Shown here one piece after another: positions 1-64,000 of a DNA stretch of 64,000 nucleotides; positions within the stretch are counted from its first letter, which is position 1; every line of letters starts with the position of its first letter. Made by a program: the position numbers and the translations under genes. The stretch lies in contig JABSSW010000030.1 in assembly GCA_018902385.1 (NCBI GenBank), forward strand, positions 496,001 through 560,000, written 5' to 3'. The notes under the pieces were generated by a model. The model saw only the letters and a list, made by a program, of their open reading frames with translations. It searched no databases and was not told the DNA's origin. Source of the stretch: Physcia stellaris. Lineage: Eukaryota > Ascomycota > Lecanoromycetes > Caliciales > Physciaceae.

Positions 1-967
1 TGGGAGAACTTTGGAGTTCGAGACGTACTGAGTAAAGGATGCTTTTAGTCCAGCACCAGACGGAGTTTTTGAGGCACTCAAAGGAACGATAGGGGCGCTA
101 GATGTCATGGTGAGGAATGTGGTGCTCATGCTACTGGTAGGTAATGTCGCTGGGACGGTCGAAGTCGTGCTGGCCCACGAGGTGACTCGATGTAAGGCGC
201 CTTTTGCTTTCGGCCGACCTCCTTGTCTACAGTGGCCAGCGCTTACCACGACCGCGTACGCGAGGAGAAGAAGGAAATGCATGATGCTACTATAGTGATC
301 GACAGTGGAAAGCCGGCTTTCCACAGAAACGAAAGAAAATTTAGACAAGATGCAGCAAAAGAAAGAGCGACGGTGGAGTACGGATAAAGGTGAGCGAGTG
401 CACGTAGTATTTGATTATTAGAATTTCCTCCTATCCCCGGTACATTTAGGATGTTTCGCCCATGGACCACAAATCTCCGGCTTACAAGATCCGAAACAGT
501 GTGCTTCCGCCGCCGTGTCCAAGCAAGACTGAAGGTCGGATTCTCAGCGATTTTTCGCAAAGCACACCCGAGTGCCCGTATGCCTCAAAGCTGCCATCGT
601 CTTAGCCACAGCCGACTGACCACAAACGCGAGATCGAAAAGTGACGATCATTCGATATGTGTCACTTTGAGAACTAATGACGGGACGAGCAACTACCCAG
701 GTCTTTGAACTCGTCCATTTGGTTGCATAACGGTCAGAGAACTCAGGTAGAATCACAATATTAATGTAGCAGCCGATATAAGCGCTCGAATAAAGGCCCC
801 CAAGAAGCGGCTCGGTGATTCAAAAGGGTGGGAGGCTGGGAGGCTGGGAGCGGAATCCGGAGTCGCATTCACGCTCAAGGTCTCATTCCAAATTGGGAGA
901 TTAGGGTACGGAGTAAATTATTGTTGTTTCCATGCCAGCTGAAGCTTTTCGGATCAGCAAATGGTGA
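1..967. other. left edge, no gene assigned
   Basis: This is normal-composition sequence with no gene I can recognise. One plus-strand frame is open from about 31 to 295 and could be the tail of a gene lying mainly to the left, but its product matches nothing I know and it ends in a basic run (ARRRRK). Bases 828-853 hold a short GGCTGGGA-type tandem repeat. The other short open frames overlap on both strands and show no family features. Confidence 0.4.
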
Positions 968-2230
968 GTGTTACAATCACCGATCCGTCAAACCTGTTCA
1001 GTCTTGATGAGTGGCGGGAATTCTCGATTTCGAAACGCTCGCCACTCCTTGGCGTTTTCTTTTCTCATCCTTTTCAGCGCTCAATTTTCGACTCAGCAGA
1101 ACTCAACAACGACGTTTTCAAAAATAAGGGCAATTGTTGATCAATTTATGCGATCACAACGAGATAAATACTTGCGTATCGCAGAATTCAATTTCTTGAT
1201 AAAGATGAAAAAATTTGCTCATTGAATTCAGAAATTCGCACAGAGTTAGATTCGTGAATTACTTTTGATGAAAGAGCGAAAAACGACAAGAAGTCGCAAG
1301 CGTTTCGAAATCGAAATAAGTGTTCTATTCGTACAATAAGATTTCTGTACGAATAAATTCGTCTGACGCGAGTGATCGATCGGAAAAAATTATGACTCAT
1401 GCGAGTCATGTCTCGATTCTTCTGATCAATTGAAAATTCAAGTTTTCGAGAAAATATTTTATCATTTCTGATTCAATCAATCATCAAAGTTTTCGAGTTC
1501 GTACAGTTGCTGTACGGCTTGCAGCGCAATCATCAATCACGTGTAAACTTCATGTAACTGGCCAATGTTGTAGAAACCTTTATGCGCTTTTTAACGATGC
1601 AAGAATCACGTAGATTGATCTCTTCGTTGTGATGTTGTGTTGTGTTAATTTCAATGCCTACTTTAGGCTTCTCCCTGCTTCGCTGTACGGAGATCCGCAT
1701 CAAAAGTCCTGATGTGCGCTAAAAACAGGAGATAATCAGGGGGGCCTAAAATAAGCACCTAAAAGTGCTGTGGGGGTATGTCTGAGCTGCCAAAGGCGAG
1801 CTGTTGGGGGCAGCTGCAGCTTTTCTAATCCTAAAAATTCAATAATCTTGGCACATCAGGACTTTTGGTGCGGTTTTTTTGAAAAAAATCACGGGCAAAC
1901 TTGTATTCTTTTAAAAATATCGGGGAAACCTTTCAATAATGCACATGATTCACATTTCCAGAGAGCTAGTATGCTAAGTATTCCAGACTCGATCAATCAT
2001 CAAAGTTGTTACGCCCGTGCAGTTGCTTTACAACGTGAGTCTTCAAAATTTATCCTTTGTGGTGAAATTGTAGAGCTACTCATGCGCTTTTCAACGACGC
2101 CAAAACCACGTAAATCGATCTTTTGATGATAGTGTTAGAATGCTTTGAACGTGGACTTCCAGCTCCTCCCTTCCGTGGGAGATTTTTGTTGAAAAAAATC
2201 AAGGGCAAACTTGTTTCTATCGAATAGTAT
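968..2230. repeat. dispersed AT-rich repeat, less-degraded copy
   Basis: This stretch is related to 28771-30040 at the left border of the AT-rich block. Shared landmarks in the same order include a segment around GATCGATCGGAAA (1374 and 29210), a segment starting ATCAATCATCAAA followed by a 'gtacagttg' stretch (1485 and 29325), and the ending AAATCACGGGCAAACTTGT (1887; degraded at 30015). The piece from ATCAATCATCAAA onward occurs twice here (about 1485-1640 and 1985-2140) and twice in the other copy (about 29325-29490 and 29575-29750), so the family has an internal duplication. This copy keeps many ApG and CpT dinucleotides that the other has lost. No coding capacity is evident and the family is unknown to me. 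Confidence 0.65.
1695..1873. repeat. inverted repeat (hairpin), about 23-base arms
   Basis: The left arm, 1695-1718, contains CAAAAGTCCTGATGTGC. The right arm, 1851-1873, is its reverse complement (GCACATCAGGACTTTTGGTG) with one mismatch, and about 130 bases lie between them. It has MITE-like geometry, but I see no convincing target-site duplication, and the right arm lies in sequence that aligns loosely with the other copy of the surrounding repeat. Confidence 0.45.
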
Positions 2231-2641
2231 GAGAACAAAATAGAGAATTGAAAAATGAAAAATAAACATTAATTACCGTGCTATACATCTTCATTATGGC
2301 GATACCGAAAGCTACTGCCGAAGAAACGTTCTTCAGTGCTGCGGTCTCATCCACTTGTTTTATCAGTCAGATGTCAGGATAGTACTGCGTGGCGAGTCAT
2401 CGATTACGAGGGACTTGTTTTCTGTCCAGACAGAAAAGGTACACATCAGCAAGATTTGCACTATGTGTAAGAATGGAGTGTAGAGCAATGATATGGTCAT
2501 AAAGCAAGGAAGGAATGATCAGTCGTTTATGTCTTGACCAACAACAGGATTTTATGACTCGTGTTCAATAATAAGCTTACCTGTTCTCAACGAGGCCGTT
2601 CAATACAAACTTGCTGTCTTACTATTCAAGCGTGCAATGCC

Positions 2642-4749
2642 CTAAAACGGTTCCCCATCTGTCCGACTTCTCCTCCAACTCCATCTCCTGCTGTTCTCTG
2701 TTGCCCTGCCTCTTTCTCTCCTTCTATCTCTTTCTCGCCGCCTTTTGCGATCGAGCTGGCTTCCTAGATTAGAGTCCCTCGCCGGGCTTGCCGGACTGTG
2801 AGGCCGGACCGGACTCAGTGGGCTATTCGGACTCCTTGAACTTCCTGGACTTCCCCGACCCCGTCTCTCACGTCCTGCCCCGACACCTAGAAAATCTCCA
2901 GCGGGAAGCTCAAATATCTCTCGCCGTTCCCCAGCACCCTTTGATACCCCGCTCCCCTCCATCTCAATGCCACCTCTCGATCCCTCCATTTCCACACCCC
3001 CGGGCGTCCCCGGTGCTTCCGCTCTGATACTGTCCGGGCCAGGACTGCCCTCCATCTCCAAACCGTGCTTCTTGCTAGTGCCATAGTAGGTACCATCCCC
3101 TTCCACTTCCCCAGGTAGGTTAACATCGCCATGTAGCTCATTGGGTTTTTGCGGTGATGTATCTTCAAATTCAGCTTTGTCGTTGGTAGCATCTTCTGTC
3201 GATGGTTTTCCGGAACCCATTCGCTTCCTTTTTCGGCGTATATACCAACCGATACCAGCGCCAATGAGAAAGAGACAAAGACAGACTGCTGCGACAATGA
3301 TGCCAACAGTGGCGCCTGTGGAGAGTTTGGGAGCAGAACCTGGTTCCGACAGAGAGCGTATAGATATTATGTTTTGGGGCGCATTGGGGGACCACTTGGC
3401 TTGGGATACGCTGAATTTAGATCGTTCGTAGTCAACAGTCAAAAAGCTGGAGATAAGTAAATCAGTACGGCAGCTTCAATGTCCTAGTATAATGAAGCTT
3501 ACGATTCCTGTAAAAAAGTACGGCCTAATGTGAATTGCGACTCGTTGGCTGCGCGTCGTAAGGGAAAGTAAGACTGGGAGGAATTTACTATCGGTGGACC
3601 TACAACGAGATCAAAGGCAGCATAAGGGAATGTAATATTGACTATACCACCCCCATCGTTATCGCTGAGAATAAAGGAGAGGCTTGCGTCTTGTTGCTTC
3701 AGTGTATCATGCAGCGAATCGTTCACAAGGTATAGATCGGTCTTCCTGTCATAAGTGATGCCAAAAGCATCTTCGAAAGCTTTGCATGCACTCAATGGAA
3801 GCCACAAATGCGGTACTGTTGAGTCAATGAAGGATAGAATACGGCCGCCTACGAGAAGCTCTTTCTCCTTGGTTTCCGAGTCAGAGAACTTGATGGAATT
3901 TATCCCCACGACGAGATCTCGAGAGATATCGCTAGCGAAGTTGAAAGTAACATCATTGGGGATAAACCGCGAAGAGTCATAGCCGCCGAGGGTCAGACTT
4001 GCAGTGGTCTTCTTGAGGTCTGCCATCTGTCAGTTTTGGTCGTCCCATTCTCTAACAGGAACGCACGGTATTGGGCTCCGGCATTGTAGCCGAACGACAG
4101 ACTTGGTATCATGCTCTGGTTCTTGAGAGTAGCAAGGAAACTCTGAGATCGGTCGTCCCAGGTAAAGTTGACAGGTCTTGGAGTCAGTCCTAGACTTCCC
4201 AAATAGAAGTCCTTAGTGTCGATAGCTGCAATAACCTGGTGGTCTACAGTTGGACCACCTGACCCTGGATATCCTGTACCCAGCGTATCGTGACCGTAGC
4301 CACCATTGTCATAGTTCGATGTGTACGGTAGGTTCAGCTCCACGCCAAGTTCATAATTCCCTTGGTATTCCCACGTCGATGATGTACTGTTATTGAAAAC
4401 GTTCCCACGATCGTCCGGGCATCCAGAAGGATCGTGGGGAGTGCAGCCATCCTTTCCAATTATCCATGTCTCCGCAACGGTGGTGGAAGCGAGTACACGA
4501 AAGACTTGCTCTGGTTTTCCAACGCGGATGACGAATGTGGACCAGGGCCCATCGTTGCCGTCCCTACATTATGTCAATGTGCGACGTCAAGAAAGGAGCA
4601 AGAACGCGTACGCACCAGGTTTGGCTGGGCTCAACTACGATAGGCTTCGCCATCGAAGGGTCAAACTATTCCAATAATACGCGAGGGAGCGATTTGACGG
4701 GAAGGCGTCCTCCGAGGACTAGTCGCAAGCACAGGAACAAGGAATACAT
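2642..4749 (-). CDS. membrane-anchored pepsin-like (A1 fold) protein, catalytically degenerate
   Basis: Proposed exons are 4653-4616, 4563-4067, 4019-3503 and 3446-2642, with all junction phases agreeing, giving 618 aa. The extracellular part has the A1 aspartic-peptidase fold (WDGNDGPWSTF near the N-terminus, then LTLGGYDSSRF, then GRTFLQESFLTVDYER). A membrane segment lies at about residues 396-420, followed by RRKRKR and a low-complexity tail rich in Pro, Ser, Glu and Arg. The first active-site position reads LASTTVAETW instead of the usual DTGS, so the first Asp is missing; the second reads IDSTVPHLW and keeps its Asp. Proteolysis is therefore doubtful and a cell-surface or wall-binding role is possible. 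The start is uncertain: an ATG at 4749 would add a signal-like stretch (SLFLCLRLVLGG) but meets an in-frame TAG at 4668-4666, so I use 4653. The N-terminus may be damaged or missing a small exon. Confidence 0.8.
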
Positions 4750-5486
4750 CGTAATGTTCAGTTCTCGATGCCATGGGAATGGAGCGATTTTCTAGCCTCG
4801 ACTTCCCCTGGAAGAGCCTGGCAGGGAGGGTGTGCGACAGTGCGGCTGAGATTGGAACGACCTTGTCGTACAGCAGCCTGGCCAACCAGCGATGTCATAC
4901 AGCTTTGAGGCAGTTTACTGTACTACTTGCGTTTGTTAGGCGCAGTCGCCAGTTATCGTAAGGCGCTCTACTCTTTAGGGCGCTGATCAACCGTTTAATA
5001 AGACTCTAGCTCTCTGGGTGCTGGTAAAGGAGCCAGCGAATCATCCCAGCGGATCGCGCCCAGCGCGTTTAGTGAAACCCCTTCCTATCGGCATATGCCT
5101 TTAAGTAGAAGACAGGCTTTTCAGTGTACTGAAATGATTATTGCTTCATGTTGACCGTCAAGATAATTGCTCAAAGTGGGATGCAAGGTAAGACTCTTCC
5201 ATGAACGGATCTTTGATGGCTTCGAATGTCTCCGATCCGAGTACCACCCAACACGACCTGGTCCATCCGACACAGCTCATGAGAGATGAAGCAATACACA
5301 CAAGAATGGGCTGGTCTAGTATCTGCTTAAATCGTGAATGCATGTGTCATTCACATTCGCCATATATGTACAATAATCGTGGATGCTCAAAACTCCACAT
5401 CAATCTATTGCCTGCACGCTGTTGCATTCATACATCGATCTCAACCATCGAAATCTGGTGGAAGACCCTTCGAGTTCTCGAAGCCT
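4750..5486. other. intergenic, no gene seen
   Basis: This lies between the start of the pepsin-like gene and the stop of the E2 gene, both on the minus strand. It holds the promoter of the former and the 3' region of the latter. Short overlapping frames on both strands show no family features. Confidence 0.5.
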
Positions 5487-6104
5487 CTACCGCTTGGCAT
5501 ATTTCTTGGTCCAGTCCTTGGCCTTCTTCGTAAACTCCCTATTGTTGTCCTTGAACTCTTTGGCGATGTTCACTTCGATCGCCTCATCGGGCTCAGGTGC
5601 AGTGAGGATCTGTTTAACAAAGGCAAGGACTGTGGTCATCCTTGTAGGAGGTTTCCAACTATCGGGGCGTAAAAGTCCCAAGCACATGCTACCCTTGTCG
5701 TCATTCGAGATGTTTGGGTGATATATCTTGGTCTTGAAACTGAGAACAGGAGCTTTGAACGGGTAGTCGCTTGGGAAGGTCACATGAAGGAGGAATAATC
5801 CGCCCTGCAAGGCGTGGGTTAGTGGTGGGATCTTGCTTGTAGTGTGCGCGTTATGAGGACGGTTGGACCCAACACATTTGACGCTGTGTGAGAAAAGGGA
5901 CATACTGCATAAGGAGTATTGTCGAGTCCAGTGATGGTGACTTTCCAAGTGAGCATGTCCTTGTCATCGATACTGATATCGAAGCCATCGATCGGACTTT
6001 CCTGGAGCATTTGATACTCCTATTGGGGGTGTTAGCAGAGCATAGGTTGGATTATCAATAATGATAGTCTTGCATACCTTAGCAGAGCGTTTCTGAGCAG
6101 CCAT
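5487..6104 (-). CDS. E2 ubiquitin-conjugating enzyme
   Basis: Exons 6104-6078, 6019-5906 and 5804-5487 join in frame to a 152-aa protein that is only a UBC fold. E2 enzymes accept ubiquitin from E1 as a thioester on a cysteine and pass it on with an E3. The HPN motif is at residues 76-78 (YHPN) and the catalytic Cys at about 88 (KGSMCLGLL); the P-rich loop (RPDSWKPP) and the C-terminal helices (AKDWTKKYAKR) are present. The start MAAQKRSAK is set by a GTATGC donor. Both introns have consensus ends (donors GTATGC and GTATGT; acceptors AATAG and TTGCAG after CTAAC-type branch sites). It resembles the UBC4/5 group in size, but the sequence around the active-site Cys differs from the usual ICLDIL, so I give no exact orthologue. 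Confidence 0.93.
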
Positions 6105-7047
6105 TTCGTATGGTTGAGAAATTCAACGTCGAGGGTTTGGAGCTTGATGTGACAGAGGTCCGCGTTCCGACGAGTTAGGTGGTGGTGGCTCTTGTGGGCT
6201 GTGCGTAGATGGAAGTTTGTGATTGTTTATGTTGAAAGAGAAGAAGGAGGATTGCTGCTTCTTATATGCAGACATCCATGAATTAGCAGTCATTGTCATG
6301 CGTCAAAATCAGTGTGATCTCAGGCTCATAGTATGTACCGATCTACCCGAAATGTGCAAGCTCATGGTGATTCGTAATTTTTGAAAGTTTCGATCATTAC
6401 GACATATGAGCAACAACGTTTTCAATGCAAGGTATCATGTCGAAGAAATTACTAGGATTGTGCGTGTCACAGGAGCGAGCTAGTACAGTTCAGTTGCCTA
6501 CATTACTATTTAGGCAAGGCATACCCTGGCTGTCCTTGTCTGTTGCGACTCCATTAGATACATATTATTAAGATGTAAAGTAAAGTATCTCCCTATTGTG
6601 CCAACCCTTTCATGATCTGATGTGATCCATCGTGATTTTGATCATACGACTCCCGTGAGGCTTGTTCCTGCCTCATCATCATGTCGATCTCCTTGCGGTG
6701 ACGGACAGGAGTGAAGGATGTACCCTGTGACAGGGCAAAACTCGTAAGACTTGATCGATTAGCGAATAGCAGTATTGCCAATTGACTCCTATGGTAGATG
6801 ACTGCACGTTAGCCCCGAAGAGGCCCACTTTACAGTCGTAAAGGAACAACGAGTCTAGACAAAGGCTTCCATCACCCCTGGCATGGACGGCGAAGCTTTC
6901 ATGTTGCTTACTTCAGAGCGCTATAAGGAAACCCATGCTTTACGAATCGGCCGTCGTACCAAGAGAGGGGGTGGAGGCGCTCCCCGTACAAGGGCATTTC
7001 ACCTTTGAAGTGTGCTGAAAATGGGATTGGAATTTTTCTGAGTGTCT
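6105..7047. other. intergenic: E2 promoter and SEC11 3' region
   Basis: No gene could be assigned. A 62-codon minus-strand frame at 6593-6781 has a plausible polar composition (RHRKEIDMMMRQEQ) but no partner exon and no known family. The part next to 6105 is the presumed promoter of the E2 gene. Confidence 0.45.
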
Positions 7048-7650
7048 TTACTCTCTCTGTAGCACTACCATGATACCCATTAAACCTAATAGTACGGTTT
7101 TCAACCAAGGATGCTCCGAGAGCAAGATCGTGACATAGCCCACAAAGGGAACGTATCCAACGACGCTGCCAATGATATCTTCTGACCGATTCAGGTAATC
7201 TTGACCTTTTGCGTAAAGCTCTGTATCGTCGGCTAAATTGTTGTCGCCTTTTGTGAGAAGCTTCAATGGTTTACTCCTATGCTACTGTCAGCATAGCCAC
7301 AATTAAAACTTTGACACCACGTAATGCTCATTGCATAAACGCTCAGTTATTGTGACTTACCCTCCTCCATACTTTCTGACAACTCTATGTACTATAGGTA
7401 TATCCTTTCCCTTCACGTTATAAACGACAACCTCCCCAATCTGTGTGTTTTGACTCCTATTCCAAAGGAAGAGCAGATCGCCCCTTTGAAACGCTGGCTC
7501 CATGCTTCCAGACAAGACGACTACAATAGGTGACGGGGAGTCTGTAGCGACAGAAAGACCTTTCCATAACATGAACGCTGTCGAGAGAACAAGAGCGAAA
7601 TTGAGGACCTGAGTGAGGGTTTGGCGAACATTGCTCAATGCGGAAAACAT
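7048..7650 (-). CDS. SEC11: signal peptidase complex catalytic subunit SEC11
   Basis: Exons 7650-7361 and 7276-7048 give 172 aa, the normal length for fungal SEC11. The protein is the S26-family serine protease of the ER membrane that removes signal peptides from secreted proteins. The N-terminal membrane anchor is about residues 13-33; the catalytic Ser lies in LSGSMEP (about 49), His in IVHRVV (about 88) and the conserved acidic site in [10 protein letters not shown] (about 113). A C-terminal hydrophobic segment ends in VVLQRE, as in relatives. The intron has a GTAAGT donor, a TGCTGAC branch site and a CATAG acceptor. The gene looks whole. Confidence 0.97.
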
Positions 7651-8345
7651 GACGGACGGGGCGAAGGCGTCTTTTTGGTGAGCAAGGAATTTCTCTTTCT
7701 GTCTAGCGAGAGGATTGCAGAGGTAGTGGTTGCTGTGACCCTGATCTGAAAAGAGCTGTTGGTTGTTGGAAAGAACAGGTAGAGTTGACTCTTGGCGCTA
7801 ACCAAAACCAGTCGATATGTAAAACGAAGGTTCCCGTCCACTACTACTCCCTCGGTTCAAAGTACAAATCAACCTGTGTGACCAAATGCCATGAAATTGT
7901 ACTCGTACGCGTTCAGCCAATCTACAATTCTCGTGTGTCGATCCGTTTTGCATTTATTGGCAGCAAAGACTGCATACCTACACTACATGAAGGCTCTAGG
8001 TGCACTCGATCCAAAGGACCAAGCAGCTCGTTGATGGCGACTCCACGGCGCTACGGGATGGACTCGAGGCATACGGCTAACGGGCCCAGACGAATATTAT
8101 GCCAAGTTTGATACGTCGAACGATGATTCGTCGAGGCCGGCGTATCTTACCAATTGGCGTTTCTGCTCAGAAGCGACACGTCAATGTGCATCGAAAATCA
8201 AAGAGCCGCACTAGAATCCCCAGGAATTCACACCGCGATGACAGACATGTGTTCAATTGATATACACTTTTCCCAAACATGTCTAGACGCTGTTTGACTT
8301 GCAGCTTTGGGCGTGACAAGCTTTGACTGAAGCTCTAAGAGGCAA
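7651..8345. other. divergent promoter region
   Basis: This is the space between SEC11 (minus) and the next gene (plus). The open frames here overlap each other and show no family features. It presumably serves both promoters. Confidence 0.5.
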
Positions 8346-10478
8346 ATGGCTTTGATCGCACATGCCGAAACAGCGCAAGATATTGCAGCTGGCCTGAACA
8401 AATTCTTAGATTCAGTACCAGAGCACTCGACCGAAATCACTGCACTCATATCTGAATGTTTCGCCATAAGCTCTGCACTACGGGAGTTGACTACCGCTAT
8501 TGGAGACTCACGATTTAATCGGCGGTATCACGAGGTAGCAGACGACATCACGGTCACGTTACGTAGTTTGGAATACACTTTCGAAGATGTTCGTCGATTG
8601 TTCGGAGGACTGGGTAGAGCAGATCATTTCTCCGAAGCAGCTGCCTACCGCGCGGTCTGGACAGAGATCACAATGTGGTTTCAAGAAGAAAGTAACAACT
8701 TGCTTTGTCGACGGCTTGAATACTACAGGAGGTTTCTGCTATTGCTGACTTCTTTCATTGAAAGGTGGATAGCCTGCCAGGAGCACAAAGCGAGCATTGC
8801 CAATCTAACAGAATTATAGAGTGTCTCCTGATCCTTATGACCTCAGAGTTCTTCGAGATCGAATTGATGTTCTTTTACAAGCGCAAGAAGACCGACTTGC
8901 AGATAACATGAATGATCTGTCTCTTGGAAGTCCAGGTTCGAATTTACACTTGCATAAAAAAGGAAGCATGCTCTCTGGCCATTTGCTAACAAAGGACAGC
9001 GGCGGCCAGAGTAAGATCTTTTGAAAGGAGAAGACCCCAAGGCATAGGTCCTCCTTCACCGCCTTCTCCAGATCTAGGCCCAATACCGAGACGAAGACAT
9101 GGTCCCCAATCGCCGCTCTCTCCAGGATTCGATCAAGAATTTCGGTGGAATCCTCCAGCCCCTGAAGTTCCTAATTCGCCAATAACCACGAACACCTCTT
9201 CTACGTCCCAGTCATCGCGAGCCAGTTTTGCAACCTCTCATTGGGTACCAAGGATGTTTGAGCAAAGCCGGCCAACTACGGGGTTTCATAATATTGGTCA
9301 AGTGTTAATCTTACCGCCTTCGGATATTGGATATCATCTTACCGCGTCCCAGATCTGTATGTTTAGGTGAAGATTCACCAAGCGCTAGCAGTAGGCTTGC
9401 TGAGGACTACGAGAAACTTGCGGAAATGTAAGTTACGGTCGTTTTTCTGGTTGTCGTGAGTCTGATTATCTAGACCCTTCGAGCGTGGAGATCTGCTCGT
9501 TCGCTTTTATCTACGCCCGTCAGACCAGCGAGCAAGAATCCTTTGTCGAATAATCCGTCCAAGCCGGGCACGCAAACAGAGCTGTCTACCTTTAACCTCT
9601 TTACGAGTCCAAAGAGTTGCTTCTTGCCTCAAATTATGCCGAATGGACCGGTCTGGGCGGTCCGTCACCATGTGGGCAAATTTGAGGTTTTCAAGCTACG
9701 AATGTGTGCCTTGATCATGTCACTACGTCTTAGCTGTTCGCGTTAATTTTTGATTACTCTAGATCTGATATTGTTCCACTGCACATTCCTCGCCCTGAAA
9801 GCGGAAGACTCCGAGAACCACATTCGTGGGACCGTGGATGACGAACTCCACGGAGAGAAGGAATACTTCGGCGGGTACGATTGTCCTCTGCTTTCCCTCC
9901 GCACTGTTGATAAGCTTTAGCTTGATCATTGACGACTATTACGAGCATGCTTTGAGGGTATTCAAAGACCGCGATTCTGGTGGCATTCGCCTGCAAGCTT
10001 CAGTCCGCGGTGGTGATTTGAAAAGGTAAAGAGAATCTCCAGTATTCTCATAAAGGACAGCGGGCTGACGGTGGTAGAACTCCCGTCTGGACCGCATTCA
10101 TCACACATCTGATCGCGTCACCCACGTGGATGTGGAGGGATCCACATAGTCCCAAAACCGTACACCTTGCTGATCTTCAACGCTATATCTTTACCGAAGA
10201 TTACACGCCTCAGCTTGGTCCAGATGGCGAACATGAACTAAGGTTCAAGACATCTAAGTGTATACTTCGCCAACCACACCTTCTAGGAATTTGCTGAATG
10301 GCTTCTAGATGCATTGGATTTTATGGAAGCTATCGACGACCTTGCACGTCCTCGGGCATGACTGGATCAAACAGCAAACAATGACGGTACGACTGACGAT
10401 GATGACGATCCTTCTTATGAGATTACGGCCACCATGACGACTGATTATGAAGGTGGTAATACCCAACTCAACTTTTAG
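8346..10478 (+). CDS. conserved fungal protein of unknown function, damaged 3' end
   Basis: Exons 8346-8764, 8820-8935, 9000-9296, 9367-9427, 9474-9703, 9763-9874, 9921-10025 and 10078-10257 join with consistent phases to about 506 aa. From memory it belongs to a widespread uncharacterised Pezizomycotina family: a helical N-terminus (RLEYYRRFLLLL, LLQAQEDRLADNMNDLSLG), a Ser/Pro-rich middle (SPPSPDLGPIPRRR), and a C-terminal domain with LPFERGD-like, WANLRFSSYE, DDYYEHALRVFKDRDSG and RYIFTEDYTP motifs. The last part should read DALDFMEAIDDLARPRA and then an acidic tail to 10478, but the intron at 10258-10308 leaves it one base out of phase, and an in-frame TGA lies at 10359-10361. The 3' end is thus damaged or misassembled. 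No catalytic motif is visible. Confidence 0.75.
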
Positions 10479-10806
10479 ACTTTCTTAATCTTAAACCAAA
10501 TCTACCGCCAGAAAGCCAACTCTTTTATGATTTCTCCAACCCCATGCCAAAATGGTGAAGATACAATGTTCCTTTTAAGGTACTGAAGGGAAGTACCTTA
10601 TCCGGACTCAATATTACTAAGCACCCCAGCGGAACATCCGGGCTGTGCCGAGTTAGCCCTCCCTTAGAGGATTCCTTGGCTTTCTATCCTTCCCATAAAT
10701 CATTTTCTTTTGCGGTAACACACCACTCAATATCAATACGTTCGTTGTGTTACAGGTCATGTCCGCTGTTCATTCATGGTACCTGACAAAATACTGATAT
10801 TCGATT
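10479..10806. other. intergenic, MFS promoter
   Basis: There is nothing recognisable in this stretch. It precedes the MFS transporter start at 10807. Confidence 0.5.
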
Positions 10807-12789
10807 ATGACACCGGACGAAAAGTCCGCCTTGCCGAACTCGAGATTGGCTAGTTCAACCCAACAAGTTGACGAGTCGCCTACATCTCCTTCGAAGTCAA
10901 CGATTAACACAGGACAATCGCCTTCTTTCTGGTACCGAATCAGAGCAATTATCACATACACACCCAAAAGATGCCGATACGATCCTGCCAAGCCCCCTAG
11001 CTTTTCTCTGTTCCTCAACCTCTTGTTTGGATTCGCAGGGACCTTCACAGGTGTGGGAAATGCGACGGTGGACTCCTATAGCTCAGTGCGCTGACGTTCT
11101 GTAGTGGCAAACCTGTACTATAATCAGTGAGAATTGACTCTCTGCGCTTCTTCCTCGCTCTGAATATTGCTGCTCTTGGAGTGCAAACATTCTTACATAA
11201 AGCGACTAGAGGGGCCGTGCGCTTCTTCTGGGGATAGGTGCATGACTGCTGACTATGTATCGTCCAGTCCTATCCTGAACATCCTAGCGAGAGATTTCCA
11301 AGTTACCAATGAACGAGCTAGTTTGGTGCCTACGCTGGCACAAGCTGGCTACGCTGGAGGTACGCCTATCTAGATATCCGAGCATACTGAAGTCCCTTTG
11401 CTCCTCCCTATCGACTTATATGCAATTTCACCCCCTCCGTCATTTGACCTATGAGGTTATTGACCCACAATTATGTTCAAGGGTTACTGTTCCTATGTCC
11501 TCTTGGTGATATTTTCAGGAGAAGGTTTTCGTACTCCTCTTGGTGCTCTTCACAGCGACCGTCTGGTAGGTGTCAAGTCCACATCATATGAGCTATGATC
11601 AGGCTGACGGGTACTCATCTTGCAGGATCGGTTTGTGTATAACCGCGTCGTTTCCTGTCTTCTGTGTTTTGACTTTCGTTACCTCTGTCACCACCGTGAC
11701 GCCGCAACTCAGTATGTCATTTTGGTAATTGCACAGAACCTGAAAAGTATTGAACTCCACGCAGTGCTCCCCCTCGTCGGTGAATTGGCCCCAGCTCATC
11801 GTCGAGCGACTGCCCTCTCAATCGTTGTTTCTGGCTTGCTACTCGGAATCCTTGTTGCTCGCGTGCTATCAGGCATTGTCACCAATTTCACCTCATGGCG
11901 CAACATTTACTGGCTCTCTTGCGGTCTGCAATATTCGATTTTCGGGATGCTTTGGCTCTATATGCCTGATTACCCCTCGACTAATCCTGAAGGAATCAAC
12001 TACTTCCGAGTGCTCTGGAGTATTGTTACCCTTGTATTCCAAGAGCCGGTCCTTGTGCAGGCTTGTCTAACGGGAGGCTTTACATCGATGACGTTCACCT
12101 CCTTTTGGACTACTCTGACCTTTCTTCTATCAGCCTCACCCTACAATTACTCGCCACTAACTATTGGTCTTTTTGCACTGATTGGGATTCTAGGAATGTG
12201 CTTTGGACCACCCTATTCACGATTTGTGATCGACAAGTTCGTTCCGCTCTTCAGCGTCATTGTTGGTGAGCTTATCTGCCTTGTTGGTGTCGTGGTCGGA
12301 ACATATTCTGGACAACATTCTGTTGGTGGCCCTGTAATACAGGCATTTCTACTCGACGTTGGCCTCCAGACAGCACAGATAGCGAACAGATCAGCTATCT
12401 ATACGATCGCACCCAAGGCGAGGAACAGGATCAATACAGCTTTTATGGTAAGCATATTTGCAGGACAGCTCACAGGAACAGCGGTAGGGAACGCATTGTA
12501 TGCCAGAGGTGGATGGACTCAAAGTGGAAGTGCAAGTGTAGGCTTCATCGGGGTCTCGTTGCTGGCTTGTTCTGTGAGAGGCCCGTGGGAGACGGGATGG
12601 GTTGGCTGGAAAGGAGGGTGGGGTTTGAGAAGAAGAGATCTAGGTTCTAATTCTGGCAGTCAAGAAAAGGAAAGCAGTACCGTTGATATCGAAATGGAGG
12701 TGGGAAGGGACAGACTGGCGACGGAAGAGAACAGAGAGGCAGTATCAACCCCGAGGCTAAAGGTCAGCAAGACAGCACCTTATGACTAA
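10807..12789 (+). CDS. MFS transporter with one apparent frameshift
   Basis: Proposed exons are 10807-11050, 11105-11126, 11268-11359, 11482-11565, 11626-11711 and 11765-12789, about 517 aa if intact. It is a twelve-helix-type permease of the inner-membrane-like Major Facilitator Superfamily, with a polar N-terminus, then TVANLYYN-type, NERASLVPTLAQAGYAG and LLFLCPLGD motifs, the loop ELAPAHRRATALS, and a polar C-terminal tail. The set resembles fungal relatives of bacterial drug/arabinose exporters; the substrate is unknown. Exon 4 reads one base short near 11526-11529 (AGAAGG followed by TTTTCG): upstream gives FRRR and downstream gives FVLLLVLFTATVW in another frame, matching the next exon's WIGLCIT. 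This is either a real break or a base-call error in a T run. All other splice sites agree. Confidence 0.85.
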
Positions 12790-13252
12790 TGTATATAATG
12801 ATCAGTAATTACGTCCTTTAAACTCCATGTTTGGGGCTTCTTCCAGCGGGTCTCTTTACTTTTAGGGCTCGACCACCTTGGTGATGGATCCAAGCGCATC
12901 GAACCAGCCGTGCACCACAAGAAATGCTTGGCTTACTGCTCGCTTAAGGCCTAGAACTCTCGGTGCAATGTTTTATTCTACACCAACAGACCTACCAATA
13001 CCCGACTTGGGACAGGCTGCTAATACCCGACCTGGGACAGAATTAGAAGAAGATCTTTTCTTCATGTCACCTTCATATGCTTTGTACCAAGGACGGGTGC
13101 GTGTCGAAAAAGAATTTGTGGCGATGGATCGGGGATGACGCAATTGTGGTTCGAAATTCACATGGCGATCCTTCTCTCGAGTGCCATCTCACCCTGATAC
13201 AATTCGTCTTTCAGCATATTATTGCCATTACAGGTCCCCAAATCCCGCCAAC
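12790..13252. other. intergenic between MFS transporter and hydrolase
   Basis: No gene was seen. It holds the terminator region of the transporter and the presumed promoter of the hydrolase, both on the plus strand. Confidence 0.5.
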
Positions 13253-14864
13253 ATGGATCAACTCAGTCCTCTTGCCGCTGCTCGCATGTTCCTCCCCAAA
13301 ATTCCAGCTTTTCTCAAATCCGCTGTATATCATTCGCTCTGGCTCTCACCAACCTCCACGAAATGGGACCTTCGTACTGAACTCGCCGTTACCTTTCTAC
13401 GCTCATTTATGAGCGGAGACAAACCCACTCCTGTCCTCAAGCAACAACGGTTTACACTGAAAGAACCTGGTATCAAAGGGGCCATGTGGATATCGAAGAT
13501 CGCCCTACCGACACCGCCTGAATCGGAGCATATTCTCAGTGTCCTGACTACCGCAATCGATGCTCTTAAGCAGGATAGTAACGAAACATATACGCTTCCT
13601 GCGGTCACGCCAGTTGAAGCAGAATGGTAGGTAGGTCTTCGCGCAGCGCGCTGACTCTGTTTATGTTTGTGAGCTGAATGATCTGGCTAAGGACCAAGGT
13701 GCCCCGGGGACGCCTCTTGCGGCGTGAAGGTATCTGGAAAATTAGAGACTGACTATGAATCAACTGAGAAGGACAGGATACCGCAGCAACGTTACTCCGA
13801 ACCGCTCTCGTCCTGACCTTTCAGAAGCACAACACTACGAGAAGCTCATGTCAGAAGTCACCTCCGACGTGACGATTCTTTACCTCCACGGTGGCGCCTT
13901 TTTCCTCTGCGATCCTTGTACCCACCGTTCGACTACCTCCAAACTTGCGCAGATGACTGGTGGCCGCTGTCTCTCGCTCCGCTACCGTCTTAGCCCCCAA
14001 GTCGCATTTCCCGCCGCTCTCTTTGACATCCTAATCGCCTACCTTTCCCTTCTATATCCGCCACCAGACGCCCTTCACACTCCGGTCTCTCCTTCAAAAA
14101 TCGTTATCTCTGGGGACTCTGCAGGCGGAAATCTCAGTCTTGCACTCATCCAGCTTCTCCTCCAGATCAACCGCTCCGCTACCCCCTCTTCCAGCCTCAA
14201 ATTCCACGGCACAACCGTCTCCCTCCCTCTTCCCCTCCCTGCCGGTGTCGCTCTTTCCTCCCCTTGGTGCGATCTCACCCGCTGCATGCCCTCCATCATA
14301 ACAAACGCCCAATACGACTACCTACCCCCGCCCCTAACTAGCTCAGCCATCGCGCGCTTTCCTTCGGACGAAGTCTGGCCAACCAATCCTCCCCGCGGGG
14401 ACATCTACTGCGAAACTAGCATGATGTGTCACCCGCTCGTCTCACCCCTCGCGGCCAATGACTGGCACGGCGCGTGTCCGATATGGTTCGGGGTTGGAGA
14501 AGAGATGCTGGTCGACGAAGTAGCCGTGGTGGCGTCAAAGATCGCGAGACAGGGTGGAAGGCTGCAATGGGAGATGTTTGAGGCGATGCCACATTGTTTT
14601 GCGCTGGTGCTTGATACATTGGGGTTGGAAGCGACGAAGAGGTTCTTTGACGATTTAGTGGGATTCTGCAAGAGGGTAACAGCGGGAGCGGGGGTCGAGA
14701 CGATTGGTACCATTTTTGAGGCGAAGACATGTAAGGAGAGGGAAGTGAGTGTGAAAGAGCTGAGCCCGTTAGCAGACGGGGAGATCATGCAGAGGATGCT
14801 AGCTAAGCGAGAGGAAAGGCGAGAGGGGCTGGAAGGAGAAGCAAAGCTCATGCCTCGACTGTGA
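13253..14864 (+). CDS. alpha/beta hydrolase, esterase/lipase type
   Basis: Exons 13253-13626 and 13772-14864 join in phase (TG|G, Trp) to 488 aa. The alpha/beta hydrolase fold-3 (hormone-sensitive lipase-like) features are present in order: oxyanion-hole motif ILYLHGGAFF, RYRLSPQ, nucleophile elbow GDSAGG, catalytic Asp in EEMLVDE and catalytic His in AMPHCF. An N-terminal helical extension (residues 1-125) precedes the fold, as in several fungal relatives. The substrate is probably a small ester, but nothing in the sequence decides it. The start is the first ATG of the open frame. There is no signal peptide, so it is probably cytosolic. The gene looks whole. Confidence 0.9.
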
Positions 14865-15547
14865 GTGGAGGGTGCTGCAGACAAAAACCTTGTCTTTGTA
14901 GATCTGCTCAGTTGCAGCGGCATCGGCTCGGCGTTGAGACTGATCAGTCTAGCAGCAATAGTGAATTCAATCATGACAGTGGATTAAAAATGGGCATCGC
15001 AGGAATTTGTAGCGTAGCAAGTTCACGATACATCGAATTAGTAATTGGAACTTTTCAAAGGCCGAAAGCTATTCCGTCACCAAGTCATGATCACTAATGT
15101 CCAAGCAAGATTTCAGTGATCCCAGAACTTATCAGATAGATCAGGAACTTAAGATAGCCGACTTGACCTTGACTATCCTATGCTTTCTGGCGTGATGCAA
15201 TTTTGTTTCATGTGTCGCCACTGATATTCGGTACGAGGTACTCATTGTGACAATGTGCGTAGCCGTCCTTTGAGAGTTGCTCCATTGAGTACCAGGTCAT
15301 GGGATATTATTTGCTCTTTGATTATGATTACTAATGCATCTCGAGAATTGAAAAGCCGGTCTTGATACGATTTCATGAGGGCCCAGTGGATACTTCTGCT
15401 CACAATATCGTAGTTATCTCATCCTCAAACTCTATCTCTGCCTGCTTAGTTCCTCACAACCTTACTATCCTGTTTAGCCATCTCGGTATGAATTGAAACA
15501 AGAGACTCTGACCAAAAGAGTATAAATACCTGAATGGCGTGTTGAAA
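14865..15547. other. intergenic between two convergent genes
   Basis: This is the 3' region shared by the hydrolase (plus) and the kinase (minus). A TATAAATA string at 15521-15528 has no gene in a position to use it. Confidence 0.5.
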
Positions 15548-17431
15548 TCATGCGGCTTCAAAAAAATCCGTGTCCGCTCTCCAACACGCTGCTGCTCGCC
15601 ACAAAGCTGAAGCCCCCAAAAGGATCCGGATCAGCATGTTCCCCCAACTTTTCACGTCCTTGTCACACAATGGACTCAGTGCCAAGTCGGTAAAATCAGT
15701 TGAGAAATTCTCCGCCAGTTCAGGATCCGTAATCAGTGGCTTGATTGGTGGCTCTAATTCCCGCTTCTCCAGCTTTTTCCAATCGATTTTGCGGAAGAAG
15801 CGATGACACTTGATGGTCTGCATATCCTTCGGCATGTTAGCCCCAAGGCGCTTCTTGGCTTCTTTGCGGAGAAGGCGGGTGAGGAGATCTTTCGCGTCCG
15901 CGCTAAGGAAGTACGGCAGCACAAGCTTGGATTTGAGGATCTTCTCTTTGATCTTCGTTTCGTTGTTGGCGGAGAAGGGCGAGGAGCCGGTGAGAAGGTC
16001 GAAGCCTAAGATGCCAAGAGACCACCAGTCAACAGCAGTGTCATAGTGTCTTTCTTGGATGACTTCCGGGGCCATGTACTCTAGAGTGCCGGTCATGGAA
16101 CGACAGCGATAGTCTCCATCAACTGCAACTTTGCTGAGGCCAAAGTCCGTGAGCAGAAGGTGTCCTTCGGAGTCAAGAAGGCAATTCTCTGGCTTCAGGT
16201 CCCGATATACCACACCAACGGTATGATGGAGATGTTCAAGAGCCAAAACCATCTCGGCCATGTAGAAGCTAGCCGTCTCTTCGGAGAACATACGCTCCGT
16301 TAGCATACGTGTGAATAACTCCCCTCCTTGGGCATACTCAAGGATCAGATACAGCTTTTCATGATCTTGAAAAGCGTAGTAGAGTTTCACGACGAAAGGA
16401 TGACGATTGATGCTCTCCAAAATTGCACGTTCAGTCTTGGTCTGCTCGACCAGTTGTTTCCTTACTATTAGGGAAGCTTTGCGGAACTGCTTCTGTGCGT
16501 ACAGTCTCCCAGTGCCGAGATGCCTGACGAGGATAACAGTGCCATATGTCCCTTTCCCAAGGCATCGTAGCGGTTCAAAATCCGTTGCGGTCATTTTCCT
16601 GGCAATCTGATCAAGAAACGAGCCCCTTTCCATACCAATCAAATCTTGTGGAGGCGCATCAGAACTAATGAAGTCGTGCTCGAGCGGAATCTCATAGCTT
16701 GTAACGTCCTCTTCGCTGGGTGCTTCGGAAGTCACGCTGGCACTGCTTGATGTCTCAGTACCAAGCTTGCTCTTATTTCTCAAAACGGAATGTTTCTGGA
16801 TAGTCTGTTCCGTGCCCAGAAGGTCTAATTGTTGCGACAAGGCACTGATGCTTCCACACGGGGAAGACGAACGAAGTTTCGGGCTACTGGTCAAACTCAA
16901 GGTTCTTGTAGCGCTCAGATCCCTTTTCTTGAAGATGATTCCGTTGGAAAAATCGGAGTCTTCGTCGCAGGAGGTGATCGGGGTTACAGCTCGAGCGACA
17001 TTCAGGGCAGAAAGCGCGACTTGCTTTTGTGCACGCTTTTTCTTCCGATGAGACCGGCCAGTGAGATTGGAGGCTTTCAGCGTGGGATCCAACTTCGGAG
17101 ATGGTCTCCCTCTCGTCGCTATCGGCGTTGTGGAGATATCGATGGGGGGTGTTCCGGTCCCATCGGAGCTAATCTTCAAGGCGCTCGACAATGGCCTGGC
17201 GGTGCCACGTCTCTTGGCGATAGAGCCGGCATCGTCGGTAGCCAAATCAGAGTATATTGTTTCCTCTGTCCCCGGCATAAAGGTGGGTCTGCGATGTACG
17301 TCTGGTCCATCCTCACTGAGACCAAGGACGGCAACCTCGTCTGTAATAGTATCAACGGTCGAGTGCAATCCTCTGTCACTGTGGTCGGCGACAGGCAGAA
17401 TGGCTGGTTGGACTTGCTCGAAGGCAAACAT
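15548..17431 (-). CDS. AGC-family Ser/Thr kinase, S6K/Psk1-like
   Basis: A single-exon frame of 627 codons. The N-terminal 284 residues are polar and Ser/Thr-rich. The kinase domain runs from about 285 to 545: glycine loop LGKGTYGTV (291-299), Lys in YAQKQF (314), YRDLKPEN, DFGLSK, activation segment RSMTGTLEYMAPE, and the AGC C-terminal lobe. The turn motif FTDLALSP follows. Growth-signalling AGC kinases then need a hydrophobic motif; it exists here as DPFGGFSFVASSSVL, but in the neighbouring frame, ending at 15558. The read frame instead ends in an unrelated Trp/Ala-rich tail. The switch falls in the homopolymer stretch 15641-15652 (five C then four T on the plus strand), so one base has been lost or miscalled. 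The closest known group is the S6 kinase-type Psk1 kinases, which act under TORC1. Confidence 0.9.
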   Translation of the reverse strand: MFAFEQVQPAILPVADHSDRGLHSTVDTITDEVAVLGLSEDGPDVHRRPTFMPGTEETIYSDLATDDAGSIAKRRGTARPLSSALKISSDGTGTPPIDISTTPIATRGRPSPKLDPTLKASNLTGRSHRKKKRAQKQVALSALNVARAVTPITSCDEDSDFSNGIIFKKRDLSATRTLSLTSSPKLRSSSPCGSISALSQQLDLLGTEQTIQKHSVLRNKSKLGTETSSSASVTSEAPSEEDVTSYEIPLEHDFISSDAPPQDLIGMERGSFLDQIARKMTATDFEPLRCLGKGTYGTVILVRHLGTGRLYAQKQFRKASLIVRKQLVEQTKTERAILESINRHPFVVKLYYAFQDHEKLYLILEYAQGGELFTRMLTERMFSEETASFYMAEMVLALEHLHHTVGVVYRDLKPENCLLDSEGHLLLTDFGLSKVAVDGDYRCRSMTGTLEYMAPEVIQERHYDTAVDWWSLGILGFDLLTGSSPFSANNETKIKEKILKSKLVLPYFLSADAKDLLTRLLRKEAKKRLGANMPKDMQTIKCHRFFRKIDWKKLEKRELEPPIKPLITDPELAENFSTDFTDLALSPLCDKDVKSWGNMLIRILLGASALWRAAACWRADTDFFEAA

Positions 17432-18228
17432 CCTTGCTTGGAAGATGTATTTATCGAGCGCGATGAGACTTTACTACCGCGCAGACCAAGCGCAAGCCAG
17501 ATCAAGATGTGTGTGTTCTGAACCACGTCAGCTTAATGGGACTGTGCTCGCGGTCAGAGTATTTGTACATATCGCAACACGGAGTGATGGGTGAATATCT
17601 ACTGGGAACATGGGATTACCGTCCGCCCATTCAAGGCGGACTATCCGCCAGTAGCCACAGGACAGCGCTCGCCGGCGTCTTGACAGATTCCTTCCGTACT
17701 GCAATTGGCGGAATGCGCTCGAGCTTGCTGACGGACGAAGGGGAAAGAAGACGGGCAAAAAGAGGTGGATTGGAGTTAACGAATAGACCCATAAATGTAA
17801 GAAGGCTCCTAGATCTCGGCTTGCTGTAGATTTGGTAAAGTTGATGAGAATGTAGCAGAAGACCTGGTGAGAATAATGTGGGAAGTCGCGAGCTCACCAA
17901 AAAGCCCGTTTGCAGGGATGTTTGCAGAGACAAATCGCGCTAATCTTCAACGTCGTTATCAATTGCGAACATCAGCATTGTTTAATTCATCACAACTTCA
18001 TCTTTTTGTCTTCAGAAAAAAATCAAAGAGGTCGTTATATCAACCTTAGTCCTTTCAGTAAAAGCACATCAGCATGGAGTACAACATAGACTATTGAAGC
18101 AGGGCTACAAGCAAAGTCAATTCAATGGCTAGGTCGTGCAAAATGTTTTTCATATTTCGAGGCTAAGTACGATACATGCATTGAGCTTGTCGTGTTCACT
18201 ATATCTGAGCCCGGGAGCAGTGCGTGAT
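17432..18228. other. intergenic, kinase promoter and SOD1 3' region
   Basis: No gene was recognised. Overlapping frames on both strands have no family features. Confidence 0.5.
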
Positions 18229-19210
18229 CTACTGAGCGATGCCGATGACGCCGCAAGCAGGACGTCCTCCCGCGTTACCGGTGATCTTGCTCTGCTCGTG
18301 ACCTCCCTTCCCCAAGTCATCTGTTCCGGCGTGGACGACGATAGTACGCTGCCAGCGAGTCACAACTATCAGCTCTTGAACTACTTGTGCTCTCAACACC
18401 ACACTTACCCCGAGAACGCTTTCAGGACCAATCAGCTTGATTTGATTGTCCGTGACAGAACCCTTGGAATTTCCCTGGGCATCAGTCCTGAAGTTACCAA
18501 GGTCACCTACATGACGCTCTGAGTCGGAAGGGGCACCGTGTTGCTTCGAGAAGGGGTTGACTAGAGGGGGGAAACGATGTCGAGTCAGTAGCTGTTCCAA
18601 CATGCGAGATATCCATACGACAATAGGAATATATGGTATGTAATTTCAATGTCATTCGACGTATCTCTCGTCTTTTCATCATGGTGGTATCGTCGGTACA
18701 GAAGGTATGGGGAGATAGCGTTGCATCACGGTTCAATAGCCTGTAAGGACTCACAATGTGGTCCGGCGCTGGTACACCCATTGGTATTGTCGCCAAACTG
18801 ATGGATATGCATGCCGCGTTCCGCAGACGGATCGCTGCCTTTGATATCATAGGTGATAGTAGTTGACGAGGTCTCGGAAGACTGTTCGAAGGTTACGGTG
18901 CCACCGACGGTGGAGTCGCCGCGGAGAACCGCCACTGTCACAAAATTGTTCGTCAGTCTTCGACCACAAATGCTGCATTGGACTCGAATAGGTAATAGTG
19001 GAGATTCAACGCTTCGGCTGGCAATTCGTAGCCCAATAACGTTGCTGGCGGAAGGGATATGTCTGATTCCGTTCTTGGATCAGTCTACACCCAACCATTC
19101 AGGTTGTCTCTCTTACTTCAGACAATGTGCTCCATCCTACTGGTCTCACTTGGCGAGCATGGAGGGAACGAACGACTGGAAAACAAATCTTACGTACCTG
19201 CCTTGACCAT
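18229..19210 (-). CDS. sod1: Cu/Zn superoxide dismutase
   Basis: Four exons, 19210-19198, 18934-18755, 18560-18409 and 18348-18229, join in phase to exactly 154 aa, the family's usual length. The enzyme converts superoxide to oxygen and peroxide in the cytosol and the mitochondrial intermembrane space. Metal ligands are visible in [29 protein letters not shown] (the zinc loop) and [13 protein letters not shown]. The disulfide cysteines are in NGCTSAG and RPACGVIG, and the functional Arg is in GGRPACG. The tiny first exon (MVKA plus one base) is set by a GTACGT donor and a GTGACAG acceptor, and is what gives the correct N-terminus. No defect was seen. Confidence 0.97.
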
Positions 19211-19693
19211 GGTTGCTGATGAGTGAGGTATATCCACGATTGTTGCGGACGGCGTTTTGCTTCCAGTGGAATGATTTCACGAGGGATCAAATGTCTGGGG
19301 GACAACGAGCACAAAGAGTCTGGGCTGAGGAATTATGAGGTAAGCCAAGTGGGGTAGAGAGAGACACTGGAGGGGAAGCGAAAACGTCACTCATCGCTTA
19401 TCGCTCATCTCAAAACACTAAAACCTCTCACGAGGAATACAGCTAATTCAATATCAAAAACGATTAGATGTGGCTGATTCCAGGATCAACTTAACCAAGC
19501 TACCCCCTCGAATGCTTCATTTGCTAGACGCCCGAAGAAGCCAGCCCTCTATATCTGACATCCATTGCTCCTTGTCCACGCTGGCGCGATGCCTTGCCAT
19601 GGCTATCGATATTTATTCAACGCATGCACCGTGCGAAGAGCTGCAGGTACCCAACTTACGGACCCGAACCCTTGACAATGCGCCTTGGATAGC
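19211..19693. other. intergenic, SOD1 promoter
   Basis: It holds the SOD1 promoter and the 3' end of the next minus-strand gene. I see no gene. Confidence 0.5.
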
Positions 19694-21141
19694 TCAAGTC
19701 TCCTGACTGGCGATCACCGTATGTGGCACCTGACCGAGTTCCGATCCATTCTCCATGGCCAGCTCTTTTGCCAGCGAGCCTTCAGGAGCATAATCTGAGC
19801 CGGACTGCCCACTCTCAGGAGAGCGCGTGCCGGCTTCGGCCCGGTCAACTCGAGCGTCTGCTGCTGCAGTTGTTGTTAGAGGATCGGACGAAGCAGAGTG
19901 CTGGTTCAGAGCTTCCACTTCGGCCTCTGTAAGAAGTTGTTCCTTCTCCAACCGGACCTCGCGGCCCCGCTTGTGGCAGTACCAGAACACGAATAGTAGG
20001 ACTGCGGAATGAATTAGCAACATCAAGATTAAATTTGATAATCTGTAGAAGAATGTGAAACAACTTACCGAATAAGCCAAGTGAGTACAAAACGTTCATA
20101 CCCAGGAAAGCAGGGAAGCGCAACTTTAAAAAGTTCATGATCGCTTTCAGCATGCCTGCCACGGCACCAGGTTTGGTCACCAGGTCCTTTAGATTCGGTA
20201 CTCGCACCTTGACGCCCATTTTCCCCGCAGCATGCGCTGCTTGATCGGTGTATTTCGAATGCAGACCCTGCTTTTCCGCAGCCGCAGCCAATACCTCAGG
20301 TCCAACCGATTGGGTCATCTTCGCAGGAAGCTGCTTTATCAATTTTTGAAGGAAAGCAGGGAGATGCTCATATGACTTCTGGATTTGGTCTTCCGAATTT
20401 GTGAGGAGGCTTTCGAGGTCTTGGTATGCAGTGGGGACTCCATTGACGAGGTCCTTGAAAACAAGCGTGAATCTACAAATCCACATCAGCTACGAAAACC
20501 ACATGAAGGCATACATCATACTTGCGAAGAAGCTCTTGCGATTCTTTAGACATTGAGAATGCCCGATTGTTGACTGCCGCTAGATTAAGTTGCTCGAGAA
20601 CGTCTGACATCTCCTGCGCTTCTTTCTGCGCTTCCTTGTCGGAAACGTTGCCTTCCTCGTTTGCCTGAGTATCTGGGGATTTCAGACGTTCTGCGGCGCT
20701 CATCAGATCTGTAGCAGCGGCTACCTGGCTCTTGCGCTTGTTATCTCTGCTGTCACGCTGGAGGAAGCTCCATTTCGTTCTCTTCTTTGGCGATTTAGCA
20801 GACTCCTCCCCCTTCTTGTTGACTGACGAGTCATCCTCGCCGTCTTCACTGAGGATAATCGGAGTTCGCAAAATGGGAGTATCTGGGGCTTCGGGCAATG
20901 GCGTTCCTTTCGCTTCGAATAATATCAGTTGCGCCTCATTCCCTTCAGATTCGCCTACTACAGGTAAGTCTATCGGGCGCTCAGGTAAAAGTGATCTTCT
21001 CGCTGGCAGGGGTGGAGGAGTTCCCTCCTCGGCGATACGTTGAAGGAACGCTTCGTCCTCGCTGCTCAACACGGGCTGCTCAGGCTCGTCAGCGACTTCT
21101 GTATGTTTGTGAGACTTCCTATGTGTAAGGTGTTTCAACAT
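19694..21141 (-). CDS. conserved fungal membrane protein of unknown function
   Basis: Exons 21141-20522, 20472-20069 and 20001-19694 join in phase to 443 aa. The N-terminal 200 residues are charged and Pro/Ser-rich (KSPKKRTKWSF). A conserved middle block follows (SQELLRKFTLVFKDLVNGVP, YQDLESLL, HLPAFLQKLIKQLP), then an amphipathic KAIMNFLKLRFPAF, one membrane segment (about GMNVLYSLGLFVLLFVFWYC), a basic stop-transfer KRGREVRLEK and an acidic tail. I have seen similar uncharacterised proteins in many ascomycetes but know no function. The single C-terminal anchor and the long N-terminal part suggest a cytosol-facing protein. The donor GTATGATG is chosen because it restores RKFT. Confidence 0.85.
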
Positions 21142-21578
21142 TCTGGAGCGTGCGATGCTGAGATTATAGAGTGTGAATGATAAGTTCCATAGGTTTCTAG
21201 GAATTACGGGTATCCACGAACATCGAGCTTCATTGTGAAGATTTCCTGAACTTCTACTAAAGTACCGGGAGGGGCAAACAAGGATGATCCAGCCCCACAG
21301 TTACGTCATTGCAGGCTAAGCGCTCATCAGCCTAGTCTTCCCGCGTTAAGCGAAAGGGAGTGAATAAGGTAGCTAGGACTAAGTGGAGACCAGTCTAACG
21401 CAAAAGAACTGCTGTCTCCTCAGGGCATTATTACAGTACTTACCCGCGCTCTACCTACGTCCAAGCTCAATACTCTACGCTTACCTCCATTCCCATAGCC
21501 ACCCTCGCGCTCTACTTCCGCATACCTCTAGCAGCCTGCAAGAGGTAATGAAATACTCTTAGTACAACGGACGATTCA
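21142..21578. promoter_or_regulatory. bidirectional promoter
   Basis: 437 bases separate the starts of the membrane-protein gene (minus) and the cyclin gene (plus), so both promoters must lie here. There is a pyrimidine-rich stretch near 21470-21530, as is common upstream of fungal starts. No particular operator is recognised. Confidence 0.6.
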
Positions 21579-22823
21579 ATGGCCCCACGCTCTCCCTTGT
21601 TAGCACGCGATGCTTCAACTCAAGAGATTTCCCTCCCATCAGAATTGCTTCTTCTCGCCGAATCACAGTGGATCTTCACCGAAGCAGAGCTATCACGCAC
21701 CCCAACCGTCCTAGACGGAATCCCCGAGGATAAAGAACGTGAAAATCGCGCAAAAGGCGTGAATTTCATTGTCCAAGTCGGCATCATGCTTAAGCTTCCT
21801 CAGGTCACGCTCTCTACCGCGTCAGTGTTCCTCCACCGGTTTTACATGCGCCATTCAATGGAAAGCGTCGGCGACCGTCCAGGCTTCCACTATTACCCAA
21901 TCGCTGCGACATGTCTGTTTCTGGCGACGAAGGTGGAAGAAAATTGCAGGAAAATGAGAGAACTGGTGATCGCGTGTGTGAAGGTCGCGCAAAAAGATCC
22001 CAATAAAGCGGTTGATGAACAAGATCGGGAGTACTGGCGGTGGAAAGACAACATCCTGCAATACGAGGACCGCCTGATGGAAGCGTTGTGTTTCGATTTT
22101 AGCCTGGAACCACCATACAAGACTCTGTTCGAGTTACTATTGCGTTTCAAGGCGGAAGACAACAAAAAGCTCAGAAATGCTGCGTGGGCATTTATCAATG
22201 ACAGCTGCATGACGGTCATGTGCCTGCTCTTCCCAAGCAGGACGATCGCAGCAGGGGCATTGTATGCTGCAGCAAAACACTGCGACGTGTCTTTTCCTGA
22301 TGACGAGCATGGACGGCCTTGGTGGAAAATCGCCGGCGTAGATTTGGTAGAGATACGACGAGCTTGCAACTTCTTAGCGGATATTTACGAACCAATACAG
22401 GCGTCACGAGCGCGGAATAGCTCCATCAGCTACGGACGCACGACTGAAGACATGAGCAATGGGACTGAGAAGACCAGGGCTATTTGTGAGGTTATGGAGG
22501 ATTCATCCCGTCAGGGAGGCGCGGAGATGAATGATCAAAGCACGTCACCTCCGCCAGGCGTCGAGACTGAGGAACGTCCGGGTAAGAGAAAGCGGGATGA
22601 GGTGGAGGATTTGGCACATGGACACGACCGCGGTACAACAAGAGAAATAGTCAATGGGACCACCAGAAATTTACAACTTAGAGATTCAAACGGGATCGCG
22701 AACGCCGAACCCTCTCTTGGCCAAAGACGAGGGCGAGGCAGCAATGGAGACACGAACAACGTAGGCGGACTTGTCAGTCCTCAAGTTGACGATGTCAGCG
22801 AGGAGGGCGAAGTAGAGGATTAA
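21579..22823 (+). CDS. pch1: cyclin K/Pch1-like (CDK9 partner)
   Basis: A single exon of 414 aa. Two cyclin boxes fill about residues 25-275: QWIFTEAELSRTPTV at the start, FLHRFYMRHSM, the central TCLFLATKVEENCRKMRE, then FSLEPPYKTLFELLL and AAGALYAAAKHCDV in the second box. A polar tail with RPGKRKRDE (a likely nuclear signal) ends in acidic EEGEVED. The spacing and motifs fit the transcription cyclins of the K/T class (fission yeast Pch1), which activate Cdk9 to phosphorylate RNA polymerase II and Spt5 in the nucleus; they do not fit a cell-cycle cyclin. The tail is highly variable in this class. The alternative is cyclin C/L; the KVEEN box and length favour Pch1. Confidence 0.85.
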   Translation: MAPRSPLLARDASTQEISLPSELLLLAESQWIFTEAELSRTPTVLDGIPEDKERENRAKGVNFIVQVGIMLKLPQVTLSTASVFLHRFYMRHSMESVGDRPGFHYYPIAATCLFLATKVEENCRKMRELVIACVKVAQKDPNKAVDEQDREYWRWKDNILQYEDRLMEALCFDFSLEPPYKTLFELLLRFKAEDNKKLRNAAWAFINDSCMTVMCLLFPSRTIAAGALYAAAKHCDVSFPDDEHGRPWWKIAGVDLVEIRRACNFLADIYEPIQASRARNSSISYGRTTEDMSNGTEKTRAICEVMEDSSRQGGAEMNDQSTSPPPGVETEERPGKRKRDEVEDLAHGHDRGTTREIVNGTTRNLQLRDSNGIANAEPSLGQRRGRGSNGDTNNVGGLVSPQVDDVSEEGEVED

Positions 22824-23968
22824 AAGAGGTGAATCTTGGTATTGGAGGGTCTTATGAAAAGGATTCAATACAAGTTTTACTGTTCTACGGGTCTTGGATA
22901 ATAGACTCATAGAGCATGCAGTATGTTGGTACTGAACAATTCAAGTTTTGTACCTGCACTATTCACCATTTTCTATCATGGTATTTGCTCTGCCGACGGC
23001 AAGCCCCTGTCCTATTTCTGATCGGCTTGCTGCTCCTCCCCTAGTGGCTTTCTCAAGGGTAGACAATAATACCAATGTAAGTGCAAAACTCAAGCCCGAC
23101 CCTCAATCGAAGCTCACATAGTCGCCCATTTGTACTGCTGATGGCCTACGTTCGCTAGTCCACACGGATTCTGTCCAAACCCTGCCCCACGTATTCCGGC
23201 CTTGAATCCCTGAAAGAAAAGACGATGTTGATCATATAAGTGATCGGCGACCCTCAAACGCATGCAAAGAGCGAATCGTGACAAAGCCGATCGTTTCGAC
23301 ACTTGACAGCCGAGAAGTCATCTTCCCATAAGTCAGCTAATCAGGCGTAGTAAACTATGGCTGACAACTCTCCAGTATAAATATCACATGGGTGAGATGG
23401 TAGAATTGATTGTTCGGCTTTTAACCTAAAATTAATTACTTTCGTCACTTGTACCGTACCATGAAGCTTGCAGGAGCGTACAGGTCACTGTATAATGATG
23501 GCATTGTCTGAGTTAGATTTGATCCACGTTATTCAAAAACGAGAAATGGAACCCTTTCTACAGAATCTAATGGATTGGCGTGGAGGATTGGCGTGGACCG
23601 AAATAGGAGCTCCTGGGCTACCGACTTTCGACACATTTCACTTGATGGCTTGATCAAGAGTTTCATAACAAGGTTGCATCTGAGAGAGATGGAGATTGCA
23701 ACACATTTACCAGAATGTAAAATATAACTTAATTCAACTAAGGTATAGGCTGCTTGATAGCCGTTAGCCAAGAAGGAACAATGGGCTGAATGGAACGTTC
23801 AAAGCATGAAATCTCGGTGCTTGATCATCTTGCATAAATGTGGCTGCTTGGCTTCTCAGAACACATGGATTGAAGGATCCTCGAAAACCAGGCAGCAGAA
23901 TTTGACGAGCATAAGATCTGTCAATGAGGGACTTTCCCAGCTAGAACAGGTGACAGCCTATTGTAGCA
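22824..23968. other. intergenic, no gene seen
   Basis: About 1.1 kb with no family-like frame. A TATAAATA string lies at 23376-23383 on the plus strand, about 590 bases before the pseudogene, with no visible gene of its own. Confidence 0.5.
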
Positions 23969-24706
23969 ATGGCAGTCTCTCCTGTTCGCATCGGTGTTCT
24001 TCTCCTCTCACCGGTTCAGCTACTCGATGTGTCGCCCTATCGACCTCTTTGCAATGCAGACCAAGTAGTACCTCACTGCTTGTCGGTTACCACAAACCTT
24101 GATCAATGGTGCCATACCATCTGATATCACGTATATAGCAAAGTCGGAAACGGGCAGCGTCGCAGAATGTATTTTGAGCGCAGGCCTCCGTGTCGAGGCA
24201 GGTCTAGATGATGCACGGAGCGCGCCCGGGCGCTTGAACATCCTGCTTGTTCCGGGCCCTGATCCTGCGAAGCTTTATTCGGAAGAGGTAAAGAAAGTTT
24301 AAAAAGGCCATGCCGAGAATCAGACAACTATTATGTTATGTCTGCACAGGCATTTTCCCGATAGGTCATGCGGGCGTGGTAATGGGCAAGAAGGCGACAG
24401 GTCCGAGAGCACTTTAACCGGAATTACGGAAGAAGCTTCGAGGAACCCAGTGGGAGGATAGACGATGGGTACTCTACATGATGGCAATGTCTGGACCAGT
24501 GGTGAGTCGGAAAAACTTTGGGAAAATCCTGATAAGGCGCCAAATTGATTGCAATTCCAGCTGGAATCACAAACGGAATGGAGAGGGTAGCGGTCCACGT
24601 TCGAGCAACCCGGCCTGGACCTACTACAGAAGCAGTGCTCGCCATGGCCGACGTAGGTGATCGAAAAGCGAAATACGGCGATAGTCAGGCACGCGAGAAC
24701 GCTTAG
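23969..24706 (+). pseudogene. DJ-1/PfpI-type protein pseudogene
   Basis: The relics of a DJ-1/PfpI (ThiJ-like, class I glutamine-amidotransferase fold) gene can be followed along the stretch in order: MAVSPVRIGVLLLSPVQLLD, DLFAMQTK, LINGAIPSDITYI, SAGLRVEAGLDDA, NILLVPGPDP, VCTGIFPIGHAGVV (the nucleophile Cys region), KKATGPRAL, WEDRRWV, then after an intron with a GTGAGT donor and a CCAG acceptor GITNGMERVAVHVRATRPG and LAMADVGDRKAKYG. The parts lie in different frames. Breaks are visible at about 24029 (one extra base), an in-frame TAG at about 24066, a loss of frame near 24300, a TAA near 24415 and another shift near 24475. With at least five breaks it is clearly dead. The order and spacing match intact fungal relatives of about 230-240 aa. 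Confidence 0.85.
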
Positions 24707-26502
24707 TAGTTGTGGGGGATTCTGAGAGCATAGCTTCTGAGCCCTATGATATAAGTAATATCACCACCCTAACCATTTCCACAAGTGAACTACTCAAGCT
24801 CCACGTTTGGAGAGACATGTTGCTGGGACGAGACCATACATCAGATAGCAAGATGACATGGAAGATTGGAACGCGGAGGCAGCATGGAGAGATACGTTAC
24901 GTCAAGTACAATTAAAAGAGGTTGGAGATGAGGGATTATGAGATGGCAGACAGGGCCTTATATTGAGTGAGACCATAAAGCAATGGCTTTTATTCCGCAA
25001 TGCTCGGATTAGCTCTGCCGCTGACGACGCGATACATCCTGGAAATAAGTGAAGAAGCAGGCAGCATGCGAATTGCTTTTCCGGGCCACAACATTGCCTT
25101 CTGTCGCATCTATAGATATGGATAGGGCGCCTCCCAACAGGGAGCCCGACGGCGCAACACCGTGGTGTTGGCTTGCAGCCGTGACCAAGCAGGATTGATA
25201 TTTGGTGTGGAGCAAATCCAATGGCCTTGGGCAAACAACCTGTGCTAATAACAGAGAGAGAAGACGGAAATGTAACTCATGCGATACTGCTGGCTAAAAA
25301 TGGTGCGAAGGAAGCGAGACGAAACCAGCGCCGCTGTCGGAACTCGCAAAAGATCACCATGAAGCCGTCAGCATCATTCGCAGCTTGGTAGACGGTGCCG
25401 TCAGAGTCGTAGTCATCATCCGGGTGCAACATGCGCCTCTTTCTGAATGAAGGGGAGGAACCGCATGTCCGCCATCAGCGTGAAGAGGCAAAAGAACCTG
25501 AATTAGATTCGCACTCTGGAACACGGCGTCGAATTTGTCAAGAGGTAGTGATGTTAGCTGCTGAAGGTGCCCCGAAGAAACCCGAAGTACTGAAGATACT
25601 CCATACAGTGAACAAATTTACAGTAGAGCGCAGGCACAGCGATTAGATATGCAATATGGCTACCTTATTTGGACGAGTGATCAGTTTGGGGCACGTAAAA
25701 CTCAGCAGAGCGAATGGCGATGCTAACAAAATAGGTACTTGGTAGGGCGTCAACAAAGGTAACATGGGTACTACTCCTTATTAAGTAGAGTAGTACTGCT
25801 TGGAGCGGGTGATGAAGGAATACGGCGGTATCAAAAAGGTTGTGGTGCTGAAGAGAAGGATCGCTGCAGATCCTGCACTTGCATGGTTTCTCGGGTTGAA
25901 GCTTGCGAAGCTTGCGAAGCTTGGTAATCGGCAGTAGGGATGCTTCGTTCGAGGACTACGAGTAGTACTAATAATGTACAATACTAATAGTCAAGCATGC
26001 TCGCTCCATGTGGGAATCCCTGTGCTTTCCCCACTTCGATGACGTTGGAAGCCATGCCCCGCCGCTGTCGCGACTCGCAAACCGCTAGGTACTCATGTCG
26101 CTCGGTCCTTGAACGGTTGGGGCCAAGATGGGACGAATGTGATTGGGGCGCTTCCCATGCCCTGAGCGTATCTGACCCGAACGCGTCTCAAACTCTAACT
26201 CATACGGACCATACATGTCCATCTCGGAGGATTTTCAGCTGAGCACATACATTGTACTGTACAGCAGCTCGGGACGTTGTCTGGCCTATCGAAACAGCCA
26301 CACTAAAAGCTGCTACCACTGTCGTTCTTCCCATTCGCCCTGGAGAGTCTCATCCGCCTTCGCGCGATCCGCTCCCGTCCAGTGCTTCTCTGATTGAATC
26401 TATAGTCGAAAATTAGTGGCATGCTGGACTAATCTATATGAGAGTCTGAACCTCTGCCCTTCCATCCAACGAGTATGCCAGCTTGGTCCGTTGTGTGCCA
26501 GA
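24707..26502. other. intergenic upstream of the sugar porter
   Basis: 1.8 kb with no recognised gene. The stretch 25300-25430 gives a weak ankyrin-like reading (PLSELAKDHHEAV) in one frame but no repeat array. A nine-base unit GAAGCTTGC is repeated in tandem (2 full copies and one partial) at 25898-25923. A single CreA-type GTGGGG (minus strand, 26029-26034) lies about 470 bases before the transporter start and could be chance. Confidence 0.45.
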
Positions 26503-28554
26503 ATGGACAGAATCTCAAAATGGAACGTTGCTCGGAAATACGAGAAGCGCCGTCTGTTAATTCTAATCAATGCTGTCGCTGGACTATCTATCTTCTTCTT
26601 TGGCTATGATCAGGGTGTCATGGGTGGCGTCAACGGCACCCGTGACTATGCAAAAGTCATGGACTGGGGTCATTATGATAATGTCTCTCGCCTTGTCGTC
26701 GCGGATAACGCCCTAAAGCAGGGCGGCATTGTAAGGAAACTTTGTGCTTGGAAACACCCGAGGACCGTCTAACCTTTAATAGGTGGCCGTTTATTATCTC
26801 CCTGGGACTCTCTTTGGTGCTTTCCTCGGAGGCTGGTTTGGAGATAGATATGGACGCATTAAGACAATCGCCTATGCCTCCCTTGTCGCTATCGTTGGTG
26901 CTACTCTTCAGTGTTCGGCTCAAAACGCAAAATGGATGTTCTGTGGTAGGTATACTTTCTAGCCGCTGCCATGAGGTGTATATGCTCATTCGCCTTAGCC
27001 CGCGTCTTCAACGGCATTGGCACGGGGATCCTAAACGCTATCACTCCCGTCTGGGCGACGGAAACCGCCGAGCACACTTCCCGTGGTCAGTTCGTCGCTA
27101 TCGAATTTACTCTAAACATTTTTGGTGTTGTTGTTGCGTACTGGATAGAATAGTAAGCTTCTGGCCCTACGGCAGGTGCAACTAAACTCGCTGATCCTCA
27201 TCCAGCGGAACTACATTTTATGGCGATGGGACATCCTCCTTCATCTGGCGCTTCCCCATTGCTTTCCAGGTTTGTGCTTAATATGTCCTTGCTGTGGCCT
27301 TCTATTGGGAATATGCATGCCAATGTATCACCATCTGACGTTCTCTTAGATCGCTCCTTTAATATTTCTCTTCTTCGTTGTGTGGTTCATGCCAGAATCG
27401 CCCCGCTGGCTTGTTAAAGTTGGCCGCGAGGAAGAAGGACGCTACATTCTTGGCCGACTGCGCGGCGAGACTGGAACCGACGAAGGTCGAGCAGAAGCCG
27501 AATTTCAGGATATCCGAAATATTGTTGAACTAGAACGGAAAACATCCAAGCAGCAGAGCTACTTTGCAATGTTCTTTGGCATCGGTTCAGGGAAACTTCA
27601 CACAGCGCGCCGCGTTCAATTGGTCGTCTGGCTCCAGATCCTGCAGGAATGGATTGGTATCGCTGGTATTACCATTTACGGTCCAACCATCTTCACGATC
27701 GCCGGTATCTCCCCGGAAAGACGGCTATGGGTTTCGGGTCTAAACGATATCACCTACATGGTAAGCTCCTAATTTCTTTCACCATGCCGATGAAGCCTGA
27801 CGAGATCAGTTCTCAACCCTCCTTTGCGTCTTCACCCTCGACAGAATCGGCCGCCGCTGGACTCTGTATTGGGGCTCCGTTGGTCAAGGCATCTGTATGT
27901 TCCTCGCTGGCGGCTTAGCTCGTGCTACATTGAATGCATCAGAGGACAGAAAAGCTGGCGTTGGTGGCGCCGCAACCTTCTTTGTGTTCCTTTTTACTGC
28001 CATCTTTGGTGCAACCTGGCTCACTGTTCCATGGCTATATCCCGCCGAGATATTCCCACTTCAGGTGCGGGCGAGAGGTAATGCGTGGGGGGTTGTTGGT
28101 TGGTCCATCGGTAATGGTTGGACCGTGAGTTAAAACCAGAGCCTGCGTACTCCCGGATCGGACATCCTCGGCTTACGTGACTATACAGGTGCTTCTGCTG
28201 CCGACAATGTTCGATGCTCTCGGGGAGAAGAGCCTTTACGTTTTTGGGGCGGTCAATGCCGCAACCATCCCTATTGTATGGGCTTTCTACCCTGAGACCA
28301 ATCAACGCACGCTAGAGGAAATGAACCTTGTCTTTGCTTCAGACAGTTGGTTTAATTGGGAAGCCGAGAAAAGCTACAAGTTGCTAAGCGAGCAGAACCC
28401 AGAATTGGTACAGGCAGCTCAACGAGGGCACAATATACTAGACCCGGAGTCGGGCACTAAGCGGACTGGCAGTTTGATACCGCGAAACCTGAGTCTTGAT
28501 GCGAAGGCTTACGAAAAACAAGACTCCGAGGGATCGGAACAAGAGAAGATCTGA
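26503..28554 (+). CDS. MFS sugar porter
   Basis: Seven exons, 26503-26730, 26783-26945, 26999-27152, 27206-27269, 27350-27760, 27810-28124 and 28189-28554, join in phase to 566 aa. It belongs to the twelve-helix sugar-porter family of the plasma membrane. The family signatures are all present: GYDQGVMGG in helix 1, FGDRYGR in loop 2-3, VWATETAEHTSRGQ in helix 4-5, PESPRWLV before the central loop, DRIGRR in loop 8-9, YPAEIFPLQVRARG, and PETNQRTLEEM after helix 12. It ends in a 100-residue polar tail. The substrate cannot be read from the sequence. It is the last intact gene before the AT-rich block, starting only about 200 bases from it, and shows no defect. Confidence 0.93.
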
Positions 28555-28770
28555 TTATCCTCGGATGGTTGGGAAATTGGCTTAGGTATGGTGGTTTTCG
28601 TTGTATGGGTCTATCGATGTTACGTTACAGATTTGGATTTCCTGCGAAATAATGGGATGCGGAGAGGATCCTCACCTTTAGATACTTGAGTAATTTACTG
28701 GAATGTCACTCCCGACGTTAGTATTTACTGAAATGTCACGCGGTCCGTACGAGACTTGTTTAAGCGAAAG
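28555..28770. other. boundary between gene-rich and AT-rich DNA
   Basis: Base composition changes over about 200 bases. Two near-identical 16-base stretches (TTTACTGGAATGTCAC and TTTACTGAAATGTCAC) lie around 28693 and 28725. No gene was seen. Confidence 0.55.
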
Positions 28771-30257
28771 ATGACGAGTGATCTGACTTTGTATGAATGC
28801 GTCACGAACTTCGAAGTTTTTCTTATTTTTCGATCATTCTTTCACTTGTTACATCGAAATTGACATCTCGTCGTTTTTTTTACTTTTGAGTAAAATTCAA
28901 AGCGATTCATCAATTAAAAATATTTAATATTATTGATTATTGTCGTTCAAATTCAAATTATTCAATTTGTTGTTATGTTTGATCGTCGACAATTGATCGA
29001 AAAATCAACGACGTGATTATAATATTTATTGCGATTGAATTGTGTCAAAAACACATTTTTCGATATTTTAAACGCGATTTATTAATTCGCGTAAATGTAA
29101 ACAATTTTAACAATTAATTTAATTTGATAATAATATTATTGATTTTATAATACACAATTTTATAAACTCTTTCTATAATAAAATATTCTGTAAATTCGCT
29201 TGACGCGGATGATCGATCGGAAAGAATTTGAGTCAATTCTGATTTCGTATTCGTTAAATTCGATAAATTCAATCAATATTTAATTCACGTTCTCAAATAG
29301 AAAAAGAATTAATCTTCTTTCGATCAATCATCAAATTCGTTTGCGTTCGTACAATTATTTCATCTTTTGCATCGTACATGACAATCGCGTGTTTTTGTCA
29401 TGTATACAGTCAAAGTTGTAAAGCAGAAAGAGCGCAATTCAAAACTGCAAAAATAACGAAAATCGATTCATTATCGCAATAGTTCTGAAACTTTCAAAAC
29501 TTCGTCGCTGCCAAATCTGTGCCAATTCGCCAGTTGAAATGTTTGCGAAAAAGTTTCGTTCAATTTTTCGTTGTCTGTACAGTTGCTTCGCATCTTGCAT
29601 CTCGATCAACAATCACATATGATTTTCATTTAACTACTCAAAATTGTAGAGCTAAATGAGCGCATTTCAACGCTTCAAAAATCATGAAATCGATTCGTTA
29701 TCGCAATAGTTTTGAAGCTTTCAAAATTACATCGTCGAACGTTTCGCTTTTTGAAAATTCAATTTTTTCAAATGTTTGCAACGTTTCGATGCGATTTCGA
29801 TCATAACTCAATGCGCACTCGATCGATTTTCGATATTATTGATTATTTGAATAAAACTCATTTCGAACTTCAAAACGAATCTTCGTTTGTATGTTTTACT
29901 TGTCGAATGCAAATGCTATTAAGATGCGAAATCGCTGAAATCGCAAAGCAATTGCGAAATATCGATTATCAAATTCAAATTTAATTCTGAAGCTTTGCAC
30001 GGAATTTTTTTGAAAAAATTCACGGACAAACTTGTTATTTATAAAAAAAATATTTCATTATTTTTATTTAACTTTTTTGTCGAATCAAAAAATTAATTTT
30101 TTCGAAACAAAAACATCAAATTTTATCGCATTTTTATTTACAATCATTTCGCGTACATACAAATTCATAAAATGATCAAATTGTAAAATTAATCGAACGT
30201 ATTTAAACGTATCAACAATCGCATTAATTCGAACAATATTGAAATTGTTATAAAATT
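28771..30257. repeat. dispersed AT-rich repeat, degraded copy
   Basis: This is the counterpart of the repeat at 968-2230, in the same orientation, up to about 30040 (AAAAATTCACGGACAAACTTGT). It holds two versions of the ATCAATCATCAAA/GTACA unit (about 29325 and 29575). The 30041-30257 part is AT-rich sequence of no known kind, ending where the A- LTR fragment begins. It is more transition-mutated than the left copy. Confidence 0.6.
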
Positions 30258-30391
30258 TATTATGAATCGTGTTTGAATAAACGTATTATTGATTAATTAA
30301 ACGAAAACAATAAATTTGCAAAAACAAATAAATACAAAATAATGAAATTGTAAACAATGTGCGAACGTCAAATTTTAAATCACGTTAATTT
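30258..30391 (-). repeat. A- LTR, 3' part (interrupted by A+)
   Basis: 134 bases equal in reverse complement to the 3' part of the 237-base A LTR. Together with 42961-43063 (103 bases) it makes exactly one 237-base LTR, cut by the insertion of A+. The last five bases, AATTT (30387-30391), are repeated at 42956-42960 as the target-site duplication. Confidence 0.9.
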
Positions 30392-30628
30392 TGTTACGAA
30401 CATGTTTGACAAATAAATTTGACAAATAAATAATTAATATAATAAATGATTAAACAAATGTGTTTAAATCGAATTATATTTTAATTTTTTGACGAAATTA
30501 ACGTGATTTGAAATTTAACGTTCGCACATTGTTTGCAATTTTATCATTTTGTATTTATTTGTTTTTGCAAATTTATTGTTTTCGTTTAATTAATTAATAA
30601 TACGTTTATTCAAACACGATTCATGATA
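30392..30628 (+). repeat. A+ 5' LTR (237 bases)
   Basis: Starts TGTTACGAACATG and ends GATTCATGATA. It equals the 3' LTR at 42719-42955 in length, with few differences. The expected terminal CA reads TA, as transition mutation would leave it. Confidence 0.92.
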
Positions 30629-33600
30629 TTACAATAAATTTTTATTTTTATCGTTCGTCGAAATACGCGAACGTTCAAAAATAAAATTTCAAATCGATCA
30701 AATTTTTTTGACGAAACAAACGACGAAAAATTTTGTTAATCAAACAAACGATTTAAAATTTTTTTTTGACGAAACAACGACGAAATTTTCGACGATAAAA
30801 AACGATAAAACGAACAACAAACAAATTTATTTTTTTTATTTACAATCGTCAATTTTTTATTTTTCGTTATAATTCGAAATCATTATAATTTTTTTTCGTT
30901 TGAAATTTCGTTATTTGAAATTTTTCGTGTCGAAATCGATCGTTATTTGAAACAAATAATCGACAACATCAACGAAAAAAAAATGTTATTTAATTCAAAC
31001 GTCGCAAATTCGTTTTTTCGCGTATAAATATATCGATGAAAAATGACGATATTATTCATTTTTTTGAACGTTATCAACGTCAATCAATTGAAATTTTCGT
31101 GAATTTATCATTTTTGACGAAATTAAAATCATTTTTCAACAAATTTACAATCGACAAACGAATTTCAAAAAAAAAAACGACAACACGTCAATAACGTTTT
31201 AAATTATTTCAATTCAAATTCATTTCGATCGTTTCGATTTCGATATCGTTCACGAAATTTGTTATATTCGTTTTTTTGTGAAATCAACGATTCATTTTTA
31301 TTTCAATGTGAAAATCAAATTTCGTGATTCGATAATTGACAAATTGATCGTCACGAACAAATGTTTTACATGTGACAAATTGAATCACGTTTGAAAAAAA
31401 TGTTCGAACGTTCACAAATATTAAAAACGTCATTGACACAAAATGCAAATATCGTACATGAATTTAATTGTCGAATCGAATAATTTTGATTCGAAAAATT
31501 AACAATTCATATCAAAAACGCAATCGATGAATATTTAAAAAAATTATTTACAATAATAATTTGTTTGATTTTTTCATTAAACGATTTTTAATTATTAATT
31601 GTACGTTATCATTCAACGATAATAAACATAAATTAAAAATTTTAATAAACATTGATGCAATTGATTATGCATTTATTGATAAAAAAATCGCGCAATTTGT
31701 ATGCAACATGTTAAACATAAAATTCGTATTTTTATTAAAATCGAAATCATTGATTGAATTCGACAATCGTCAAATTTTATCAATAATTCATGTTTTATAT
31801 TTTAAATTAACGATAAAATTGCATTTCGAATTGATCGTTTTTTTGTTAATCATCGATTTGAATAATCATTCGATAATTTTAAAAAAATCGTAAATGAACA
31901 AATATAAAATCATATTGAACATAATTTACGATAAATTGATTTTCAAATCGTTTAAATGCAATCATCATGACAATATATTCAATCAAATTGTTCAAATTCG
32001 ACGTTTGAAAATTTTCAAATCAAATCGTCGATAAAATGTATTTAATTGACGTCGTGATATCGTATTATCGCAAAAAAACGATTCAAAACATATAACGATA
32101 ATAAAATTTCGATATATCATTTTGTTTCGTTTCAAAATCGAATTTTTGTTTTTTAGAATTGAAAATAAATCAAATGTATTCGATTCGAAATATTTCGAAT
32201 ATTCAATTTATTCGAACGTCGATAACGATGACGAATCGTCAATTATCGAATTAAATAATTCAAAAATTGATATTACAACAATTACGAAAACGACATTTAT
32301 CAAAAAAAAAAAATTTGAAAAAATAACGCAACAAACGTTAAAAAATCAAAAAACAACAATTCGAAATTTTTTTTTTATCGAAATTGAATTCAAACGATTC
32401 AATGAATATCGCGATAATTAATACATTTTTTTTTTGTTTATTCGTCGATTTCAAAAATAAAAAACAAAAAATGCAATGTTTTTCATCACGATTAATTAAA
32501 TCGATTTCGCGTTCAAAACATTGCGAACAAATTTTGAATCGTTGAAAATTGTTATTATAATCAAAAAAAAATTAAAACACGAACAAATCAAATCGATTTT
32601 TGAACGTATAATGAAAAAAATATTCAATTTTTAAAAAACAATTGAATTGTCATTATATCGATTTTACGATCATAAAATCGAATTTTTAAACGATAACAAT
32701 TCATTGTTTCGAAACAAAATATATTTTTTGTTTGAATTCAAATTTCAAAATTTCAAAAAATATTTGAAAAATAATTTTTAAAATTTTTTTATCGTATTCA
32801 ATCAAATTGCATACGTTTTGTTGATTTTATTTGCAATCAAATCAAACAATTAATTATGTTTGTGTGTAAATTATCGACGATTTAATTACATCACGAAACG
32901 CAATCGATATTTTATTTTTTTAATGAAAATGCAAAATTGCAAATATTTGATCAAATTGAATATTATATCGATTTTCAACAAATTTTGAATGAATGAAAAA
33001 AATAAAAAATTTATTACGTTTGTTATTTTCATGAAATTATACAAATATCGAATATTATTTTTCGAATTGATTAACGAATTCGCGAATTGACAACATTACA
33101 TAAACGATTTGTTATTCAATTTTTTGAACGATTTTTATCAAATTTATTTAAATAATATTTTTATTTACAACAAATTCAAAAAAAAAACATATCATTTACG
33201 TTCGTAAAATATTGAAAAAATTCAAAAAAATCGAATTACAAATGAATATTGAAAAATGCGAATTTTTCAAAAAATAAATAACATTTTTGAACGTCATATT
33301 ATCGATAAATGATTTTCGCATAAATTCGAAAAAAATAAAAATCATTGTCAATTGAAAACGTTTTACGAATTTGAAAAAAATACAAATTTTTCTGAATTTC
33401 ATCAATTTTTACAAACGATTCATTCGTGATTTTTCGAAAAAAATTCGAATTTTCATTCGAATAATCAAAAAATTTGTGAATTTCGAATAAATTAAAAAAA
33501 TCGAAATTTTTTTTAATTTTTTCAAAAAACAATGACGAAAATTTTCATATTACGACATTACGATCGAACAAAACAAATCATTTTGAAAATCGATTTTTTT

Positions 33601-36189
33601 GATTACATCAATGCAAAAATATTATTTCAATATAACGACAAAAAAATATTGTATTTCGTTGTTTTTTACAATTACAACATGATTTCAATCGAATGCAATT
33701 ACGAAATTTATAACAAAAAATTATTAATCATTATTCGTTATTTAAAATATTGACGTTTTGAATTCGAAAATATCGAAAAATCAATCAAAATTTTCATAAC
33801 GTCAAAAAAAATTCATTTTCGTCAAATTCGTTGAACAAATTTTTTTTCGAAATTCAACATTGTTATTCAATTTCAATTCGAAATTCAAAACGTTAAAACA
33901 AATATTTTGATTCGTATGTTTGATTTTCGATTTAAAAACGAAATTGATAAACGATATCAATATCGAAAACAAATATTGTTTATTTCAAAACGATTCGAAA
34001 TTCACGTAATAAAATTTGACGAATTTATTTACGAACGATTTTTGATTATTAATAAAATTGACGATAATTGCACGATATATCGTGAAATTATCAAACAAAA
34101 TTTTACATCAATAAACGAAATCGATTTACGAAATTACAATGAAAAAAACGATATTTTATATCGAAATGATCGATTATAAATATTTGTCGACGTTTTTTTA
34201 TTCGTTAATTTTTTTAAAAAAATTTATGAATTTTCGATTTCGAAACATTCAAATTTTAATTGTATAAAAAAATTTATACGTCGCGATTATTATTAATTCA
34301 ATATGCGCAAATTCGTTCGTCGATACGTACGCAATTGTTATAAATGTTAACGTACGAAAATTTTCAAAAATCGAAAAAATGATTTATTCATTTTTTTGAT
34401 TATTTTTCGCAACGTTGAATCGACATATTTATAAATTTTATTATCGAATTATTTAACGTTCACGATTACAACGTTATTTGCACGATAATCGACAAATTTG
34501 ATAAAAAACGTCATTACGTGTTTTGTATCGTTAACGATAAAAATACAAATACGAAAATCATAATTAAAATATTTATCAATTACGTGTTTTATACGCATGA
34601 ATTATTTTTTTTTTATTGTGACGAGCGTGCATCGAATTCAACATTTGCAGAATTAACATTTTTATTTTATCACATCGAATGACAGAGTCGAAATTCGTCT
34701 TGACGCATTTAAAAATCAAATCTTCTACATATGTTCTCGCAGATTTATTAGATATTTGTTTTTCATTTCGATATTTTCGTGTAATTATGTATTAGTATCA
34801 TATCAATGCATGACACTTCACATTATATCGAAGTCATTCATTTTTTCAGATTGCTCGAGATACGACAATCTATTCAATAAACAAGATTTCAAACTCAATG
34901 CGAAAATCTAAAACGTCATTTTTTTTTTCAAAGTCAAACTGAACAACGAAACTCGATTCTATTCAACGAATCAGCAAAAAAAAATAGAAAACATAATTCG
35001 CTCTAGTGTTGTACAGAACTTTCAAGAAAATGTTTATCGCGAAAGTCGATGTATCAACTCATCGAAAAACGAATTGCAAAAATAATCGTCAAAACAGATT
35101 TATCAATATCAATAGTCGATGTAAAATCGAAAAACGAATTGCAAAAACAGTCGTCAAACAAATTAACATAATCTATTAAACAATAAATCAGATTTGAATC
35201 ATCAAAAACATTATATCAACATCACGTCGAATGACAAAGACAAAAATCAAATCGTTCATCATCAATACTCGAAACATTTTTTTCGTTCGAAAATCAACTC
35301 GAAAACACATCTATTGACTTTCATCAATTCATTTCATTTTTCAATATTTTCGATGAATTCAATATTCGATCAAAAATCGAATCAGAAATTTCGTTATTCG
35401 ATCAACATTTTTCGTTCGAATTTTCATTTTCACGATAGAAACACGAATCATTTATTTTCTTCGAGAATTTTTCAGAATTGTTTCTATTTTACTAGCAATT
35501 CGATCATTTTTTTTTTTTTATTTGTTCGATAGCTTCAATATTCAATTAGAAAATTTCGAAACATTTCGTCAATTTTTCGACGTCGAAACTATTTTATTAT
35601 TTTAAAAATCAACTCGAAAACATATTCATCGATTTATCAATTCAGTGTCATTTTTCTATTTCGATGATAGACTCGTTATTCAGTCAAAAAGTCAATATCA
35701 TTTCGAGTTTAGAAATTTTCAATATTCGCGTTGTCTCAATATCAAGATCATTTATCTTTTTCGAGAATCTTGTCAAAACATATTTGTCTTTTTTACAAAT
35801 CGATCATACTCTTTGATTTAAACGATAGTTTCAGTATAGATTTCAAAAATCGCTCGAATTTTTATCAGCATTTGATATTGCAATCATTTTTTTTTTTTCG
35901 AAAATTTTTCGATATTTTTTTTATTTATTTAACGAATCAGCATTTGTTTTCTGTCTCGATGTTGAATTCAATATCAAATTTTCGAAATTTTGCATCGAAG
36001 ATCATTATATCAGAAACATCAAAAATTTTCTAAAACGTTTTTTTTCAGCATTCGATATTCACATCATTTTTTTTGTTTGAAAACATTTCAGAATCACATT
36101 TGTTTATCTAGCAAATCGATATTGATTTTCAGTTTCTGAAATGACTTTAATGTTTCAACATATGAATATTTTTTATTCAGAATTCATTT

Positions 36190-39170
36190 TTGAAGATTCG
36201 AATGCTAGATTTTTCAATGAAGTCGAAAATTTTCTGCAACATTTTCAACAATGTCGAAATCAATATTCGAAATCAAATATGTTCGAATGATTATCAACAT
36301 GTTTCGAAAAATTTGCTTTCGAATGATTTAACGATCAATCGAAATTTACTTTCTTGTATGAGTTTGATATAGTTTTGACGAATGCATTTTTCTTCAAACA
36401 AATCAACAATTCGTTTTTTTCAATTTTTGCATCAGAATCAACATGCGAAATTTTCGAAAATTTAACAGTTTCGACTTTGATCGCTTCAATTGTTTCGCAA
36501 AAACAACAAATTTCAAAACGTTGTCAATGATGTCAATCAAATTACGAGAATTATTATTCGCATCGTCTTCAATATTTTTCATGTAATGTTCGAAATCAAC
36601 AAGCATACGAATCAGTTTTGCAATTTCTTGAAAAGAAAATCTGCGAAACTTTCGAAAATTTAACAGCTTTTGTTGTGATTATTTCGTTTGTTTCGTTTGT
36701 TTCGTTTGTTTCGTCTGTTTCGTTTGTTTCGTTTGTTTTGTCTGCTTCGTCTGCTTCGCTTGCTCAACAGAAATCAAATGTTCTGAAGATCGCGAAGAAA
36801 ATTAAATTCAACGCAATCAAGAATGCTAAACGAGTCAAGTCAAAAGCATTGAAAGTAAAACAAGTCGCAAAATCAACATCAATTGTTCAAAATGTCGATA
36901 TTTTCGATTCAATTTTCACATGTGAAGATCGACGATTTAGCGACTTCGCGAAGTTTTTGCAACATTTTCAACATTGTCATCATTTATATCGAAAATCAAA
37001 TTTGTTCATGTTGTTGTTCATTTGTTTTTGAAATTCTGTTTTCGATATTTGATTCGATAAACAAACAATCATGAACTCAACATCATTAAATGAATGAATT
37101 GATATTTTACGAGTCGATTTCGCGAATGTTTCATTTGCAAAAATCAAAATTGCAAATATGATTTGCATGCGTTGCGATTCAAATTTCAATTTCAAGAAAA
37201 AGTTTCGCGAGCACGTGCGCGAGCAACATGCAAAAAAATCGTTCAATCGTTCGTTTTTTTCAATCGATACAGTCAAATCAATATGCGAAATCAAAAAGAA
37301 ATCATTCATCATTCTCGTTGAATCATTGATTTTCGTCATTTTCAGAAATCATATATCAGATACAGAAACATCTTTGATTTCGTCAAGATGTTCGAGTTTT
37401 CAGTTACATGCATTCAATTTTGCATCAAAATCGATGAAGAACGCATCAAATCAAAAAAAAATTTTTTCGAGTGATTTGCAAAGTTTTGCAAACAAAATTT
37501 CAATTTCAACAAGAAATTACACGAGCATATTCGCGATCATGAAGCTTTGAAAATCGTCAAAGATTTTCATTTCTCGATCAATGCAATCAATTTAATACGT
37601 GAAGCAATGAAGATGTCGATAATTGCATGTTCGTTTGTTTCGCAAAAACTCGATATTTCTATTGCAACATCAAGACAAAAATTCGAGTTTGTCATGATTT
37701 TCGAAATCGTCATTGCATTCGAAACTGTATCAAAATCGACAAAAAACACGTCAACTCAGTGTTCATTTATTTCGTCGAGATCATCGTTTTTCAAACGATC
37801 GAATCAGAATCTCAAGAAATCTTTGTTTGAAAATTTTCAAAATTCTGTTCATCTTTCTTAATCGATACAGTCAAGTCAATATGTGAAAACAAAGAGAATT
37901 CAGTTGTTATTTGTTCGTCTGCTTCGTCTGTTTCGCAAATATCATTTATTTTCTTTTCAGTTTTCAAGAAACGTTGTTACAGATGTCGAATCAATGTTTT
38001 GTCAATTCAAAAGCATTATTTCGAATCTTATTCGTTTAATGAAGCATTACGTCATCGATTAAAACAACAATTCGCTCGTCGTGCACATCAACAAGAACAA
38101 AAGATTCAGAAGCAAACAGAAATTGAAAAAATTATTAGTCGATCAATTTCATCAGTTTGTTTGAATTTTTCGATTGCGACATTCGAAATCAAGTCGAAAT
38201 CAACGAAAAAATCAGCAACATGTCGACGTTGCAACAAGATATTCAATTTTAATAACAAATTTCACAAGCATATACGCGAACATTATGCTCGAAAGTTCGT
38301 CAAAAACTTGAATTTTCGAGTTTTCACATCAGAATTTACATACAAAATCATTGAGAAGTCAGCAAACATTCGTTTGTTTGTTTTGTTTATTTCGCAAAAA
38401 TCATTTATTTTTTTTGCAACATCAAGAAGTCAGAAATTCTGACTTTCAACAATTTTCGAATCAGTCATCGTATCGACGCGTTCGAATTTCTCGATTGCAT
38501 CATACAAAATCAGTTCAAAGTCGATGAAAAACGCAATCGTCAATTGTTCATTTCTTTTTTCATTTATTTTATCGTATACATCAGTTCGAAAACATCAAAA
38601 ATTTCATATTCAGAAATTTTATCTGATTATGAATGATTTGCATCGCATGTTTGTTGAAAAATTTGCATCATTTGATTTTGCAACAGCATCAAAATCGTTG
38701 TCGTTTTTCGCAAAAATTTGATTTTCGTCAATTCGATCGATCACGTTCAATTTCGTCAAAAAAATTTTATTTCACGATCGAAAATTTGTTCGAAATGTTC
38801 GATGAAAATTCAGAAAAAAAGTCTGTTTCAGAATCAAAATAGCGTTTCTTTTCAAAGATTCTTCTCAAAACAGTCGCAAATGACTGTTTATTTCAAATTT
38901 ACAATCAGTCAGAAATCGTCGATTATTCAGAATTCGAAAAATTCAAAATCGAAAAGTTTGAATCAACACATGTTTGCGAAATCAATTTGCATTGTTTTCA
39001 GCAATAACTTGTTTGAAAAATCGATCAAATTATCGTACAAAATGTTCGATGTTTTTTGCGTCGATTCAAAAATTTTTTTTCATTTTTATATTTTTTCGTT
39101 TTTTTTCGATTTTTTTTCTTGTTTTCGCATTCGTTTCGATCATGTTCGTTGCAAAAATGAGTTGTATTAG
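36190..39170 (+). mobile_element. B+ internal region: Gag-like block and C2H2 fingers
   Basis: Two related Gag-like stretches (FLQHFQHCHHLYRKSN near 36950 and a cousin near 36235) are followed by C2H2-type fingers: CMRCDSNFNFKKKFREH near 37165 and CRRCNKIFNFNNKFHKH near 38220. Further related stretches lie down to 39170. The Cys and His spacing (C-x2-C-x12-H) is kept in both visible fingers. From memory, similar Gag-like plus finger proteins are scattered in repeat-rich ascomycete genomes. It is a fossil and is given only as parts. Confidence 0.65.
36673..36740 (+). repeat. TTTCGTTTG microsatellite
   Basis: A tandem run of a GTTTCGTTT-type nine-base unit inside the B+ internal region; in one frame it would encode Ser-Phe-Val repeats. 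It is absent from the part of B- that survives. Confidence 0.8.
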
Positions 39171-39289
39171 CGTTTATCAACAAGTCATTTCGATCATTGA
39201 TCGTGTCAATATTGAATTAGTCGTTTCGAGACGAAATTGAAAAAAAACGAAAAATAAAATGTTCGAATATTCAATCACGAAACATTTTC

Positions 39290-40960
39290 ATAAAAAATGT
39301 TTTGCTTACACGTTTTATTGAATGAATCGTACACATCGATTATCGCATGCGTTCAAATATCGATGCGTTAATCGTTGTTACACGAATTTTGCTAATACAA
39401 TGAAGTTGTTTGTCTCATGATATAATCGATTTATGATTTTCAAAAATTCTCAAGAACGTTGACGTGTTTGCTTACTAATGATCGTCGAAATTACTCGTAA
39501 AAAATTGTATGAACTGATCATCTTTCAGAAAATTCATTACATTCACGTTTTGTTGAATGCAATGTACACATCAATTTTCGCATATGCGTAAATATCAATA
39601 TCGTAAACGCTGTTGCGAAAATTCTATCAACACGACGAATTGCTCGTCTCATCGTATAATCGATTTGATATCGATTCAGAGCGAATAGAAATTACATCAT
39701 GAACATATCGTTTATTATTTCGTTTATTTTTTTTCGACATTAAGTTTTCTACTCGAAGATTTAATCAATTATCATTTCAATAATTTCGATTTCAAATATT
39801 TCGCGTTGATTTACAAACGTTATCAAAATATCGATATTTTTATTCACATCGAAAATCTGATAGAAGCGAATCGCTATCTTGATTAGAAATTCAAAACGTT
39901 GAACAATTTTTTCCTCTCGATCAATCTGTTTTAAGATTTTGAGTTTCAGATATTTTCAAATGATTTATCATATCATTTATTCGCAGATATCATGATTCAT
40001 GTTTTCGCAATCAGATTTCGAACAGAAATTCGAAAACGTTTAAATCTTTTTTTCTGTGTATTAATTATTAATGAGTTTTCGATGCATGTTCAGAAATTTG
40101 CAAAAGAAAACGTGTTTTCATCATACGAAATGACGCGATATTTTTGCATATTTTAATTGTTTTAATAATTTTTTCACATTTCGATTCAATCGCAAATTTT
40201 TTGAGAAATTTTCATGTTCTGAAATTTGCAAAAGTTATTTCAGTCATTTTCGTCGTTTTCGTCGTTTTCGTCGATTTCATTTCGAATTCTTGTACGTTTT
40301 CAAGATTGTCGCGTTCGTTGTGAATTTTAACATTTAAAAACAAGTCATCAAGATCACGTATTTTGTCGATCGATGAAAAAAATAATAACAATAAATTAAT
40401 CGTTTCAAAACAAAGTTAAAATGATTTTGATGTTTGAAATCAATCAAAAAACATCGCATCAATTTCAAATTCGTTACACATTCATTTTCATGTTGAGTTA
40501 TAATGATTTTTTTTTTTTTTCAATTTTTTATTCGATGTTATCGTTTTTGCGTTATTTACAATCAGAATTTACGACGCATGAAGAGTTGAATCGTGTCAAA
40601 AACATTTTCAAAAATTGTTGTTCGATTTTATTGAATTATGAAAAAATAACAAGCTGAAAAATAACAATAAATGCAAATAAACAACAAGATGTTTGAAATT
40701 CGAATGCATACAAATTGATCAACAAGATTTTCAACAAGATTTTCAATTGTTTATTAATGATCGACGAAGTTGCTTTTACAATTCGTACGAACTAGTTGTC
40801 TTTCAGAAGATTTATTACACGCACGTTTTTTTGAATGAATTGTACATTCAATCATTGCATTTTGAATTCAAACATCGATGTTTTATTCATGATTGCAAAA
40901 ATTCTGCTAACATGTTCAGATTGTTTATTTCAAGATATAATCATATGAGTTTTTCAAATG
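39290..40960 (+). repeat. three related units in the 3' part of B+
   Basis: Units of about 150 bases at 39290-39440, 39520-39690 and 40800-40960 share a stretch like ACACGTTTT.TTGAATGAAT followed by one near 'atcgatg' and 'aattttgct'. The minus copy shows the first unit at about 51130-50940. Between them lies an AAATTGAATCGTGTC-type segment (about 40580) that also occurs in A+ (about 42510), A- (about 43250) and near 54250. Confidence 0.55.
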
Positions 40961-42718
40961 TTTTGACGAATCGATTTCGCAAACGAAATTCATTTCGCGA
41001 CGTTTCTTTCGATCAATTTTTTTTTTGTTTCGACGATCAATCAATTCAACGTCAATCAACAGCATATTTACATCGCGCAAAACGTTCGATTGATGAAAAA
41101 GAAAAAATCAATTAATCGTTTCGAAACGAAATTGAAAAAAAACGAAAAATAATGTGACGAACGTGCATCGAATTTAACATTTGACAAAATTAACATTTTT
41201 ATCTTATCACATCGAATGACAAAATCGAAATTCGTTTTGACGCATTCAAAAAATCAAATTTTCTACATATGTTTTCGCAAATTTATTAGATATTTGCTTT
41301 TCATTTCGATATTTTCGTGTAATTATATATTAATATCATATCAATGCATGACATTTTACATTTATAACGTTAAATCGAAAATTTCAATTTATATTTTTTA
41401 TTTGACAAACATTTTGCAAAATTTTCGACATTAAATATAAATTTTTTATTGTTTTTTATTCAAAAATCGACGAACAAATCGAAAAAATTAATCAAAATAT
41501 CGAAAAACAATTGCGACAATATTGCAATTACATGCAAAACGATTAAAACGTTTAATTGTTTATAATCGAATTTGTAAACAATAACGCAATATTTGCAACA
41601 ACAAAATTATTATCATTTTTTATCAATAAAAATTTTCATTTTCGTGTAAATTTTTTATTAAATTTTATTTCGTATATTACAACGAAAAAACGATTTTTGA
41701 TTATCAAAACAAAAAATATTATTAACATAATGCAAAATATTTTCAATTATGTACAAAATTATGCAAAAATAATTCAAAAACGTATAACAATTTAAATTAA
41801 TAAATATCAAAAAATCGTGAAATATATCGAAAAAAATTTCGTTTTTTTTGAATCGACGAAACATCAAAACGATTAAATCATTTAACAAATTTGATAACAA
41901 AAAATTAAATTTATACAAAATGTTAAAACGTAAAAACAATTTTTATCAATTCGAATTGTCAAAAATTATACGAATTTATAATATGTTTCATTGTTGATTT
42001 TTTCGCAAAAATTTTCGTAATTTTTTTGAAAATCAAATTAATGAATTTTTCGATTTCGTAATAATCAACGAAAATTTCGAATAAAAAATAAACGATATTT
42101 TAAAATTTCGTTATTATTATAATTGTTTTCAATATCGTGTCAATTAATCAAATTGATTTTATATAATCGAACGTGATATTATATCAACAACGAAAAATTC
42201 GATAATGTTCGCGATATAATAAACGATTTTTATCGTAATTATTTCACGACAATAAATTTAAAATCGTTCAAAATATTGATTTCAATATTTCAAATCGTCG
42301 TTAACGAATTAAATGTTTTAATGAATTATCGTTGTTTTCAAAAAAAATCGTCATGTTAACATTAATCGAAATTATTTTCGATTAACATTTAACATCATTA
42401 ATTCGATTTTCATTCATTTGTTTTTGATTTCACGATTTTTATTCAACAATTCAAATTTTATTATTTTTTCGATATTATTTACAATTCAAAATTTATATCG
42501 CATGAAAAATTGAATCGTGTCAAAAATATTTTCAAAAATTGTCGTCAAATTTTATTGAACGTTAAAATGACAATAAAATATTAAAAAATGAAAATTGATA
42601 ATCGTGAAATTTCAAAATTTTGCAATTATACAATTTGATTAACAAAATTTTCAACAAAATTTTTCAATTTCAAAACAACAACGAATCGTCGAAACGACGT
42701 TCGCGAAAAAAAAAATAA

Positions 42719-42955
42719 TGTTACGAACATGTTTGACAAATAAATTTGACAAATAAATAATTGATATAATAAATGATTAAACAAATATGTTTAAATCGAA
42801 TTATGTTTTAATTTTTTGACGAAATTAACGTGATTTGAAATTTAACGTTTGCACATTGTTTGCAATTTCATCATTTTGTATTTATTTATTTTTGCAAATT
42901 TATTGTTTTCGTTTAATTAATCAATAATACGTTTATTCAAACACGATTCATGATA
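42719..42955 (+). repeat. A+ 3' LTR (237 bases)
   Basis: Near-identical to 30392-30628 and followed by the AATTT duplication at 42956-42960. Confidence 0.92.
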
Positions 42956-45900
42956 AATTTCGTCAAAAAATTAAAACATAATTCAATTCAAACATATTTG
43001 TTTAATCATTTATCATATCAATTATTTATTTGTCAAATTTATTTGTCAAACATGTTCGTAACATTTTTTTTTTCGCGAACATAGTTTCGACGATTTGTTG
43101 TTGTTTCGAAATTTGAAAACGTTGTTGAAAATTTCGTTAATTAAATTGTACGATTACAAAATTCAAACATTTCACGATCATTATTTTTCATTTTTTGATA
43201 TTTTATTGTCATTTCAACGTTCGATAAAATTTGACGACAATTTTTGAAAATATTTTTGACACGATTCAATTTTTTATGCAATGTATATTTTGATTGTAAA
43301 TAACATCGAAATGATAATAAAATTTGAAATATTGAATAAAAATCGTGAAATCAAAAACAAATAAATAAAAATCGAATTTGTGACGTCAAATGTTAATCGA
43401 AAATAATTTTTATTAATGTTAATATAACGATTTTTTTTCGAAAACGACGATAATTCGTTGAAAAATTTGATTCGTCAATGACGATTTGAAATATTAAAAT
43501 CGACGTTTTAAACGATTTTGAATTTATTGTTATAAAATAATTATAATAAAAATCGTTTATCATATCGCGAATATTATTAAATTTTTTGTTGTCGACGTAA
43601 TATCACGTTCGATTATAAAATTAATTTGATCAATTAACATAATATTGAAAACGATTGTAATAATATCGAAATTTCAAAATATCGTTTATTTTTCATTCGA
43701 AATTTTCGTTAATTATAACGAAATCGAAAAATTTATTGATTTGATTTTCGAAAAAATTACGAAAATTTTTACGAAAAAATTAACAATAAAACACATCGTA
43801 AATTCGTATAATTTTTGACAATTCGAATCGATAAAAATTGTTTTTACGTTTTAATATTTTGTACGAATTTAATTTTTTGTTATCAAATTTGTCAAATGAT
43901 TTGATCGTTTTAATGTTTCGTCGATTTAAAAAAACGAAATTTTTTTCGACATATTTCACGATTTTTCGATATTTGTTGATTTGAATTATTATAAATTTTT
44001 GAATTATTTTTGCATAATTTCGTACATAATTGAAAATATTTTGTATCGTGTCGATAATATTTTTTGTTTTAATAATTAAAAATCGTTTTTTCGTTGTAAC
44101 ATACGAAATAAAATTTAATAAAAAATTTATACGAAAATAAAAATTTTTATTAATAAAAAATGATAATAATTTTGTTATTGCAAATATCGCGTTGTTATTT
44201 ACAAATTCGATTATAAATAATTAAATATTTTAATCGTTTTGCATGTAATTGCAATATTATCGCAATTGTTTTTCGATATTTTAATTGATTTTTTCGATTT
44301 GTTTATCGATTTTTGAATGAAAAACGATAAAAAATTTATATTTGATGTCGAAAATTTTGCAAAATATTTATTAAACGAATGATATAAATTGAAATTTTCG
44401 ATTTAACGTTATAAAAAAAATAATTCATGCGTACGAAACACGTAATTGATAAATATTTTAATTATGATTTTCGCATTTGTATTTTTATCGTCGACGATGC
44501 AAAACACGTAATGACGTTTTTTATTAAATTTGTCGATTATCGTACAAATAACGTTGTGATCGTAAACATCGAATAATTCAATAATAAAATTTATAAATAT
44601 GTCGATTTAACGTTGCAAAAAAATAATCAAAAAAATGAACAAATCATTTTTTCGATTTTTGAAAATTTTCGTACGTTAATATTTATAATAATTACGTACG
44701 TATCGACGAACGAATTTGCGCATATTGAATCAATAATAATCGCGATATATAAAATTTTTTATACAATTAAAATTTGAATGTTTCGAAATCGAAAATTTAT
44801 AAATTTTTTTGAAAAAATTAACGAATAAAAAAACGTCGACAAACATTTATAATCGATCATTTCGATACAAAACATCGTTTTTTTCATTGTAATTTCGTAA
44901 ATCGATTTCGTTTATTAATGTAAAATTTTGTTCGATAATTTCACGATATATCGTGCAATTATCGTTAATTTTATTGATAATCAAAATTCGTTCGTAAATA
45001 AATTTGTCAAATTTTATCGCGTGAATTTCGAATCGTTTCGAAATAAACAATATTTGTTTTCGATATTGATGTTATTCATTAATTTCGTTTTTGAATCGAA
45101 AATCAAATATACGAATCAAAATATTTGTTTTAATGTTTTGAATTTCGAATTGAAATTGAATAATAATGTTGAATTTCGAAAAAAATTCTGTTCAACGAAT
45201 TTGATGAAAAATGAATTTTTTTGACGTTATGAAAATTTTCAATTTTTTGTAATCGATAAAAGTTTTGATCGATTTTTTGATATTTTCAAATTCAAAACAT
45301 CAATGTTTTAAACAACGAATAATGATTAATAATTTTTTGTTATAAATTTCATAATTGCATTCGATTGAAATCATGTTACGATTGTAAAAAATAACGAAAT
45401 GCAATATTTTTTCGTCGTTATATTGAAATAATATTTTTGCATTAACGTAATCAAAAAAATCGATTTTCAAAATGATTTGTTTTGTTCGATCGTAATGTCG
45501 TAATATAAAAATTTTCGTCATTGTTTTTTTGAAAAAAATGAAAATTTTTTCGATTTTTTCAATTCATTCGAAATTAACAAATTTTTTGATTATTCGAATG
45601 AAAATTCGAATTTTTTTCGAAAAATCACGAATGAATCGTTTGTAAAAATTGACGAAATTCACGAAAATTTGTATTTTTTTCAAATTCGTAAAACGTTTTC
45701 AATTGACAATGATTTTTATTTTTTTCGAATTTATGCGAAAATTATTTATCGATAATATAACGTTCAAAAATGTCATTTTTTTTTGAAAAATTCGCATTTT
45801 TCAATATTCATTTGCAATTCGATTTTTTTGAATTTTTTCAACATTTTACGAACGTGAACGATGTTTTTTTTTTTAATTTGTTATAAATGAAAATATCATT

Positions 45901-48900
45901 TAAATAAATTTGACAAAAATCGTTTAAAAAATTGAACAACAAATCGTTTATGTAATGTTGTCAATTCGCGAATTCGTTAATCAATTCGAAAAATAATATT
46001 CGATATTTGTACAATTTTAAGAAAATAACGAACGTGATAAATTTTTCATTTTTTTCATTCATTCGAAATTTGTTGAAAATCGATATAATATTTAATTTGA
46101 TCAAATATTTGCAATTTTGCATTTTGATTAAAATTTTTTCGAACAAAAAAATGAAATATCGATTGCGTTTCGTGATATAATTAAATCGTCAATAATTCAC
46201 ACACAAACGTAATTGATCGTTTAATTTGATTGCAAATAAAACGAACGAAATTTATGCAATTTGATTGAATACAATAAAAATTTTTTAAAAATTAATTTTC
46301 AAATATTTTTTGAATTTTTGAAATTTGAATTCGAATAAAAAATATATTTTGTTTCGAAACAATGAATTGTTATCGTTTAAAAATTCGATTTTGTGATCGT
46401 AAAATCGATACGATGACAATTCAATTGTTTTTTGAAAATCGAATATTTTTGACAAATGTTTGAAATATTTGAATATTTTTTTCATTATATGTTCAAAAAT
46501 CGATTTGATTTGTTCGTGTTTTAAATTTTTTTTTATTATGACAATAATTTTCAACGATTTAAAATTTGTTCGCAATGTTTTGAACGCGAAATCAATTTAA
46601 TTGATCGTAATGAAAAAACATTGCATTTTTTGTTTTTTATTTTTGAAATCGACAAATAAATAAAAAAAAATTGCATTAATTATCGCGATATTCATTGAAT
46701 CGTTTGAATTCAATTTCGATAATGAAAAAATTTCGAATTGTTGTTTTTTGATTTTTCAACGTTTATTGCGTTGTTTTTTCAATTTTTTTTTTTGATAAAT
46801 GTCGTTTTCGTAATTGTTGTGATTTTAATTATTAAATTATTTGATTTGATAATTGACGATTCGTTATCGTTATCGACGTTCGAATGAATTCAACATTCGA
46901 AACATTTCGAATCGAATACATTTGATTCATTTTCAATTAAAAAAAAACAAAAATTTGATTTTGAAACGAAACAAAATAATATATCGAAATTTTATTATCG
47001 TTATATGTTTCGAATCGTTTTTTTGCGATAATACGATATCACGACGTCAATTAAATACATTTTATCGACGATTTGATATGAAAATTTTCAAACATCGAAT
47101 TTGAACAATTTGATTGAATATATTGTCATAATAATTACATTTAAACGATTTAAAAATCAATTTATCGTAAATTATGTTTAATATGATTTCATGTTTGTTT
47201 ATTCACGATTTTTTAAAATTATCGAATGATTATTCAAATCGATAATTAACAAAAAAACAATCAATTCGAAATGCAATTTTATCGTTAATTTAAAATATAT
47301 GACATAAATTATTGATAAAATTTGACGATCGTCGAATTCAATCAATGATTTCGATTTCAATAAAAATACGAATTTGATGTTCAACATGTTGCATACAAAT
47401 TGCGCGATTTTTTTATCAATGAATGCATAATTAATTGCATCAATGTTTATTAAAATTTTTAATTTATGTTTTTATCGTTGAATGATAACGTACAATTAAT
47501 GATTAAAAATCGTTTGATGAAAAAATCAAACAAATCATCATTATGAATAAATTTTTTTTTAAATATTTATCAATCGCGTTTTTGATATGAATTGTTAATT
47601 TTTCGAATCAAAATCATTCGATTCGACAATTAAATTCATATACGATATTTGCATTTTGTGTCAATAACGTTTTTAATGTTTGTGAACGTTCGAATATTTT
47701 TTTCAAACGTAATTCAATTCGTCACATGTGAAACATTTGTTCGTGACGATTAATTTGTCAATTATCGAATCACGAAATTTGATTTTTATATTGAAATAAA
47801 AATGAATCGTTAATTTTACAAAAAAAACGAATGTAACAAATTGCGTGAACGATATCGAAATCGAAACGATAAAAATAAATTTAAATTGAAACAATTCAAA
47901 ACGTAATTGACGTATTGTCGTTTTTTTTTTTGAAATTCGTTTGTCGATTGTAAATTTGTTGAAAAATAATTTTAATTTTGTCAAAAATGATAAATTCACG
48001 AAAATACACATTCACAGTTTTTTTCAAATTTCAAAATATTTTTTTCATTAATTTTTCAATTTTAATAATTTCGTTATAATTTGTTGAATTATTGAAACGA
48101 AAAAAAATAAAATAAAACGATTAAAAATTTTGAATATTCATGATCGATGTTCGAAATTGATTACGCATGTTACGTTTGAAATTAAAATCGTCGTAAATAT
48201 TTGACAAAAATTTCAACATTATAAATAAATTTTTAAAATGATTGAAATCGATATCACGTATCGATTGAATGTAATCGTCAATTTCGTCGATAATTCAATC
48301 AATAACAAAAATAACGACGAACAAATTCGTATTGTAATAATCGTTATTGATCGTCATTTTATTATGCATTTTCGTTTTTCATACACGTCAAATGAAATTC
48401 ATTTCATCGATAAACGTGAATAAATCAAAATGTTTAATAAAACGATATTTTTTTGAAACGTTGAAAACAAACGCATTGTCGTCATTGTTGTTTTCACGTT
48501 TTTTTTCGTTGATCGATAAAATTTGATATTTCAATTTCAACGTGTCGTATTTGTTTTGAAAAATGTTATAAATTGCATCGTTTTGAATTTTCAATAAACG
48601 TTTTTTCGTTAATTCGAAATTATTTTTGCGAATTTGTTGATGTTGTTTTGAAATTCATTCGCAAATTTTTGATATTGATTAAAAATTTTCAAATAAATGT
48701 TTCGATTCGAACGCAAAACATCGAAATTTTTGCAAAAATTTGACGAATGATTTTCGATTCATCATTTTGTAAAAAATAAAAATTAAAATTTTCGAAAATA
48801 AATAATTTTTTATTTCAAACAATTCGATTATCGAAATTCGAATAATTTCGAAAAAATCAATTTCAATCATTTTATAATTCGATTCAACGATTTTTCAAAA
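42956..48900 (-). mobile_element. A-: Ty3/gypsy chromovirus-like element (fossil), minus strand
   Basis: The older copy, read right to left. A Gag start region is at about 48870-48390 (motif IKHFDLFTF, degraded from a Pro-rich family motif), with a CCHC knuckle at about 47720 (CFTCDELNYV), protease about 47460-47190, reverse transcriptase about 46600-45530 (CKYLIKLNIISIFNKFRM, YKYRILFF), RNase H 45521-45300 and integrase about 45080-44150. The 3' LTR piece is 42961-43063 and its remainder 30258-30391. It is not interrupted by B. No 5' LTR was found: homology ends near 48900. It has many breaks and is the oldest of the nested set. Confidence 0.85.
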
Positions 48901-50124
48901 ATTTCGAACGCAAAAATTGTCAATCGAAATCGATCGAATTCGTACGATTGAATAAATAAAATATGAAAAAAATCAATTGTAAAAAAAAAACGTAATTTGT
49001 TTTGTAACGATTAATAAATCAATATATTACATTTCAAAAACATTTCGTTGTTTGATGTCAATAATTCATTAAACTATATTATTTCTAATACGAATTTTAC
49101 AATATTTCAATGAAACGATTTTGAAAAATTGAAAATCAAAACATACGTAAATAAAAAATTCAAAATTATTCTCGACAATGAATTTGCAAAAAAAATCGAA
49201 AACGATATAAAATCGACTAAATTTTGAGAAAAAAATGCAATTAAATAATTGTTACGTCGTTTAATTTCGAAATTTCGAACAGTCAATTGATTTTTTCGTC
49301 GAATTAACAAATCAAGAAATCAAAAAAATTTCAAAAAAATCTTAAATCGTTCGATGACAAAGATTCGAAAAACTGTTAAACGTTTCGCAAAAAAATAAAT
49401 CATTTATTATACAAATTTTGTTCAAAAAACGTTTTTTTAAAAAAATGCGAATCGAAACAAATCGAATCAATTGAAAAAATCTTTCAATAAAATGTTTAAA
49501 AAATTCTGTCAATTTATTAGTTCGAAACAAATTTATATTTTTGAAAGTTCGTTTCAAATCAAATCGACAAAAACGAAATTTTCGAAACAATTGAAATTGA
49601 TTCGAATTTTGCAAATTTAAACATTTTCGCAAATGATTTTGCAAATGTTTTCATTTTTGATTTTTTTATCAACAATTTCGTTGAATGAAATCAATTGACG
49701 TAAAACATGTTGATTCGAAAATCGCAAAAATTTCATCAATGAATAAAAATCGAAATGATCGAAATGATCGTCGCAATCTCAACGATTCTTGAAAAAGTTT
49801 TGAAACAGCAATTGGTGAAAAAACAAACTGTTTTCGAATTTTTTATTTGTATTATTAATAGATTTCTCGAAAAACGAATCGTCGTTTTCAATAAAAACAA
49901 CGAAAACGTTTGAATTTTTCGTTCGATGATCATTTGTTACGATAAAATCTTCACATAAAACTGAAGTCAAAATATCTTGATCAGAAAAAATTAACGTTTT
50001 CGCAAAATCTCGATACGAATTCATATTCTGTTTTCTGTCTTTTAGATAATAACAATTTAATCATTTTATTTCTTATATTATGCATATTGCGATTATTTCA
50101 TAACATTAACGTCGAAACAAAAAA
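48901..50124. other. unassigned AT-rich stretch between A- and B-
   Basis: It keeps several minus-strand open stretches (49107-49310, 49342-49644, 49779-50024) with Ser- and Asn-rich, basic translations and no motif that I know. It is less degraded around 49800-50050. It may be part of A-, part of B- or a third element. Confidence 0.4.
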
Positions 50125-53100
50125 TTGTAAAAGAATTATAAAAATGAATGTATCACGAATTTAATTTGACGTGATGTTTTTTGATTGATTACATACATTA
50201 AAATCATTTAAGTTTCGTTTCGAAAAACTTAATTTATTGCTTTTTTTTCTTTTATCGATCGACAAAGTACGTGATCTTGATAACTTGTTCGTAAATGTGT
50301 AAAATTCATAACGAACGCGACAATCATGAAATCGTACAAAAGTTTGAAATGAAAACGACGAAAACGACGAATTTTTTTTTAAAAATTATGCGATTTTGTA
50401 TTGCGAAAATCGTTTAAAAATTGAAACAAAATGCGATGTTCATTAATAATTAATACAAATACAAAATAAAAAAAAAATGAAAACGTTTTCGAATTCAAAT
50501 TCGAAATTTGACAAAGCGAAACATGATTCAAAATATTCGCGAATAAATGACAAATGATAAAATAATTTGAAAATATTTGACATTTGAAAATTTCGAAACA
50601 AATTGATCGAAACGAGAAAATTGTTCAATGTTTTGAATTTTTGATCACGATAACGATTCGCTTTTATCAAATTTTCGATGTGAATAAAAATATCTGTATT
50701 TTGATGACGAATGCAAATTTATGCGAAATATTTGAAATCGAAATCATTGCAATTGATAAAGATATTGATTTATAATCAATTTGCAAAAAATGTAAACGAT
50801 GACGTAAATGATAAAATAAACAAACAATCGAAAATTTGCTTTTTCAAAATTTAATAGATAATTTAAAGTGTAAAGATTCGAAAATTCGAACTTTTGAATA
50901 TAATGAAAACATTAATATAAACGTTGAATTTTTGCAATTTCAAATCGATTATACGATGAAACGAACAATTTCGTCATGTTAATAGAATCAACGCAACAAC
51001 GATTAACGTATCGATATTTACGCACATGCGATAATTGATATATCGTTGCATTTAACAAAACTTGTATGTAATAGATTTTTTTTTTGAAAATGTTTCGTAT
51101 TAATATAAACGTTTTATTTTTATTTTTTTTTTCAATTTCGTTTCAAAACAACAAAATCGTTATTTCGTATTTTTGAATACAATCAAAATCGAAACGATTT
51201 GTTCGTAAACGTTAATGCAATTCATTTTTGTAATTGAAACGATCGAAACGAATGCGAAAACAAAAAAAAATCGAAAAAAAACGAAAAAATATGAAAATGA
51301 AAAAAGAAATTTCGACAAAAAATTTCAAATTGATGCAAAAAATATTCGACATTTCGTATGATAAATTGATTAATTTTTCAAACAAATTTTGATTAAAAAC
51401 AACGTTAATTGATTTCGCAAACATATGTTGATTCAAATTTTTCAATTTTGAATTTTTTGAATTTTGATTAATCGACGATTTTTGAATGATTGTCAATTTG
51501 AAATAAATCGTCATTTGCGATTGTTTTGAGAAAAATTCTCGAAAAAAAACGTTATTTTGATTTGAAAACAAATTTTTTTTTTGAAATTTTTCATCGAACA
51601 TTTCGAACAGATTTTTGATCGTGAAATAAAATTTTTTTGAAAAAATTGAACGTGATCGATCGAATTGACGAAAATCAAAACTTTGCGAAAAACGACAACG
51701 ATTTTGATGTTGTTGCAAATCAAATGATGTAAATTTTTCAACAAACATGCGATGCAAATCATTTATAATCAAATAAAATTTTTGAATGTGAAATTTTTGA
51801 TGTTTTCGAATTAATGTATACGATGAAATAAATGAAAAAATGAATAAACAATTGACGATTGCGCTTTTCATCGATTTTGAATTGATTTTGTATAATGCAA
51901 TCGAGAAATTCGAACGCGTCGATGCGATAACTAATTCGAAAATTGTTGAAAATCAAAATTTTTAATTTTTTGATGTTGCAAAAAAAATAAATGTTTTTCG
52001 CGAAATAAACAAAACAAACAAACGAATGTTTGCTGATTTCTCAATGATTTTGTATGTGAATTTTGATGCGAAAATTCGAAAATTTAAATTTTTGACGAAT
52101 TTTCGAACATAATGTTCGCATATATGCTTGTAAAATTTGTTATTGAAATTGAATATTTTGTTGCAACGTCGACATGTTATTGATTTTTTCGTTGATTTCG
52201 ATTTAATTTCGAATGTCGCAATCAAAAAATTCAAACAAATTGATAAAATTGATCGACTAATAATTTTTTCAATTTCTGTTTGTTTTTGAGTTTTTTGTTT
52301 TTGTTGATATGCACGACGAACGAATTGTTATTTTAATCGATGACGTAATGTTTTATCAAACAAATGAAATTCGAAATAATATTTTTGAATTGACAAAATA
52401 TTAATTCGACATTTGTAACAACGCATTTTGAAAATTGAAAAATAAATAAATAATATTTACGAAACAAACGAAACAAACAAACAAATAACAATTGAATTTT
52501 TTTTGTTTTCACATATTGATTTGACTGTATCGATTGAGAAAAATGAACAAAATTCTGAAAATTTTCAAATAGAAATTTTTTGAAATTCTGATTCGATCGT
52601 TTGAAAAAACGATGATTTCGACGAAATAAATAAACATTAAATTGACGTGTTTTTTGTCGATTTTGATACAATTTCGAATGCAATAAATGAAAAATGTGAA
52701 TTGTTTGATGTAATGACGATTTCGAAAATTATGACAAATTCGAATTTTTGTTTTGATGTTGCAATAAAAATATCGAATTTATGCGAAACAAATAAACATA
52801 CAATTATCGACATTTTCATTGTTTCACATATTAAATTGATTACATTGATCGAAAAATGAAAATTTTTGACAATTTTCAAAATTTTATAATTGCGAATATA
52901 TTCGTGTAATTTTTTGTTGAAATTGAAATTCTGTTTGCAAAGTTTGCAAATCATTTAAACGCATATAATTTTTTGATTTGATATGTTTTTCATCGATTTT
53001 GATACAAAATTGAATGCATGTAATTGAAAATTCGAACATTTTGACGAAACAAATTGCAAAAATGATTCTGTATCTGATATATAATTTTTGAAAATGACAA

Positions 53101-53364
53101 AAATCAATAATTCAACGAAAAAAATGAATAATCTTTTTTTGATTTCGCATATTGATTTGACTGTATCGATTGAAAAAAACGAACGATTGAACGATTTTTT
53201 TGCATATTGTTCGCGCACGTGTTCGCGAATTTTTTTTTTGAAATTGAAATTTGAATCGCAACGCATGCAAATCATAATTGCAATTTTGATTTTTGCAAAT
53301 GAAACATTCGCGAAATCGATTCGTAAAATATTAATTCATTCATTTAATGATGTTGAATTCATGA
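50125..53364 (-). mobile_element. B-: truncated minus copy of element B (fossil)
   Basis: Corresponds in reverse to B+ from about 37066 to about 40455: the finger region 53275-51212 (CMRCDSNFNFKKKIREH near 53270, CRRCNKIFNFNNKFYKH near 52180) and then part of the 3' region. Both LTRs are missing. Its 5' side stops exactly where the C LTR begins (53365), so that LTR probably cut into it. It has many breaks and is more degraded than B+. Confidence 0.8.
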
Positions 53365-53656
53365 TGTAAAATTCAACAAATGTGAAATCAAAAATATATA
53401 GCAAAAACGATTGTATGACTAAACTAATAATTGCAAAATTAACTATTTTACAAACTTTTGTTTATATAGTCAGTCAATTTGTTCAATCGTACACACATTT
53501 CGAAGTCTATTCGAAAATATAAATTTGTTGAATTCAATCGAAAATTTGATGATGACGTGATCAAATTAATCTTTTCGATAATCAAATTGCTTGATATAAT
53601 TTTATCGAAATTCGATTCGCAATGTTTTATTGATTTGAATTCTGAATATTTTACAT
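53365..53656 (+). repeat. C LTR, 5' part of a split copy
   Basis: Begins TGTAAAATTC and follows the first 309 positions of the intact C LTR (62645-63045, reversed), apart from one 18-base gap. It stops at TTTACAT, the position where the other part (62062-62153) resumes. Confidence 0.75.
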
Positions 53657-53724
53657 ACGTTTTTTTCTTAGCATCGAAATTTCTTGAGATGATCAATATT
53701 TTTCGACATCGAGATTTTTGATTT

Positions 53725-53865
53725 TTCGTTTTTGAAATTTGAAAAATCGTTGTAATCGCGATTTTCGCATTTGATTTGAAAAATCATTGTCATCGTGATT
53801 TTCGCATTTGAATTCGTTGACTTGAAAAATCATTTAATCGTGATTTTCGCATCGAATATCATTTT
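53725..53865 (+). repeat. triple tandem repeat of about 45 bases
   Basis: Three copies of a unit built on TTGAAAAATCATT.TAATCGTGATTTTCGCAT lie head to tail at about 53730, 53772 and 53820. Function unknown. Confidence 0.75.
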
Positions 53866-56229
53866 ATTCGATTTTTATCAATTTGCATTAAAAATCTGAA
53901 AATCATTTTCGTGAAGTGATTAAAAAAAACATGATTTGATAATTTCGCTGTTTGTTGTTTCAATATCGAAAATTTGATTTCGTACAATTCACAATTTTCG
54001 ATCTGATGATTGACAGCTGATTGATTGACAAAAAAATCGAATTCGAATTTTTTTTTTATTTTTTTTTTTTTACATTTTACATCAGAATCGATGAGTTGTT
54101 CGAAAAAAATGATTAAACGCGAAAAACGTCGAATAAACGCGATCGCATTCGATATATCGAATTTCGAAATTTTTTTTTATTTTTTATCATTTTATTATCA
54201 CATTCACAATTTTATCGTTCAGTTAAATCGAACAACAATTTTTGAAAATGTTTTTGACACGATTCAATTCTTCATGCGTCGTAAATTTTAGACAGTAAAC
54301 AGCACAGAATGATGACATGAAGTCGTAATGCGAACATGATTGTTCGAATCAATTGCTCATCAAAAAAATGTATTTACAGAACGTTGAACGCGTCACGATA
54401 TCGATGATTGTTCGAATCAATTGTATCGTCAAAAAGATTGCATTTGTCGTGTTATTGACTTTCAAATACGTTCTCGCTGTATGATTTGATCGTTGTACGA
54501 TTTTATTTCTTGATTTTATTTTTTAATTTTATTTTTTGTCAATGTCGATGTTTTCTGACTGTTGATGTGTGAATTTTAACGAAATTCTTTTTTTAACTTT
54601 AATTTTCTCAAAAAGATGAAACGACGTCTGAATATAATTATTTTTCGTGTTTTATTTTTCGACAAATCGTTATGAAATTCACGTAACGTTAATTCATATC
54701 AATTCTCGTTGAATTGAAACGATAATTTATCGTGTGATTTTGAACGAAATGTTTGCTTGCAATCTTTGATTCATGTTCGCATATTTCGATTTTGTCGAAA
54801 TGTCTGACAAATGATTTATATTTCGCAATTTATGATCGTTTTGCATGTTAACAATTTGATTTTTATTCGTATGTTTTAGTTCGAACGAAATGTCTTGATC
54901 GTTGATTTATATTTCGCTTTCGATTTTTTGTAATTTGTATTATTTTCTTTGATCAACATATGTTTTGAAATATTTTTCATCAAAAAACTTGATCAGATGC
55001 GTTTCACATCGAAAATCTGATCAGAAATTGTCTGTTTGACGACGTTTTCTCTGTAATTTCATTCGATTTACAATATTTTCGTATTGATTTCAGATGTTTT
55101 TCATCAAGTGCTCGATCAGAAATTGCTTCACATGAATGACGTTTTCTTTTTAAAATTTCTTTTTGTCAATGCGAATGTGATTATATCAGAAATAATTAGT
55201 CTGTTTCATCTAAAAACGCGCACGAAACTTGCGACAATGAACGTGTTATGACACAAAATCAAATTGAATAATCTGAAATTAAATCGAATATTTTTGCAAA
55301 ACATTTGACAAGAATTCTGTTCTCGTTTCATATTAAATGATTGATGATCAAACAATTGACTCGCAATTACTGTACATAAATTGACATTTTGTCGTTCATA
55401 ATTTTTAAATCAATCAATTTACACATTACGCATAACAATTGATAACATTATTCAAACGATAATTTGTACGTAAACAAAACGACATCATTATCTGTTTCTT
55501 AACGTATCAGTTTTCGAACAATTTTGCATTTTGTACGCAAATCATTTGCTTATCAGTATTTTTTTCGCTGTCGCAATCGAAAATTTCGCTATTGTAAAAA
55601 AATATACGACTGAATGATTAAATGATTACAAACAAACGCGATATTTACGAGACGATGATAAATCATCGTAATAACACTGTGAATAATAATAAAATTAAAT
55701 CGTGAAAACGAAAAAAAGTGAAAATTTTCGAAATGTTATATTTTATCGATCAAAACGTTCAATTCGATCAAATTAACGTGTTTGACGATTTTGACATGAC
55801 ATAATCATTGTGACTTTTTTTAATTTTTGATTTTCAGAATCGAATCGTCGATATTTTTTTTGCGTATAATTCATTCGATTTTTCAATTTTTTCGTTTAAA
55901 AAAATTTCGTGAAAATAATTTTTTGCGTAACGTCAATTTTTGTTTGCGCGATTTTCAAATAAAATTTATTTGTAATTTTCAATATTGATGTTCGCGATTA
56001 TGCGATAATTTTTTTTATTAATCGTGATATTGTTATTTGCGATATATCACGACATTTATGATATACAATACGAATATGTTCAAATCAATATTTGTTCGAA
56101 TTATCAATATATTGTTATTTTTGTTGAACAAACGAAAATAAACGTTTTTGCGACGTTTGTTTTTCGCGAATTCAATTTTTTTTGAACGTAATTTTTGATT
56201 TTCGTGTTACGTTTTGTTTTTCGACATTG

Positions 56230-56640
56230 AAATAAACAATTTAAATCAATTTTTGTATAATTCAAATAATTTAACAATAAAATATCAAAATCAAATTTTT
56301 TTGATTTTAAAAATAATCGTTCAAATCGATTTTTGAACAATGTTTTTTTGTTTTTTGTTTCGTTTTTTTTTTATTTAATGACGATTTTTTATGTTTTATT
56401 CGTGTCATTTGATTTTTCGCGTGATAATTTATTCGTGTCAAAATAAAACATTTGATTTCAATTTGATTTTTATTTATTATTGTTCAAATAATTTAATGAT
56501 AAAACGCAAAAATGAAAATTTTTTCATTTTTGAAATTGTCGTTCGAATCGACGTTTGAACATCGTTTTTTTGTTTTTTTGTTTTTCGATTTGTATTTTGA
56601 TAACGATTTTTTTGCGTTATTTCAAATATAAATAAATTTG
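56230..56640 (-). repeat. tandem repeat, two units of about 240 bases
   Basis: Two adjacent related units (about 56250-56400 and 56485-56640) share TCAAATAATTTAA, TTGAACA.T.TTTTTTTGTTTTT and neighbouring stretches. In one minus-strand frame they would encode cousins of FERLFLKSKKFDFDILLLNY, so a protein with internal repeats may have existed. Confidence 0.55.
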
Positions 56641-59600
56641 TTTTGATTTTCATTCATTTTTATTTTTACATGATGTATTTTCATTATCGATGACAAATGT
56701 TTATTGTAATTTAAATAATGAAATGTTTATTGTAATTCATGAATCGATGACGTAACGACGATTTCATTCATTGTTACGTTTTCAATGTGAAATGAAAAAA
56801 AATAATTTTCATTTGTTCGAATCGATATTAATTGTCGTCGTTGAACAAACGTTTTGTTGCGTTCGTTGTACGATTTTTTTTCGTTTCATTTGCGATTCAT
56901 CGCGTTCGTCGTTTGTTTTGATGAATGTATTAAACATTTGATTAACGTTTTGACGCGTACATAAAAATTCATTGCGATCATTTTTTTTTATTTTTTCAAT
57001 ATTATTTTGAAACAATTTGATAAAAATGTTTTTCACGTTTAAATTGTGTTTCGTTAACGTTGACAATTTGTACAATATCAAAATTGTCAACAATAAATTT
57101 ATTGTTTTTTTTTATTGTTGTTATTGAAACACGTAATAATTTCGCGTAACGTCAAAATCAAAATTGTGAATTTGATTTGATTTCATGATTTCGTGTATGA
57201 ATTTTTGTAATTTTTTAAACGTGTTGTGAACACGTTTCGTGTAAAATGTTGTATGAAATATGTCAAACACAAATTTGACAATATTAAATATGAAATACGT
57301 ATTTTACGTTTTCAATTGATCGCGTTGATTTGCGCAATGTTTTCGATCGTTTCATGACAACAAATGTTTTACGTGCGTGTCGATTCGCAAATTTTGCATA
57401 TCAATTTTTTTTAAATATGTTCGTCGAATTTAACAACATTTGATAATTTTGACGTTTGCAATAAAACACAAACGCGACAATTTGATGTTCAATTTGCAAT
57501 TGCGTTTGAAAAATACGATTGTGAAAATTCAACAACATTTCACACAACAAAAAAATCAAATCAATATCGTTTTATTGAAAATTTGTTGTTACGTTTGAAA
57601 TTTCGATTCGTCGATATCAATCAAATTTTACGTTTTATGATCGATTCGTTTCGCGTCAATGAAAATTTTTCAATTATACGTTTCGCGAACTTTTCGAATG
57701 AAAAAAAATGAAAATCAAATTTCGATTAATGTTGAAATTATGAATTTCGACAACGATAACGTCGAATAAACGTGATAATCGTTTTTGAACATTATTTTTA
57801 TCAAAATCGAACAAATCGTAATCAATCGAAAAAATCAATACGATAAAAACGAAAATAAAATTCAAAACGATGTTCATTGTAATACACAAATTTTGATTTG
57901 TGATTTTTTTAACATAAAAACGACGACGAATTGAAAAAACATCGCATAAAAAAATTAATTGATAATTTCAACATGTTTATTAATCATTTGTACATATTCA
58001 ATACAACGACACAATTATTAAAAAAATGAATTTTATTGACTTTATTACATGTGAAACAATTTATTGTAAAAAAATTCGCATTTTGCGTTTTTTTCGTTAC
58101 AAATCGTCGTTTTTTTTTTGAATTTCAAATTTGATTTCGCAAAATTTCGTTTGAACGATCGTTTTTTTTTGACGAAAAATGACAATTGAATTTCGACACG
58201 TTTTCGTTTAAACGTCGTCAACGTTTCGTCGACGTTATTCAAATTTTTTTTAATTTATTTATCATCACATGATGAATATTTTTTTTAGCGAATCAAATAT
58301 CGAAACATTTTTTTTTCACGTCGAAATTTTTTTTTATTTTTAATTTTTCGTGATCGTTTATCAAAACTATTTTCGCAAACGATTTTGTGAATTCATTGAT
58401 ATAATATTTCTCGAATAAAAACACGTGAAATATTAAATGAATGTGTCATTTGAATGACAATTTTAAACGATAAATTTGCGTGTCGATAACGTTTTCAATT
58501 TCAAAAAATTCGATGTATTTGTCGAATTGTTATTGATCGTCGAATCAAATTTCAAATTCGAATGCGTCGATTTGATTCGATTTGCAAATCGAAAATTTCG
58601 ATTTGAATTTGAATTTGAGTCAAGTTCAAATTTTTGACACGTTAAAAAATTTGAATTTGAATCAAATTTCAAGTCAAAATGTCAAAATTTGATTTGAATT
58701 TAAATCAAATTTCAAATTTCGATGTCGAATTTGATTTGATTCGTCAAAAATTTTAATTTCATGACGTATTACATTATTTCGCGATATTCTTAATACTAAT
58801 TATAGATGTTTTTTTTTTTCAAAATTTTCGAATTTATTTTTTGTATTATTTCATATAAATCAAACGTGATAATCATAATATTATTTTGTATTCGAAATTA
58901 TTATCATTTTCTTTCGACAATTTATTATTTTTTGAATTATATTACTTTTTGATTCAAAAATTTCATCGAACAATTGCAATTATCATATTTGCATTATTTT
59001 TGTGCATTATTTTGAAATTTGATTTCGTGTTATATACAATTAATGTTTCGAATTGTATTATCATTTTGCATTATTTTTATCATTTATTCAAATGTCAAAT
59101 AAGATGTCGAGTTTCGATTTGTTTTCGAGTTTTTTTTTTCGTTTTCAATTCAAAATTTAAAAAATTCGTTCATTATGAACGACGATGACGATATGTCAAT
59201 TGACAATTTTCAATAATCAATTATTTCAGTTTTTGATAATCATCACAAATTTCAATTATCGATAATTTTAGTTTTTAATAATCGTCAAAATCAAATAATC
59301 AAATTGACGAAAAAATTTCGAACAAAACATTTTGATTTTAATTTTCATAACAATAAAAAATATGTATTTTGAGAAAAAAAAACTCGAATGTTTTTTTAAA
59401 ATAATGAAAACAAATCAATTTTGATGAAAATATTTTGAACAAAATTCAAACAAAATACAATAATTCACATTGATCGAACAAAAAAAATAAAATTGTTTCA
59501 TGTTGACAAAAATTTGTTCAAATAACGAAAATGTTTGACGAAACATCAATAATTGTTTGTAAAACATGTTATAAAATTCAACAATATTCGTCAAACGCAA

Positions 59601-62061
59601 ATGACGACATCAACGTCATGAACAAACATTTAAAAATCGCAAAACATCGTTTTAAAATTGAGAAAAAAATCGAACAATGTCGTTTAATTTTCAAAAAATA
59701 ATCGAATTTTTCGAAAATGTCAATATAAATTTGTTGAATAATGCATATTGATAATGCATTTATTTATTTTTATTAAAAAAAAAACAAATTCGATTTTCGT
59801 ACGACATTCGACGAAAAACTTTTTGAAAAACATTTAATCAAAATTTTTATAATTTGTGATTTTTTTTATCGAACGATCGAAAACAAACATTTTCGAATAT
59901 GTTTAAAAATAAATCGATTTATTTTGAAATTATCATATCGCATCAAATTAAATCAATTTGTAACGAAAAATTATGAAAAAATTCGTGATCAATTGAAAAA
60001 CGAATTGAAAAATGTTGATCGAATTTTTATTTCGTTAAATGTTTGATTCAATCAACAAAAAATCGCTTATTTAAATGTGATGATATATTGAATGAATTTC
60101 GATTTTCAATATCAAAAAAAACTTATCGATTTTGTTTCGTTAAATGTTTGTCATGAAAAAAAAAATTAAATTTTTTGTTGTCAATATTGAAATTTTATGA
60201 AATAACAAAAAAATTAATGACAATTACGATTGACAATGCATTTAATAATCGCATTCTGAAAAAATTATTAAATTTAACGATAATTGAAATGAACATTAAA
60301 TGAAATGCGAAATATAATTTCATGAATTGTTTAATTCATGTGTGCAATTTAATTTCATAAAATTTTATCAATTCGATTGAATTTGAAATTATTAACGACG
60401 ATGTTATTCAAAATTTGAAAAATAATCAAATCGATGACATCGAACAAAATACAAAAATGTCAAAAATCGTCAAAAAAATAAATCAATTTGATAATGCAAA
60501 ATAATAATGCATTTGTTAACAAAATAATCAAATTCGTGTTTTGACGATTGTTATCAATTCTTTTTCGCAACGAAAAATTCGTTTTGTGAAATTACAAAAA
60601 AAAAAAAATTAAACGTTTTCGAAAATAAAAACAAAATGTCAAAATTCGTTGAAACTTTTATTATTTTATGATACGACGTGTTTATCAATTTCGACGATTC
60701 GTTGATAAATAAATTAAAAAAAATCGCAACGATGTCAAAATTGTCAAAATTCGAATATTTGATGATAATTGAAAAAATTTTATTTTTCGAAAACATGTTA
60801 AAATATTTTACGAAATCACGTTGATTATTTTTCGAATCACAAACATTAATGTGCAAATTGAATTGAAAATTTTCAATTATTTATACGATCATTTGAATTA
60901 TTTCAATGAAATAATACGACAAAATCAATGTCTTGACAAATCATTAATTCAAAAAATCATTCAAAACTTTTCAAATATTATGTGTTTAAAACAAAAAAGA
61001 TTAATGAATTAATATACGATTTCGTTAATATTTTAAATTCAATCGACAAATTATCGATTTTGAAAATTAAAAAAATTCGAATTTGAAAAGAAATGACAAT
61101 CATATTGTGTATAACAATTATTGCGAATACATTTCATAACAAAACAATTTTCGAATTCAAACAGCATTATTTCGCTGTTTAAAATAGCAATGATTTATTC
61201 AAAACAACAAAATTTTCATAAATCAAAACAGCGACGATCAATTTCTATATTTGTTATTTTTTTTTTTCATTACAGTTTGCAATTTCTATTTTATATCAGC
61301 GTTTCAATTCATCAAATTCGTATTTCGATAACGTCAATTTCAAATGTATTTTCAATTCATTTTTTTCGTCAAGTTTCATTAAGATTTTCTTTTTGCAACA
61401 TGATTACAAAACAATTCGAAACGTTGTTTTTATTTGCGTCGCGCGCAATTTCAAAGCATGATTCAAAATTTTTTTATTTTCATTTTTCAACGAATTCGTT
61501 TTTTCGAAAATTTTGAAAATTGTTCGTGTTTTGTTCAATTCATGACGCTTGATTTGATTTCGTTGCAAATCTGATTGTTTCGATTTCGAACATTCAAACA
61601 AAATAATGATTATCATAATCAGTATTTTGCATTGTTGTTTGAAATTTAATTGAACGAATTGTTTCATTTCGCAATGAACAATGATTTGTTTGTAAATTTC
61701 GTGATTTTGACGATACATCGTTTTGAAATTCAACGTTTGAATTGAAAACGACAACGTATCAATCGTTTGTTGAAACGTCATGTTTATCGTTGCGAATGTA
61801 TTTTCTGATCAAAAATGTTAACGATGTCACAATAATTCATATTACAATTCACGTTGTGATTTTGAAAATGTTTTGTCAAACAATAATCGAAATCTCGAGA
61901 TTTGAAATTGTAATAAAAAAAAAAAACGCAAAAAAAATCGTTATATATAAATCATGAATATTCGTCGAAAATCGAATCATTGCGATGTGTGATTCAATCA
62001 AAATCTAATTCGACGTAAAAATTCTGTTGAAATTTTGTGATTTGAAAAACGATAAATTAAT

Positions 62062-62153
62062 CTTTTATTGTGTAAAAACATGATTTGTGTATATAAAATT
62101 TAATCACGTAATTTGCGTTTAGACATTATCTCGTCAACGTTTTGATTTTTACA
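62062..62153 (+). repeat. C LTR, 3' part of a split copy
   Basis: 92 bases from CTTTTATTGTGTAAAAAC to TTTTTACA, matching the last 92 bases of the intact C LTR without length change. Confidence 0.8.
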
Positions 62154-62644
62154 TTGAAAATTGAAATAAAAATGAAAATTTCGAAAAAATCACAAAAAAA
62201 AACATGCGTATATCAATAACGTTCGTAAACGATTTTTGAATTACTATCGAAATCATTATGATAACAAAATATATGACGATTTTCAAAACGTTATTTTTCA
62301 ATCGTTCAATATAAAAATAATGCATCAAAATAATGCATCAAAATTCAATTTAACAAAACAATAAATTTTTTTTATTAATTCGATTTTGCGATCAAATCGA
62401 AAATCGAAACAATCACAAAACGAAATCGAACGTTATTTCTCTATATCAATCATGAAAAAAAATTTTAATTGACAATATTGAAACGATAACGTTTCGAATT
62501 TTTCTCGATTAATTCAAATGACGAAAAATATTTTGTTTTGTTTTGTTTCATCGATAAAAATGAAACGAATTTTCAATTTGACACGTCGAATTTGTAAATA
62601 TGATCGAACAATGTTGAATCAAAAAACGATCGAAAAAACGATTA
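62154..62644. other. AT-rich spacer, unassigned
   Basis: About 490 bases between two C LTR ends that face each other. Neither side continues as the reverse complement of the other. No coding signal. Confidence 0.4.
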
Positions 62645-63045
62645 TGTAAAAATCAAAACGCTGACGAAATAATGCTTAAACGCAAACTACGTGACTAAAT
62701 CTTATATACACAAATCATGTTTTTACACAATAAAAGTGTAAAGCATTCAGAATTCAGATCAGCAAAACATTGCGAACCGAATTTCGATAAAATTATATCA
62801 AGCAATTCGATCATCGAAATTCGATAAATCACGAAGACGATCAGTTTGATCACGTCAACATCAAATTTTCGATTGAATTCAACAAGTTCATATTTTCGAA
62901 TAAATTTCGAAATGTGTGTACGATTGAACAAATTGACTGATTATATGAACAAAAATTTGAAAAATAATTAGCTTTGCAATTATTAATTTAGTCATACAAT
63001 CGTCTTTGCTATACATTTCTGATGTCACATTTCTTGAGTTTTACA
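62645..63045 (-). repeat. C LTR, intact copy (401 bases)
   Basis: Read on the minus strand it begins TGTAAAACTC and ends TTTTTACA, so it has TG..CA ends with a seven-base inverted terminus (TGTAAAA/TTTTACA) and a TATATAA string inside. The flanks (GATTA and TTTTA) do not form a duplication. It could be a solo LTR or one end of a larger element; the internal part is not identified. Confidence 0.7.
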
Positions 63046-63534
63046 TTTTAATAATTATCATAATCAATAGATTAGCATCATTCGTGTATACAGCATGTTT
63101 ACATTTTTCATCAATATCATTAGTATTTTCACGAATTTTGAGAATGAATTCATTTTGAATTCATCAAAATTCGATGTCATCATGAAAAATATCGAGCGTA
63201 TATTCAACAACAGCATGTTCGAATGAAAGCATTACAACGTGCATTTGTATTTTCGATCGTTCAAATTTCTGTTTTTAAAAAGAAATCGTTTTACATCAAA
63301 ATAATGAAAAACAAATCAAAATTATTCGTTGAAAATAATTATAAAAAATGAATTCAATACGTTTGAAAAATGAAAAATCAATTCGACATGAATCAAGTGA
63401 ACGATTACGTCAAAAATTTTGACAAAATTAAGCTTTTTTTGCTGTAATCTTTTTGAAAAGAAAATTTATCGCACAATTATTTTGAAGCGTTAAAGTCAAA
63501 AACAATTCGAAAGTCAATTACATTTGAAAGAAAT

Positions 63535-64000
63535 ATGTCGATTTTTTTAAAAAAAATACTAAAGAAATTTTCACTAGAAAAAAATAATTTCGAAAAATAT
63601 AAAAATTATAAACAGCAAATCAATCAAACAATAAAAAATTACGATGCACATCGCATCGTTTTGTTTTCGAATTTACATGAATTTATGAAATTTTCATCAG
63701 CAATAAAATTACAAAATTTCGTATTGAATTTAATTCAAAATAATCAGAATTTTTTGATCGAACAAAAAATTGAAAACGACAAAAAAATAATTTTGAAACG
63801 TCTCAAATAACGAGAAAATTTTCAACGCAAAAAACAACGCAATGTCAATCAAAACAAATTTGATAACGATTTTAACAAACGCAAAAAAAATGAAAATAAT
63901 TTCGATGAAAACGAAAACAACAATCGACGAAAAATCGAAAAAATGATAAAAAATTCAAATTCGATAATTTTAATCGTGAATCAATCAAATTCAAAAAATT
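63535..64000 (+). mobile_element. Gag-like fragment at the right edge (fossil)
   Basis: An open stretch with a helical, Gag-type look (INQTIKNYDAHRIVLFSNLH, then LQNFVLNLIQNNQNF), followed by a highly basic, Asn-rich part that runs off the window. The layout suggests the Gag of an LTR element that continues to the right. The family is undecided and it may be the internal part of element C. Confidence 0.45.

Follow-up and report, generated by a model that had tools for sequence, protein, structure and literature searches.

Preferential loss of CpC and CpT from repeats of Physcia stellaris suggests RIP-like mutation in which the 3' context is inverted

The processes most readily compared with the one considered here are the RIP systems of filamentous fungi. 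According to the available part of PMC5496416, the dinucleotides attacked by RIP in N. crassa rank CpA > CpT > CpG > CpC; for T. reesei the ranking is CpA ~ CpG, CpT > CpC. The original prediction for the DNA analysed here set a C-before-pyrimidine context against this Neurospora pattern. The contrast stands for the published order but is softened by alignment-based analyses, which report CpT as dominant in some fungi of the CpA type: in the sections available, CpT changes run ahead of CpA changes in Neurospora Tad1 and some S. nodorum repeats are high in CpT (PMC2621366), and CpT/ApG changes dominate when RIP-capable control fungi are scored by alignment (PMC7882544). In M. oryzae and B. cinerea T4, too, CpT is described as the predominant target, CpA taking second place (PMC4352252). 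RIP of rRNA is placed mostly at CpA, with CpT higher in N. crassa (PMC5555474), and methylation by Neurospora DIM-2 mostly at non-CG sites with a preference for CpT (PMC13297926).

Other contexts have also been described. SNP spacing in R. solani AG8 is shortest for CpC (214 bp), followed by CpG (370), CpA (422) and CpT (491), a bias which the paper's text terms CpG and which hits genes besides repeats (PMC4014442, as far as available). Monilinia combines classical CpA RIP with CpC-to-TpT double mutations (PMC8959702, in part). The 'CPC' of PMC5602860 is a strain code in the portion at hand, and CpA or CpT terms are absent from the main text of PMC11969663. Within the literature searched, which held few subscription papers, CpC-first mutation with CpA spared was not found, the nearest case being the AG8 spacing table in the accessible text.

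Here we analyse a 64,000-nucleotide stretch of the Physcia stellaris genome at C30:496001-560000, referred to as the window, together with related sequences from the rest of the assembly (43.97 Mb, 147 contigs; a single genome was examined).

Composition of the AT-rich block

The window falls into two parts of different composition:

1..28500, unstranded: gene-rich control DNA with ordinary dinucleotides and kinase, cyclin, MFS and alpha/beta-hydrolase frames.
28801..64000, unstranded: CpY-depleted AT-rich block, GC about 0.24, with 10 CC+GG in 35.2 kb and CpA and CpG mostly retained, by dinucleotide counts.

Over 28800-64000 (35,201 bases), CC and GG occur five times each (observed/expected ratio, O/E, 0.01 for either), CT 338 times (O/E 0.20) and AG 354 times (O/E 0.23), against 2147 CA (O/E 1.32), 1960 TG (O/E 1.22) and 1881 CG (O/E 3.61); in the control, all seven dinucleotides range from 0.92 to 1.10 (CC 0.93, CT 1.09, CA 1.06, CG 0.92). 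Expressed per kb on both strands, 29401-64000 keeps 87% of the CpA of 1-28500 (58.5 vs 67.4) and 98% of its CpG (53.3 vs 54.4), CpT falling from 66.1 to 9.7 and CpC from 56.0 to 0.1. The loss of CpY from the block is confirmed as real and strong, and by the same dinucleotide counts the genes of 1-28500 are unaffected by it. Within this gene-rich part, the bin 1001-2000 has a GC of 0.39 and a CC O/E of 0.47.

The original prediction started from five 60-base rows counted by eye, and its figures were exact (35 C, of which 22 precede G, 13 precede A and none precedes C or T). Its statement that AG and GG are missing held in all five rows, but TpG is kept in four of them and is absent from the row at 31201. 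The full comparison of the block with 1-28500 gave what had been expected, CpT and CpC lying far below CpA and CpG in O/E, and a depletion of CpA as strong as that of CpT, which had been named as contrary evidence, is not seen. CpG depletion, the mark of CpG hypermutation in Basidiomycota, is absent both from the block and from the conserved positions of a mutated rRNA copy (0/18; see below), and CpG decay is ruled out by the retained CpG.

When every CpY and RpG of 1-28500 is converted in silico, the control reaches a GC of 0.244 (0.243 in 29401-64000) and also comes near the block values for CpG, ApA, ApT, GpA, ApC and GpC. This model misses TpA, predicting 46.7 per kb where 29401-64000 has 66.4, and overstates CpA (67.4 per kb vs 58.5). 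The original prediction had also allowed for classical RIP at CpA with a second process coming later, and AT-rich repeats and RIP-type genes do exist here. However, in-silico conversion of CpA would give 181 TpA per kb, against the 66 seen, CpA is little touched (58.5 vs 67.4 per kb) and TpA/ApT is 0.48; this sequence of events did not hold up, and we regard it as very improbable.

The standard RIP indices over 28800-64000 are TA/AT = 0.48 and (CA+TG)/(AC+GT) = 1.43. Survey cut-offs for RIP are a product index >1.15 and a substrate index <=0.75 (PMC7882544, available part). Among 69 one-kb intervals scanned across 29001-64000 with a step of 500, none passes either cut-off and none has a composite index above 0, the highest product index being 0.70 and the lowest substrate index 1.00. 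The usual indices had been expected to be negative or weak here, and so they are: strongly mutated repeats of the CpY type escape standard RIP tests. RIP surveys rely on indices of CpA loss, and RIP may therefore be under-counted in other genomes.

Seventeen 10-kb stretches, taken at round coordinates on nine large contigs, provided 170 bins of 1 kb from the genome at large. Mean values per kb were CpC 0.0, CpT 1.8, CpA 60.5 and CpG 44.0 in the three bins with GC <0.25; CpC 0.3, CpT 13.9, CpA 62.4 and CpG 61.2 in the nine bins with GC 0.25-0.30; and CpC 65.4, CpT 66.5, CpA 68.2 and CpG 57.0 in the 103 bins with GC >=0.48. CpC was at most 1.0 per kb in all 12 sampled AT-rich bins (GC below 0.30), and two of the eight bins with GC 0.30-0.36 had more than 10 CpC per kb.

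Within the block, the depletion is uneven:

42001..49000, unstranded: saturated stretch with 0 CC+GG and 5 CT+AG in 7 kb.
28801..29099, unstranded: block edge, CpY-depleted by composition, with 0 CC+GG and 9 CT+AG in 299 bases.

The younger stretch 34501-40500 holds 1 CC+GG and 307 CT+AG, in keeping with the suggestion that younger DNA keeps more CpT and ApG than the saturated stretch; since CC and GG are almost gone there with so many CT and AG still present, CpC is lost before CpT. Depletion starts near 28801; the earliest start among other genomic copies is 29100, most of them beginning near 29161. No second copy of 28801-29099 was found in the genome, and this segment, which adjoins a repeat, may reflect a leak from its neighbour or an old remnant. 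The same bias in unique AT-rich DNA had been named as further contrary evidence, and what bears on it here is this one segment beside a repeat.

Mutation spectra of repeat and rRNA copies

Copies of three dispersed repeat families lie in the block:

37787..38678, plus strand: family B copy, intermediate stage, with 0 CpC and 30.8 CpT per kb (copy alignment).
51717..52608, minus strand: family B copy, late stage, with 0 CpC and 7.8 CpT per kb (copy alignment).
29161..29898, plus strand: copy of dispersed repeat family D, with 45 match rows in the genome including itself (13-copy alignment).
46801..47400, plus strand: saturated family A copy with 43 match rows, of which 39 others are near full-length and 89-95% identical and the rest short.

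Family B has 69 match rows, many of them partial; the best 10 of the 69 were aligned (the two in the window plus L042-L049), and nine were scored against L049, the least mutated copy (GC 0.434). The ten copies form a graded series down to a GC of 0.240, with CpA (66-76 per kb) and CpG (44-54 per kb) steady throughout, as a progressive process would have it. Tabulated by 3' neighbour, in the way the original prediction had proposed, C-to-T changes affect 343/385 CpC and 675/1020 CpT sites, as opposed to 96/1146 CpA and 77/862 CpG sites. C>T or G>A accounts for 1191 of the 1317 differences from L049, the reverse change for 80 and transversions for 46. The alignments thus establish the direction of change, its 3' context, the order of the contexts and the progressive nature of the series.

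The order is already visible in L047, the lightest copy, with changes at 27/43 CpC, 33/112 CpT, 5/129 CpA and 9/95 CpG; the few CpA changes at this stage further argue against an initial round of classical RIP. Estimated as -ln(1-f), the CpC rate is 2.8 times that of CpT in L047 and 1.5-3.4 times in the other copies, most of which are close to saturation at CpC. Sparing of CpA is relative: the lightest copy has lost 5/129, the most heavily mutated copies 15/128-20/129. The base at +2 has a modest effect on CpT (CTG 160/286, CTA 59/72; cells not independent).

Three observations on individual family B copies may be added. L048 (GC 0.256) has 5.1 CpC per kb despite mutation of 40 of its 41 comparable CpC sites; CpT loss is greater on the plus than on the minus strand in the window copy 37787-38678 (40/55 vs 25/59), L042 and L044; and a 203-aa open frame at 37831-38442 of the window gives a below-cut-off match to PF23808 (DUF7181).

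The neighbours of the mutated cytosine also bear on its chemistry. CpC and CpT are both dipyrimidines, as UV-type damage would demand, but TpC is a dipyrimidine as well and is mostly spared before A or G (TCA 56/511, TCG 32/396 mutated), and restriction to AT-rich stretches would be unexpected under UV; such damage is scarcely credible as the cause. The strong C-to-T bias on both strands would also suit a cytidine deaminase of the APOBEC/AID kind that works on single-stranded DNA. Known members of this family select their targets by the 5' neighbour. Here the 3' neighbour decides, the 5' neighbour being without effect on CpT mutation (p = 0.82, for cells that are not independent because copies share history), which makes this explanation very doubtful. 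The PF08210 profile found no match in the genome and none in the controls either, and is hence uninformative; deamination by another enzyme would need a 3'-neighbour preference.

The most serious rival to a repeat-directed mutator is slow, ordinary deamination of cytosines methylated at CpY by a DIM-2-like mark. It draws support from the mostly non-CG, CpT-preferring methylation described for Neurospora DIM-2 in the available text of PMC13297926, and from a DIM-2 relative in this genome. Nevertheless, 343/385 CpC sites in family B have changed against 46 transversions over about 8000 aligned sites, roughly a 380-fold difference per site. An excess of this order is probably greater than the decay of 5-methylcytosine would give; it argues against passive decay, which we consider unlikely, though less so than the rivals above.

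Family D repeats the order seen in family B. Twelve copies drawn from along the match list plus the window copy were aligned, with L053 (GC 0.428) as reference, and the pooled C-to-T counts for the 12 scored copies are CpC 476/613, CpT 553/945, CpA 136/1112 and CpG 152/1054. The CpA and CpG counts also contain ordinary divergence, each copy carrying 23-87 transversions. For the three copies closest to L053, the mutated fractions are 0.81-0.96 for CpC, 0.41-0.79 for CpT, 0.07-0.12 for CpA and 0.02-0.06 for CpG. Family A is both saturated and diverged (4376 transversion vs 6888 transition differences in pairwise comparison); it is too diverged to display, on its own, the C-to-T excess of B and D, and was left out of the rates.

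The same depletion extends beyond these three families to one rRNA copy. At locus L033 on contig C41, a mutated rRNA copy comprises parts of LSU (1-1339), 5.8S (1501-1654) and part of SSU (2306-3154); its 5.8S, at C41:45899-46052 and flanked by LSU and SSU matches, was the sole 5.8S match returned, with 39 of 2644 candidates scored. Intact rDNA was not found in the assembly: the 5.8S search gave this one match among the candidates scored, and a degenerate LSU pattern gave one, the mutated copy. Rfam consensus positions were therefore used as the ancestral state, and in L033 the count covered the 5.8S match together with LSU model positions 1-453. At capital-letter positions of these models, C-to-T changes affect 13/14 CpC and 9/23 CpT, with 0/15 CpA and 0/18 CpG; over all 5.8S positions, where the consensus represents this fungus less reliably, they affect 13/15 CpC, 8/12 CpT, 0/21 CpA and 5/26 CpG. 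With the rRNA copy so mutated, a 5S search that scored 47 of 1658 candidates returned eight genes of about 108-120 bp, all of which keep CC and GG; for these, selection on working genes is an alternative to the escape of short repeats.

Methyltransferase genes and proposed mechanism

A PF00145 profile search gave four matches, read as three genes. The frame at L014 3969-7325 (minus strand; 1118 aa) matches chain 9bap with E 4.6e-188. We take this chain to be Neurospora DIM-2, a DIM-2 cryo-EM structure being mentioned in a review, and on this match we take the frame to encode a DIM-2-type methyltransferase. The frames at L013 2900-4111 and L015 5253-7703 (minus strand) are 39% identical over the catalytic part and seem to continue past introns. 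Presumably they are RID-like, a label that follows sequence motifs and the mutual similarity of the two; they look like two RID-like methyltransferase genes, old paralogues with target domains that may differ.

We consider it probable that the dispersed repeats of this fungus are mutated by a RIP-like mechanism that is directed at repeats, turns C into T and has its 3' context inverted. Cytosines would be converted to T on both strands wherever a pyrimidine stands 3' of the C, CpC being hit first, CpT at a rate two to three times lower, and CpA and CpG rarely. The process would act premeiotically on paired duplicates, and a RID-like enzyme, DIM-2 or both, with a changed target preference, may do the mutating. 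The contrast of CpC and CpT with CpA and CpG, together with the three methyltransferase genes, offers a handle on the sequence preference of RIP and on its mutating enzyme.

Such a context has consequences for coding sequence. By the code, CAA, CAG and CGA survive CpY mutation and a single-step stop arises only from TGG (to TGA), so that repeats would be rewritten mainly by missense. In the one frame inspected, which spans 172 aa in L049, all nine other copies have TGA in place of the only TGG, and CAA or CAG has become a stop 3 times out of 99 (gapped codons included in the total). We lean, by a small measure, towards the broader reading that a retargeted RID paralogue, or else DIM-2, has inverted RIP from CpR to CpY in a lineage of filamentous fungi, and that this RIP acts mainly by missense on genomes which CpA-based surveys would call RIP-free.

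Comparison with known systems

Taken broadly, RIP denotes C:G to T:A changes concentrated in repeats, and these are found here, with 1191 of 1317 differences in family B and the same order in family D; the expected gene complement, a RID- and/or DIM-2-type methyltransferase, is represented by one DIM-2-type and two RID-like open frames. Classical RIP has CpA as its main target and gives high product and low substrate indices, neither of which applies: CpA is changed at 96/1146 sites vs 343/385 for CpC in family B and at 0/15 in the rRNA copy, and none of the 69 intervals has such indices. The prediction of RIP-like mutation aimed unusually at CpT/CpC is borne out by the alignments of B and D and by the mutated rRNA copy, and on sequence grounds the process would best be classed as RIP-like with a new type of target rather than as classical RIP. 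Against this reading, most RIP described so far does the opposite of sparing CpA, the sparing is not absolute, TpA exceeds the model, and the block edge, for which no second copy was found, is depleted.

Shared with classical Neurospora RIP are the C:G to T:A changes on both strands, the dispersed repeats as targets, the progressive course and the resulting AT-rich blocks, as well as the presence of DIM-2-type and RID-like genes, with the unmutated short 5S genes as a possible further parallel. Unlike RIP in N. crassa and T. reesei, where CpC comes last in the available account (PMC5496416), the order here is CpC > CpT >> CpA, CpG. The RIP of Magnaporthe, Botrytis and Sclerotinia has the CpT target in common with Physcia stellaris; however, CpA also belongs to its signature and no CpC signature is given in the accessible part of PMC4352252, whereas here CpC leads and CpA is spared. 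Basidiomycota hypermutation at CpG or TpCpG resembles the present case as C-to-T change in a non-CpA context, but CpG is called the target there and AG8 genes are also hit (PMC4014442, as far as available), whereas the present block retains its CpG and the mutation leaves the genes of 1-28500 untouched. Neurospora DIM-2, a relative of which is present here, methylates in a CpT-leaning non-CG context (PMC13297926, in part), but the outcome there is methylation and here it is mutation, with CpC preferred. The odd features of Physcia stellaris are accordingly the lead of CpC and the sparing of CpA, the CpT target being already known.
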